Virus record (IMG/VR): IMGVR_UViG_3300028391_000005
Location: 1 to 44,278 of that record
DNA length: 44,278 nucleotides
Direction: 5' to 3' (one strand)
Source of the DNA: a virus
The notes under the pieces are model-generated. The model did not search any database, was not told the DNA's origin, and saw nothing but the letters and a program-made list of their open reading frames with translations. Position numbers and translations under genes: made by a program. The stretch's first letter is position 1, and each line of letters begins with the position of its first letter. Shown here piece after piece: positions 1-44,278 of this stretch.

Positions 1-1
1 T

Positions 2-2080
2 CTTAATAAAACATCAAATAAATTGGGTAAATTTGGTGATGAGATACAAAACACCACTTCTGTACTTGGAGATTTTGGTAGAGGTCTAAGCATGATGACC
101 GGTATGGTGACCAAAGGTTTAGGTATGGTCACAGATACTGCTATGGGATTAGCAACTGAATTCTTAGGCACAAGTGTTAAGATGAGTGACTTTGCATCAC
201 ACTTACCATTAGTAGGTGGTGCACTCAGTAGTATATTAGGAATGGTTGAAGAAAACGTTCAAACATTTAGAAGTCTATCTGAAGTAGGTGCTTCTTTCGG
301 TAACAACATTGTTGAAATGAATTTGGCGGCGGCTGATGCAGGATTAAGCATGGAACAGTTTGCTGAGTTTGTTGGTAGCAACGCACAGAACATGATGCTA
401 TTAGGAGGCACAACAACAGAAGGTGCTAAGGCATTTGGAAGATTAACTAAAAGTTTACCAAGAGAAGAACTTATGGGAATGGGTTTTACTATGGAATCTC
501 TTGCAGAACATACAGCAGGTTACATTGAACTACAAGCAATGCAAGGTAAACTTGCTGGAAGAAGTCAAGCATCATTACGTGCAGGTTCAGAACAATACTT
601 AATGCAGATTGATAGACTTGCTAAAGTAACAGGTAAATCACGTAAAGAAGCAGAAGCATTATTAAAGAAACAAGCCTCAGAAGCAAACGTTATGGTTATG
701 GCAAGTAGATTGTCAGGAGAAGCATTAACTAACTTCCAAGACGGACTTGCATTTGTTGATTCAGAATTACCAGGATTTAGTGGTGCTATTAAAGACTTAG
801 CAGACGGTGTTGCACAAACTCCATTAGCACAAAAACTTGCGGCAACTATACCAGGCTTTGCAGAATTACAGAAACAACTTGGTGATGGTGCTATCAGTCA
901 AGAAGAATACATTAAGCAGATGGCAGGCTTTGGTCCAGAGATGGATGCGTTTATTAAAAGCATGGATCCTGCAATGGTACAATCATTGATGGGTAAAGAA
1001 GGCTTTGAAGGATTAACCAGTGGCTTGGCTGAATACAAAAAGATGTCAGCAAAATACACTGATGCAGATATTGCGGCAATGAAAGCAGAACAACAAGAAA
1101 GAGATAAGACTACTAAAACAACGGCCGCTTTTGAAGTAGCAATGACTGAAATGCGTAACAAGATTAAAACAACTATTCTTGACAGTGGATTGTTTGATAT
1201 GTTCATGGAAGGTATTGGTACATTTACAGAATGGTTTACTTCCACAGGTAAAGATGGCGTGTCAAAATTAGATGGTTTCTTAGACGGAATCCTAAAGTAC
1301 GGTGAAGAGATGGCCAAGTTCTTAAAAGATACCTGGGAAGCGGCAGGAGGCGACTTAGGTAAATTCTTTAGCGAAGTTTGGGATAAAAAATTTAAACCTA
1401 TGATTAAAAAAGGATTTGATAAAGTTGGAGAAATATTTGGTGCTTGGTTTGGTGCTTTCTTTAAAGAACATATTGGAACATTAATTGTTGGTGTACTTGG
1501 CGGACTTGCAGGACTACTACTTACAGGATTTATAACATCATTATTACCAACAATATTTGGAATCATACTTGGTCCAATTATTGCACCATTCCTTGCAATT
1601 GGAGTGGCACTACTTGCTATATTTGGTTGGGAAAAAATTAAAAGTTGGGTACAACCGATTCTTGATGTATTCTCTACAATGTTTGAGTTTATTGGGAAAA
1701 TCTTTACTGGCTTAGTTGATAAACTTAAAAAACTTAATCCGTTTAGTTGGTTTGGTGGAGATGACGAAGAAGACGATCCAAATCAAAAGATCGCCGAGAA
1801 TTTGAAAAAGACAGAAATTGAAGATCCAAAAATCAAAATAGCCAACGCAGGTGTAATGCCAGACTATGAAATGCCAACAGTTACAACACCAGAAATTGAT
1901 ACAACCAAAATTGTTGCCGACTCTGGAGTCACAAAGAAACTCCAAGAGAGCGAAGCCGCGGTAAATACAAATAGCACAGATTTAGCAACTGCTACTTTGG
2001 TAGAGCAAAATAAAATTTTAAAACAGATTCTCCGTGCAACAAACGGGTTACAGGGGAATATGTTGAAAGGAACTGCGTAA
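2..2080 (+). CDS. Large tape-measure-like or membrane-active virion protein, 5' end outside window
   Basis: The reading frame is open from base 2, with no stop before the first possible start (TTG at 23), so the gene almost certainly begins upstream and about 693 codons are seen. The N-terminal part is rich in Gly, Met and Ala helices. The middle is charged and helical (KSRKEAEALLKKQ). Residues about 490-545 form a long hydrophobic stretch (LIVGVLGGLAGLLL, then IFGIILGPIIAPFLAIGVA) that could be two or three membrane helices. The C-terminus is acidic and coiled-coil-like (VEQNKILKQILRATN). Large size, helix content and hydrophobic segments fit tape-measure or DNA-ejection proteins of tailed phages, but I see no family motif that proves it. 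In T4 the gene just before gp20 is the tail tube gene 19, so this neighbour differs from T4. It ends 3 bases before the portal gene, suggesting co-translation. Function is inference. Confidence 0.5.
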   Translation, partial: LNKTSNKLGKFGDEIQNTTSVLGDFGRGLSMMTGMVTKGLGMVTDTAMGLATEFLGTSVKMSDFASHLPLVGGALSSILGMVEENVQTFRSLSEVGASFGNNIVEMNLAAADAGLSMEQFAEFVGSNAQNMMLLGGTTTEGAKAFGRLTKSLPREELMGMGFTMESLAEHTAGYIELQAMQGKLAGRSQASLRAGSEQYLMQIDRLAKVTGKSRKEAEALLKKQASEANVMVMASRLSGEALTNFQDGLAFVDSELPGFSGAIKDLADGVAQTPLAQKLAATIPGFAELQKQLGDGAISQEEYIKQMAGFGPEMDAFIKSMDPAMVQSLMGKEGFEGLTSGLAEYKKMSAKYTDADIAAMKAEQQERDKTTKTTAAFEVAMTEMRNKIKTTILDSGLFDMFMEGIGTFTEWFTSTGKDGVSKLDGFLDGILKYGEEMAKFLKDTWEAAGGDLGKFFSEVWDKKFKPMIKKGFDKVGEIFGAWFGAFFKEHIGTLIVGVLGGLAGLLLTGFITSLLPTIFGIILGPIIAPFLAIGVALLAIFGWEKIKSWVQPILDVFSTMFEFIGKIFTGLVDKLKKLNPFSWFGGDDEEDDPNQKIAENLKKTEIEDPKIKIANAGVMPDYEMPTVTTPEIDTTKIVADSGVTKKLQESEAAVNTNSTDLATATLVEQNKILKQILRATNGLQGNMLKGTA

Positions 2081-2083
2081 CAC

Positions 2084-3847
2084 ATGAGCTGGAAAAGATA
2101 TTTTACAAATGCGCCTGTAGGTAACAACGACGGTGGTAACATGAGCCCGTTCAGTGGACGTGGCGGAAACGAACCGGGTCCGGCAAGATCTAATTATTCT
2201 TCATATCTACCAGACGTATATGTAGGCTCTCCAAATAGAGTAGAGCGTTATGGTCAATACAATACTATGGACAACGACTCAGAAGTAAATGCGGCGTTAG
2301 ACATTTTAGCAGAATTTTGTTCACAACAAAATGCACGTAACAGAACATCATTTAATTTACATTTTAATAAAACAGCAACAAACAGTGAAGTTAACATTTT
2401 AGGACAATACCTAAAGCAATGGTCTAAACTACAAAAGTTTGAAACTAAAATGTTTAAAATTGTGCGTAATACATTTAAGTATGGTGACGCATTTTTTGTA
2501 AGAGATCCTGAAACTAAAAAATGGTTTTACATTGATCCTGCAAAAGTTGTACGTATTATTGTAAACGAATCAGAAGGCAAAAAGCCAGAACAATATATTA
2601 TTAAAGATATTAACTTTAATTTTAGAGATCAAATTATTACTGATCCGCATATTACAAGCGGAAATATTACAGGCGGTGGAACATCGTCAGGTTCACAAGG
2701 TTATCAATCAGGTGGCGCACAAGGTGCAGTTGGTAACACAGGAACATCACAATCAGGTTCAAGATTTAATGTAAACAATAGAGAAGTTGCTATTAATGCA
2801 GAACATGTTGTACATTTAAGTTTAAGTGAAGGATTAGACAACAACTATCCATTTGGTAATAGTTTGTTAGAAAGTATATTTAAAGTATACAAGCAAAAAG
2901 AATTATTAGAAGACGCAATTATTATTTACAGAACGCAAAGAGCACCTGAACGTAGAGTGTTTTACATTGACGTAGGTAATATGCCATCACACCTTGCAAT
3001 GCAATTTGTTGAGCGTGTAAAAACAGAAATACACCAAAGACGTATTCCAAGTGCGACAGGTGGATCAACAAGTGTTATTGATAGTGCATACAATCCATTA
3101 TCAACTAACGAAGATTACTTCTTTCCACAAACAGCAGAAGGTAGAGGATCTAAAGTTGAAACATTACCAGGCGGTACTAACTTAGGTGAGATTGACGATT
3201 TAAAATACTTTACTAATAAACTTATTAGAGGTTTACGTATTCCAAGTAGTTACTTGCCAACAGCGGCACAAGACGATGCACAAACACAAAGCAACGATGG
3301 TAGAGTAGGTACTGCATACATACAAGAACTACGCTTTAACAAGTACTGTGAACGTTTACAAGCACTTGTAACAGAAGAATTTAATCAAGAGTTTAAACGT
3401 TACCTATTAGAAAAAGGTATGAATCTTGATGTTTCAATGTTTGATTTAAAACTTGAACCACCAATGAACTTTGCAAGTTACAGACAATCAGAACTTGACA
3501 ATGTAAGAATTCCAACGTTTACACAAATTATGGCTGTGCCATTTATTAGTAACAGATATGCAATGAAACGTTTCTTAGGATTAAGTGAAGAAGATATGGC
3601 TGAGAATGAACGTTATTGGAAAGAAGAGAATGATGAAAATATTACTCCACCACCAACAGACGCCGCAGGTGAAATGCGTGGCGTAGGTATTAGTGGCGCG
3701 GCAATGGATGCAGACATAGGCGGAGCAGAAGACATTGATCCTAATGCAGAGCCTGATCCAGTTGCAGGAGGAGAAGCGACAGCACCTGACACAACAACAG
3801 GCGGTGGCGCAGGCGGAGCACCTGCTCCTGAAGTACCACCAGCATAA
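2084..3847 (+). CDS. gp20: Portal vertex protein of the head (T4 gp20 family)
   Basis: Twelve copies of this protein form the ring through which DNA enters and leaves the head; it also nucleates prohead assembly and joins the tail. Recognisable T4-type blocks are RTQRAPERRVFYIDVGNMP (residues about 283-301), VERVKTEIHQRR (309-320), ETLPGGTNLGEIDDLKYF (359-376) and RGLRIPSSYLP (382-392). At 587 aa it is longer than T4 gp20 (524 aa). Part of the excess is a Gly/Ser/Gln-rich segment at about 192-226 and a Gly/Pro/Ala-rich acidic tail after about residue 540; both look like disordered insertions. The ATG lies 3 bases after the upstream stop, with AAAGGAA about 12 bases upstream as a weak ribosome site. 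It is followed by the core, protease, scaffold and capsid genes in T4 order. Confidence 0.97.
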   Translation: MSWKRYFTNAPVGNNDGGNMSPFSGRGGNEPGPARSNYSSYLPDVYVGSPNRVERYGQYNTMDNDSEVNAALDILAEFCSQQNARNRTSFNLHFNKTATNSEVNILGQYLKQWSKLQKFETKMFKIVRNTFKYGDAFFVRDPETKKWFYIDPAKVVRIIVNESEGKKPEQYIIKDINFNFRDQIITDPHITSGNITGGGTSSGSQGYQSGGAQGAVGNTGTSQSGSRFNVNNREVAINAEHVVHLSLSEGLDNNYPFGNSLLESIFKVYKQKELLEDAIIIYRTQRAPERRVFYIDVGNMPSHLAMQFVERVKTEIHQRRIPSATGGSTSVIDSAYNPLSTNEDYFFPQTAEGRGSKVETLPGGTNLGEIDDLKYFTNKLIRGLRIPSSYLPTAAQDDAQTQSNDGRVGTAYIQELRFNKYCERLQALVTEEFNQEFKRYLLEKGMNLDVSMFDLKLEPPMNFASYRQSELDNVRIPTFTQIMAVPFISNRYAMKRFLGLSEEDMAENERYWKEENDENITPPPTDAAGEMRGVGISGAAMDADIGGAEDIDPNAEPDPVAGGEATAPDTTTGGGAGGAPAPEVPPA

Positions 3848-3849
3848 GG

Positions 3850-3857
3850 AATAAATA
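3850..3857 (+). promoter_or_regulatory. Late-promoter-like box AATAAATA
   Basis: AATAAATA resembles the T4 late promoter core TATAAATA and lies in the 15-base gap after gp20. Exactly five bases (gttac) separate it from the ATG at 3863, so the predicted start of transcription falls on or next to that ATG. AAGGA just before the box could serve as a distant ribosome site on read-through transcripts. Confidence 0.5.
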
Positions 3858-3862
3858 GTTAC

Positions 3863-4102
3863 ATGATACTAAGAGAATTATTTTATTTTGACAAAGAAAC
3901 ACTTGAACCAACAGAAGACAAGTCATATGATTCTGCTGACGATGAAGGTGTTGTATCAAGAGACGACACAAGAAAAACAAGACTAAGCCTACGTCAAATC
4001 AACAAAGCACGTAGAGCCGGCGAATTTCATAACGAAGAACAACAGAAAGAGTTACATTTTGTAAGACAGATGTACGGATTGGCATCACAACCTGAAGCAT
4101 AG
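3863..4102 (+). CDS. Small head protein at the gp67 position (prohead core candidate)
   Basis: This is a 79-residue, strongly charged protein with no membrane segment or signal peptide. It has an acidic first half (DKETLEPTEDKSYDSADDEG) and a basic, helical second half (RKTRLSLRQINKARRAGEF). T4 carries gene 67, an 80-residue prohead core protein, at this place between portal and protease, so length and synteny suggest an equivalent role in the internal core that is later digested by gp21. I do not recognise a motif that proves homology with T4 gp67. The pattern DDTRKTRLSLRQINKARRAG is one I associate with conserved proteins of marine T4-like phages. The gene has its own late-promoter-like box and its stop codon forms part of the ribosome site of the next gene. 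Confidence 0.6.
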   Translation: MILRELFYFDKETLEPTEDKSYDSADDEGVVSRDDTRKTRLSLRQINKARRAGEFHNEEQQKELHFVRQMYGLASQPEA

Positions 4103-4110
4103 GAGATGAT

Positions 4111-4707
4111 ATGTCAACAGCATTCGTTGTTGGTAACGGCACAAGTCGCAAACCCATAAGTTTAGAAGCATTAAAACAGTACGGTCCTATCTATGCCTGT
4201 AACGCAGTTTATAGAGACTTTAGGCCAGACTATCTTGTAGCAGTAGATGCCAAGATGGTGCTTGAAATTTGCAAAACAGGCTGGCAAAAGCACAACAAAG
4301 TATACACTAATCACAATAAACAGTTAAACGACATACAAGGACTCAACATTTTAAACCCCAGTAAAGGCTGGAGTAGTGGTCCTACAGCATTAGATCTTGC
4401 TTCAGACCACGGACACGATCCTATATATTTGTTAGGATTTGACTTTAAAGGCACTACAGGCACCGGAAAAGGCGATGATAAGGTAAACAACTTATACGCT
4501 GGTACATTTAATTACAAGCGAGAAAACGACCCTGCAACATATTTTGGTAACTGGGAGCGTCAAGTAGGCATAATATGCCAAAGAAATCATAGAAAGAGAT
4601 ATATAAGAGTAGTAGCAGAAGGAGATAAATTCCTACCAGGAAGTCTAAAAAACTTTACAAATTTATCCCATGTAAATATCGAAGAATTTCAGAAAATCTT
4701 CGGTTAA
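4111..4707 (+). CDS. MptE/DUF115- or sialyltransferase-like protein inserted in the head operon
   Basis: The 198-residue protein begins with a Rossmann-like loop VVGNGTSR (residues 6-13), continues with NAVYRDFRPDYLVAVD (31-46), and has the block SSGPTALDLASDHG then IYLLGFDF (88-112). This arrangement is shared by the DUF115/MptE-like fold (motility-associated glycosyltransferases, 6-hydroxymethylpterin diphosphokinase) and by GT42 sialyltransferases such as CstII. All bind a nucleotide-linked donor there. A sugar-transfer role is therefore plausible but the substrate is unknown. It has a good ribosome site (AGGAGA, overlapping the previous stop) and sits between the gp67-position and gp68-type genes, where T4 has no enzyme. 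It might modify the capsid or host glycans, or be a passenger. Fold assignment is moderately sure, activity is not. Confidence 0.55.
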   Translation: MSTAFVVGNGTSRKPISLEALKQYGPIYACNAVYRDFRPDYLVAVDAKMVLEICKTGWQKHNKVYTNHNKQLNDIQGLNILNPSKGWSSGPTALDLASDHGHDPIYLLGFDFKGTTGTGKGDDKVNNLYAGTFNYKRENDPATYFGNWERQVGIICQRNHRKRYIRVVAEGDKFLPGSLKNFTNLSHVNIEEFQKIFG

Positions 4708-4769
4708 TTTCATTAAGGTTTCAAAATCCTGCGTTTTGAGCCTATATTCCACGTATTTTCCCTATTATA

Positions 4770-4777
4770 TGTAAATA
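4770..4777 (+). promoter_or_regulatory. Possible late-promoter-like box TGTAAATA upstream of the core gene
   Basis: The 114-base gap before the gp68-type gene holds TGTAAATA, a two-mismatch relative of TATAAATA. It also holds a weak hairpin (TCAAAA/TTTTGA near 4721-4740) and a TTGACA at 4781-4786. The gene itself has a perfect ribosome site AGGAGG (4809-4814) seven bases before its ATG. A promoter here would serve the core-protease-scaffold-capsid genes, but which element is used cannot be told from sequence. Confidence 0.3.
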
Positions 4778-4821
4778 TTATTGACAGCCTTACCAAACGT
4801 AAACTTATAGGAGGTACTACA

Positions 4822-5793
4822 ATGGCAGACCGTAACAAATTCGAGCAAATGCTTGAAAAATTAGTTAACGAAGATAAGAAAGGTGCAGAAGAACTGTTCC
4901 ATGAAATCGTCGTTGAAAAATCAAGAACAATTTATGAAAATTTATTAGAAGATGAGTTAGCAGACGAGTCTAAAGACGAAGACACTAACGAAGCAACTGA
5001 CGAAGAAGTTGATGAATCTTCAAAAGACGAAGAAGTTGACGAAGCAAAAGACGAAGATGAAAAAACAGATGAGTCTAAAGATGAAAACGTTGACGAAGCA
5101 AAAGACGAAGACGAAAAAACTGATGAGTCTAAGGACGAAGAAGTTGACGAAAACTTTGCAGAAATTACACCAGAAGCAGATGATGACATGGGCGGCGATC
5201 CAGCAGACGACATGATGGCTGATATCGAAGCAGATGCAGATGGCGAAGAAGGTGACGACGACAAGGGCGACGAAGATATGGAAGACCGTGTTGTTGATTT
5301 AGAAGATGCACTTGACGACCTTAAAGCAGAATTTGAAAAAATGATGGGCGATAAGGAAGAAGGTGACGATGATGATTCTGAGGAAGCACCAATGGACGAC
5401 ATGGGTGACGACGAAGAAGAAAAGGAAGATGAAGCAATATCTTCCGATCTTAGCGTAGAAGATGAAGTACCAGCATTTGAAGGTACTAAATCACAAACTG
5501 AGCAAATGAGAGAGTATGTTGAAAAAGTTGCTGAGCCAAAAGGCGAAGATAACAAAGCAAAATCTCCAGTTGCTGGTAAAAATGATATGGGCGGTTCAGC
5601 GGCTAATATCGCAAAAGGATCTGCAGAAGAAAAAGGTGGTACTGTAAGTGCTCCTAAAACTGAAGATCATGGTAATGTAAACGTACCAGGCGGTAAAGCA
5701 TCTAAGTCTATGTCAAACGCTAAAGGCCACGGCGCTGAGAAAAAAGGCGCAGGCGAAGCAGGAGCAGATAGCAATAGTGTTATCGGTTCTTAA
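4822..5793 (+). CDS. Acidic prohead core protein, gp68 type
   Basis: The first 45 residues (FEQMLEKLVNEDKKGAEELF, then IVVEKSRTIYENLLEDE) look like the N-terminus of prohead core proteins (gp68) that I know from T4-like phages. The rest is dominated by Asp and Glu, with an internal 18-residue repeat at residues 71-110, a Met/Asp-rich stretch and a final Gly/Lys/Ala-rich tail. Core proteins fill the prohead around the scaffold and are cut to peptides by gp21 before packaging; a low-complexity acidic body suits that. At 323 residues it is more than twice the length of T4 gp68 (141 aa), the excess being acidic expansion. The ribosome site AGGAGG is the strongest in the window, suggesting high expression. 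Position between portal and protease supports the call. Confidence 0.65.
   Translation: MADRNKFEQMLEKLVNEDKKGAEELFHEIVVEKSRTIYENLLEDELADESKDEDTNEATDEEVDESSKDEEVDEAKDEDEKTDESKDENVDEAKDEDEKTDESKDEEVDENFAEITPEADDDMGGDPADDMMADIEADADGEEGDDDKGDEDMEDRVVDLEDALDDLKAEFEKMMGDKEEGDDDDSEEAPMDDMGDDEEEKEDEAISSDLSVEDEVPAFEGTKSQTEQMREYVEKVAEPKGEDNKAKSPVAGKNDMGGSAANIAKGSAEEKGGTVSAPKTEDHGNVNVPGGKASKSMSNAKGHGAEKKGAGEAGADSNSVIGS
5032..5151 (+). repeat. 54-bp in-frame tandem repeat in the acidic core gene
   Basis: Two nearly identical 54-base units (5032-5085 and 5086-5139) are followed by the first 12 bases of a third. Each encodes 18 residues of the pattern E/N-V-D-E-A-K-D-E-D-E-K-T-D-E-S-K-D-E. Differences between the units are mostly synonymous third-base changes, so the duplication is not brand new. 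The repeat stays in frame and lengthens an acidic, probably disordered region. Confidence 0.9.
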
Positions 5794-5810
5794 TTGTTAG
5801 GGAATAGTTG

Positions 5811-6428
5811 ATGAACTTATTACGTGAGAACTTGACATTCGACCAGGCTCAGATTGTTCTGGAATCTACTGAGGACGGCAAAGACCTTCATTTAAAAGGT
5901 ATTTGTATACAGGGTGGCGTTCGCAATGCGAACCAACGTATATACCCCGTAAGTGAAATTAGTAGGGCTGTCAACACTCTTAACGATCAGATTCAAGGAG
6001 GATATTCAGTTCTTGGTGAAGTTGATCATCCAGAAGGCCTTAACATTAACCTTGACCGTTGTTCGCACATGATTAAAGAAATGTGGATGGATGGACCAAA
6101 CGGTTATGGAAAGTTAAAAGTATTACCTACGCCGATGGGACAACTTGTTAAAACAATGCTGGAAAGCGGAGTTAAACTTGGTGTTTCATCGCGTGGTTCA
6201 GGTAACGTAAATGAAGACAGTAACGTAAGCGACTTTGAAATTATCACAGTTGATATAGTTGCTCAACCATCGGCTCCAGGAGCATATCCAACTCCAATAT
6301 ACGAGCACTTGATGAATACCACAGGTGGGTATAAGGCATTTAATATGGCTCGCGAAGTAAAAGAAGACACAAAGGCACAGAAGTATTTGAAAGAATCTTT
6401 GGTTAACATTATCCAAGGTTTAAAATAA
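5811..6428 (+). CDS. gp21: Prohead protease (T4 gp21 family)
   Basis: This is the serine protease that matures the prohead by cutting the capsid protein and destroying the core and scaffold. Numbering from the ATG at 5811 (205 aa), the catalytic His is in SVLGEVDHPEG (H73) and the nucleophile lies in LGVSSRGSG (S126 or S127). The downstream block ITVDIVAQPSAPGA is typical of the family. The length is close to T4 gp21 (212 aa). A TTG directly before the ATG would add one residue; ATG is preferred. The ribosome site is weak (AGGGAA), which may hold expression below that of its substrates. It lies in standard order between core and scaffold genes. Confidence 0.95.
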   Translation: MNLLRENLTFDQAQIVLESTEDGKDLHLKGICIQGGVRNANQRIYPVSEISRAVNTLNDQIQGGYSVLGEVDHPEGLNINLDRCSHMIKEMWMDGPNGYGKLKVLPTPMGQLVKTMLESGVKLGVSSRGSGNVNEDSNVSDFEIITVDIVAQPSAPGAYPTPIYEHLMNTTGGYKAFNMAREVKEDTKAQKYLKESLVNIIQGLK

Positions 6429-6435
6429 GGAGAAC

Positions 6436-7542
6436 ATGATGTTGGAAGCACTGAAATCACTTTTTGAGAATAACGTAATTTCGGAAGACATCAAAGCATC
6501 TATTGAAGAAGCATGGGCGGCTAAGATTACAGAGAACCGTCAGGAAGTAACCGCAGAACTTCGCGAAGAATTTGCTCAAAAATATGACCACGATAAGTCA
6601 GTAATGGCTGAAGCAGTGGAAAAAATGGTTGAGGATAGACTTGGTGCAGAGATTACGGAATTTGCTGATGACCGCACAAAACTTGCTGAAGCAAGAGCAA
6701 AGTACCATGTAGCAATGCGTGAAAACGCAGACCTACTTAAAAACTTTGTTGTTGCACAATTAGGCAAGGAAGTTTCAGAGTTACACGAAGACCAAAAAGC
6801 AATGTCAACTAAATTTGGCAAACTTGAGGAATTTGTGGTAGAGGCTTTGGCTAAAGAAATTGCAGAGTTCCACGAAGACAAAAAGGATCTTGCAGAAACT
6901 AAAGTTCGACTAATTAGAGAGGCTAAGAAGCATCTTGATACTGTAAAAGAAAAATTCGTTAAAAACGGAGCGAAAGTTGTTGAAAACACAGTTGCAAAAA
7001 CTCTTACAAAAGAGATTGGGCAACTTAAAGAAGACATCGACTCAGCACGTAAAAACGATTTTGGTAGAAAACTGTTTGAAACATTCCAAGAAGAGTACAC
7101 TAATTCTTACTTGAATGAGAAATCAGAAACTGCTAAACTTTTAAAAGTTGTAGAGGTGAAAGACAAGCAATTAGCAGAAGCGAAAGCAACTGTTGAGAAA
7201 ACAACTAAATTAGTTGAGTCTAAGGATCTTGAGTTCAAAAAAGCACAAGATACTGCAAAAAGAAAAGAAGTAATTTCCGAGTTAACTGCTCCATTGAGCA
7301 AGGAACAGAAAGAAATTATGTCAGACTTACTGGAGTCTGTACAAACTGCTAATATCCAAAAACAGTTTGACAAGTACTTACCGTCCGTTATTGATGGTAA
7401 CACTCCAGAGAAGAAGAAGGCGACACTTACCGAGGCAAAAGAAGTAACAGGCAATAAAGAAGAATCTAACGTTAGAAATGGCGCAAGTAATTCTGCAACA
7501 GATAATGTCGTAGATATTAGAAGACTTGCAGGATTAAAATAA
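6436..7542 (+). CDS. gp22: Prohead scaffold protein (T4 gp22 family)
   Basis: This is the major internal scaffold on which the capsid protein assembles; it is later degraded by gp21. The 368-residue protein is almost entirely charged alpha helix and coiled coil (repeated AxEIxEFxEDxK patterns between residues 70 and 180), with a more conserved-looking C-terminal part (ISELTAPLSKEQKEIMSDLL) typical of gp22 proteins. It is longer than T4 gp22 (269 aa). Leu-x-Glu steps such as LTE near the C-terminus are possible gp21 cleavage sites. The start is ATGATG at 6436-6441 after AAGGAGA; either ATG would do. It ends 10 bases before the capsid gene. Confidence 0.93.
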   Translation: MMLEALKSLFENNVISEDIKASIEEAWAAKITENRQEVTAELREEFAQKYDHDKSVMAEAVEKMVEDRLGAEITEFADDRTKLAEARAKYHVAMRENADLLKNFVVAQLGKEVSELHEDQKAMSTKFGKLEEFVVEALAKEIAEFHEDKKDLAETKVRLIREAKKHLDTVKEKFVKNGAKVVENTVAKTLTKEIGQLKEDIDSARKNDFGRKLFETFQEEYTNSYLNEKSETAKLLKVVEVKDKQLAEAKATVEKTTKLVESKDLEFKKAQDTAKRKEVISELTAPLSKEQKEIMSDLLESVQTANIQKQFDKYLPSVIDGNTPEKKKATLTEAKEVTGNKEESNVRNGASNSATDNVVDIRRLAGLK

Positions 7543-7552
7543 GGAGAAATCA

Positions 7553-8716
7553 ATGTCAGAACTATTAGAAAGTAGATGGCAGGAAACTAAGAGCGCATTA
7601 CTTGAAGGCCTACAAGGCAATAAGAAGTCTGTTATGTCTGCTACGCTTGACAACACCAAGAAATACTTGGCTGAGTCGGCTACAGCAGGAGCAACTTCTG
7701 CCGGTAATGTTGCAACTTTAAATAGAGTTATCCTACCAGTAATAAGAAGGGTCATGCCTACAGTGATCGCTAACGAAATCGTTGGTGTTCAACCTATGAC
7801 AGGACCAGTGGGTCAAATCCACACATTAAGAGTTCGTTACTCAGACACATTAGATGATGTGACTGCAGGCGAAGAGGCTCTATCACCGTTCAAGATTGGC
7901 TTAGGCTATTCAGGTGGTGGATCTACTGATAAGGCATCTGCTACAGCGGCACTTGAAGGTGAAGCAGGTAAGAGATTGTCAATTCAGATCTTAAAACAAA
8001 CAGTTGAAGCGAAAACACGTAAGTTAAGTGCTCGTTGGACTTTTGAATCTGCACAAGATGCACAAGCACAACAGGGTATCGACGTTGAAGCGGAAATTAT
8101 GGCGGCTTTAGCACAAGAAATTACTGCTGAAATCGACCAAGAAGTTCTTGCTTCTTTACGTAACTTGGCTGGCGCGGCTGAATCAGATGTACAGTACGAT
8201 CAAACTGCTGTATCAGGAACTGCTACATTCGTCGGTGACGAACATGCGGCACTTGCTGTAATGATTAACAGAGCGGCTAACAAGATCGCACAGCGTACAA
8301 GACGTGGCGCTGGTAACTTTGCAGTGGTATCACCGCATACGTTAACAGTACTTCAGTCTGCTACAACTTCAGCGTTCGCAAGAACAACTGAAGGAACTTT
8401 TGAAGCACCTACTAACACTAAACTTGTTGGTACATTAAACAGTGCTATGAAAGTATACGTAGACGCTTATGCATCAGACAGTACAGACGTACTTGTTGGA
8501 TACAAAGGAACATCAGAAGCAGATGCGGCGGCATTCTATTGCCCATACATTCCGCTAATGTCTTCAGGCGTTGTGTTGGATCCAGGTTCATTCGAACCAG
8601 TAGTAAGTTTCATGACAAGATATGGTTATGTAGAGTTAAACAACACTGCATCATCTCTTGGTAATGCGGCTGACTACTTGGCACGTGTATCTGTAACAGG
8701 TGTAACATTCAGTTAA
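7553..8716 (+). CDS. gp23: Major capsid protein (T4 gp23 family)
   Basis: This forms the hexamers of the icosahedral head shell. N-terminal blocks include LNRVILPVIRRVMPTVIANE and GVQPMTGPVGQIHTLRVRY. The C-terminal blocks DVLVGYKG, AAFYCPYIPLMSSGVVLDPG and FMTRYGYVELN match the diagnostic gp23 signature. At 387 residues it is clearly shorter than T4 gp23 (521 aa), probably lacking part of the insertion domain. A likely gp21 cleavage site is Leu39-Ala40-Glu41 before Ser42 (consensus I/L-x-E), which would give a mature protein of about 346 residues; this is inference. The ribosome site AAGGAGA is good. The gene is followed by a strong rho-independent terminator, consistent with the end of a highly expressed operon. 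Confidence 0.97.
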   Translation: MSELLESRWQETKSALLEGLQGNKKSVMSATLDNTKKYLAESATAGATSAGNVATLNRVILPVIRRVMPTVIANEIVGVQPMTGPVGQIHTLRVRYSDTLDDVTAGEEALSPFKIGLGYSGGGSTDKASATAALEGEAGKRLSIQILKQTVEAKTRKLSARWTFESAQDAQAQQGIDVEAEIMAALAQEITAEIDQEVLASLRNLAGAAESDVQYDQTAVSGTATFVGDEHAALAVMINRAANKIAQRTRRGAGNFAVVSPHTLTVLQSATTSAFARTTEGTFEAPTNTKLVGTLNSAMKVYVDAYASDSTDVLVGYKGTSEADAAAFYCPYIPLMSSGVVLDPGSFEPVVSFMTRYGYVELNNTASSLGNAADYLARVSVTGVTFS

Positions 8717-8740
8717 TTCTTAGAATTAATAGAAACACGA

Positions 8741-8769
8741 AAAAGGGCGGCTTTGGTCGCCCTTTTTTT
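8741..8769 (+). terminator. Rho-independent terminator after the capsid gene
   Basis: A perfect 9-bp stem (AAAAGGGCG at 8741-8749 with CGCCCTTTT at 8758-8766) closes an 8-base loop (gctttggt) and runs into a continuous T tract to 8769. It begins 25 bases after the capsid stop codon. It is the clearest intrinsic terminator in the window. Confidence 0.93.
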
Positions 8770-8779
8770 ATGACTAAAT

Positions 8780-8795
8780 CAAAATATATATTTTG
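8780..8795. promoter_or_regulatory. Perfect 16-bp AT-rich palindrome
   Basis: CAAAATATATATTTTG equals its own reverse complement. It lies between the capsid terminator and the promoter-like sequence at 8809-8837. A dimeric regulator could bind such a site, but a short AT-rich palindrome can also arise by chance. Confidence 0.4.
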
Positions 8796-8808
8796 GTAAA
8801 CCTACCTC

Positions 8809-8837
8809 TTGCTTTTTTCTGCAAACAATGTTATATT
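8809..8837 (+). promoter_or_regulatory. Sigma70-like promoter candidate for the structured RNA
   Basis: TTGCTT (8809-8814) and TATATT (8832-8837) are separated by exactly 17 bases, the ideal spacing for host sigma70. The -10 box matches five of six consensus bases and the -35 box three. Transcription would start near 8844, just before the structured region. No late-type box precedes that region, so this could be an early or constitutive transcript. Confidence 0.45.
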
Positions 8838-8844
8838 AATATTA

Positions 8845-9070
8845 ACTTTAACACAAACTAAGAGAGTTATAAGCTCTTAGCACTTGTGGCAGAATAACGC
8901 TTCGGCAGGGGCGTAATGCACACTAAAGTCTTTTAAGCGGCCAAGTGGCTCGGTTTAGATGGAGGTGGTTGGAAGTAGGTATCATATCTAAACCTTGCAA
9001 AATTCAGATGTGATCTGCTTATCGAAAGTTGGAGGTGAGTTCACAGCAAGGCCTCCCGAGTAGTGTTATA
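8845..9070 (+). ncRNA. Highly structured intergenic region, candidate non-coding RNA of unknown type
   Basis: This is the only long gene-free stretch (the gap from the capsid stop to the next start is 379 bases). It has no start codon with a ribosome site. Visible helices are: CTAAGAG 8858-8864 with CTCTTAG 8874-8880; TGTG 8885-8888 with CACA 8919-8922 enclosing a GC-TTCG-GC hairpin; GGCC with GGCT around loop AAGT (8939-8950); a perfect 9-bp stem GGTTTAGAT 8952-8960 with ATCTAAACC 8986-8994; CAGAT 9005-9009 with ATCTG 9013-9017; CCTTGC 8993-8998 with GCAAGG 9046-9051 (shares two bases with the previous stem, so they may alternate); and GGAGG 9031-9035 with CCTCC 9052-9056. Base composition is visibly higher in G+C than flanking DNA, as for stable RNAs. 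It is not a tRNA: no T-loop and no acceptor pairing. A GGAAGTAGGT string recalls the glutamine riboswitch core, but the rest of that motif is missing. Confidence 0.55.
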
Positions 9071-9082
9071 GTTGTTTTCCCC

Positions 9083-9090
9083 GATAAATA
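9083..9090 (+). promoter_or_regulatory. Late-promoter-like box GATAAATA, five bases from ATG
   Basis: GATAAATA followed by CTTGT and then ATG at 9096. The same 13 bases GATAAATACTTGT recur at 9511. No ribosome site lies between or before, so the message from this promoter would start at or next to the ATG. Confidence 0.65.
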
Positions 9091-9095
9091 CTTGT

Positions 9096-9515
9096 ATGAA
9101 GGACGAATACACAACGGCCTTTTACGACTTGGTCAAAGACGCACAGTCAACTACAGGTTACGAACTTCCATTAGAAGTTGAAGCGTATGTAGTAATGCTT
9201 CTTGCAGACAAATTAGACAAGCCAAATTTCCTTCCAGAAAAAACATTCGCAGAAGCATATCTATCATTAAAACAGCCTTATAGATTAACAGCAAAAGAAC
9301 TGGGTGACACGTGTCTTTTTGTTACAGGCGTATTTCCTGATTATGGTATGAGCATTGACTACTATTCCAATATTGGAAAAAGCAGTTACAACCTTGCTAC
9401 AACCAATTTAGACATTGAAATATTCGAATTATTAGCACTAAGATTTGACTTTGTACGTGAATTTATCAATATAGCAACAAAGCCAAAATATTCTCCAGTT
9501 CTGTCTATTAGATAA
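9096..9515 (+). CDS. Conserved phage protein of unknown function
   Basis: The ATG at 9096 is chosen because it lies directly after the late-promoter-like box; upstream codons of the same frame overlap the promoter and would use a TTG at 9072. The 139-residue product (MKDEYTTAFYDLVKDAQ...) is soluble and largely helical, with no signal peptide or membrane segment. It has a pattern of Leu-rich helices (YVVMLLADKLDK) and the block LGDTCLFVTGVFPDYGMSID followed by YYSNIGKSSYNLA. I have an impression of similar patterns in uncharacterised bacterial and phage proteins but cannot name the family. There is no Shine-Dalgarno sequence, unusual among its neighbours. The stop codon is inside the next late-promoter-like box. 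Confidence 0.8.
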   Translation: MKDEYTTAFYDLVKDAQSTTGYELPLEVEAYVVMLLADKLDKPNFLPEKTFAEAYLSLKQPYRLTAKELGDTCLFVTGVFPDYGMSIDYYSNIGKSSYNLATTNLDIEIFELLALRFDFVREFINIATKPKYSPVLSIR

Positions 9516-9518
9516 ATA
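9511..9518 (+). promoter_or_regulatory. Late-promoter-like box GATAAATA overlapping a stop codon
   Basis: GATAAATA (9511-9518) contains the TAA stop of the upstream gene. The 13 bases GATAAATACTTGT are identical to those at 9083-9095. Transcription would begin near 9524 and give a leader of about 92 nt before the ATG at 9616. Confidence 0.65.
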
Positions 9519-9523
9519 CTTGT

Positions 9524-9615
9524 GTCAGATAGTGTGCCGCAAGGCGGACTTATGCAGAATACCAACTGCGTACCGGATAGAACCCGGATAGGACTACTTA
9601 TATAGGAGAAAACAA
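9524..9615 (+). promoter_or_regulatory. Structured 5' leader with three adjacent hairpins
   Basis: Downstream of the late box three hairpins follow each other: a GCAA-capped stem at 9535-9546 (GCC/GGC plus a wobble), a 7-bp stem TATGCAG 9551-9557 with CTGCGTA 9566-9572 (one G-T wobble, loop aataccaa), and CCGG 9573-9576 with CCGG 9584-9587. TAGT near 9530 could pair with ACTA near 9594 to close a multi-branch fold. The leader ends with a strong ribosome site (TATAGGAGAAAA). It may stabilise the message or regulate translation; there is no direct evidence for a ligand. Confidence 0.45.
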
Positions 9616-10065
9616 ATGGGAAGACCAATTAATAAAAAGTTTTTCGGAGTACCTACAGCAGGTGGCAACGAAATCAAAGTTGACTTTCATAACGGCTCTG
9701 CTGTTACTGAAGGTTATATTGTTAAGCAATTAGGTGCGAAGAAGTTTCGTGTAGCGGCAATCGGTACACCAGGAACAACTTACGATCGTTTCTTAACAAC
9801 AGCAAAATTAGCATCAGCATTGACTGGTACTGAAATGGCTATCACTGTTAAAGGTGATGACGCAGAAACTTATCAGATTTCTAAGATTTCTGGAAGAAAA
9901 GCAACAATCATTGCACCAGATGCTACAGGTTCAAACGCTTTAGGCGGAACATCAATTGCATGGAACTTTAGTACTGCAAACAATGACAGTGCTGTTCAAA
10001 TTGAAGAAGCAGGTGATGACGATACATTATCAGGTACTGATGATGACGATTTCGCTAACGCATAA
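9616..10065 (+). CDS. Conserved virion-associated protein (MGRPINKKFFG family)
   Basis: This 149-residue protein has an N-terminus MGRPINKKFFGVP that I associate with small conserved proteins of marine T4-like phages, usually annotated as structural. The body is beta-rich (GGNEIKVDFHNGS, KQLGAKKFRVAAIGTPG) and the last 20 residues are extremely acidic (EEAGDDDTLSGTDDDDFANA). No enzymatic motif is visible. It has its own late-promoter-like box, a structured leader and a strong ribosome site AGGAGAAAA, so it is probably made in quantity late in infection. A strong hairpin follows the stop codon. The function, perhaps a head or neck decoration or a fibre-attachment protein, is inference. Confidence 0.8.
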   Translation: MGRPINKKFFGVPTAGGNEIKVDFHNGSAVTEGYIVKQLGAKKFRVAAIGTPGTTYDRFLTTAKLASALTGTEMAITVKGDDAETYQISKISGRKATIIAPDATGSNALGGTSIAWNFSTANNDSAVQIEEAGDDDTLSGTDDDDFANA

Positions 10066-10077
10066 TATAGAATATAT

Positions 10078-10099
10078 TGTAGGGGAGCAATCCCCTACA
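10078..10099 (+). terminator. Perfect 9-bp hairpin with GCAA tetraloop; terminator or processing element
   Basis: TGTAGGGGA (10078-10086) pairs perfectly with TCCCCTACA (10091-10099) around a GCAA (GNRA) tetraloop. It begins 12 bases after the stop codon. There is no immediate T tract, only GTACTTTAGGATTTT, so it is a weak intrinsic terminator at best. It could instead protect the 3' end of the upstream message. Confidence 0.5.
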
Positions 10100-10117
10100 G
10101 TACTTTAGGATTTTAAA

Positions 10118-11095
10118 ATGTCAAAATTTGTAAGTGTACCAAACGGAAATTATACAGTAACAACACAAAGTGGTGGGACTATACGTCTTGACACAGGTGT
10201 TGCCGCAGGTGAAGTACGTGTAACTGGTGATCTTATAGTTGAAGGTGATACTGTAACGGTACAATCTACAAACTTAGAACTTGAAGATAATATTATTTTA
10301 TTAAACAGAGGTGAAACAGGCGCTGGCGTAGGTGAAGGCACTTCTGGTATTAGAATTGATAGAGGTACAAAGGAAGATGCATTATTTTTAATTGACGAAA
10401 CGATTGAACATGTAAATCCAAACGCACCAGCAACAGAAGTGTTTGGTACATTTGTATTTAGAGATGTTCTTGGAAACAACTTAGGTATTAGAGCGCCAAG
10501 TATTCAAACAGGCGGCAGTAGTTTATATCTTGACACAAATGGTGAAACAGTTAAAATAGTTGGATCAGCAGTAACATATAGTAACAGCATTAAGAACAAT
10601 GACGATGATCATGCACTTACAAATAAATTATATGTTGATGAAGTTATTGATGCAACACTAAACGATTTAGCAATTAGAAAAATTGCAGACGGTAACACAC
10701 AAGTAGAAGTAACTGATGCTTCTGATATTAGTGGACAAAGTAGAGTTGATTTTATGATGGATAGTTCCGTTATATCAACATTCTTTCCAGACAGAATTGA
10801 ATTAAATGATGTACGCATCAAAGACCAAACTATCTCAGGAACAGTTAGTAACGGTGATTTGATACTTGAAGCACCAGGCACAGGTACTGTAAGAATTAAA
10901 GATGTACTAAACATTGCAACAACACCAGGAGTTGATGATGTTGCAGTTGATCCATTAGCACCAGCAGACGGTGTAAATCTTTATTCTAAGTCAGAAGGTC
11001 CAGGTAATACAGGCGTATATTATGTAAATACAAACAACGAGAGAGATGAACTAATAAGTAGAAATAGAGCCCTAATGTTTGGGTATCTATTGTAA
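10118..11095 (+). CDS. Tail-fibre-like virion structural protein
   Basis: A 325-residue, beta-rich protein with no cysteine. It has the pattern VRVTGDLIVEGDTVTVQST then NLELEDNIILLNRGE (residues about 33-67), typical of phage fibre shafts where strands of the type 'V-x-G-D/N-L-x-V-x-G' stack. Further repeats of this kind are GDLILEAPGTGTVRIKD near 245-262. KLYVDEVIDATLNDLA resembles the trimerisation-type helix 'NKxYVDxxI' of fibre tips. There is no chaperone or protease motif. It is the first of the long fibre series; AGGA at about 10107 is a modest ribosome site. Receptor binding or a baseplate-linked fibre is likely; the exact location in the virion is unknown. Confidence 0.8.
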   Translation: MSKFVSVPNGNYTVTTQSGGTIRLDTGVAAGEVRVTGDLIVEGDTVTVQSTNLELEDNIILLNRGETGAGVGEGTSGIRIDRGTKEDALFLIDETIEHVNPNAPATEVFGTFVFRDVLGNNLGIRAPSIQTGGSSLYLDTNGETVKIVGSAVTYSNSIKNNDDDHALTNKLYVDEVIDATLNDLAIRKIADGNTQVEVTDASDISGQSRVDFMMDSSVISTFFPDRIELNDVRIKDQTISGTVSNGDLILEAPGTGTVRIKDVLNIATTPGVDDVAVDPLAPADGVNLYSKSEGPGNTGVYYVNTNNERDELISRNRALMFGYLL

Positions 11096-11096
11096 G

Positions 11097-11104
11097 GATA
11101 AATA
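11097..11104 (+). promoter_or_regulatory. Late-promoter-like box GATAAATA, five bases from ATG
   Basis: GATAAATA is followed by TTACG and ATG at 11110, again with exactly five intervening bases. AAGGA overlaps the first bases of the box, so read-through transcripts would also carry a weak ribosome site. Confidence 0.6.
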
Positions 11105-11109
11105 TTACG

Positions 11110-11466
11110 ATGGCATTAGCAAACATATTAATTGACAATACACAAAAAGCAATAGTTACTGTACCCGCGAGTAAACAGTACGCTATCTTAACCTTAGTGG
11201 TTTGTAATACTGCGGCAGAAGATTTAAGCGGTGCAAACGATACAACTTTTGACTTATATATTGTTCCAGCAGTTGCTAATCCAACTGGTACAGGATCAAT
11301 TGCAGTTGGTGCTCAAACACAAATTGCAAAAAGAGTGAGAGTAGCAGGTTCAGATACGTTTACGTTTGATACAGAAAAAATGGTATTAGAAGCAGGTGAT
11401 AGAATTATATTAGAAGGACAAACTCCTTATAATCTATCAGCAACAGTAAGTTACTTGGAAGTGTAA
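11110..11466 (+). CDS. Small beta-sandwich-like virion protein, paralogue of 18742 and perhaps 33051
   Basis: The 118-residue protein looks all-beta: an N-terminal strand pair (KAIVTVPASKQYAILTLVV), a variable loop, then VRVAGSDTFTFDTEKMVLEA and GDRIILEGQTP, ending in ATVSYLEV. The 109-residue protein at 18742 shares the plan and ending (LKVLNGGEKIILASENEL ... AVMSYVEIV), and the 105-residue protein at 33051 shares VYTVPTDNYAVVTCSVCN and the late GKKLVVRSSSGN strand. These three look like members of one structural family placed between fibre genes, possibly linker or decoration proteins. No enzymatic residues are visible. The stop codon overlaps the next start (TAATG). Confidence 0.75.
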   Translation: MALANILIDNTQKAIVTVPASKQYAILTLVVCNTAAEDLSGANDTTFDLYIVPAVANPTGTGSIAVGAQTQIAKRVRVAGSDTFTFDTEKMVLEAGDRIILEGQTPYNLSATVSYLEV

Positions 11467-11993
11467 TGAAATTTCTAAAAGCACAAACAACCAATAATAG
11501 AGGAATCGACAGAGGCGTTGGTATTTTTTATAATACTGATCAAACTGTTGACATTAGATCTAAAAGTGCTTTGAAAGTTCCTGTAGGTTCAGACGCAGAT
11601 CGTCCGTCATATCCAGCATTAGGCCAAATGAGATTTAACACAACAAACAACAGTGTTGAATTTTATGATAATGGTGTATGGAAAGAAATTAGACTTAAAG
11701 AGCCAACACCAATAACACAGCAAAGTTTAGGTACAGGAGATGGTACTGAAACTGTATTTGGGCCTCTTAATGCTAACGACAGTTCATATCCAGTGCCACA
11801 AACGGCACAGAGTGCATTAGTAATTGTAGAAAACGTTTTACAGTTATCTGTAACAAACTACACATTAGAACAAAGTGTAAGTGGTAACCTTGCAGGGCCA
11901 AATAGTCCATACGCAGACGGTTATTACATTAAATTCCTTTCAGCAGTGCCAAACGGCAAAGCCGTAACAGTCCTACATAACTTCGACAAGTAA
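11466..11993 (+). CDS. Fibre-module protein with RP-x-G-RFN-W motif
   Basis: The 175-residue product starts at an ATG that overlaps the previous stop by one base (TAATG), pointing to translational coupling. Near residues 45-75 it has RPSYPALGQMRFNTTNN, then VEFYDNGVWKEI. The same 'RP...G..RFNT....E.y...W' module closes both large fibre proteins at 12025 and 15019, so this small gene encodes a stand-alone copy joined to a C-terminal beta domain (QSALVIVENVLQLSVTNYTL). That second domain resembles the 'v-f-i-n-G-v-x-Q' repeat seen in many phage tail proteins. It is probably a fibre or baseplate component. Confidence 0.75.
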   Translation: MKFLKAQTTNNRGIDRGVGIFYNTDQTVDIRSKSALKVPVGSDADRPSYPALGQMRFNTTNNSVEFYDNGVWKEIRLKEPTPITQQSLGTGDGTETVFGPLNANDSSYPVPQTAQSALVIVENVLQLSVTNYTLEQSVSGNLAGPNSPYADGYYIKFLSAVPNGKAVTVLHNFDK

Positions 11994-11997
11994 ATCC

Positions 11998-12005
11998 AAT
12001 AAATA
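11998..12005 (+). promoter_or_regulatory. Late-promoter-like box AATAAATA
   Basis: AATAAATA lies 19 bases before the ATG at 12025. A standard ribosome site (TAAGGAG) follows in the predicted short leader. Confidence 0.55.
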
Positions 12006-12024
12006 TAGTTAAGGAGTACTAACT

Positions 12025-14877
12025 ATGAGTCTTGGAAGAATATCCGGTCCGTTATTAAAGGCCAATCTACAGCGTGAAGCAGATCTTTCAGTAGAAACTG
12101 ATCTACTGTATATAGGTCATACTGACGGAAAAATCGGTATTAATACTGTAACAAGACCAAGAGAATTTACAGTTGATGGTACTTTAAAAGCAAGAAGCAC
12201 TGGACAAGACTTAACAATTACTAATGATCTAAACATTGGTAACTTTTCTATTGGTCCAGACGGTATAAGTGTTCCATCAGGAAACATCAATATTAATCAT
12301 GCAGGCGGTGTTGGTAGTGGAGTAGTTGTTGGCGGTATTAGAACATCATCAGTTGACATACAAAACAATTACATTGGCTCGCATACTACAAATGCTGATG
12401 TAGATTTTATTCCAGCAGGCGCAGGTACTAACGAACTTATCACAGCAGGACAAACTGTTGGCGTTGATGGTAACATTCATGCAACAGGTAACATTACATT
12501 TGACGGAAATGTTTTAATTGGTGGTACAGGTGATGAAGATAATGTTAGATTCTTAGGTGACATTGACAGTAATCTAATTCCTGATGTTACTTCAACTTAC
12601 GATGTAGGTGCAAGTGCTAAACGTTTTGATTTACAAACAGAAAATTTAACAGTAACTAATAATGTTAGCGTAGAAAATGTTACAGTTGCTGGTATTGAAG
12701 TTACACTTTCACAAGGTAACATATGGTATGTTGCTGTTAATGGTGATAATACTAACAGAGGTTCAACACCTCAAGGTAGACTTGCAACAATCAAGTATGC
12801 ATTAAGCAGAGCAACATCAGGAGATACAGTTCTTATTGCCGCAGGTGATTATGAAGAACAATTTCCATTAGAAGTTCCAGCAGGTGTTACAGTAAAAGGA
12901 CAAGACATGCGTAATGTTGAAATACGTCCGACCACTGATAACCAAAGTGAAGATGCATTTTTATTAAATGGCGAAAGTACTGTTGAAGATTTAACAGTTA
13001 AAAACTTCTTTTATGATAGCACAAATGATAAAGGTTATGCTTTTAGATTTGCAGGCGACATGAAAGTTACATCACGTAGTCCATATATTAGAAATGTAAC
13101 AGTTATTACACAAGGACAAACAACAAGTGCAAGTGATCCAAGAGGTTTTGATTCTGGAGACGCTGGTAAAGGCGCACTTGTAGATGGTAGTGTTTGTGAT
13201 CATGATACAAATGAAGCAAGTATGTTGTTTCACAGTGTAACTTTTATTACTCCAGGTGTTGATGCCATTACAATGACAAACGGTGTTAGGGTTGAGTGGT
13301 TGAATTCATTCGCTTATTTCGCTAATAGAGCAATGTACATGGTGGATGGCGCTGGTAGATGGCGTAGTGATAGCGTATTAATAAAAGGCGGTGAAATAAG
13401 ATCCATTGGTTCAGCAAGTGTTTATGGAAATAAAGGTATTGAAGTAGATGGAGCAGACTGTTTAGCATATCTAATATCACACAACTTTGCTTATATTGGT
13501 TCAGGTAAGAACGTAACTAATGATGTTACACAAACTATTGTTGCAAATGAAGTTACAAAACTAAACAACGGAAAAGTTTACTATCAATCACAAGACCAAG
13601 AAGGTAACTTTAAAGTTGGAGATACATTTTTTGTAAATCTTAAAGATGGAACAACAAGCATTGATGCTGACACAGTTGATGCAACAGGACTTTCAAGTTT
13701 AAGAGTAAGCACAAATGCAAATACATCTTTTATTGATGGTGGAACTATTGAAACAGGAGCAATAAGAATTCTTTCTCCTAACACAATTAGATCCGTTGCA
13801 GGTCCAATTAACTTTGCATCTCCTTCAAACATACACAACTTACTTACAAATACAAGAATGGCAAGTGTAGATGTTACAGGTAATTTAACACTTGGCGGAA
13901 ATCTTGTAACACTTGGAGATCAACCAAGTGATACTGTTGACTTTACAACATCTTTTGCACAAGACTTATATCCAGACACAACAAACAAATATGATTTAGG
14001 TACAAATACAAGACGTTGGAGAAAAGGTTACTTTAACGAATTAGCATTAGATAGTTTTAACTTCAATGCAAATACTATTAGTGTTAGTAATACAAACGAA
14101 AATTTAGATTTACGTGCAAATGGAACTGGAAATGTTGTATTTGATAATGTTACTGCAAGAAGTAATATATTAGGATCATATATAACTAATTTAACATTAG
14201 CACCAACTACTAATCTTACTATGTCAGCAACTAATAACTTAGGTTTGCCAACAGGTACAAACGCACAACGTAAAGATAACGTGGGTGATTTGCGTTATAA
14301 TACAGACTTAGGAATATTTGAAGGTTATAGCGGTGGTAATGTTAGTTTTGATGGATTATATGATACTGACAGAGACACATATATTGATCTAAACAACAAT
14401 CAGTTTACGTTAGTTACAGGAAATGCAAGTAATACTACAATTAATGGCATAACATTGCAAACAAATAGACTTGATTCGCAGAATAGTTTCTCAATTGATG
14501 GTAATACAATAACAAGTGCTACACCTAATTCAGATATTCAGTTTTTATCCAACGGATTAGGTAGTATTAGTCAGGAAGATCTTGTGTTTAAGAATAACAC
14601 AATTACTAATACACTTAACACACCGTTTACATTTAGTCTTGCAGACATATATTCTTACTTAAAGTTTGATCAAACTATGGGACTTGTTGTTCCATATGGT
14701 GATGATACAGCAAGACCCACAAGTCCAGAACAGGGTCTTACACGTTTCAATACACAGCGAGGATACCTTGAAAGTTGGAACGGAACACAGTGGGTTTTAG
14801 CGGCAGGTGGTGGTGAATCTGTTACTGAAGAATACGCTGAGTCAATTAACTTCCTTTGGAACCTTATCTTAGGCTAA
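12025..14877 (+). CDS. Large tail fibre or tailspike with right-handed beta-helix
   Basis: The 950-residue protein has four zones. Residues 1-230 hold fibre-shaft repeats (FTVDGTLKARSTGQDLTITN; SNLIPDVTSTYDVGASAKRF). At about 232-500 there is a pectate-lyase-like beta-helix that opens with WYVAVNGDNTNRG and TIKYALSRATSGDTVLIAAG. Around 519-550 lies the shared QDQEGNFKVGDTFFV module. The C-terminal shaft ends with RPTSPEQGLTRFNTQRGYL then GTQWV (about 896-925) and a short helix. Beta-helices of this opening are typical of polysaccharide-binding or -cleaving phage spikes; no certain catalytic residues are visible, so enzyme activity is not claimed. It starts MSLGRISGPLLKANLQ, as does its paralogue at 15019 (MAVGRISGPLLKANLL), so both probably attach to the same virion site. 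Confidence 0.85.
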   Translation: MSLGRISGPLLKANLQREADLSVETDLLYIGHTDGKIGINTVTRPREFTVDGTLKARSTGQDLTITNDLNIGNFSIGPDGISVPSGNININHAGGVGSGVVVGGIRTSSVDIQNNYIGSHTTNADVDFIPAGAGTNELITAGQTVGVDGNIHATGNITFDGNVLIGGTGDEDNVRFLGDIDSNLIPDVTSTYDVGASAKRFDLQTENLTVTNNVSVENVTVAGIEVTLSQGNIWYVAVNGDNTNRGSTPQGRLATIKYALSRATSGDTVLIAAGDYEEQFPLEVPAGVTVKGQDMRNVEIRPTTDNQSEDAFLLNGESTVEDLTVKNFFYDSTNDKGYAFRFAGDMKVTSRSPYIRNVTVITQGQTTSASDPRGFDSGDAGKGALVDGSVCDHDTNEASMLFHSVTFITPGVDAITMTNGVRVEWLNSFAYFANRAMYMVDGAGRWRSDSVLIKGGEIRSIGSASVYGNKGIEVDGADCLAYLISHNFAYIGSGKNVTNDVTQTIVANEVTKLNNGKVYYQSQDQEGNFKVGDTFFVNLKDGTTSIDADTVDATGLSSLRVSTNANTSFIDGGTIETGAIRILSPNTIRSVAGPINFASPSNIHNLLTNTRMASVDVTGNLTLGGNLVTLGDQPSDTVDFTTSFAQDLYPDTTNKYDLGTNTRRWRKGYFNELALDSFNFNANTISVSNTNENLDLRANGTGNVVFDNVTARSNILGSYITNLTLAPTTNLTMSATNNLGLPTGTNAQRKDNVGDLRYNTDLGIFEGYSGGNVSFDGLYDTDRDTYIDLNNNQFTLVTGNASNTTINGITLQTNRLDSQNSFSIDGNTITSATPNSDIQFLSNGLGSISQEDLVFKNNTITNTLNTPFTFSLADIYSYLKFDQTMGLVVPYGDDTARPTSPEQGLTRFNTQRGYLESWNGTQWVLAAGGGESVTEEYAESINFLWNLILG

Positions 14878-14888
14878 TATCCAAAAAC

Positions 14889-14896
14889 GATAAATA
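14889..14896 (+). promoter_or_regulatory. Late-promoter-like box GATAAATA with structured leader
   Basis: GATAAATA lies 11 bases after the stop at 14877. Transcription from it would begin near 14902 and leave a 117-nt leader containing TGCAAT 14904-14909 with ATTGCA 14928-14933, GACAAA 14935-14940 with TTTGTC 14970-14975, and GGGA 14988-14991 with TCCC 14997-15000. The leader ends in TTATAGGAGAAAA, nearly the same ribosome site as the leader of the 9616 gene. Confidence 0.6.
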
Positions 14897-15018
14897 CTAT
14901 TAATGCAATGAAGGGCTGGCCAAGTCAATTGCAGGACAAACCGTGGTTATCCAGCGATAGAGGCAAGTTTTTGTCTAACAGGGTAGAGGGACAGGATCCC
15001 CGTTTATAGGAGAAAAAG

Positions 15019-18000
15019 GTGGCAGTTGGTCGTATATCTGGTCCGCTTTTAAAGGCAAATTTGCTTCGTCAAGGAGTGGATTTAGCGTTTGAAACAGACC
15101 TACTTTATTTAGATGTTAATAATAGCCGTATTGGAATTAAGACATCAACGCCTACAGCCGAGCTCGATATAAACGGTTCAGCAAGAATACAATCATTAGA
15201 TATTTTAGACACTACATTACCGATTGGTAACATAACAATCAACGGTGGTACTAATACTATCTCTACTACAGCAAGTCAGTTCAATATTGCAACACCAAAC
15301 AGCGTAATTTACCAAGATAGATTACAAATTGATGATATTGAAATAGACGGTAGTGTAATTCGCACATTAGGAACTAACCAAAACTTAGAATTTCGTCCTA
15401 ACGGGACAGGTACTATTAACTTTGTAGGTAATACAAACGTTACTGGTAACTTACATGCAACTGGTAACATCAGTGCAGACGGTGATATTACTATTGGTGA
15501 TGACGATACAGATAGTATTACAATAAATGCAGACATTGCCAGTAACCTAATACCAGATGCAACAAACATATACACCATTGGTGACGCAACTAAAAAGTGG
15601 AATCATGGTTACTTTGATGATGTAACAGCAACAACAGTTGTTGCAAACAGTATTACATTATCAGACTTGGACTTAACAGCAACTCCAGGCAACATTTATT
15701 ATGTTGCTAAGAATGGTAATGATACAAATGCTGGTAATCATCCACAAGCACCATACACAACTATTACAAAAGCATTAACTTCTGCAAGTGCAGGAGACAC
15801 TATTCACATTTACCCAGGTGATTATGAAGAAGTATTTCCTTTAACAGTACCAGCGGGTGTTGCAATCTTAGGTGAAGGTATTAGATCAGTAAACATTACA
15901 CCTACAGCAGGAACAAACAACAATGATTGTTTTGTATTGCAAGGTGAAACAAGTGTTATGAACTTGTCAATCAAAGATTTTTACTACGATAGCATTAATG
16001 ACAATGGATATGCTTTTAGATTTGCAAGTAACTTTAATGTTACTTCAAGATCACCTTATGTTAAAAACGTAACTGTAATAACAAAAGGTAGTGTAACAAG
16101 TGCAAGTGATCCAAGAGGCTTTGATCAAGGAGATGCAGGACGTGGTGCATACTTAGATGGCTCTGTAGCAGTAACAGGATCAAAAGAAGCAAGTATGTTA
16201 TTCCATGCAGTAACATTTATTGTTCCTGGAGCAGTTGGATTATACGCAACCAATGGTGCAAGAATTGAATGGCTAAACTCTTTTGTATATTTTGCCGACA
16301 AAGCGATACAAGGTGTTAATGGTACTACAGGATTAAAAGGTACAGGACGTACTAAAGTTAAATTAAGCGGACTTGTTGGAACACCAACAGCGTCTGAAGT
16401 GTTTCAATACACACAAGCAGGCGGAACTGTAATTAGTGCAACAGTAAATGAAGTAGATGGAAACTACATTTACTTGAACGGTAACGCGGCAGGACTTGAA
16501 ACCAAATTTGAACGTGGTGGAAAGACAGTAGTTGTTTCAGGACAAGCACAAGTAGATACAACAATTAAAAAATTCGGCACTGGTAGTTTACAACTTGACG
16601 GCACCGGCGACTATATCAGCATTGCAAATGATCCAGACTTTGGTTTAGGAACAGCAAACTTTACTATTGAAGGTTGGTTCTACGGAAACAACGTAACAGG
16701 TACACAGTCATTAGTTGATATGAGAGCCGGTACAGCAACTGACACAGGCTTATACATATATCACGTAGGTGGTACAGTAAAAGTTTATTACAATGGTGCA
16801 GAGATATTATCCGGCGGAACGTTATCAGCAACAACATGGACACATATTGCAGTATCACGTTCAAGTAATACAATTAATTTATATGTTAACGGTGCAAGAG
16901 TTGATAGTGATAATGCATTTAGTAGCACACTTGGAACAAGTAAGCCGTTTATTATTGGTGCAGTGTATGATGCTTCAAATGCTTTCAACGGTTATGTAGA
17001 TGATTTTAGAATTTCAGACAATGCAAGATACACAGCAGGTTCATACACACCACCATTGAACGAAGTTTCAAATGATAACAACACAAAATTATTATTAAGA
17101 TTTAACGGTACAGATACTTCAACAACACTTACTGACGAAACTATTTTAGATCAGACAATCGGCTTTGGTGGCGGTGCTTATGCAACTGGAATGGAACTGG
17201 TTGACTTCTCAGACTTTGGTTGTGAGATTAGATCAATTGGTAGTGCATGTGTTTATGGTAACTATGGAATATACGGCGACGGTAACGGCGTTGTTATGTA
17301 CCTTATTTCTCAGAACCTTGCATACATTGGTAACGGTAAAGCAGTTGATAATGATTCAACAACAGTTGTACAAAGTCAAGAAGTTACAAAATTAAATGAC
17401 GCAAACATTTACTTTAGTTCAGTTGACCATAAAGGTGACTTTAGAGTTGGTGATGTATTCCATGTTGATCAAGCATCTGGCACTGTTACATTTACTAACG
17501 CAAACTTTAACGTTGATACTTTACAAAGTGTTAGATTTAGCACTGGCACAAGTACAACTATTATTGACGGCGACAAGATTCAAACAGGTAACACAAGATT
17601 AAGTGGCAACACTGTAGAAAGTTTAAGTGGAAACTTGAACATTGACAGTGCTGACGGTATTATTAACTTTGCAGACAATGTAAACATCACAGGAAACTTA
17701 GATGTAACAGGAGATGTTACAATAGGTGGTAACATTACCATTGGTGATGAAGCAAGTGATAGCATACAAATTGTTGCAGGTATTGCAAGTAACCTTGTAC
17801 CAAGCCAAGACGGAACATTTGACTTAGGTATTTCAACACATGAATGGAAAAAAGTTTACACAGGTGAGGCACAGATTGATGATATTAACATTAATACTAA
17901 TGTTATTCAAACAACTAACACAAACCAAGACTTAGAATTACGTGCAAGTGGAACAGGAAGTATTGTTGTTGATGATTTAAGTTTCAAAGCAAACATTATT

Positions 18001-18729
18001 TCAGCACCAGGAGACATTGTTCTTGATCCAGGCAGTGAAACAGTTGAGATTAATTCAACAGGTTCATTAACAATACCAAAAGGTACAACAGCACAACGTC
18101 CAGGTACAGGCGTAAATGGTATGATACGTTATAACACAGACACAGATGTGTTTGAAGGTTATGATGGACAGTGGATCACATTAAATGGTGTGCGTGATGT
18201 TGACCAAGATACATATATTACAGCAGAAGCAACACCAGGTGCAGACGATGATACTATACGTTTTTACGCAGGTGGAACACAGATTGCTGATGCAAACGCA
18301 ACAAGGTTTAATGTAAATAAAATATTAGTCGATGACATTGAAATCGAAGGAAATACAGTAAGAACCATTACTACAAACGCTGATTTGAACCTTTTGGCGA
18401 ACGGAACTGGTAAAGTTGTTGTAGAAAATTTTGGATTCAATCAAAATTCGATAACTAATACTGTAGCAGGCGCAATTACTACTCTTGCTCAAACTGGTAC
18501 TGGTTACTTCAAGATTGAAGGAACTGGCGGATTTGTTATTCCAACTGGTACTTTGTCAAATAGACATCCAACACCAGAAACAGGAATGATGCGTTTTAAT
18601 ACACAGGATGACAGGGTTGAGATTTACGATCAAGCAGGTCAGTGGGTTTCAGTTGCAGGTAGTTCAGGTGCTGTGTCCGCACAAGATGCAGAAGAAATTG
18701 CTATTAAAATGGCAGTGGTAATAGGATAA
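15019..18729 (+). CDS. Large beta-helix fibre with inserted LamG (concanavalin-like) domain
   Basis: GTG start at 15019, fixed by the ribosome site AGGAGAAAAA just before it and by the N-terminus MAVGRISGPLLKANLL that matches the paralogue at 12025. The 1236 residues follow the same plan: shaft repeats (IASNLIPDATNIYTIGDATK, about 172-191), beta-helix opening (IYYVAKNGNDTNAGNHPQAP, 226-245), shared module HKGDFRVGDVFHVDQASGTV (about 804), and C-terminal RHPTPETGMMRFNTQDDRVE. The difference is a LamG-type domain (about 510-690: FGTGSLQLDGTGDYISI, FTIEGWFYGN, WTHIAVSRSSNTINLYVNG, YVDDFRISDNARY) inserted in the helix between the equivalents of residues about 437 and 733. LamG domains bind sugars or proteins, so receptor recognition is likely. 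Confidence 0.87.
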   Translation: MAVGRISGPLLKANLLRQGVDLAFETDLLYLDVNNSRIGIKTSTPTAELDINGSARIQSLDILDTTLPIGNITINGGTNTISTTASQFNIATPNSVIYQDRLQIDDIEIDGSVIRTLGTNQNLEFRPNGTGTINFVGNTNVTGNLHATGNISADGDITIGDDDTDSITINADIASNLIPDATNIYTIGDATKKWNHGYFDDVTATTVVANSITLSDLDLTATPGNIYYVAKNGNDTNAGNHPQAPYTTITKALTSASAGDTIHIYPGDYEEVFPLTVPAGVAILGEGIRSVNITPTAGTNNNDCFVLQGETSVMNLSIKDFYYDSINDNGYAFRFASNFNVTSRSPYVKNVTVITKGSVTSASDPRGFDQGDAGRGAYLDGSVAVTGSKEASMLFHAVTFIVPGAVGLYATNGARIEWLNSFVYFADKAIQGVNGTTGLKGTGRTKVKLSGLVGTPTASEVFQYTQAGGTVISATVNEVDGNYIYLNGNAAGLETKFERGGKTVVVSGQAQVDTTIKKFGTGSLQLDGTGDYISIANDPDFGLGTANFTIEGWFYGNNVTGTQSLVDMRAGTATDTGLYIYHVGGTVKVYYNGAEILSGGTLSATTWTHIAVSRSSNTINLYVNGARVDSDNAFSSTLGTSKPFIIGAVYDASNAFNGYVDDFRISDNARYTAGSYTPPLNEVSNDNNTKLLLRFNGTDTSTTLTDETILDQTIGFGGGAYATGMELVDFSDFGCEIRSIGSACVYGNYGIYGDGNGVVMYLISQNLAYIGNGKAVDNDSTTVVQSQEVTKLNDANIYFSSVDHKGDFRVGDVFHVDQASGTVTFTNANFNVDTLQSVRFSTGTSTTIIDGDKIQTGNTRLSGNTVESLSGNLNIDSADGIINFADNVNITGNLDVTGDVTIGGNITIGDEASDSIQIVAGIASNLVPSQDGTFDLGISTHEWKKVYTGEAQIDDININTNVIQTTNTNQDLELRASGTGSIVVDDLSFKANIISAPGDIVLDPGSETVEINSTGSLTIPKGTTAQRPGTGVNGMIRYNTDTDVFEGYDGQWITLNGVRDVDQDTYITAEATPGADDDTIRFYAGGTQIADANATRFNVNKILVDDIEIEGNTVRTITTNADLNLLANGTGKVVVENFGFNQNSITNTVAGAITTLAQTGTGYFKIEGTGGFVIPTGTLSNRHPTPETGMMRFNTQDDRVEIYDQAGQWVSVAGSSGAVSAQDAEEIAIKMAVVIG

Positions 18730-18741
18730 TAAGGAAATAAG

Positions 18742-19071
18742 ATGGCAACATTTTTTAGAACAAAAGCAATTAAAGAAATTGGAACAGTGAAAGTTCCTGT
18801 TTACAAGGCTGGTCCAAGTACAACAGCAACGATCGTTGGCCTTTCGTTAGCCAACTTAACTGAATCCGTTGTAAGTACCAGCGTTTTAATTGCAGACGAT
18901 ACATCAATTGAAGCATTTTACTTAAAAAATGTTTTGATTCCACCGAACGCAACTTTAAAAGTATTGAACGGTGGTGAAAAAATTATTCTTGCATCAGAGA
19001 ATGAACTGTCTATTCAATCAGACATTGACGGAAGTTTAGATGCAGTTATGAGTTACGTGGAGATAGTGTAG
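18742..19071 (+). CDS. Small beta-rich virion protein, paralogue of 11110
   Basis: A 109-residue beta protein (VKVPVYKAGPSTTATIVGLS, FYLKNVLIPPNATLKVLNGG, ending VMSYVEIV) with the plan of the 118-residue protein at 11110. It has one strong hydrophobic core pattern and no cysteines or catalytic motif. It begins 12 bases after the LamG fibre gene with AAGGAA as ribosome site, and its stop is one base from the next start. This pairing with a large fibre gene occurs again at 33051. It is probably a small structural partner of the fibre; function not proven. Confidence 0.75.
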   Translation: MATFFRTKAIKEIGTVKVPVYKAGPSTTATIVGLSLANLTESVVSTSVLIADDTSIEAFYLKNVLIPPNATLKVLNGGEKIILASENELSIQSDIDGSLDAVMSYVEIV

Positions 19072-19072
19072 T

Positions 19073-19531
19073 ATGTCAGTTTTTTATGAAGGTCAGTCAA
19101 TTACACAAACCATTGAAGACAATCTTGGAGAAAGATACTTTTACGGATTACGTAGAACTGACTCTGGAGAATTGTTTTTAGGTAAGTTAGATCAATTAAG
19201 TTTGACAGACACTATTCAAATTAACAAGGAAGGTGACGTAGTTGATAACTTTCCAGACTTTGATGAAGGTGCAGAGTTCTTTGAAGGAAGAGATTCAGCA
19301 CATAACTTGACGTACAAGAATTTAAATTATGAACAATTTCGTTGGGACGATGCAAATTTATTTTATTATGTAAATGATGACGGCGAACTTGTTGTAAGAA
19401 TTAACCAAGGATTAGCAGATGGTGCCGTTGAATATGCAGGCGACAACACTGTAATCGTTGACAGTGATAAGGAATGGGATAACACAAACCTTACAATGGA
19501 CAACAACAACATTACATTTGATCAAACGTAG
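19073..19531 (+). CDS. YGLRRTD-family virion protein, long form
   Basis: The 152-residue protein shares most of its length with the 122-residue protein at 21014: FYGLRRTDSGELFL (about 24-37), PDFDEGAEFFEGRDSAHN (about 61-78), then NYEQFRWDDANLFYYVNDDG and LVVRINQG. I associate this YGLRRTD family with T4-like marine phages, where it is annotated as structural. The sequence is rich in Tyr, Asp and Phe and looks compact and acidic. This copy carries an extra C-terminal segment (VIVDSDKEWDNTNLTMDNNN) absent from the paralogue. It starts one base after the previous stop, so coupling is likely. Confidence 0.75.
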   Translation: MSVFYEGQSITQTIEDNLGERYFYGLRRTDSGELFLGKLDQLSLTDTIQINKEGDVVDNFPDFDEGAEFFEGRDSAHNLTYKNLNYEQFRWDDANLFYYVNDDGELVVRINQGLADGAVEYAGDNTVIVDSDKEWDNTNLTMDNNNITFDQT

Positions 19532-19546
19532 GAGTAGGAGCAAAAA

Positions 19547-21004
19547 ATGGCAAAACAAATAGTAAATGTAGGTGTTCTACCAAATGATGGACAAGGTGAT
19601 AACCTTAGAGCAGGCGCTACAAAATTAAATAATAACTTTAACGAGTTATATACAGCATTAGGAGACGGATCAGTACTCAGCGTTGTCCAAAACGGAGTAT
19701 TAAATTCATATCCAAGTACAGCAACTGGAAGCAATAAAATAACTTTCTTGTATAACAACTTTGCCGGTTTACCAAGTCCTACAACCTACGACGGCATGTT
19801 AGCAAAAGTTACAGCAGACGCGGCAGTTTACTATGCTCACAGTAACGCTTGGGTCAAAATGTTAGACACTACTTCAAGCATTAACAGTTTATCAGATGTA
19901 ACCACAGCAGGAATTAACGATGGAGAAGTTCTTGTTTGGAATACTTCTAACTCAAGATTCCAACCAGGCGCTGGCGGTGGTGGAGGTGGTTCTACTACAT
20001 TCACTGCATTAACAGATACGCCATCTAACTTTTCATCAGCAAATGGCAAACTTGTAAGAGTAAACTCAGGTGCAACAGCATTAGAATTTTCAACAGCAGT
20101 TACAGCGGCAGAAGTTGCGGCAATTACAATTGGTTCATTAAGTGATGTATCAAGTTCGTCAGCAAGTACAGGTGATGTTCTTAAATGGGACGGCGCACAA
20201 TGGGCACCAGGAACTGATATTGCATCAGGTGGTGGCGGTACTGACGCTGATACATTAGATGGATTTGACAGTGCATACTTTTTAGATTACACAAACTTTA
20301 CTAACAAGCCAACATTATTTGGCGGTGCTTTCTTAAACTTATCTGATACACCAGTAAACTTTACAGGTGCGGCAAATAGATTTGTTAAAGTTAACGGTGC
20401 TGGTAACGCATTAGAATTTGTTGTTGATCAATCAACAGACCAAAACTTGTTTGCAACATTTACAGGTGATACTGGTAGCACAACAGCATCAGGATTAACT
20501 GACACACTTACAGTTGCTGGTGGTACAGGTATTGCAACTGAAGTTGTAGGCGATACACTAACAATTAACTACAACGGTACAGTTGGTGCAACTACACTTA
20601 ACGCATTAACAGATGTAAGTAATGCTAACCAAGCAGTTGGTTACACACTTGCATACAACGGAACAAGTTATGTTATGCAAAATGGTCCTGCAACAACATG
20701 GAACGTTGGATCAAACGGAACATCAGACTACACATTTACTGGTCCAGGTTTTCCAAACACAACTAATGATCCAGTTTTGTATTTGAAAAAAGGACAAACT
20801 TATTACTTTATTAATAACAGTGGAGGCGGACACCCTTTACAAATTAGAGTTTCAAACGGTGGCGGTGCTTACTCAAGCGGCGTAGCAAACAACGGTGCAT
20901 CAAGTGGAGTTATTACTTTCACAGTACCAATGGACGCACCAGCAACATTGTATTATCAATGTACTGCACACAGTAACATGGGGAACACAATTAACATCGC
21001 GTAA
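19547..21004 (+). CDS. Tail fibre protein with C-terminal cupredoxin-like domain
   Basis: The 485-residue protein opens with the common phage-fibre N-terminus VGVLPNDGQGDNLRAGATKL then NNNFNELYTALGDGS (residues 6-40), which probably docks to the tail. The middle holds Gly/Ser linkers and repeats of the type 'F-x-x-L-t-D-t-P-x-x-F' (FTALTDTPSNFSS, LNLSDTPVNFTG, LNALTDVSNANQ). The last 105 residues (about 382-485) are a cupredoxin-like beta sandwich: LKKGQTYYFINNSGGGHP with H429, and YYQCTAHSNMG with C472, H475 and M478. These are spaced like type 1 copper ligands (His ... Cys-x2-His-x2-Met). Whether copper is bound is untested; the fold could serve only as adhesin. AGGAG precedes the ATG. Confidence 0.85.
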   Translation: MAKQIVNVGVLPNDGQGDNLRAGATKLNNNFNELYTALGDGSVLSVVQNGVLNSYPSTATGSNKITFLYNNFAGLPSPTTYDGMLAKVTADAAVYYAHSNAWVKMLDTTSSINSLSDVTTAGINDGEVLVWNTSNSRFQPGAGGGGGGSTTFTALTDTPSNFSSANGKLVRVNSGATALEFSTAVTAAEVAAITIGSLSDVSSSSASTGDVLKWDGAQWAPGTDIASGGGGTDADTLDGFDSAYFLDYTNFTNKPTLFGGAFLNLSDTPVNFTGAANRFVKVNGAGNALEFVVDQSTDQNLFATFTGDTGSTTASGLTDTLTVAGGTGIATEVVGDTLTINYNGTVGATTLNALTDVSNANQAVGYTLAYNGTSYVMQNGPATTWNVGSNGTSDYTFTGPGFPNTTNDPVLYLKKGQTYYFINNSGGGHPLQIRVSNGGGAYSSGVANNGASSGVITFTVPMDAPATLYYQCTAHSNMGNTINIA

Positions 21005-21013
21005 GGATTTATA

Positions 21014-21382
21014 ATGGCAAGTTTTTATCAAGGTACAGAAGTAGGAACACTACTAAAAACAGTAAAAGGAAGTAGATTCTTTTATGGATTACGTCGAACA
21101 GACGAGGGTGATTTGTACCTGATTAAATCAGATCAGTTGAAAGCAACTGACGGTGTACAATTAAACAAGCCTGGAGATCCAACAGAAAATTATCCAGATT
21201 TTCAAAGAGGAATTGAGTTTTTTGAAGGTAGAGATGAAGAACATAACACATCATATGATAACTTAAGATATGAACAATTTAGATGGGACGATAGAAACCT
21301 AATATATTATGTTGACGAAGAAGGCAATTTAATTGTTAGAATCAATCAGAATTACGATTTTCCAAATGGGACATCTCCATAA
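21014..21382 (+). CDS. YGLRRTD-family virion protein, short form
   Basis: A 122-residue paralogue of the protein at 19073: FYGLRRTDEGDLYLIKSDQL, YPDFQRGIEFFEGRDEEHN, LRYEQFRWDDRNLIYYVDEE, LIVRINQ. The acidic C-terminal extension of the longer form is missing and replaced by a short NYDFPNGTSP tail. It lies between the cupredoxin fibre and a giant fibre gene, as the other copy lies between LamG fibre and cupredoxin fibre, so the pair may flank or link the fibre proteins. AAGGA precedes the ATG by about 9 bases. No catalytic residues are visible. Confidence 0.75.
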   Translation: MASFYQGTEVGTLLKTVKGSRFFYGLRRTDEGDLYLIKSDQLKATDGVQLNKPGDPTENYPDFQRGIEFFEGRDEEHNTSYDNLRYEQFRWDDRNLIYYVDEEGNLIVRINQNYDFPNGTSP

Positions 21383-21384
21383 TG

Positions 21385-21392
21385 GTTAAATA
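21385..21392 (+). promoter_or_regulatory. Late-promoter-like box GTTAAATA
   Basis: GTTAAATA begins two bases after the stop of the 21014 gene. Its leader would hold AGGAAAG, the ribosome site for the ATG at 21422. An ATG four bases downstream (21397) opens only a 10-codon frame and is not considered a gene. Confidence 0.45.
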
Positions 21393-21421
21393 CAATATGA
21401 ACACGCAGGAAAGTAGAAACA

Positions 21422-24400
21422 ATGGCTGAATTTAAACTTGATAGAATCCGCTTTAGATGGACAGGCCCTTGGCAAACATCTAAGCAATATATTAAAGACG
21501 ACATAGTATCATATGGTGGTAAAACGTTTGTTTGCTTAAACGGACATACCTCTGATCCAGACTTTTACGTAGACTACTTAAATGCTACATTACCTAAATG
21601 GACACAAATGTCTGATGGTTATGAATGGCTTGATGCGTGGAAACCTAATTACTACTACAGAGTTAATGACATTGTTCGTTATGGTGGTCAAGTATATGCG
21701 GCAATTATTGGACATACTTCTTCTGCATACTCTGTACCAGAAGGTGCAACAGAAGTTGCAGTTACAATAGATTACGATTCTGGAAGTATTTTTCCAACAG
21801 GTAGAGGACAATCTGCTACAGGTACAATTTATTTAAATGGTACTGAGAAAAATATTTTAACTTTTAATAAAGGATCAACATACGAATTTAATCAAGACGA
21901 TGCAACTAACGCAACGTTTGGAAGTCAAATTCATCCACTTGCATTTAGTAAGTATGAAGATGGCGACAAACATGAAACAGCATTAGTAGATTATTACACA
22001 GAAGGATTTACATATTATCTTGATGGTATTGAAGCACCGCTTTCATCTTATCTAAGTGGATTTGCATCAGCATCAAGCAGAAGAATTAGATGGACAGTTC
22101 CTTTAACTGCTCCAGACAAAATTTATTACTTTGACAGAACTGTAGACAGTGAAGACAAAGGTGCATACATTAATATTCAAGAACAAGGTCAGTTAGGTGA
22201 AAGCGACTTTGGTAACTGGAAGTTAATGGTAGCAGACCAAAATTGGTTATACGAATGGTTACCTCAAGTAAACTATGCAATCGGAGACACAGTAAAATAC
22301 GGTGGTAGAGTTTACATTGCAACACAGGAGCATACAAGTTCAACTACCATTGCAGGTCTTGAAGCAGACATAACGAAATGGGAAATTGTTACAAGAGCAG
22401 ATCAATGGAAAGATACTTGGAAGCCAAGAGTAAGATATGTAGAAGATGATTTAGTACGCTATGGTGGTATAACTTATCGTTGTACTACAGGACATTTTAG
22501 TGCTAACGATGATGGACTTGGTCTTGAAGAAGATCAAACGTCATGGGAAATTTTCCTTTCAGGTATTGAGTATAAAGGACACTGGGTTAGTAAAGCAGAT
22601 ATAGCAGTTGAAAGTGTTACAGGCGGAGTTGTTACAGCAACAAGTCATGGACTATCAGATGGTGATTTAGTTCAATATACATCAGACGGAACAGCGGCTG
22701 ACAATCTTGTTGACAACACTTATTACTATGTAAGACTTGTTGACGGCAATAGTGTTAAATTATACTTTGAAAAAGATGATGCTCTTGCAAATAGAAACAA
22801 TAGACTTGCAGAAGGCGGAACAGGAAACCAAACACTTTCTAAAAGAGAAAAATATAAAGTTGGTGACATTGTAAGGTTTGGTCCTACAATGTGGTATTGT
22901 ACCACAGGACACAATTCAGATGTAACATTCGCAGAAAGTTTCTTTAGTATCTGGTTACCAGGTTATGAATATGAAACACAATGGAGTGAAGCAGAAGTTT
23001 ATCAGCCAGGCGACATTGTACGTTACGGTGGTTACACTTATACTGCATTACAAATTAGTACTAACAGCATACCAAGTGCAAACGGAATTACTCAAGACAC
23101 AGGTGACTGGGAATTAACTGTACAGGGTTACAGATTAGGTTCACAGTATAATCAAAACCCAGACTTAAGAGAAACTGCAACAGATTGGAATTCCGCTACC
23201 GCTTACAGAACAGGAGACATTGTAAGATTCGGCGGTTGGTTGTATCATGCACTTAGAGATAATGTAGGTAACGAACCAGATGATGCAAAGTCAACTGAAA
23301 ATGTAACAATTACAGTTGGTAATCCAGGCAGTGGAAATAGATATTATGTTAACGGTGTACTTATAGGTGCCTTAACATTAAAAGAAGGTAACACTTATAA
23401 GTTTTATCAAAACGATTCATCTAATCTTACACATGCATTGTATATTAGTACAAGCGAAAATGGTCACCATACAGGTGGACAATACAACTATGTTGACAAT
23501 GGTCAAACATGGTGGTTAGATGGTACTCAAGTTGCAGACTTGGCGGCATACGTTTCAGGATTTGCCGCGGCAACTGAAAGATATGTACAGTACATTGTAC
23601 CAAGAGATGCATACAAGAAAAACTATCTTGTTTGTAACGCACACAGTGGTATGTATGATCAGTCTTATCTGACAACACAATATTCAGACAACTACTGGCA
23701 AACATTAATCGACGGCGATAAGTTTAGAGGTAACTGGGCAGAAACAGTATTAGTAAATGCTTCTCCAGTAACCAACGAATATATGTTAGGTGATATTGTA
23801 ACATACGTTGGAACACTTTATCGTTGTATTAAGAGACACAGTGCAAGTACATCAGGTTCAAGACCAGACTTAGACATTGATTATACACAACAAGATTTTT
23901 GGCAAACAGTTGTTGAAGGTGGTAACACAAACGTACTTCAATACTATGGTGATATCAGAACACATGGTTCAACAAGTACTGCAAGATTAGGAATTAATAA
24001 TCCAGGTGATGCACTTAAAGTTAAAGCAGACACAGATTTAAATTGGGAATCATTAGAACAAACAGATAAAGTTTACTTTGTTTCTCCAGACGGTGTTGAC
24101 GCTAACAGTGCAGGTAGAGGACTATCAGCAACGTCTCCATTTAAATCAATTAAGTATGCTACACAATATATTTTAGAAGATGAAGGTACAAGAGCACCAG
24201 CAACAATACTTGTTAAAACAGGACGTTACGAAGAAATTTGTCCGATTACTGTTCCAAAAGATGTTGCTATTGTAGGTGACGAATTACGTTCAACATCAGT
24301 AGTAGCAACTGCTGAAACTAAAGGCAATGACATGTTCCGTGTTAGAAACGGTTGTGGTATTAGAAACTTAACAATGTCAGGACTTGAAGGTGAATTTACA

Positions 24401-27400
24401 GATCCAGATGCAAACTTAATTAGAAGGGTTACTCCAGGTAACGCCTTTGTTGCACTTGATCCAGGTGCAGGACCAGACGATCAATCTGTTTGGGTAACAA
24501 CTAAATCAACATACGTACAAAACTGTTCAACGTTTGGTAGCAAGTGTGTTGGTATGAAAGTTGATGGAACATTACACAACGGTGGTAACAAATCTATTGT
24601 TGCTAACGACTTTACACAAATTATACAAGACGGTATTGGTTACTGGTGTAACGCAGACGGGTTGTCAGAACTTGTATCAGTGTTTACATATTATTGTTAC
24701 ATTGGTTACTTGTGTACTGACGGTGGTAAGGTACGTGCAACAAATGGTAACAACTCATATGGTGAATACGGTTCAGTTGCATTAGGATTTGACAACAACG
24801 AAACACCTATTAGTGCTAAGGTAGACAACTACGCAACAGAAGCAACAGTAGGTAAAGTATACAACGATGAAAACAAATTATTTGCAGTTGGATATACTAC
24901 AACAGGTACGCATTACACAACTGGTACTGTAAACATTACAGGTTCAGGTTCTGGTGCGACAGGTTTATTAACAGAATTTAGAGATGGTGCAGTACAAGAA
25001 ATTAGAGTTACTGATCCAGGTGACTCAAGTTTTGCAGGTGGTGACGGATATACATACGCAAACAACAGAGCACAAAGTGGTAATGAAACAAGCATACAAA
25101 TTGCTAACCAAGATGTTAACAATGAAGAATACTACTTAAACAAATTAATTACAATTATTGAAGGTGAAGGCAGAGGACAATACGCTTATATTACAAGTTA
25201 CGACTGGAACAACGGTGGTGCAGTAACATCAACTGTAACAAGTGGACAAGATGCAACACTTACTGAAGGTGTATACACAGATAAAGTTGGTACAAGCAGT
25301 AGAGCAGATACAACACCACCAACAGTTACAGTAAGTATTGACGCAACAGGACTTGTAGGAATATCAATTACTGCTCCAGGTACAAAAAACCAAGTTGGAG
25401 ATATTATTACAATACAAGCGGCGGCAATTGGCGGAACAGGTAGTAACGTTACATTTACTATTGATTCAGTTACTGCTGGTGACAAAACAATGACAGTTGC
25501 AAGACCTATAGATGGATTGCCAGGTTGGCAACATCATTTACCAGGTGAGCCTATTGCAACAGTGTTAGATGAAACAACACGTTATGAGATTACACCAAGA
25601 CTTACATTTACTTCGCCAACTTTCACACAGAATAGTGCAACACTTCCAAGTAACAGTGCGGCTGTCCAGAGTGCTACTACTAAGATTGGTGATAACAAAA
25701 GAACAGTTGTTGTTGGTAACAATAGCATTGTTTGGACTGATGACGGAACTTCATTTACTGAAGCAAGTTCATATCAAGATTTAACTTACATTGGAGTTGT
25801 TAGAGGCGCATCACAATATGTTGCAGTTGACGGTAATGGTAGAGTTAAACAATCCAATGACGGAACAAGTTGGGGCGATTCAGCAACTAACTTATTAAGT
25901 TACAGTCAAACATTTACTAAGATAGAAGTTGGTAACAATGTTATATGTGCTATTGGTCCTGGAACAGATAAAATTTATAGAAGTGCAGACGATGGTGCTA
26001 ACTGGACAGAAGTTACAGCAGGTGTAAGTAACGCAGAATTTATGGCTTATGGAAATGGCAAATGGGTAATTTGTAACGAAGCAGGCGACACTTGGGAAAG
26101 TGTTGACGATGGTGTTACATGGACTGCTGGGCCAGACATTGGTGGTGTACAACATGATGTTTGTGACCTTGTGTATGGTGCAGGTAAATTTGTTGCTTCA
26201 ACTTTTGATTCACCAAACGATTTATCAACTGTAAATAATAAATTCTTCCACAGTTTCACAGACGCTTCGATAGCGACTGCAAGTACTGTATGGATTGCAG
26301 GTAATAACACAGACGTTTCAGATAACATTTACATTGCATACAATCAAGGTGTGTTCTTAGGGATTTCAGCAAGTGGTGGAGTTGTTCAATCAGACGATGG
26401 CGTTTACTGGACAAGTAAAACTTCATTAGGCGGATCGTTTAATGGTATGATACCAAGTGCAACATCAACAGGTCCAATATTTTATCCAACAACAAATGGA
26501 TCTATTTCATCATTAGCAACTTTAAAAACAGGTGCAACAACAAGAGCAACTGTGTTAGGAGCAAGTGGTGGTAAATTACTTACATTCTACATACAAGAAG
26601 CAGGATCAGGTTACGGATCAACACCTCCAACAATGACAATTATTGATCCAGATAACACAAGAGATGTTTACTATGATGTTAGAATGGCAGATGGTTGTGT
26701 TGGACAAGTTGAATTTACAAACAGAGGTACAGGATATATTAACATTGGTGTTACAGTATCAGGTGATGGTTATGCAGACATGTATCAAATTGGTACAAGC
26801 ATTACAGTTAAAGATTTAACAAGAGAACCTGGACCAGGTGACAACTTATACATTGATGGTATTAATGATGTGTTCTATGCTGTACAAACTATTACAAATG
26901 TTACAGGAAGTGCGCCAAACTTTACAGCAACGCTTGGTATTACTCCAAACATTGATAGAGCAGAATCTCCTGAACATGAAACTACTTTAACTATTAGACA
27001 AAAATATTCACAGGTAAGATTAACAGGACACGACTTCTTAGAAATTGGTAAAGGTAACTTATACAATTCACAGTATCCGTTACTAACACCAATTGAAGGT
27101 TATGATATAAGAGAATTCCAAGAAACTGAAAACAAAGGCGGTGGTAGAGTATTCTACACAAGTACTGACCAAGATGGTAACTTTAGGGTTGGTGAATTGT
27201 TTACAGTTGAACAGGCAACTGGTATTGTTACACTAAACGCATCATACTTTGAGTTAGATGGGTTAAGTGAATTACGATTAGGCGGAGTTACACTTGGTGG
27301 TACAAATGCTGTTATTAGAGAATTTAGTACTGATACAACATTTACAGCAAATAGTAACGAAATTGTGCCTACACAAAGGGCTATTGCAGGATATGTAGAT

Positions 27401-27655
27401 AGTAGAATTAGCGGCGGTGGCACAAACGTTAACGTTAACGCAGTTATCGCTGGTGAAGTTAGAATACAAGGTAGAGCAATTAGTTCTGAAGCAAGTAGAA
27501 AAATCAATGTTACTACCCAAATGAACTTCCAAAAATCAATAGATGGTGATATGGCGGCTCACAGTATGTTTGTAGCAGGTACAAACTTCGGACTTGATCA
27601 CGATGAGAATCTCATCGATCCTACTACACCACAAGAAATGGGACATGGGAAATAA
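21422..27655 (+). CDS. Giant tail fibre: CBM5/12-like repeats, cupredoxin-like domains, beta-helix, Asp-box propeller
   Basis: This 2077-residue protein is the largest in the window. Residues 1-830 carry about eight modules of the form 'W...Y..GDIVRYGG.tY......HTS......W', which resemble chitin-binding CBM5/12 modules. Two are interrupted by cupredoxin-like domains: about 105-250 lacks Cys/His/Met ligands, while about 635-755 keeps H671, C738, H741 and M744. From about 884 a beta-helix opens (VYFVSPDGVDANSAG). At about 1418-1700 five Asp-box motifs (TDDGTSF, NDGTSW, SADDGANW, SVDDGVTW, DDGVYW) form a sialidase-like propeller absent from the paralogue at 27695. The C-terminal part has QVRLTGHDFLEIG and TDQDGNFRVGELFTVEQATG. 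It is likely a modular adhesin for surface polysaccharide. Asp boxes alone do not show sialidase activity, and I see no arginine triad or other catalytic set. Confidence 0.87.
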   Translation: MAEFKLDRIRFRWTGPWQTSKQYIKDDIVSYGGKTFVCLNGHTSDPDFYVDYLNATLPKWTQMSDGYEWLDAWKPNYYYRVNDIVRYGGQVYAAIIGHTSSAYSVPEGATEVAVTIDYDSGSIFPTGRGQSATGTIYLNGTEKNILTFNKGSTYEFNQDDATNATFGSQIHPLAFSKYEDGDKHETALVDYYTEGFTYYLDGIEAPLSSYLSGFASASSRRIRWTVPLTAPDKIYYFDRTVDSEDKGAYINIQEQGQLGESDFGNWKLMVADQNWLYEWLPQVNYAIGDTVKYGGRVYIATQEHTSSTTIAGLEADITKWEIVTRADQWKDTWKPRVRYVEDDLVRYGGITYRCTTGHFSANDDGLGLEEDQTSWEIFLSGIEYKGHWVSKADIAVESVTGGVVTATSHGLSDGDLVQYTSDGTAADNLVDNTYYYVRLVDGNSVKLYFEKDDALANRNNRLAEGGTGNQTLSKREKYKVGDIVRFGPTMWYCTTGHNSDVTFAESFFSIWLPGYEYETQWSEAEVYQPGDIVRYGGYTYTALQISTNSIPSANGITQDTGDWELTVQGYRLGSQYNQNPDLRETATDWNSATAYRTGDIVRFGGWLYHALRDNVGNEPDDAKSTENVTITVGNPGSGNRYYVNGVLIGALTLKEGNTYKFYQNDSSNLTHALYISTSENGHHTGGQYNYVDNGQTWWLDGTQVADLAAYVSGFAAATERYVQYIVPRDAYKKNYLVCNAHSGMYDQSYLTTQYSDNYWQTLIDGDKFRGNWAETVLVNASPVTNEYMLGDIVTYVGTLYRCIKRHSASTSGSRPDLDIDYTQQDFWQTVVEGGNTNVLQYYGDIRTHGSTSTARLGINNPGDALKVKADTDLNWESLEQTDKVYFVSPDGVDANSAGRGLSATSPFKSIKYATQYILEDEGTRAPATILVKTGRYEEICPITVPKDVAIVGDELRSTSVVATAETKGNDMFRVRNGCGIRNLTMSGLEGEFTDPDANLIRRVTPGNAFVALDPGAGPDDQSVWVTTKSTYVQNCSTFGSKCVGMKVDGTLHNGGNKSIVANDFTQIIQDGIGYWCNADGLSELVSVFTYYCYIGYLCTDGGKVRATNGNNSYGEYGSVALGFDNNETPISAKVDNYATEATVGKVYNDENKLFAVGYTTTGTHYTTGTVNITGSGSGATGLLTEFRDGAVQEIRVTDPGDSSFAGGDGYTYANNRAQSGNETSIQIANQDVNNEEYYLNKLITIIEGEGRGQYAYITSYDWNNGGAVTSTVTSGQDATLTEGVYTDKVGTSSRADTTPPTVTVSIDATGLVGISITAPGTKNQVGDIITIQAAAIGGTGSNVTFTIDSVTAGDKTMTVARPIDGLPGWQHHLPGEPIATVLDETTRYEITPRLTFTSPTFTQNSATLPSNSAAVQSATTKIGDNKRTVVVGNNSIVWTDDGTSFTEASSYQDLTYIGVVRGASQYVAVDGNGRVKQSNDGTSWGDSATNLLSYSQTFTKIEVGNNVICAIGPGTDKIYRSADDGANWTEVTAGVSNAEFMAYGNGKWVICNEAGDTWESVDDGVTWTAGPDIGGVQHDVCDLVYGAGKFVASTFDSPNDLSTVNNKFFHSFTDASIATASTVWIAGNNTDVSDNIYIAYNQGVFLGISASGGVVQSDDGVYWTSKTSLGGSFNGMIPSATSTGPIFYPTTNGSISSLATLKTGATTRATVLGASGGKLLTFYIQEAGSGYGSTPPTMTIIDPDNTRDVYYDVRMADGCVGQVEFTNRGTGYINIGVTVSGDGYADMYQIGTSITVKDLTREPGPGDNLYIDGINDVFYAVQTITNVTGSAPNFTATLGITPNIDRAESPEHETTLTIRQKYSQVRLTGHDFLEIGKGNLYNSQYPLLTPIEGYDIREFQETENKGGGRVFYTSTDQDGNFRVGELFTVEQATGIVTLNASYFELDGLSELRLGGVTLGGTNAVIREFSTDTTFTANSNEIVPTQRAIAGYVDSRISGGGTNVNVNAVIAGEVRIQGRAISSEASRKINVTTQMNFQKSIDGDMAAHSMFVAGTNFGLDHDENLIDPTTPQEMGHGK

Positions 27656-27662
27656 CAGATAT

Positions 27663-27670
27663 GATAAATA
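27663..27670 (+). promoter_or_regulatory. Late-promoter-like box GATAAATA
   Basis: GATAAATA lies 8 bases after the stop of the giant fibre gene. The ribosome site TTAGGAAA follows before the ATG at 27695. An ATG three bases after the box (27674) is followed directly by an in-frame TAA and is not a gene. Confidence 0.6.
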
Positions 27671-27694
27671 CAAATGTAACGTTAGGAAATAACA

Positions 27695-30600
27695 ATGGCA
27701 GAGTTTAAATTAGGTAGAATTAGGTTTATTTGGAAGGGATCATGGGTCTCAGCCAAAGAATACTTTAAAGACGATGTAGTCCGCTACGGTGGTCGTACAT
27801 ATATTGTTAATACTGGCCACACAAGTTCTAACTTCGACACAGACATCTCTAACTTTGACAAGATGGCAGATGGTACTGAGTGGAAAGGTAACTGGGCATT
27901 ATCAACAGTTTACAAACCTAATGACATTGTTAAGTACGGCGGGTACTTATATGTTGCAAACACAGGTCACACTTCTGCAACAACTACATCAGATGGCTTA
28001 GAATTAGATCAATCTAAATGGGATTTATTCTGTGAAGGATTTGACTGGTTAGGTGATTGGGGTGTTTCAACAAGATATAAAGTTAATGACATTGTCCGTT
28101 ATGGTGGCGTTATGTACTTGTGTACAGAAGCACACACATCTGGCGCATCAGTAGGTGACGGATTAGAATTAGATCAAAGTAAATGGGATTTATTTGCAAA
28201 CGGTTTAACTTGGTTAAACGCTTGGATTGCAACAACAAGATATAAGAAAGGTGACGTTGTACGTTACGGTGGACAAGTTTATGTTTGTAACACTGGACAT
28301 ACAGCAGGCGCTGACAACACAGCAGGACTTGAAGAAGATCAAGCCAAGTGGGATTACTTACACAAAGGTATTGAATACTTAGGTGACTGGACTACAGGAA
28401 CAAGATACAAAAACAATGATGTTGTTAAGTATGGTTCAGACTTATGGATTTGTGGAACGTTCCACACAGCAGGTGCAACACTTGCGGCTGATGAAGCAAA
28501 ATGGTCTATCTTTATTCCAGGATTAGAATTTGAAGACAGTTGGCAGAACAATGTAAACTTCCAACCAGGTGACGTTGTTACTTATGGTGGTTACACTTAC
28601 GTTTCAAAAACAAACAACTTTAATATTATTCCATACAACAACGCAAGTGATTGGGATTTATTTACAACAGGATTTTCTTTCAAGGGTGATTACAATAACG
28701 CAACGGCTTATAAGATCGGCGATGTAGTTAGACTTGGAGGTTGGACATTTATTGCACTTGCAGATGGTACAGGTAACAGACCACCAGACAACGTATACTG
28801 GGATAAACTTAATGAAGGTTTATACTGGAAAGGTGCTTGGACAAACGCAGTTTACTATGACAAGGGTGATGTTGTTAGAGGTATTAACGATGTTAACTCA
28901 TATGTTTGTGTTGCTCCACACACTTCAGAGCAAGTTGGTGCAGGACAAAATAGACCAGACCAAGACACAGCAGGTAACTACTGGAATTTATTAAACGGTG
29001 GTGCTGAAGCAGGTAACTTAACTACACGTGGTGACCTTGTTTACTACGGTGGATCAGGTCCAACAAGATTACCAGTTGGTCAACCAGGACAAGTATTAAA
29101 AGTTAACGAATCAGGAACAGATCCAGAATGGTCATTCTTTGGTCAACTTGATGCAGTTTATTATACTGCACTTGATGGAGTTGATAAAGATGTTCCAGCG
29201 GCAGGTGTTACACTTGACAAACCTTTTAGAACTGTACAATTTGGTTTACAGCAAATTGAAAAAGGTGCAAGAAAACCTAACGCAACACAGTTAATGAAAA
29301 TTAACAAAGCATTCATTCAAGACGAAGTGTTAAGTTGGGTTGATACACAGATTGTTGGATCAATTGCTCCTTTCACAGGTTCATTTACATACACTGCGGC
29401 TAACTGGCGTAGAGACATAGGTACATTTGTTGATGCACTTATTTGGGATTTATCACATGGTGGTAATAAGAAAACAAGATTAGAAACACTTGCATATTTT
29501 GACAGTGCGGCAGATCAATACTATGTAAGTAATGATGGCATCACTGCTGAATTTGCGGCGACACTTACATTCGTTACAACGTTACTTGATGATGTAATTA
29601 CACAAGATGCACCATCAAGCGATTACCAAGCATTAAGAAGTGTTGCTACTCCAACTTTACGTGTAACAGATTCTACAAGAGTTGAAGAACCTGAAGCACA
29701 AGGCATCTTAAACGCTCTTAGAGCTATTGCTACAGCGGCTTTGACCGCAGGTAACACAACTGGTGTCCCAGCACAATTAATTGCAAACGACACGCTTTTC
29801 CTTAAGACAGGACAATTTAACGAAGTACTTCCAATGGTTGTACCAGAAGGTTGTGCTGTGGTTGGTGACGAACTACGTTCAACTAAAGTTTCACCAGCAG
29901 GACAGTTAACAAATTCAGGCGATAGTGTTTATTCATTAGCAGGACTTACACACTTGGCAAGTATTGTAGATGATGTTATTACAAACTCAGCAGTAACAAG
30001 TACTCAAACCAGTTTTGTTGTACTTTCATCGAATGCATCAGCAACTACTTTAGATATAATGACAGGTGCAAACAGTTACGCTCACACTTATACAAGTGGA
30101 GGTACAGTTACATTTAGCGGAACTACTGTAAACGTTACAGCGGCCGCTTACGATAATGTTACAGGTATAGTTTCAATAACAACAGATGCGGCACATGGTG
30201 CAGTAGCAACTAACGTTGTACAGGTTGCTAACATTACTTGGACTTGTTCATTAGGTACTAAAGTATATCCAGCAGTTAAAGCACAAGACACAGCGGCACC
30301 GGCAGGTTCAGGTGCGGCAGGAACAGCGGCGGCGGCAGTTGCTACAGCAATTAAAAATAAAATTGACTTTGTATTAAATGCAAACGGTTCAGATGTTGCT
30401 TTTGCAGGTGTTAACGATCCTGTTAAGACAGCAGGTTACACTGACGCAGTTATTAGACTTGAAGCAAATAAAGAATTCTTAGTTGAAGAAGTAGTTAGTA
30501 AGATTGCAATTGATTATCCTGCTTACTCTTTTACAACTGCACTTAAAAATTCTTGTAAACGTGATGTTAGACGTTACATTGAAGCAATACAACATGACAT

Positions 30601-33037
30601 AATTTACACAGGAAACTACAAAGGTTTAAGAGCCGCAGAATTATATATTAACTCTGCAAACGGTTCAACACTAAATGACATGTACTATGTACGTAATGGT
30701 ACAGGTATTAGAAACATGACACTAACTGGATTAAGTGGTGTACTTGGTTCAGTAAACACTTATGGAACTAAACGTCCAAGTGCAGGTGCTTATGTATCGT
30801 TGGATCCAGGTTGGGGTACTGCACACAAAGATGTTTGGATTATTAACAAATCTTGTTATGTACAAAACGTAACAAACTTTGGTACAGGTTGTGTTGGATT
30901 AAAAATTGACGGTGACTTACACGCAGGTGGTAACGATTCGATCGTTGCTAACGACTTTACACAAGTACTATCAGATGGTATTGGTGTATGGTGTACAAAC
31001 TTAGGTAGAACAGAACTTGTTTCCGTGTTCTCATACTACGGACACATTGGATACCTTGCAGAGAACGGCGGTAAGATACGTGCTACGAACGGTAACAGTT
31101 CATATGGTACATTTGGTTGTGTAGCAGAAGGAGTTGACTCAACAGAAGTTCCAATTATTGCATACACAGATAACAAAGATAAACAGGCTCAAATTGCTCA
31201 GGTAATGACTGATGCATCAAGAGTCATAGCAGTGGAGTATTTAAATGCTGGTAGAGATTATGATACTAACGGCGGTAATGCAGTCATTACTATTACTGGC
31301 GACGGTTTTGGTTTAGGAACTGTAACACCAACATACAGAACAGGCGGAATCATGGAAGTAAGATTGCTTAACACAAGTGATAACTTCGGTGGTAAGGATT
31401 ACAACACAGCAGGTAACGCGGCACAGATTGGTAACACAACACAGATTACAATTTCAAACACGGATACAAATACATCAGGTGAACTTGCTGGAATGGCTAT
31501 TTGGATTGTATCAGGATTAGGTACAGGACAATATGCTTACATTGATACATTCAATGCAGGTACAAAAGTTGCAACTGTAAGAAAATACAGTGATGGTACA
31601 CCTGGTTGGGATAACATTATTGGTGAAGCGATTGTATCATTACTTGACAGTACAACAACTTATGAAATTGAACCAAGACTAACATTTAGTACACCAACTG
31701 GTGACGGTTCAAGTACAAGTGTACAAGCAATTGGTAGATGTAGAGTACAAGACGGATTAATTAATCAGGTTAGAATTATTGAACCAGGACAAGGTTATGA
31801 CAGTTCAGTAACAATGACAATTACTGATCCAAACAATACTATCGAAGCACCATTTGAAATTAGAGTTGGTGACGGTGTATTAGGTCAGCCAACGTTTGCT
31901 GGAGCAACTAACGCAGGTAGAGGTGATGGCTTTGATACTGCAACTGCACTTGTTACTGCAACAACTATTGAGAAAAATATTACAGGTGTTGCTAAATCTA
32001 ATCCATGTAGAGTTACAGCAACAGCACATGGTATTACATTAGATGGAACTAAAGTAAACATCAAAGAAGTATTAGGAATGATTAGATTGTTTGATCCAAC
32101 AACTTTCTATGTAAAAGTTATTGACGCAGACAATTTTGATCTATATTCAAATCCAACACTAACAGAAACAATTGATACAACAGCACAAGGTACATATACA
32201 ACTGGTGGTAAAGTAACATATGGTGGTGGATTTATGGACAACTTACAAAGTGGTAAGTTTGTACAAGTATCAGGATTAACCACAACACCAAGAGCAGGTT
32301 CAAACGTTGTGTTTTCAAATCAGCCAACAGTGTTTTACAAACTTGTTGCTGTTACAAATTTATTAGGCGGAGCGTCAGGACCATTTACTGCACAGTTGCA
32401 AGTAAGTCCAGACATTCCAGTAGACAATGCACCAGTGCATACAGAAAGTTCAGAGATTAGATTAAGATACTCACAAGTACGTCTAACAGGACATGACTTC
32501 TTAGACATTGGTACAGGTAACTTTACTACAACAAATTATCCAAACTTACCATTGCAGGACCCAGTTCCAGCAAGTGAAGCCGTTGAGGGCGGTGGCGGAA
32601 GAGTATTCTTTACGTCAACTGACCAAGATGGTAACTTTAGAGTAGGTGGACTGTTTAACGTTGAACAGTCAACAGGTGTTGCGACACTTAACGCTGATGC
32701 ATTTAACATTAGTGGATTGCAAGAACTGTCATTGGGTAACATTGCACTTGGTAACACAGGCGCAACAGTCAACGAATTTAGCACCGATGGTACATTTGCC
32801 GCAAACAGCGACAGTATTGTACCAACACAAAGAGCAATTAGAACATATATCACGTCACAGATTGGTGGTGGTGCATCCACTCTTAACGTTAACCAAATTA
32901 TTGCAGGTCTTGTACAGATTTCCGGACAGGAAATTACTACAACTACAGTAGTTCCGATTAACGTAAAAGCACAATTCAATTTCCAAGGTGGAGTTGATGG
33001 TGCACCTGTGGCGCTAAATATGTTTTTGATGGGATAA
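27695..33037 (+). CDS. Giant tail fibre with CBM5/12-like repeats and helical insertions in a beta-helix
   Basis: 1780 residues, paralogous to the gene at 21422 (shared starts MAEFKLGRIRF and MAEFKLDRIRF). Residues 1-440 hold eight cleaner 'W...Y..nDvVrYGG.ty...tgHTs......W' modules without cupredoxin insertions. The beta-helix opening (YYTALDGVDKDVPAAGVTL, about 488) is interrupted by two helical inserts with the shared pattern 'RRDIGTFVDALIWDLSHGGN' (about 570) and 'KRDVRRYIEAIQHDIIYTGN' (about 952). The strand region resumes at GIRNMTLTGLSG and RTELVSVFSYYGHIGY. The C-terminal half keeps QVRLTGHDFLDIG and STDQDGNFRVGGLFNVEQST (about 1641). The Asp-box propeller of the paralogue is missing. 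It is likely a receptor-binding long fibre. No catalytic motif is visible. Confidence 0.87.
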   Translation: MAEFKLGRIRFIWKGSWVSAKEYFKDDVVRYGGRTYIVNTGHTSSNFDTDISNFDKMADGTEWKGNWALSTVYKPNDIVKYGGYLYVANTGHTSATTTSDGLELDQSKWDLFCEGFDWLGDWGVSTRYKVNDIVRYGGVMYLCTEAHTSGASVGDGLELDQSKWDLFANGLTWLNAWIATTRYKKGDVVRYGGQVYVCNTGHTAGADNTAGLEEDQAKWDYLHKGIEYLGDWTTGTRYKNNDVVKYGSDLWICGTFHTAGATLAADEAKWSIFIPGLEFEDSWQNNVNFQPGDVVTYGGYTYVSKTNNFNIIPYNNASDWDLFTTGFSFKGDYNNATAYKIGDVVRLGGWTFIALADGTGNRPPDNVYWDKLNEGLYWKGAWTNAVYYDKGDVVRGINDVNSYVCVAPHTSEQVGAGQNRPDQDTAGNYWNLLNGGAEAGNLTTRGDLVYYGGSGPTRLPVGQPGQVLKVNESGTDPEWSFFGQLDAVYYTALDGVDKDVPAAGVTLDKPFRTVQFGLQQIEKGARKPNATQLMKINKAFIQDEVLSWVDTQIVGSIAPFTGSFTYTAANWRRDIGTFVDALIWDLSHGGNKKTRLETLAYFDSAADQYYVSNDGITAEFAATLTFVTTLLDDVITQDAPSSDYQALRSVATPTLRVTDSTRVEEPEAQGILNALRAIATAALTAGNTTGVPAQLIANDTLFLKTGQFNEVLPMVVPEGCAVVGDELRSTKVSPAGQLTNSGDSVYSLAGLTHLASIVDDVITNSAVTSTQTSFVVLSSNASATTLDIMTGANSYAHTYTSGGTVTFSGTTVNVTAAAYDNVTGIVSITTDAAHGAVATNVVQVANITWTCSLGTKVYPAVKAQDTAAPAGSGAAGTAAAAVATAIKNKIDFVLNANGSDVAFAGVNDPVKTAGYTDAVIRLEANKEFLVEEVVSKIAIDYPAYSFTTALKNSCKRDVRRYIEAIQHDIIYTGNYKGLRAAELYINSANGSTLNDMYYVRNGTGIRNMTLTGLSGVLGSVNTYGTKRPSAGAYVSLDPGWGTAHKDVWIINKSCYVQNVTNFGTGCVGLKIDGDLHAGGNDSIVANDFTQVLSDGIGVWCTNLGRTELVSVFSYYGHIGYLAENGGKIRATNGNSSYGTFGCVAEGVDSTEVPIIAYTDNKDKQAQIAQVMTDASRVIAVEYLNAGRDYDTNGGNAVITITGDGFGLGTVTPTYRTGGIMEVRLLNTSDNFGGKDYNTAGNAAQIGNTTQITISNTDTNTSGELAGMAIWIVSGLGTGQYAYIDTFNAGTKVATVRKYSDGTPGWDNIIGEAIVSLLDSTTTYEIEPRLTFSTPTGDGSSTSVQAIGRCRVQDGLINQVRIIEPGQGYDSSVTMTITDPNNTIEAPFEIRVGDGVLGQPTFAGATNAGRGDGFDTATALVTATTIEKNITGVAKSNPCRVTATAHGITLDGTKVNIKEVLGMIRLFDPTTFYVKVIDADNFDLYSNPTLTETIDTTAQGTYTTGGKVTYGGGFMDNLQSGKFVQVSGLTTTPRAGSNVVFSNQPTVFYKLVAVTNLLGGASGPFTAQLQVSPDIPVDNAPVHTESSEIRLRYSQVRLTGHDFLDIGTGNFTTTNYPNLPLQDPVPASEAVEGGGGRVFFTSTDQDGNFRVGGLFNVEQSTGVATLNADAFNISGLQELSLGNIALGNTGATVNEFSTDGTFAANSDSIVPTQRAIRTYITSQIGGGASTLNVNQIIAGLVQISGQEITTTTVVPINVKAQFNFQGGVDGAPVALNMFLMG

Positions 33038-33050
33038 AGGAGATTAAACC

Positions 33051-33368
33051 ATGGCAACAGGAAGATTAGGAGCGAGCGATTTGGTCGCTGGAACTAACAC
33101 TACCGTATATACTGTGCCAACTGACAACTATGCAGTTGTAACGTGTTCGGTGTGTAATAGAGGAAATCAAGCAATTGGTGTGCAAATGGCAGTTGCGGCG
33201 GCTGATACCCCAACAGGCGCAGAGTATATAGAGTGGGAGACGGAAGTCTTGGCACACGGTGTACTTGAGAGATCGGGGATAGTAATGGACGCAGGGAAGA
33301 AGTTGGTCGTTAGATCAAGTTCAGGAAATGTTAGTGCAGTCGCGTTCGGTATTGAGACTGCGGCATAA
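33051..33368 (+). CDS. Small beta-rich virion protein
   Basis: 105 residues, all-beta in appearance: VYTVPTDNYAVVTCSVCNRG, a loop with Ala/Thr, YIEWETEVLAHGVLERSGIV, then GKKLVVRSSSGNVSAVAFGI. It shares the plan of the proteins at 11110 and 18742 but is the only one with cysteines (a C-x-x-C in CSVC). It follows a giant fibre gene by 13 bases with AAGGAG as ribosome site, repeating the large-fibre plus small-beta-protein pattern. It is likely a structural partner; no function is proven. Paralogy with the other two is by plan and strand motifs only. Confidence 0.7.
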   Translation: MATGRLGASDLVAGTNTTVYTVPTDNYAVVTCSVCNRGNQAIGVQMAVAAADTPTGAEYIEWETEVLAHGVLERSGIVMDAGKKLVVRSSSGNVSAVAFGIETAA

Positions 33369-33371
33369 ATA
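33364..33371 (+). promoter_or_regulatory. Late-promoter-like box CATAAATA overlapping a stop codon
   Basis: CATAAATA overlaps the TAA stop of the 33051 gene. The ribosome site GAAGGA follows, then ATG at 33391. Confidence 0.45.
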
Positions 33372-33390
33372 CATATAGAAGGATAAAACA

Positions 33391-33717
33391 ATGGGAAGAT
33401 ACATAACTACAACTGGAACCGCTGGTACTGTACTCAGAACCGTTAGTACGACATATAATGCTGTTGTTAATGACAGAATTTTGTGTACAGGTGGAGGCTT
33501 TACGGTAACTCTACCTCTTAGCACAAGTTTGTTAGAAAACGATACAGTTCAAATTGTCGACGTAACGGGTGCGTTTGCAAGTTCAAACTTAACTGTGGGA
33601 CGTAACGGCGCGAAAATCCAGAATTTAAGCGAAGATTTAACATTAGATATTAATAATGCGGCAGTAACACTTGTTTACACAGGTGCAACTTACGGCTGGA
33701 TTATTAGTGGAACGTAA
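33391..33717 (+). CDS. Small fibre-type structural protein
   Basis: 108 residues of regular short beta strands: YNAVVNDRILCTGGGFTVTL then PLSTSLLENDTVQIVDVTGA, NLTVGRNGAKIQNLSEDLTL, ending YGWIISGT. This pattern ('..t.vtLP....gd.v.i.d..g.....ltv.r.g..I.g..........' ) is typical of the strand-and-turn domains at the tips of phage fibres. No enzyme motif is present. It is preceded by a late-promoter-like box and followed by the cysteine-rich adhesin cluster, so it may be the link between the giant fibres and that cluster. The role is inferred. Confidence 0.75.
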   Translation: MGRYITTTGTAGTVLRTVSTTYNAVVNDRILCTGGGFTVTLPLSTSLLENDTVQIVDVTGAFASSNLTVGRNGAKIQNLSEDLTLDINNAAVTLVYTGATYGWIISGT

Positions 33718-33737
33718 GATAATAGGAAAAGAATAAC

Positions 33738-34469
33738 ATGTCAACACTACGTAATTTTCTTTCAGACGTGGAACCAGCGAAAGCAGGAGTCACAAGAAAC
33801 TTTTGGGTATGGAATGATAGTACGGGCATCGGTAACGGTGGTAGGTGTTGTCTTTGGACCTTACCAGCAAACAAAGTCAACATAACTTTTGAGTTATGGG
33901 GCGGAGGTGGCGGAGGCCATGGAGGATGTTGTTGTCAGTTTCCAAATAGACCGGCGGCAGGCGGATCTTACGCAATCAGAACAATTCAAAGTACGGCAGG
34001 GTGTCAATATACAATCTGTGCAGGCGGTTCAACTACGTGTTGCTGTCACGGATGTATAGGCGGAAACGGCTATCCGAGTTTTGTTACTGGTTCAAGTATT
34101 CCAACAACTTGTGCACCAGGTGGTTGTGGAGGTAAAGCATGTTGCTTTACTGATGCATACACTTGTCACCCATCATTTGTATGGCAGTGTGGCACAGGTG
34201 ATTGGGGACTTCCACAAATTACAGGAAGTTCAAAAAGAAGTCAGTATTGTCATAACCAAATGTGGAACTTTGTAACAGGTCCTGCTCACTTTGGTGTGTC
34301 AAGAAGAACTAAAGACTGGTGTGCGGGTAACTTTACAAACACTGGTTCATGTTTCAACTGTTTAGCGGCTTTCCCAGGAGGAGGCGGCGGCGGTGGAGCG
34401 GCTTGCGGAGAACCATGTTGCTGGGGCGGCTGGGGACAAGCAGGTGCGGTGAAAGTTAGTTATAGTTAA
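33738..34469 (+). CDS. Cysteine- and glycine-rich adhesin-like protein A
   Basis: 243 residues with 24 cysteines by my count (about 10%). The plan is that of glycine-rich phage tail proteins: NGGRCCLWTLPANKVNITFE (about 33-52), LWGGGGGGHGGCCC, a Gly/Ser turn region with YTICAGGSTTCCCHGC, and a C-terminal FPGGGGGGGAACGEPCCWGG. Conserved cysteine clusters replace or flank glycines. Paralogues lie at 35196 and 35952. Related glycine-rich proteins include the gp38-type adhesins that sit at the tip of T-even long tail fibres and choose the receptor; a similar tip role is inferred here, supported by the adjoining chaperone-like gene. Many cysteines in a cytoplasmically made protein suggest disulphides formed after lysis, or metal binding. 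Cys-Cys pairs never use TGC-TGC codons. Confidence 0.75.
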   Translation: MSTLRNFLSDVEPAKAGVTRNFWVWNDSTGIGNGGRCCLWTLPANKVNITFELWGGGGGGHGGCCCQFPNRPAAGGSYAIRTIQSTAGCQYTICAGGSTTCCCHGCIGGNGYPSFVTGSSIPTTCAPGGCGGKACCFTDAYTCHPSFVWQCGTGDWGLPQITGSSKRSQYCHNQMWNFVTGPAHFGVSRRTKDWCAGNFTNTGSCFNCLAAFPGGGGGGGAACGEPCCWGGWGQAGAVKVSYS

Positions 34470-34489
34470 AGGATAATGGAGAAAATATA

Positions 34490-35194
34490 ATGCCAAATAC
34501 AATTATACAAAAAGACTTTAGTTATAATCTTCCAGATGACTATCTTGCCCAAACAAATGCAGACGGCAAAACCGCAAATGCAAAATACAACGGGCCGGAC
34601 AAGATTTGGATTTTTATAGATAAAGATACAGGGCGTAGTGATACATCACGTCTTGTACTAACAGAAGAAGAAAACGGTGCAGATTTTCCTGTACCAGAAG
34701 ATCAATATAAAGTTGAAGTAGACTGCAACACTGATCCAACTATGTGTTCATTATTTGATGCACAAACAGAATGGGATACAGTTGTTGGTCAAACAAACAT
34801 TGTTGTAGACTTACCAGATGGTACTACATACGAAAGACCAGACCCAACTGATGTTGATCATACATATGAATTAGACGAGTGTGTTTACAATAAAGATGGT
34901 ACATTAACTGACGGAAAATATACTGGCGGTACATGGACTATGAAATGGAAACAACCTTGGACATCATGGGATCAGTTAATTATTGTAAGAAACAATATGT
35001 TAGCAGGTTCAGATAGTAAGATTGCTGATGATATGCCAGATGCTACTAAAGCACTTTGGACTACATACAGACAAAAATTACGTGATTTACCAGCATTATT
35101 TAAACACGGCGAAGCAGATGAGTTTCCAGCACACATGGTAAACTTTCCAGTAGAGCCAGGCGCAGATATTGCATCAGTAGAGGACGACGAATAA
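34490..35194 (+). CDS. Tail-fibre assembly chaperone-like protein A
   Basis: A 234-residue acidic protein. Residues about 195-206 read LWTTYRQKLRDLP, the hallmark 'W..YRq.LRDlP' of the phage tail assembly chaperone family (Phage_tail_APC/Tfa type). The N-terminal part (FSYNLPDDYLAQTNADGK, KIWIFIDKDTGR) and VDCNTDPTMCSLFDA are shared with the 319-residue protein at 36687. The ATG follows ATAATGGAGAAAATATA. It sits directly after adhesin A and one base before adhesin B, as expected of a folding partner for these fibre tips. T-even tails pair gp37 with gp38 in the same logic. Binding partner and mode are inferred. Confidence 0.7.
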   Translation: MPNTIIQKDFSYNLPDDYLAQTNADGKTANAKYNGPDKIWIFIDKDTGRSDTSRLVLTEEENGADFPVPEDQYKVEVDCNTDPTMCSLFDAQTEWDTVVGQTNIVVDLPDGTTYERPDPTDVDHTYELDECVYNKDGTLTDGKYTGGTWTMKWKQPWTSWDQLIIVRNNMLAGSDSKIADDMPDATKALWTTYRQKLRDLPALFKHGEADEFPAHMVNFPVEPGADIASVEDDE

Positions 35195-35195
35195 T

Positions 35196-35936
35196 ATGTC
35201 AAGTTTAAGAACCTTATTACAATACGGAACATCTTCAGGGGCATCTGCTCCTTTAACTTCATTAAGAGTATACGCGACAAACGTTACCGATCAAAACAAC
35301 GGTGGTAAATGTTGCCAGTGGACAGTACCAACAGGTGCTGAATGGGCGGCTTTTGAAGTTTGGGGTGGCGGTGGTCCAGGTGCTGGAGTGTGCTGTTGCC
35401 AACAAGGTTGGTCAGGTGGATCAGGTTCTTATGGTAGACGAATTATAACAGTATCAGCGGGAGAAACATTTACAATTTGTGCAGGTGGTAGTACATGCTG
35501 TCACTCAAGATGTTACAGTTGTAGAGGATTCCCAAGTTACGTATGTGGACCGAGTGCATTTTGTATGTGTTCATCAGGTGGATCAGAAGCGGCTTCCAAA
35601 TGTTTTTGGAGTCAAAACTGTTCATACAGTGGATGTCAAATGTTTAACTGCGGTTGTGTTAACGGTGCTACATTGGCAATGTGTGGTACAACAGGTGGCG
35701 GACATGGCTCAGCTCACTGTGCATCAGACATGCACCAGTTTATGCCAAGTGCACCATTTACAGGAGTTACAAGAATGTCACGTTCAGGTTGTTACAAAAC
35801 AGATGGACAAGGACAAGGAGACCACGGAGTATTCCCAGGAGGGGGTGGTGCTTCTGGAGTAACACACAACGAAACATGTTATTGCGGAGCGAAAGGAATG
35901 GGCGGATTAGTAACAGTTTACTACACTGCAACATAA
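35196..35936 (+). CDS. Cysteine- and glycine-rich adhesin-like protein B
   Basis: 246 residues with 23 cysteines by my count. Same plan as protein A: NNGGKCCQWTVPTGAEWAAF (about 34-53), VWGGGGPGAGVCCC, GSYGRRIITVSAGETFTICA, then STCCHSRCYSCRGFPSYVCG and a C-terminal VFPGGGGASGVTHNETCYCG with a last strand GLVTVYYTAT. The middle (residues about 100-200) differs from A and C in length and order of cysteine blocks, as expected if it holds the variable receptor-binding loops. It starts one base after the upstream chaperone-like gene, so translation is probably coupled. Receptor binding is inference from architecture and location. Confidence 0.75.
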   Translation: MSSLRTLLQYGTSSGASAPLTSLRVYATNVTDQNNGGKCCQWTVPTGAEWAAFEVWGGGGPGAGVCCCQQGWSGGSGSYGRRIITVSAGETFTICAGGSTCCHSRCYSCRGFPSYVCGPSAFCMCSSGGSEAASKCFWSQNCSYSGCQMFNCGCVNGATLAMCGTTGGGHGSAHCASDMHQFMPSAPFTGVTRMSRSGCYKTDGQGQGDHGVFPGGGGASGVTHNETCYCGAKGMGGLVTVYYTAT

Positions 35937-35951
35937 GGAGTATATAGTAGT

Positions 35952-36674
35952 ATGTCAACATTAAGAGATTTTTTATTCGGTTATGAAGAAAGCAAAGCGG
36001 TTCCAGCAGAACTTGCAGTTTATAACACAAGTACTACTTCTCCAAACAACGGCGGAAGATGTTGTTTGTGGACGGTACCGGCGGGCGTATCATATGCAAC
36101 TTTCGAAATATGGGGCGGTGGCGCGGCTGGCGACGGCGGTTGCTGTTGTCAAATGGGATATCCATCAACAGGTGGAAGTTATGGTCAAAAGGCTGTGGAA
36201 ACAGAGCCTGGACAACAAATGACAATTTGTGCGGCAGGTTCAACTTGCTGTAGACAAAAAGGAAACTGTCAACAAGGTTGTGATTCATATGTATGTAGAT
36301 CAGGTAACTGGTGTGCAAGAGCATGTGGAGGAAGAGTTATGCGTACAGAATGTTTCATGTACAGAACATGTTATTCATGTTGTAGAATGAGATACTGTGT
36401 ACACGGACACTCAGGAATGGACTTTGGTATTGGTAGCACGAATTCAACTTCACAATTAAGTCAATACTGCCATGATAGAGGTAACATGATGGTTGCTGAT
36501 ACATATGGTAGAGGCGGATTTAGAAACGGACCAAACGGATGTTGTGGTTGGGGCGGATCGCAAGGCTTTGGATTATTTCCAGGTGGTGGCGGTATGTCTG
36601 CACAAGCATACGGAGAAGTTTGTTGTTGTGGTTCACCAGGAGCAGGAGGCTTAGTTTACGTAGTTTACTACTAA
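35952..36674 (+). CDS. Cysteine- and glycine-rich adhesin-like protein C
   Basis: 240 residues with 24 cysteines by my count. Conserved frame: NNGGRCCLWTVPAGVSYATF (about 31-50), EIWGGGAAGDGGCCCQMGYP, GSYGQKAVETEPGQQMTICA, STCCRQKGNCQQGCDSYVCR, then LFPGGGGMSAQAYGEVCCCG and closing strand LVYVVYY. The N-terminal 15 residues MSTLRDFLFGYEESK match MSTLRNFLSDVEPAK of protein A, suggesting a common attachment helix. The central segment (ARACGGRVMRTECFMYRTCY) is unique to this copy. It has its own ribosome site AAGGAG and lies between adhesin B and the second chaperone-like gene. It may be alternative or co-assembled with A and B at the fibre tip. Confidence 0.75.
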   Translation: MSTLRDFLFGYEESKAVPAELAVYNTSTTSPNNGGRCCLWTVPAGVSYATFEIWGGGAAGDGGCCCQMGYPSTGGSYGQKAVETEPGQQMTICAAGSTCCRQKGNCQQGCDSYVCRSGNWCARACGGRVMRTECFMYRTCYSCCRMRYCVHGHSGMDFGIGSTNSTSQLSQYCHDRGNMMVADTYGRGGFRNGPNGCCGWGGSQGFGLFPGGGGMSAQAYGEVCCCGSPGAGGLVYVVYY

Positions 36675-36686
36675 TAAGGAAAAAAC

Positions 36687-37646
36687 ATGGCAAATATTAG
36701 ACACACATTTAACTATCCTAAACCAGATGAATACCTGGGTCAGTTTGATAACGAACAATTACAAGGTACACACACTTACGAAGGTCCTGAGACTATGTGG
36801 GTGTTCATTGATAAAGCAACAAACAAGATTGCACCTGCAGGATACATGGACGAAGAACAAGGAATGGACTTTAATGCACCTATTAACTTAAGAAAAGTTT
36901 TAGTAGATTGTAGAGAGCATCCAATTATTTGTTCACTAATGGAAGCAGATGTTGAAGAAGATGAACACGAAACTATTACAGAAACATTACCAAATGGTGT
37001 AGAGTATGTTACATACGTTGATCCAGATCCACATCATACATACGAAAAATTTGACATCGAGTGTAACAGCAACGATGAATTTATTAAAGTAGCAAGTAGT
37101 ACAAAAGGTGGAATGCCACACTATCCGTGGAAACAACCACACATTACTTGGGCTCACTTACGTAGACACAGAACATCTTTATTAGGTTGGTCAGACGATA
37201 AAACAACTTCAGATATGCCTACGGGAATTAAAACAGAATGGGCAACATATAGACAAGCATTAAGAGATATTCCAGTAAGTTTTGGAGATAGTTTTGCTGT
37301 TGATATTACTGCTGGTGGTTCTAATTACGAAGTAGGTGACAAAATTAAATTTGCAAAAGCAGACTTAGACAATTATATTATTGCTGATCATCTTATTGCT
37401 ACAGTAAAAACAGTTAACAGTGGTGCTATTACTGCTTTAACTTTAAGTAGTAACCAAGCAATCAACGATGGTAAAGATATTGTAGAAGGAAGAGCGGCAA
37501 AAGAATTTACTGGTGCTACATTCACGTACGAAGCAAAAGACGGCGGTGCTGATGCTGGTACAGGTGCTACATTTAAAGTTCACAAATGCCAACGTTATGC
37601 GGCTTGGAAAGTAGATGTTCCACGTTCGCCATGCGGTACTGCATAA
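36687..37646 (+). CDS. Tail-fibre assembly chaperone-like protein B with inserted beta domain
   Basis: 319 residues, paralogue of the protein at 34490 in the N-terminal part (NYPKPDEYLGQFDNEQ, MWVFIDKATNK, VLVDCREHPIICSLMEADVE). The chaperone hallmark WATYRQALRDIP is at about 184-196. Then about 90 residues are inserted (about 205-300: ITAGGSNYEVGDKIKFAKAD, TGATFTYEAKDGGADAGTGA), resembling the 'GsgY.vGD.i.i' domains inside the fibre proteins themselves. The normal end of the family (AAWKVDVPRSP) follows. So a fibre-type domain appears to have been inserted in a chaperone, either as a fibre part or as a lure. It closes the adhesin cluster. Confidence 0.7.
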   Translation: MANIRHTFNYPKPDEYLGQFDNEQLQGTHTYEGPETMWVFIDKATNKIAPAGYMDEEQGMDFNAPINLRKVLVDCREHPIICSLMEADVEEDEHETITETLPNGVEYVTYVDPDPHHTYEKFDIECNSNDEFIKVASSTKGGMPHYPWKQPHITWAHLRRHRTSLLGWSDDKTTSDMPTGIKTEWATYRQALRDIPVSFGDSFAVDITAGGSNYEVGDKIKFAKADLDNYIIADHLIATVKTVNSGAITALTLSSNQAINDGKDIVEGRAAKEFTGATFTYEAKDGGADAGTGATFKVHKCQRYAAWKVDVPRSPCGTA

Positions 37647-37678
37647 GCCAAATCTCACACTAAACACTACACCCAATA

Positions 37679-37686
37679 CTTAAATA
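37679..37686 (+). promoter_or_regulatory. Late-promoter-like box CTTAAATA, five bases from ATG
   Basis: CTTAAATA is followed by ATTGT and ATG at 37692, the same five-base spacing as at 3850, 9083 and 11097. The 33 bases upstream contain no ribosome site or hairpin. It marks the start of the enzyme cassette. Confidence 0.5.
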
Positions 37687-37691
37687 ATTGT

Positions 37692-38525
37692 ATGAGTAAT
37701 ACAGTTAGATTTGCGGGTGCTCAAATACCTGTAACACAGAATCTTGAAAAGAATGAAGCAAGTATCATTAAGGCAATTGACTGGGCCGCAGAAAATAACT
37801 GCGACTGGTTACTAACACCTGAAGGTTCACTATCAGGTTATTTTCCAAACTTTGATTTAGTATTAGAAAATGGTATGCCTGATTTAGCCAAATCTGCATA
37901 CAGAGTAATTACACATGCAAACTCAAAAGGAATGGGTATTGCACTTGGTACATTATGGGTTGATGTTGAGCATAGAGGAAGTATTAGAAAAAATCAAATT
38001 AGATATTACGATAAACAAGGCGAATTACTTGGAGCAACTAACAAACAATATATCGTTGGTGGGGAAGATAGTCCACATCATAGTTGGGATCAAGTATTAG
38101 CAGATCCACCAGGAACAACTAAAACACATTATCTTGACGGTGTGAGAACATGCGGAATGATATGTAATGATTTTTGGGGTAATGGATTTAGATTTAACGC
38201 ACCAAGTCTACCATTAATGGCAAGTATACATCAAGTAGAAGTTATATTACATGCTACAAATGGAGATAGAGGAAACAGTCAAGACAGTTTATGGATGGAA
38301 TGGCATGACGTACACCTACGTATGATGAGTTCACAATATGGTATTCCTATTATTACTGTCGATAGTTGCTGTGATAAGTTTGGTGAAAGAGAAGACTTAC
38401 CAACAAGTAGTCCGAGCGGAGTATTAGTTGATGGCAAGTGGGTAGTACAAGTACCACGCACAGGACAACAACACTTCTTTTGGGACTATGTCACGAATGA
38501 CGAAACAAAACCAACTACACAATAA
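37692..38525 (+). CDS. Carbon-nitrogen hydrolase (nitrilase superfamily)
   Basis: 277 residues with the full nitrilase catalytic triad in correct order and spacing: Glu44 in LLTPEGSLSGY, Lys118 in LGATNKQYIVGG and Cys158 in RTCGMICNDFWG. These enzymes split nitriles or amides, or transfer amine or acyl groups, in the cytoplasm. I cannot name the substrate. The length is normal for the family. The ATG follows a late-promoter-like box by five bases and has no ribosome site, so it may be read from a leaderless message. Next to it are a glycosyltransferase-like gene, an SGNH hydrolase and a carbamoyltransferase. Together this suggests an amide or sugar modification pathway, for example of virion or host-surface glycans. 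It is unusual in the structural region of a T4-like phage. Confidence 0.85.
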   Translation: MSNTVRFAGAQIPVTQNLEKNEASIIKAIDWAAENNCDWLLTPEGSLSGYFPNFDLVLENGMPDLAKSAYRVITHANSKGMGIALGTLWVDVEHRGSIRKNQIRYYDKQGELLGATNKQYIVGGEDSPHHSWDQVLADPPGTTKTHYLDGVRTCGMICNDFWGNGFRFNAPSLPLMASIHQVEVILHATNGDRGNSQDSLWMEWHDVHLRMMSSQYGIPIITVDSCCDKFGEREDLPTSSPSGVLVDGKWVVQVPRTGQQHFFWDYVTNDETKPTTQ

Positions 38526-38555
38526 GTAATTGCATAAAAGGAACTATAAAATATA

Positions 38556-39539
38556 ATGTCAACAAAACGAAACACAGCATTTTTTATTAACGGTGGAGCA
38601 GGCAGAGTTATTACAAGTATTCCTGCTTTAGAACTCTATCATAAAGAAAACCCAGATGACGATTTTATTATCGTATGTGAAGGAGGAATGGACTTTTATA
38701 AAGGACACCCTGTACTACACAAAAAAGCATACGATGTATTTCACAAAAACTTATTCGAAGATAAGTTAATTGATCGTGAATTAAAAACACCTGAACCATA
38801 TAGAGTATGGGAATATTATAATCAGAAAGCGTCTTTAGGACAGTGTTATGACATTGAAATTAATAATAAAGGTGTAAGAGATTTACCAAGACCTACAATT
38901 AAACTTAGCCAACAAGAAGCAATGTCAGGTGTTAAGTTAATTCAAGAAGTAAAAGAAAAAACTAAAAAAGATAAAGTAATTGTGTTCCAACCATTTGGTA
39001 GAGGAACTGTTAACGAAAACGGAATGATTGGTGATCCAAGCGGAAGAAGTTTTGATCCAGAGAACGTAGTAAACATTGTTAAAAAACTTTCTAAAGACTT
39101 TGGTGTAATCTTTATGAGTGAAATTGCTATTGAGTTCCAGAAGCATGGTGTAAAAGCACCTGTTGCTATTCCACAAAACATTGATTTAAGATTCTGGTGT
39201 GGAATTATTCAAGCCGCAGATCACTTCTTAGGTTGTGATAGTGTAGGCGGACATATTGTTAATGCTTTAGATTGTTCAGCAACTATTGTTGTTGGTTCAA
39301 CATTCAAAGAAAATATTTCTTATCCTGAAAATCCTAAGTTTGACATCCTTGACATGGGCGAAGGTGCAAGAGTTTATAGTCCTATTAGGATTACAATAGA
39401 TGAATGGTCTGACAGAACTAATGAAGGTATTATGGCAATGAATGACACTATAGAAGATTTAGTTGTTAAGTCAGTGAACAGTATGGTTAAAGATGGAACA
39501 AGAGTTGAAATCCCAGAAGCACCAGAACAAAAAGAATAG
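38556..39539 (+). CDS. GT9-like (heptosyltransferase-type) glycosyltransferase
   Basis: 327 residues. The N-terminal loop INGGAGRVITSIPALELYH (11-29) resembles the 'g.iGD.l...P.l' start of family 9 glycosyltransferases (ADP-heptose:LPS heptosyltransferases). The C-terminal FLGCDSVGGHIVNALDC (226-240) matches their nucleotide-sugar site 'G.DSG..Hla.al', with VGG in place of SG. Between them is VIVFQPFGRG, corresponding to the strand before the donor site. This makes a two-Rossmann GT-B enzyme likely. Donor and acceptor are unknown; heptose on LPS is only one possibility. The ribosome site is AAAAGGAA. Its end overlaps the next gene by 47 bases. It is part of the enzyme cassette and may add a sugar to virion proteins or to the host surface. 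Confidence 0.7.
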   Translation: MSTKRNTAFFINGGAGRVITSIPALELYHKENPDDDFIIVCEGGMDFYKGHPVLHKKAYDVFHKNLFEDKLIDRELKTPEPYRVWEYYNQKASLGQCYDIEINNKGVRDLPRPTIKLSQQEAMSGVKLIQEVKEKTKKDKVIVFQPFGRGTVNENGMIGDPSGRSFDPENVVNIVKKLSKDFGVIFMSEIAIEFQKHGVKAPVAIPQNIDLRFWCGIIQAADHFLGCDSVGGHIVNALDCSATIVVGSTFKENISYPENPKFDILDMGEGARVYSPIRITIDEWSDRTNEGIMAMNDTIEDLVVKSVNSMVKDGTRVEIPEAPEQKE

Positions 39540-40425
39540 ACTATTTGTATTTGGTTGTAGTTTTACCATGTATGCGTGGCCAACGTATGCTGATTTCTTA
39601 GGTTATGAATTCGATCATTATGAGAACTGGGGCTTTCCTGGTTTAGGCAATCGTGCTATTGCAGAACGTGTTGCAGAATGCCACGTAAAAAACAATCTTA
39701 CAAAAGACGATACAGTAATTGTACAATGGAGTACACATACACGTAACGACTGGCATACTTTTAGAACTGTAGAGTTTAAAGGTAAGCGAGGCGATGCAAT
39801 TAGAAACACTGACGAAATAGGTTGGAAAACTAAAGGCAGTATTTTTAATTACATGAATAGAGAAGTTTGCTATAATGACGACTGGATTAATACATTCTGG
39901 GACGAACATAGTTATTATATGCACGGACAAAATGCAATAATACTTACACAAGGATTATTAGAAAGCACAGGTTGTACATGGCGTATGACAAGTATTGGAC
40001 ATATGAATAAGTTAGGTACAGACATGCCAAACATAAATGACTTTGGAGAAACACCAACTGATACTGTTGATGTATATAAAGAAAGACCTGAATTAAAAGT
40101 TTACGAAAACATAGACAAAACAAATTGGTTAGAACCTTTAGGTTTGTTTGCTTGGAAACGTAAAGAAAAACATTATGATTTTTACGACCCAAATACAAAT
40201 GAAGATTGGATGGAACCACACCCAAGTCATTGGCAACATTATGATTACTTGAACGAAGTAGTTCGTCCAAGTTTGGGCCTTAAAAGCAAAAATAACGATA
40301 AACAACATAGTACAGTTGAACTATTAGATAAACTAAAAGATGAAAATCGCGACCTTTTAAGTTTCGAAGAAGCAATTTTAAAAGAGGTAGTTGATTATAA
40401 TCACATAGGATACGTAGGATTTTAA
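39493..40425 (+). CDS. SGNH/GDSL-like hydrolase or acyltransferase
   Basis: 310 residues from ATG 39493. Block I is FVFGCSFTMYAWPTYADFLG with Ser23 as nucleophile (GCSFT replaces GDS). A Gly-Asn block (GFPGLGNRAIAERV, Asn53) follows, then a QWSTHTRNDW strand, and a C-terminal EPHPSHWQHYDYL with His243 and Asp238 as likely acid-base pair. These mark the SGNH superfamily, which removes or transfers acyl groups, often on sugars. The first 47 bases overlap the upstream gene; no other start codon lies close to the conserved strand except TTG at 39505, so the overlap is probably real. The next gene begins one base after its stop. Substrate unknown; deacylation or acylation of the glycans handled by its neighbours is inference. 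Confidence 0.75.
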   Translation: MEQELKSQKHQNKKNRLFVFGCSFTMYAWPTYADFLGYEFDHYENWGFPGLGNRAIAERVAECHVKNNLTKDDTVIVQWSTHTRNDWHTFRTVEFKGKRGDAIRNTDEIGWKTKGSIFNYMNREVCYNDDWINTFWDEHSYYMHGQNAIILTQGLLESTGCTWRMTSIGHMNKLGTDMPNINDFGETPTDTVDVYKERPELKVYENIDKTNWLEPLGLFAWKRKEKHYDFYDPNTNEDWMEPHPSHWQHYDYLNEVVRPSLGLKSKNNDKQHSTVELLDKLKDENRDLLSFEEAILKEVVDYNHIGYVGF

Positions 40426-40426
40426 T

Positions 40427-42241
40427 ATGAAGAAACCAACATTGTGGATAGCAGGAATAGCCAGAGGACATAACGGAGGAGTATGTTTACTTCAAGACGG
40501 AGAAGTAGTATTTTCTATTGAAGAAGAACGTTTAAGTAGACACAAGTATGACGGAGGTCCGTATGCATCTATGATGAAAATACTTGATTATACTGACAAG
40601 TTAGATTATATTTGTATTGCACATACACAAAGTTTAGAAGCAACAGCAGGTCAAGTTGACTTTACAGGAGACGATGTTTATACAGGTATTGCACGTAAGT
40701 TAGGACTTATTGATAGAGATCCTAAGTTACTTCCTAAACACCCACAAGTAATTGACCTAAGTTATTTTCATCACAAACTACATGCTGGATTAAGTTTTTA
40801 TAATTCAGGATTTGATACTGCAACAGCAGTTATCGTAGATGGTGCTGGAACTTTCTTTACTGCAAACATGGGCGGTGATCCTAACAATCCAACTACACTT
40901 TGGGAAACAGAAAGCATTTACACTTGTGAATATCCTGCAACTATTAAAACAGTGTACAAACATTTAGGTACTTATGGTCCACTTGTTGGTGCTGAATATC
41001 CAAAGTTTAACGCAGACTTTTTCGGTGAAGGTGACGGAACTATACCTGAAATTGTTATTAGTGAAACAGCAGGTATTGTAAAAACATATGAAGCAGTAAC
41101 TGAATACTGTGGCTTTAGTTTTATTGAAGCAGGTAAAACTATGGGACTATTTCCATATGGTAAAGAAAACAATAATATTCCTAAATTGTTTACAGAAGAT
41201 TTAACAAATCCGTTATCAAATAGAAATGTAATTATTCCAACATACCCTAATGGTGCTTATGTTAATAAAAACTTTATTGAAGAAACAAGAGACCGTCAAG
41301 GTCAAGAAGAAGATGTTACAAAATTAGATAACAGAAGAGACATGGCGTATGCTGTGCAAACACAAACGCAAAAACAAGTTGCTGACTTAATTAGAAAAGC
41401 AGTTAAGATGACTGGTAATAAGAATATTGTTCTTAGTGGTGGTTATGGATTAAACTGTGTTGCAAATTATTGGTACTTAGAAGAACTAAAAGACGAAGGC
41501 ATTAATTTATATGTTGAGCCTGTTAGTAATGACGCTGGTACGGCAATGGGTGCGGCAATGATTCAGCATAGACTTATTACAAACGACAGCAGTAGACACG
41601 AAGCAGTTGATACATTATACAACGGACCACATTATCATTATACTGACGAAGAAATTAGCATTATAGCAGAGAAGCATGAAGCAGAAGTATTTGATACTTC
41701 AGATGGATATATTGTTGATTTAATCTCTGATAAGAATATTGTTGCTGTATTCCAAGGTCAAAGTGAGAACGGTCCACGTGCTTTAGGTAATAGAAGTTTC
41801 TTATATGATCCAACAGATCCAGATGGTAAGGATCATGTAAACAAAGTAAAACGCAGAGAATATTTCAGACCATTTGCTGGAACTATTCTTGAAGAAGATG
41901 TACATGAATGGTTTGACTTACGCGGTATGAAAAGTTCACCTACAATGATGTATGCTGTAAACTGTCAACCAGGCATTGAACAAAAGATTCCTGCTATTAT
42001 ACACGTAGACGGAACTTGTCGTATACAAACGGTGAACGAAAAGCAGAACAAAAACTACTACAATTTAATTAAAGCATTTAAAGAAAAAACAGGTGTTCCT
42101 ATGGTGTTTAACACAAGTTTTAATTTAGGTGGTGAACCTTTAGTTGAAACATTGGATGATGCTGTACGTACACTTGCTAAATCCGACGTAGAATACCTAT
42201 ATTTGCCCGAATATTCTAAACTTATTACAGTCAAAAATTAA
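40427..42241 (+). CDS. O-carbamoyltransferase (NodU/TobZ/CmcH family)
   Basis: The enzyme makes carbamoyl-adenylate from carbamoyl phosphate and ATP, then moves the carbamoyl group to a sugar or similar hydroxyl. The 604 residues have the two expected domains. The N-terminal Kae1-like domain has GIARGHNGGVCLLQDGEVV (10-28), metal ligands His115 and His119 (YFHHKLHAG) and Asp138 (VIVDGAG), and NIVLSGGYGLNCVAN (333-347). The C-terminal YrdC-like domain has FQGQSENGPRALGNRSFL (442-459), KRREYFRPFAG, HVDGTCRIQTV and VFNTSFNLGGEPLV (560-573). Length and all main motifs are normal, so it should be active. It is the last gene of the cassette. Carbamoyltransferases are known in some T4-like marine phages; the target is unknown here. 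Confidence 0.93.
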   Translation: MKKPTLWIAGIARGHNGGVCLLQDGEVVFSIEEERLSRHKYDGGPYASMMKILDYTDKLDYICIAHTQSLEATAGQVDFTGDDVYTGIARKLGLIDRDPKLLPKHPQVIDLSYFHHKLHAGLSFYNSGFDTATAVIVDGAGTFFTANMGGDPNNPTTLWETESIYTCEYPATIKTVYKHLGTYGPLVGAEYPKFNADFFGEGDGTIPEIVISETAGIVKTYEAVTEYCGFSFIEAGKTMGLFPYGKENNNIPKLFTEDLTNPLSNRNVIIPTYPNGAYVNKNFIEETRDRQGQEEDVTKLDNRRDMAYAVQTQTQKQVADLIRKAVKMTGNKNIVLSGGYGLNCVANYWYLEELKDEGINLYVEPVSNDAGTAMGAAMIQHRLITNDSSRHEAVDTLYNGPHYHYTDEEISIIAEKHEAEVFDTSDGYIVDLISDKNIVAVFQGQSENGPRALGNRSFLYDPTDPDGKDHVNKVKRREYFRPFAGTILEEDVHEWFDLRGMKSSPTMMYAVNCQPGIEQKIPAIIHVDGTCRIQTVNEKQNKNYYNLIKAFKEKTGVPMVFNTSFNLGGEPLVETLDDAVRTLAKSDVEYLYLPEYSKLITVKN

Positions 42242-42253
42242 ATCTTCTTAAGC

Positions 42254-42261
42254 GATAAATA
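42254..42261 (+). promoter_or_regulatory. Late-promoter-like box GATAAATA
   Basis: GATAAATA lies 12 bases after the carbamoyltransferase stop and is followed by a clear ribosome site (AAAGAGGA) before ATG 42279. It restarts structural gene expression after the enzyme cassette. Confidence 0.65.
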
Positions 42262-42278
42262 TACTAAAGAGGACTATT

Positions 42279-42698
42279 ATGTTTGATATTGGTAAATTTT
42301 TCGGTAAAGGCTTAAAGAACACAGTACTAATGAAAAACGGTACTAATTTAAGTTATCACGGACCATGGAAGAAAATCACAGAAGATACACTGCTTGACAG
42401 ATGGCTTGTAGGTGATTTTTGTGCGGCAGAATACACTATTGTTGCTGATCTAAGCACATTTCAAAAAGAGATTGTTAAGTGTTTAGTAGTTGCTGGTCCA
42501 AGCACAGCAGAATTAGTTGTATATGGACGTAGCAACTTAGGAAATCAAATTCTTGATGTAACTGCTACAGTTAATGACAGTTACGTAAACATTATTGTTA
42601 ATGCAAAACCATTAGATGATTCAGCACCAGGACGTGGTGCAAAATGTGTATTCAGTGCAAACTATTATCAAACACAAAACGTATTGGTACCTGCATAA
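42279..42698 (+). CDS. Conserved structural protein of marine T4-like phages
   Basis: 139 residues with a charged amphipathic start (MFDIGKFFGKGLKNTVLMKN) and the pattern YHGPWKKITEDTLLDRWLVG (about 26-45), then IVKCLVVAGPSTAELVVYGR, SNLGNQILDVTATVNDSYVN, ending SANYYQTQNVLVPA. I recall this HGPW...DTLLDRWLV family from T4-like marine phages as a virion protein of unknown role. It appears mainly beta after the N-terminal helix. No catalytic residues are evident. It has its own late-promoter-like box and a good ribosome site, and ends 15 bases before the next fibre gene. Confidence 0.75.
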   Translation: MFDIGKFFGKGLKNTVLMKNGTNLSYHGPWKKITEDTLLDRWLVGDFCAAEYTIVADLSTFQKEIVKCLVVAGPSTAELVVYGRSNLGNQILDVTATVNDSYVNIIVNAKPLDDSAPGRGAKCVFSANYYQTQNVLVPA

Positions 42699-42713
42699 TG
42701 AGGAGAATATAGT

Positions 42714-43748
42714 ATGGCTGTAAACTACATACCGTTAGAAGCAGAACACGGATTTAAGAGTCCTGGATTTAGTGTTGATGCTGAAGGTAACGTTACACTT
42801 AAAAGTCTAACATATTCTGTTGTAGAAGAAGAAATTGTTGAAAATAGATTCTACATGAGACAGTCAGGTGAAGGTAATTCATCTGCATTTATTGAGAATA
42901 CAACATACAACACAGGTACACAAATTCCAGCGGAAAACCCTTCATTTAGTTTAGTAAGAGGTACAACGTATTCATTTGATTTAGCAAACTTTCCTTTCTT
43001 AACTTTTAATATTTTTTATGTTGATCCAACTGCACAATCAGCAACATTAATTAATCTTGTTCCTGTTATATTTTATAGCGATGGTTTAAGTTATGTAGAT
43101 CCAAACACCAATGAAACACTAACAGAATTACAAGCACAAGGTAAATCCAATGGGGTTGTAACATTTAAGGTTCCAGCACTTGCACCAGAGACATTATATT
43201 ACGCTACTGGTGACGGTACTATTTACGGAACTATAACTACATCAGATCCAACCATTACAGGTGTGGGTGCATTTAGTAGTTTAAATGTTATCGGTGATGT
43301 TACATTTACAGGTCAAGATGCAGAAATTCAGATTGCTCCACAAGGTGCATATGGTAGTGTAATAATTAACCCTGTAGGACAGGGTACAATGAGCAATATG
43401 TATGTAAATGCATTGACGTTGACTGCTACAGATACAGTAACATTAAGTCCAGTTGATGATAATGTTACAATTACACCAAGCGGAACAGGAGTATTAACAT
43501 TAGATACAGGTGGTATAGGATCAATAAATAACATGTCGATAGGACAAACTACTGCAAGAGATGGTTCGTTCTTAGCGTTGAATGCCTCAAATGGGTTAAA
43601 TAGTACTGTAATAGGAAATGTAACTCCTGCGGACGCAACGTTCACAAAAGCAATAGGACAACAAAGACCGGTGACTGAAAAAGAATTGACAAACAAAGCA
43701 TACGTAGATAGTACAGCAACAGCGTTGGCTATTGCATTAGGAGTTTAA
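42714..43748 (+). CDS. Tail fibre protein with degenerate cupredoxin-like domain
   Basis: 344 residues. After an N-terminal docking part (MAVNYIPLEAEHGFKSPGFS), residues about 60-170 form a beta domain with the cupredoxin frame (FSLVRGTTYSFDLANFPFLT ... VTFKVPALAPETLYYATGDG) in which the Cys-x2-His-x2-Met ligands are absent. The rest is a repeated fibre shaft: 'G.G.fssLnv.GdvtFtG', 'IGQTTARDGSFLALNAS', 'VIGNVTPADATFTKAIGQ'. The C-terminus ends with a 'KeLtNKaYVDStatalAialG' helix, a common fibre trimer end. The ribosome site is GAGGAGAA. The domain order differs from the 19547 fibre, where an intact cupredoxin-like domain is at the C-terminus. Confidence 0.8.
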   Translation: MAVNYIPLEAEHGFKSPGFSVDAEGNVTLKSLTYSVVEEEIVENRFYMRQSGEGNSSAFIENTTYNTGTQIPAENPSFSLVRGTTYSFDLANFPFLTFNIFYVDPTAQSATLINLVPVIFYSDGLSYVDPNTNETLTELQAQGKSNGVVTFKVPALAPETLYYATGDGTIYGTITTSDPTITGVGAFSSLNVIGDVTFTGQDAEIQIAPQGAYGSVIINPVGQGTMSNMYVNALTLTATDTVTLSPVDDNVTITPSGTGVLTLDTGGIGSINNMSIGQTTARDGSFLALNASNGLNSTVIGNVTPADATFTKAIGQQRPVTEKELTNKAYVDSTATALAIALGV

Positions 43749-43753
43749 CGTAA

Positions 43754-44278
43754 ATGGCAAAGACTAAAATTAATGATTATATTTTCCATACAGGAATTCC
43801 TATTAGTGGAAACTATCACCCGAATGCTTACTACCTAATCCAACAAAACGTTGAGTTTCTAAAAGACGAAACTCGTGCTTGGATTAACGATGCAATTACA
43901 AGACAAGTAACAGCAGGTGTTCATACACCAACAAGTGCAACTTACGAACCTACAACAGGTGTAATGACACTTACTATTACAGGTCACCCTTATCAAGTAG
44001 GTGACTATATTAAGTTTGAAGCAGGTGCAATTACTTTTGATCAACAAGCAATTCCTCATTCAACTACTCCTGATATCATTAAAGTTGATGCTGTTCCAGA
44101 TGCAAACACAATTACAATTAACGCAGGTACAAGTACAAATCAATTAGCACACGCATTCCAAAGTGCATCAGCAGATGGTACAAAGAGTGTGATGTATGGT
44201 TACACAAATGACAGTGATGACAAGTGTGAAAGAGATATGGGTTACAACCTTATTGGTGGTGACACTTATAATCCTGTA
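43754..44278 (+). CDS. Fibre-type structural protein, 3' end outside window
   Basis: An open frame of 175 codons runs from the ATG at 43754 to the last base with no stop, so the gene continues beyond the window. The start (MAKTKINDYIFHTGIPISGN, then YHPNAYYLIQQNVEFLKDET) is helical, followed by beta segments (YEPTTGVMTLTITGHPYQVG) that resemble the insert at 22600-22760 in the giant fibre. Near the edge is the pattern CERDMGYNLIGGD, which resembles the 'RRDIGTFVDALIWDL' and 'KRDVRRYIEAIQHDI' inserts of the 27695 fibre. It is therefore likely another large fibre of the same families. It begins 5 bases after the previous stop, and a ribosome site is not obvious. Confidence 0.8.
   Translation, partial: MAKTKINDYIFHTGIPISGNYHPNAYYLIQQNVEFLKDETRAWINDAITRQVTAGVHTPTSATYEPTTGVMTLTITGHPYQVGDYIKFEAGAITFDQQAIPHSTTPDIIKVDAVPDANTITINAGTSTNQLAHAFQSASADGTKSVMYGYTNDSDDKCERDMGYNLIGGDTYNPV

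Follow-up and report, generated by a model that had tools for sequence, protein, structure and literature searches.

How a phage genome can come to lack a short word altogether, and what removed it, is the question raised by a 44,278-base stretch of viral DNA (IMG/VR record IMGVR_UViG_3300028391_000005, positions 1–44278, a metagenomic fragment; hereafter the window). The original prediction held that GCWGC, i.e., GCAGC and GCTGC, is missing from the window and that codon choice bends around it, and attributed this to lasting selection by a host restriction system or to a related mutational or methylation effect. The absence is confirmed by count (GCAGC 0 and GCTGC 0 in 44,278 bases), and two further words prove to have been lost with it. 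The best explanation of these losses, with a probability of roughly 0.88, is that GCWGC, AGCT, and CTAG were eliminated because orthodox Type II restriction enzymes of the host recognise them.

Missing palindromes in a jumbo-phage fragment

Judging by its gene content, the window is part of the genome of a RaK2/121Q/GAP32-like jumbo phage, within the T4 superfamily. It carries a T4-type head module with a closely related major capsid and portal. The major capsid protein (MCP; T4 gp23-like; 7553–8716, plus strand) is 66–71% identical to those of CBB, GAP32, 121Q, PA5oct, XaC1, and their relatives. The portal protein (T4 gp20-like; 2084–3847, plus strand), assigned by position and gene order, since it precedes the capsid gene just as in CBB, GAP32, and 121Q, is 74% identical to its counterpart in G002, the closest long relative. 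The order of portal, protease, scaffold, and capsid is also shared with the RaK2/121Q/GAP32/CBB-like phages (Asteriusvirus, Mimasvirus, and related groups), and tail and baseplate proteins account for much of the remaining window. Fragments of relatives extend to 210 kb and isolates measure 287–469 kb, while the record of the window holds only 44 kb. Strand asymmetry is strong, with every ORF used lying on the plus strand and A at 35% versus T at 27%. A Nol-like carbamoyltransferase (phrog_1601, Carbam_trans_N/C) is encoded at 40427–42241, near a carbon-nitrogen hydrolase-like ORF at 37692–38525. A tRNA search of the window found none, and PADLOC and Pfam scans of its proteins found no defence gene.

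Direct counts on both strands over positions 1–44278 gave no GCWGC, no CTAG, and five AGCT, and these were compared with Markov and codon-shuffle nulls. For GCWGC, a maximal-order Markov model expects 57.9 occurrences. The codon-preserving shuffle, in which synonymous codons are permuted within each of 33 ORFs so that the proteins and per-gene codon usage are retained, expects 66.2 ± 3.7, with a minimum of 57 in 300 shuffles. GCSGC, whose joint depletion would have spoken against a specific loss, is instead present 84 times in the window; 81 of these lie in coding sequence, where 20.5 are expected. The remaining one-mismatch neighbours of GCAGC occur at 0.64–1.18 of expectation, which makes the boundary of the lost word a sharp one. 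By the shuffle and by these neighbours, the loss is independent of both protein sequence and codon usage.

CTAG and AGCT, missed by the original prediction, were wiped out just as strongly. CTAG is absent where 72.9 (codon shuffle) or 83.5 (Markov) would be expected, and the five AGCT stand against 97.3 expected by the Markov model (4 in coding sequence versus 122.8 by codon shuffle). All three words thus show an observed/expected ratio below 0.1 with more than 15 sites expected: 0 of 58–66 for GCWGC, 0 of 73–84 for CTAG, and 5 of 97–123 for AGCT. GATC, GTAC, CCWGG, and GGWCC are normal in the window, the first two being at or above the codon-shuffle expectation. The residual AGCT lie at 2087–2090 (GAGCTG), 8872–8875 (AAGCTC, outside the ORFs used), 15161–15164 (GAGCTC), 29722–29725 (GAGCTA), and 35711–35714 (CAGCTC). 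All five are flanked by a preceding G or a following C and the contexts without such flanks are empty, a pattern hinting at an enzyme with a flank preference.

The window is a metagenomic fragment, and an assembly artefact, or chance in a short sequence, might be suspected on that ground. The likelihood of either is close to nil. None of the 300 shuffles fell below 57 sites, and no assembly process deletes a five-base word from coding sequence while leaving the reading frames intact. In addition, a separate contig (L001) that is 99.9% identical to the window over 6.9 kb shows the same site loss, as do independent relatives.

Codon choice and the replacement spectrum

The bending of codon choice around GCWGC is stronger than first described. 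Before a codon starting with GC (n = 74), alanine is written as GCG 63 times and as GCC 11 times, and never as GCA or GCT. Elsewhere (n = 1,027), GCA and GCT account for 945 alanine codons, and GCG and GCC for only 82, or 8% (Fisher p = 1.6e-71 for the contrast). Cys-Cys pairs, as had been claimed, are never written TGC-TGC; there are 9 TGT-TGT, 5 TGT-TGC, and 6 TGC-TGT. The alanine runs offered as examples are real, but their coordinates had been placed 2–8 bases off, the true starts being 326, 8525, and 30326. The first encodes Ala-Ala-Ala as GCG GCG GCT (326–334, plus strand) in frame with the ORF at 23–2080, the second is GCG GCG GCA (8525–8533, plus strand) inside the major capsid gene, and the third, by direct reading, is GCG GCG GCG GCA (30326–30337, plus strand); in each, the codons chosen avoid GCWGC.

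Alignment with the nearest relatives of normal GCWGC content indicates how the sites were replaced. Only 1 of 325 aligned GCWGC sites is retained in the site-free phages, while retention is 19% for the other 5-mers that contain four G/C and 25% for all other 5-mers. Among 194 single-base replacements, 132 changed the central W to G or C (A>G 65, T>G 42, A>C 16, and T>C 9), and just 21 were C>T or G>A at the word's own C or G. This spectrum, dominated by the central position and poor in C>T, argues for selection acting through synonymous escape and not for the decay of methylated cytosines.

It also bears directly on the mutational alternative, under which the host would methylate the C of GCWGC and deamination would then erase the word with no selection involved. 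The needed activity exists in environmental bacteria: work on lake bacteria has described a GCWGC methyltransferase from Chloroflexi, M.AbaBS3I, as well as methylation at AGCT (PMC6329791). However, the words that deamination would produce show no clear excess (GTAGC at 0.70 and GCAAC at 1.15 of expectation). Furthermore, CTAG and AGCT were lost as well, and in the relatives AGCT was lost via changes at all four positions. The substitution pattern leads us to reject this half of the original prediction, and a purely mutational origin is extremely unlikely.

Under restriction by the host, a genome entering with an unmethylated site would risk being cut at each infection, and site-free synonymous variants would be favoured until no site remained. 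Ala-Ala pairs would come to be written GCG-GCN or GCC-GCN, CAG and CTG codons lying between G and C would be replaced, and xGC-WGC pairs would be broken.

Site loss and turnover across the family

The comparison set consists of 166 distinct contigs (the window and 165 others), obtained by capsid searches among viral contigs, in phage isolates, and in genome assemblies after loci that overlapped had been combined. These are mostly fragments, and the word counts for the isolates cover 33–41 kb near the capsid gene. GCWGC is absent or nearly absent in 17 contigs under a strict rule (at least 9 expected, ratio below 0.1, and p < 1e-4) and in 19 under a looser rule. A dozen contigs are intermediate, and the ratio exceeds 0.6 in about 130 others of similar G+C. 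The most extensive case, G011, has 0 of 92 expected GCWGC and 0 of 227 expected AGCT over 97,865 bases. G002, with an MCP 88% identical to that of the window, has 141 GCWGC for 163 expected, 283 AGCT for 332, and 453 CTAG for 358. These normal counts indicate that the loss in the window is not a clade-wide trait of composition.

A general trait of composition or codon usage could take the form of palindrome avoidance, of DNA structure, or of a mismatch-repair bias like the one acting on CTAG. It has some footing in that many enterobacterial genomes contain little CTAG and in that the Markov model puts CATG mildly below expectation in many members of the family. Against it, CTAG extinction is found in no other distinct relative of the set, the approximately 130 relatives of similar G+C keep GCWGC above 0.6 of expectation, and the palindromes GATC and GTAC are undiminished in the window. 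Such a trait is highly unlikely to account for the losses.

Other words have been lost elsewhere in the family. CATG is missing from nine contigs (L201, L202, L035, L153, L164, L161, L156, L050, and L206; e.g., 0 of 56 expected), GCGC from six, and GTAC from three; CCWGG and GGWCC are both lost in fENko-Kae01, and GATATC in CBB and GAP32. Some relatives lost just AGCT, CATG, GTAC, or GCGC. Across the 166 contigs, palindromes were tested 7,117 times and gave 60 strong losses, whereas non-palindromes, tested 74,831 times, gave 2, so that the bias toward palindromes holds despite tenfold more tests of the other class. The words most commonly lost in the family, GCWGC, AGCT, CATG, and GCGC, are recognition sites of known Type II enzymes. 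Of the 12 contigs free of AGCT, eight are without GCWGC too (Fisher p = 2.4e-6); a link between the two losses independent of descent was considered and found unsupported, there being too few phylogenetically independent pairs.

GCWGC loss arose repeatedly among close relatives. The family tree was built from a single gene, that of the MCP (162 capsid proteins), and many of its forks are weak. On it, the GCWGC state changes at least nine times, with at least five changes forced by strongly supported branches, and AGCT and CATG need at least 10 and at least seven changes; these changes are losses or regains, the direction not being distinguished by the tree. The contrast is visible between near neighbours. 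L133 has 0 of 26 expected GCWGC and L172 has 30 for 28 expected, although their MCPs are 94% identical, and L184 (0 of 11 expected) lies near L181 (30 of 30). In a clade with capsids 94–96% identical, AGCT is kept in L020, L018, and L140, and there is none in L029 and L031. None of the 43 aligned AGCT sites of L020 is retained in L029 or L031, compared with about 40% retention for other 4-mers.

Such a pattern would follow if related phages meet hosts with different enzymes and so lose different sites, and the partly depleted relatives may be in mid-transition. A bolder and quite tentative proposal, which we consider rather less probable than not, is that site loss turns over fast enough to record recent hosts. 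Phages would purge a site genome-wide, over hundreds of kilobases, on entering hosts that share one enzyme, and would regain it by drift after leaving. GCWGC, with its at least five state changes, might then be the mark of a single restriction system widespread among the hosts of the family.

Enzymes, modification, and hosts

GCWGC is the site of TseI and ApeKI, AGCT that of AluI, and CTAG that of BfaI and MaeI. The specificities of these known enzymes equal the three words lost from the window. The part of the original prediction that invoked selection by host restriction gains support from the specificity of the losses, the bias toward palindromes, the repeated origin, and the replacement spectrum. 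Hosts of this phage would presumably carry enzymes that read the lost words, and the absence of sites would protect the DNA during infection. A weakness of this explanation is that it calls for three separate enzymes in the case of a single phage. As GCAGC and its reverse complement together make up GCWGC, an enzyme with GCWGC as its palindromic site and a non-palindromic Type IIS enzyme that reads GCAGC are inseparable by counts.

A site-specific nuclease of the phage itself, degrading host DNA at GCWGC (and at AGCT and CTAG) and leaving its own genome site-free for self-protection, would produce an equally complete absence, and nuclease genes are common in these phages. In a search for genes restricted to site-free phages among the ORFs of G011, G008, and L133, all incomplete genomes, only two neighbouring G011 ORFs were shared solely with site-free contigs, and neither is in the window. 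The many different palindromes lost, and the differences between near neighbours, would also require fast exchange of nucleases. We regard this explanation as improbable.

A phage-encoded methyltransferase was also considered, but the GCWGC-free contigs searched gave no PF00145, PF01555, or PF02086 match; these contigs are fragments, and such a gene may lie elsewhere in the genome. PF00145 matches occur in CBB, GAP32, and 121Q, all with normal GCWGC. For fEgEco12, a phage compared in its description with Asteriusvirus, the genus of 121Q, every enzyme tested gave exactly the predicted digestion (PMC13070987), as with unmodified DNA; DNA in this group can thus be open to restriction. By contrast, XaC1 and XbC2, from the same wider family, show in vitro resistance to some enzymes and carry methyltransferase genes (PMC11273794), so not every member of the family is unmodified.

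The capsid search of genome assemblies recovered relatives in mixed MAG bins (Neomarinimicrobiota, Rickettsiales, Gammaproteobacteria, and others), and these bins were judged unreliable evidence of hosts. Two binned jumbo-phage contigs lack GCWGC, L133 in a Gammaproteobacteria MAG (MED685) and L132 in a Rickettsiales MAG (MED657); the binning may or may not reflect the host.

Site elimination by non-temperate dsDNA phages in response to orthodox Type II systems is already established (Rusinov et al. 2018, PMC6286503). That study, which included GCWGC among the sites examined, likewise found observed/expected ratios below 0.1 for palindromic orthodox Type II sites. Its set comprised phages with known hosts. 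The window differs in that one phage lost three unrelated sites together, and in that near neighbours still bearing the sites allow the loss to be resolved inside a single jumbo-phage family. Open-access papers yielded no earlier report of GCWGC loss in RaK2/121Q/GAP32-like phages. What is unusual here is the three-site extinction, which is exceptionally complete, together with the resolved turnover within a single family.

As a natural example of codon choice that was probably driven by restriction, the window is exceptionally clean. With near neighbours that differ site by site, the rate, order, and cost of site loss should be measurable within one family, and the set of missing sites is a testable prediction of the host's enzymes. 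The findings also suggest that some large T4-like phages rely on the erasure of sites, word by word, even though they could protect their DNA by other means.

Unlike the window, the eight isolates checked among the RaK2/121Q/GAP32/CBB-like phages have normal GCWGC, AGCT, and CTAG. Five of the eight (CBB, GAP32, 121Q, XaC1, and fENko-Kae01) have no GCGC in the regions examined, and fENko-Kae01 lacks CCWGG and GGWCC as well. In the five (L083, L084, L086, L087, and L088 in the set), GCGC stands at 0 of 15–22 expected, and their hosts are enterobacterial and Xanthomonas.
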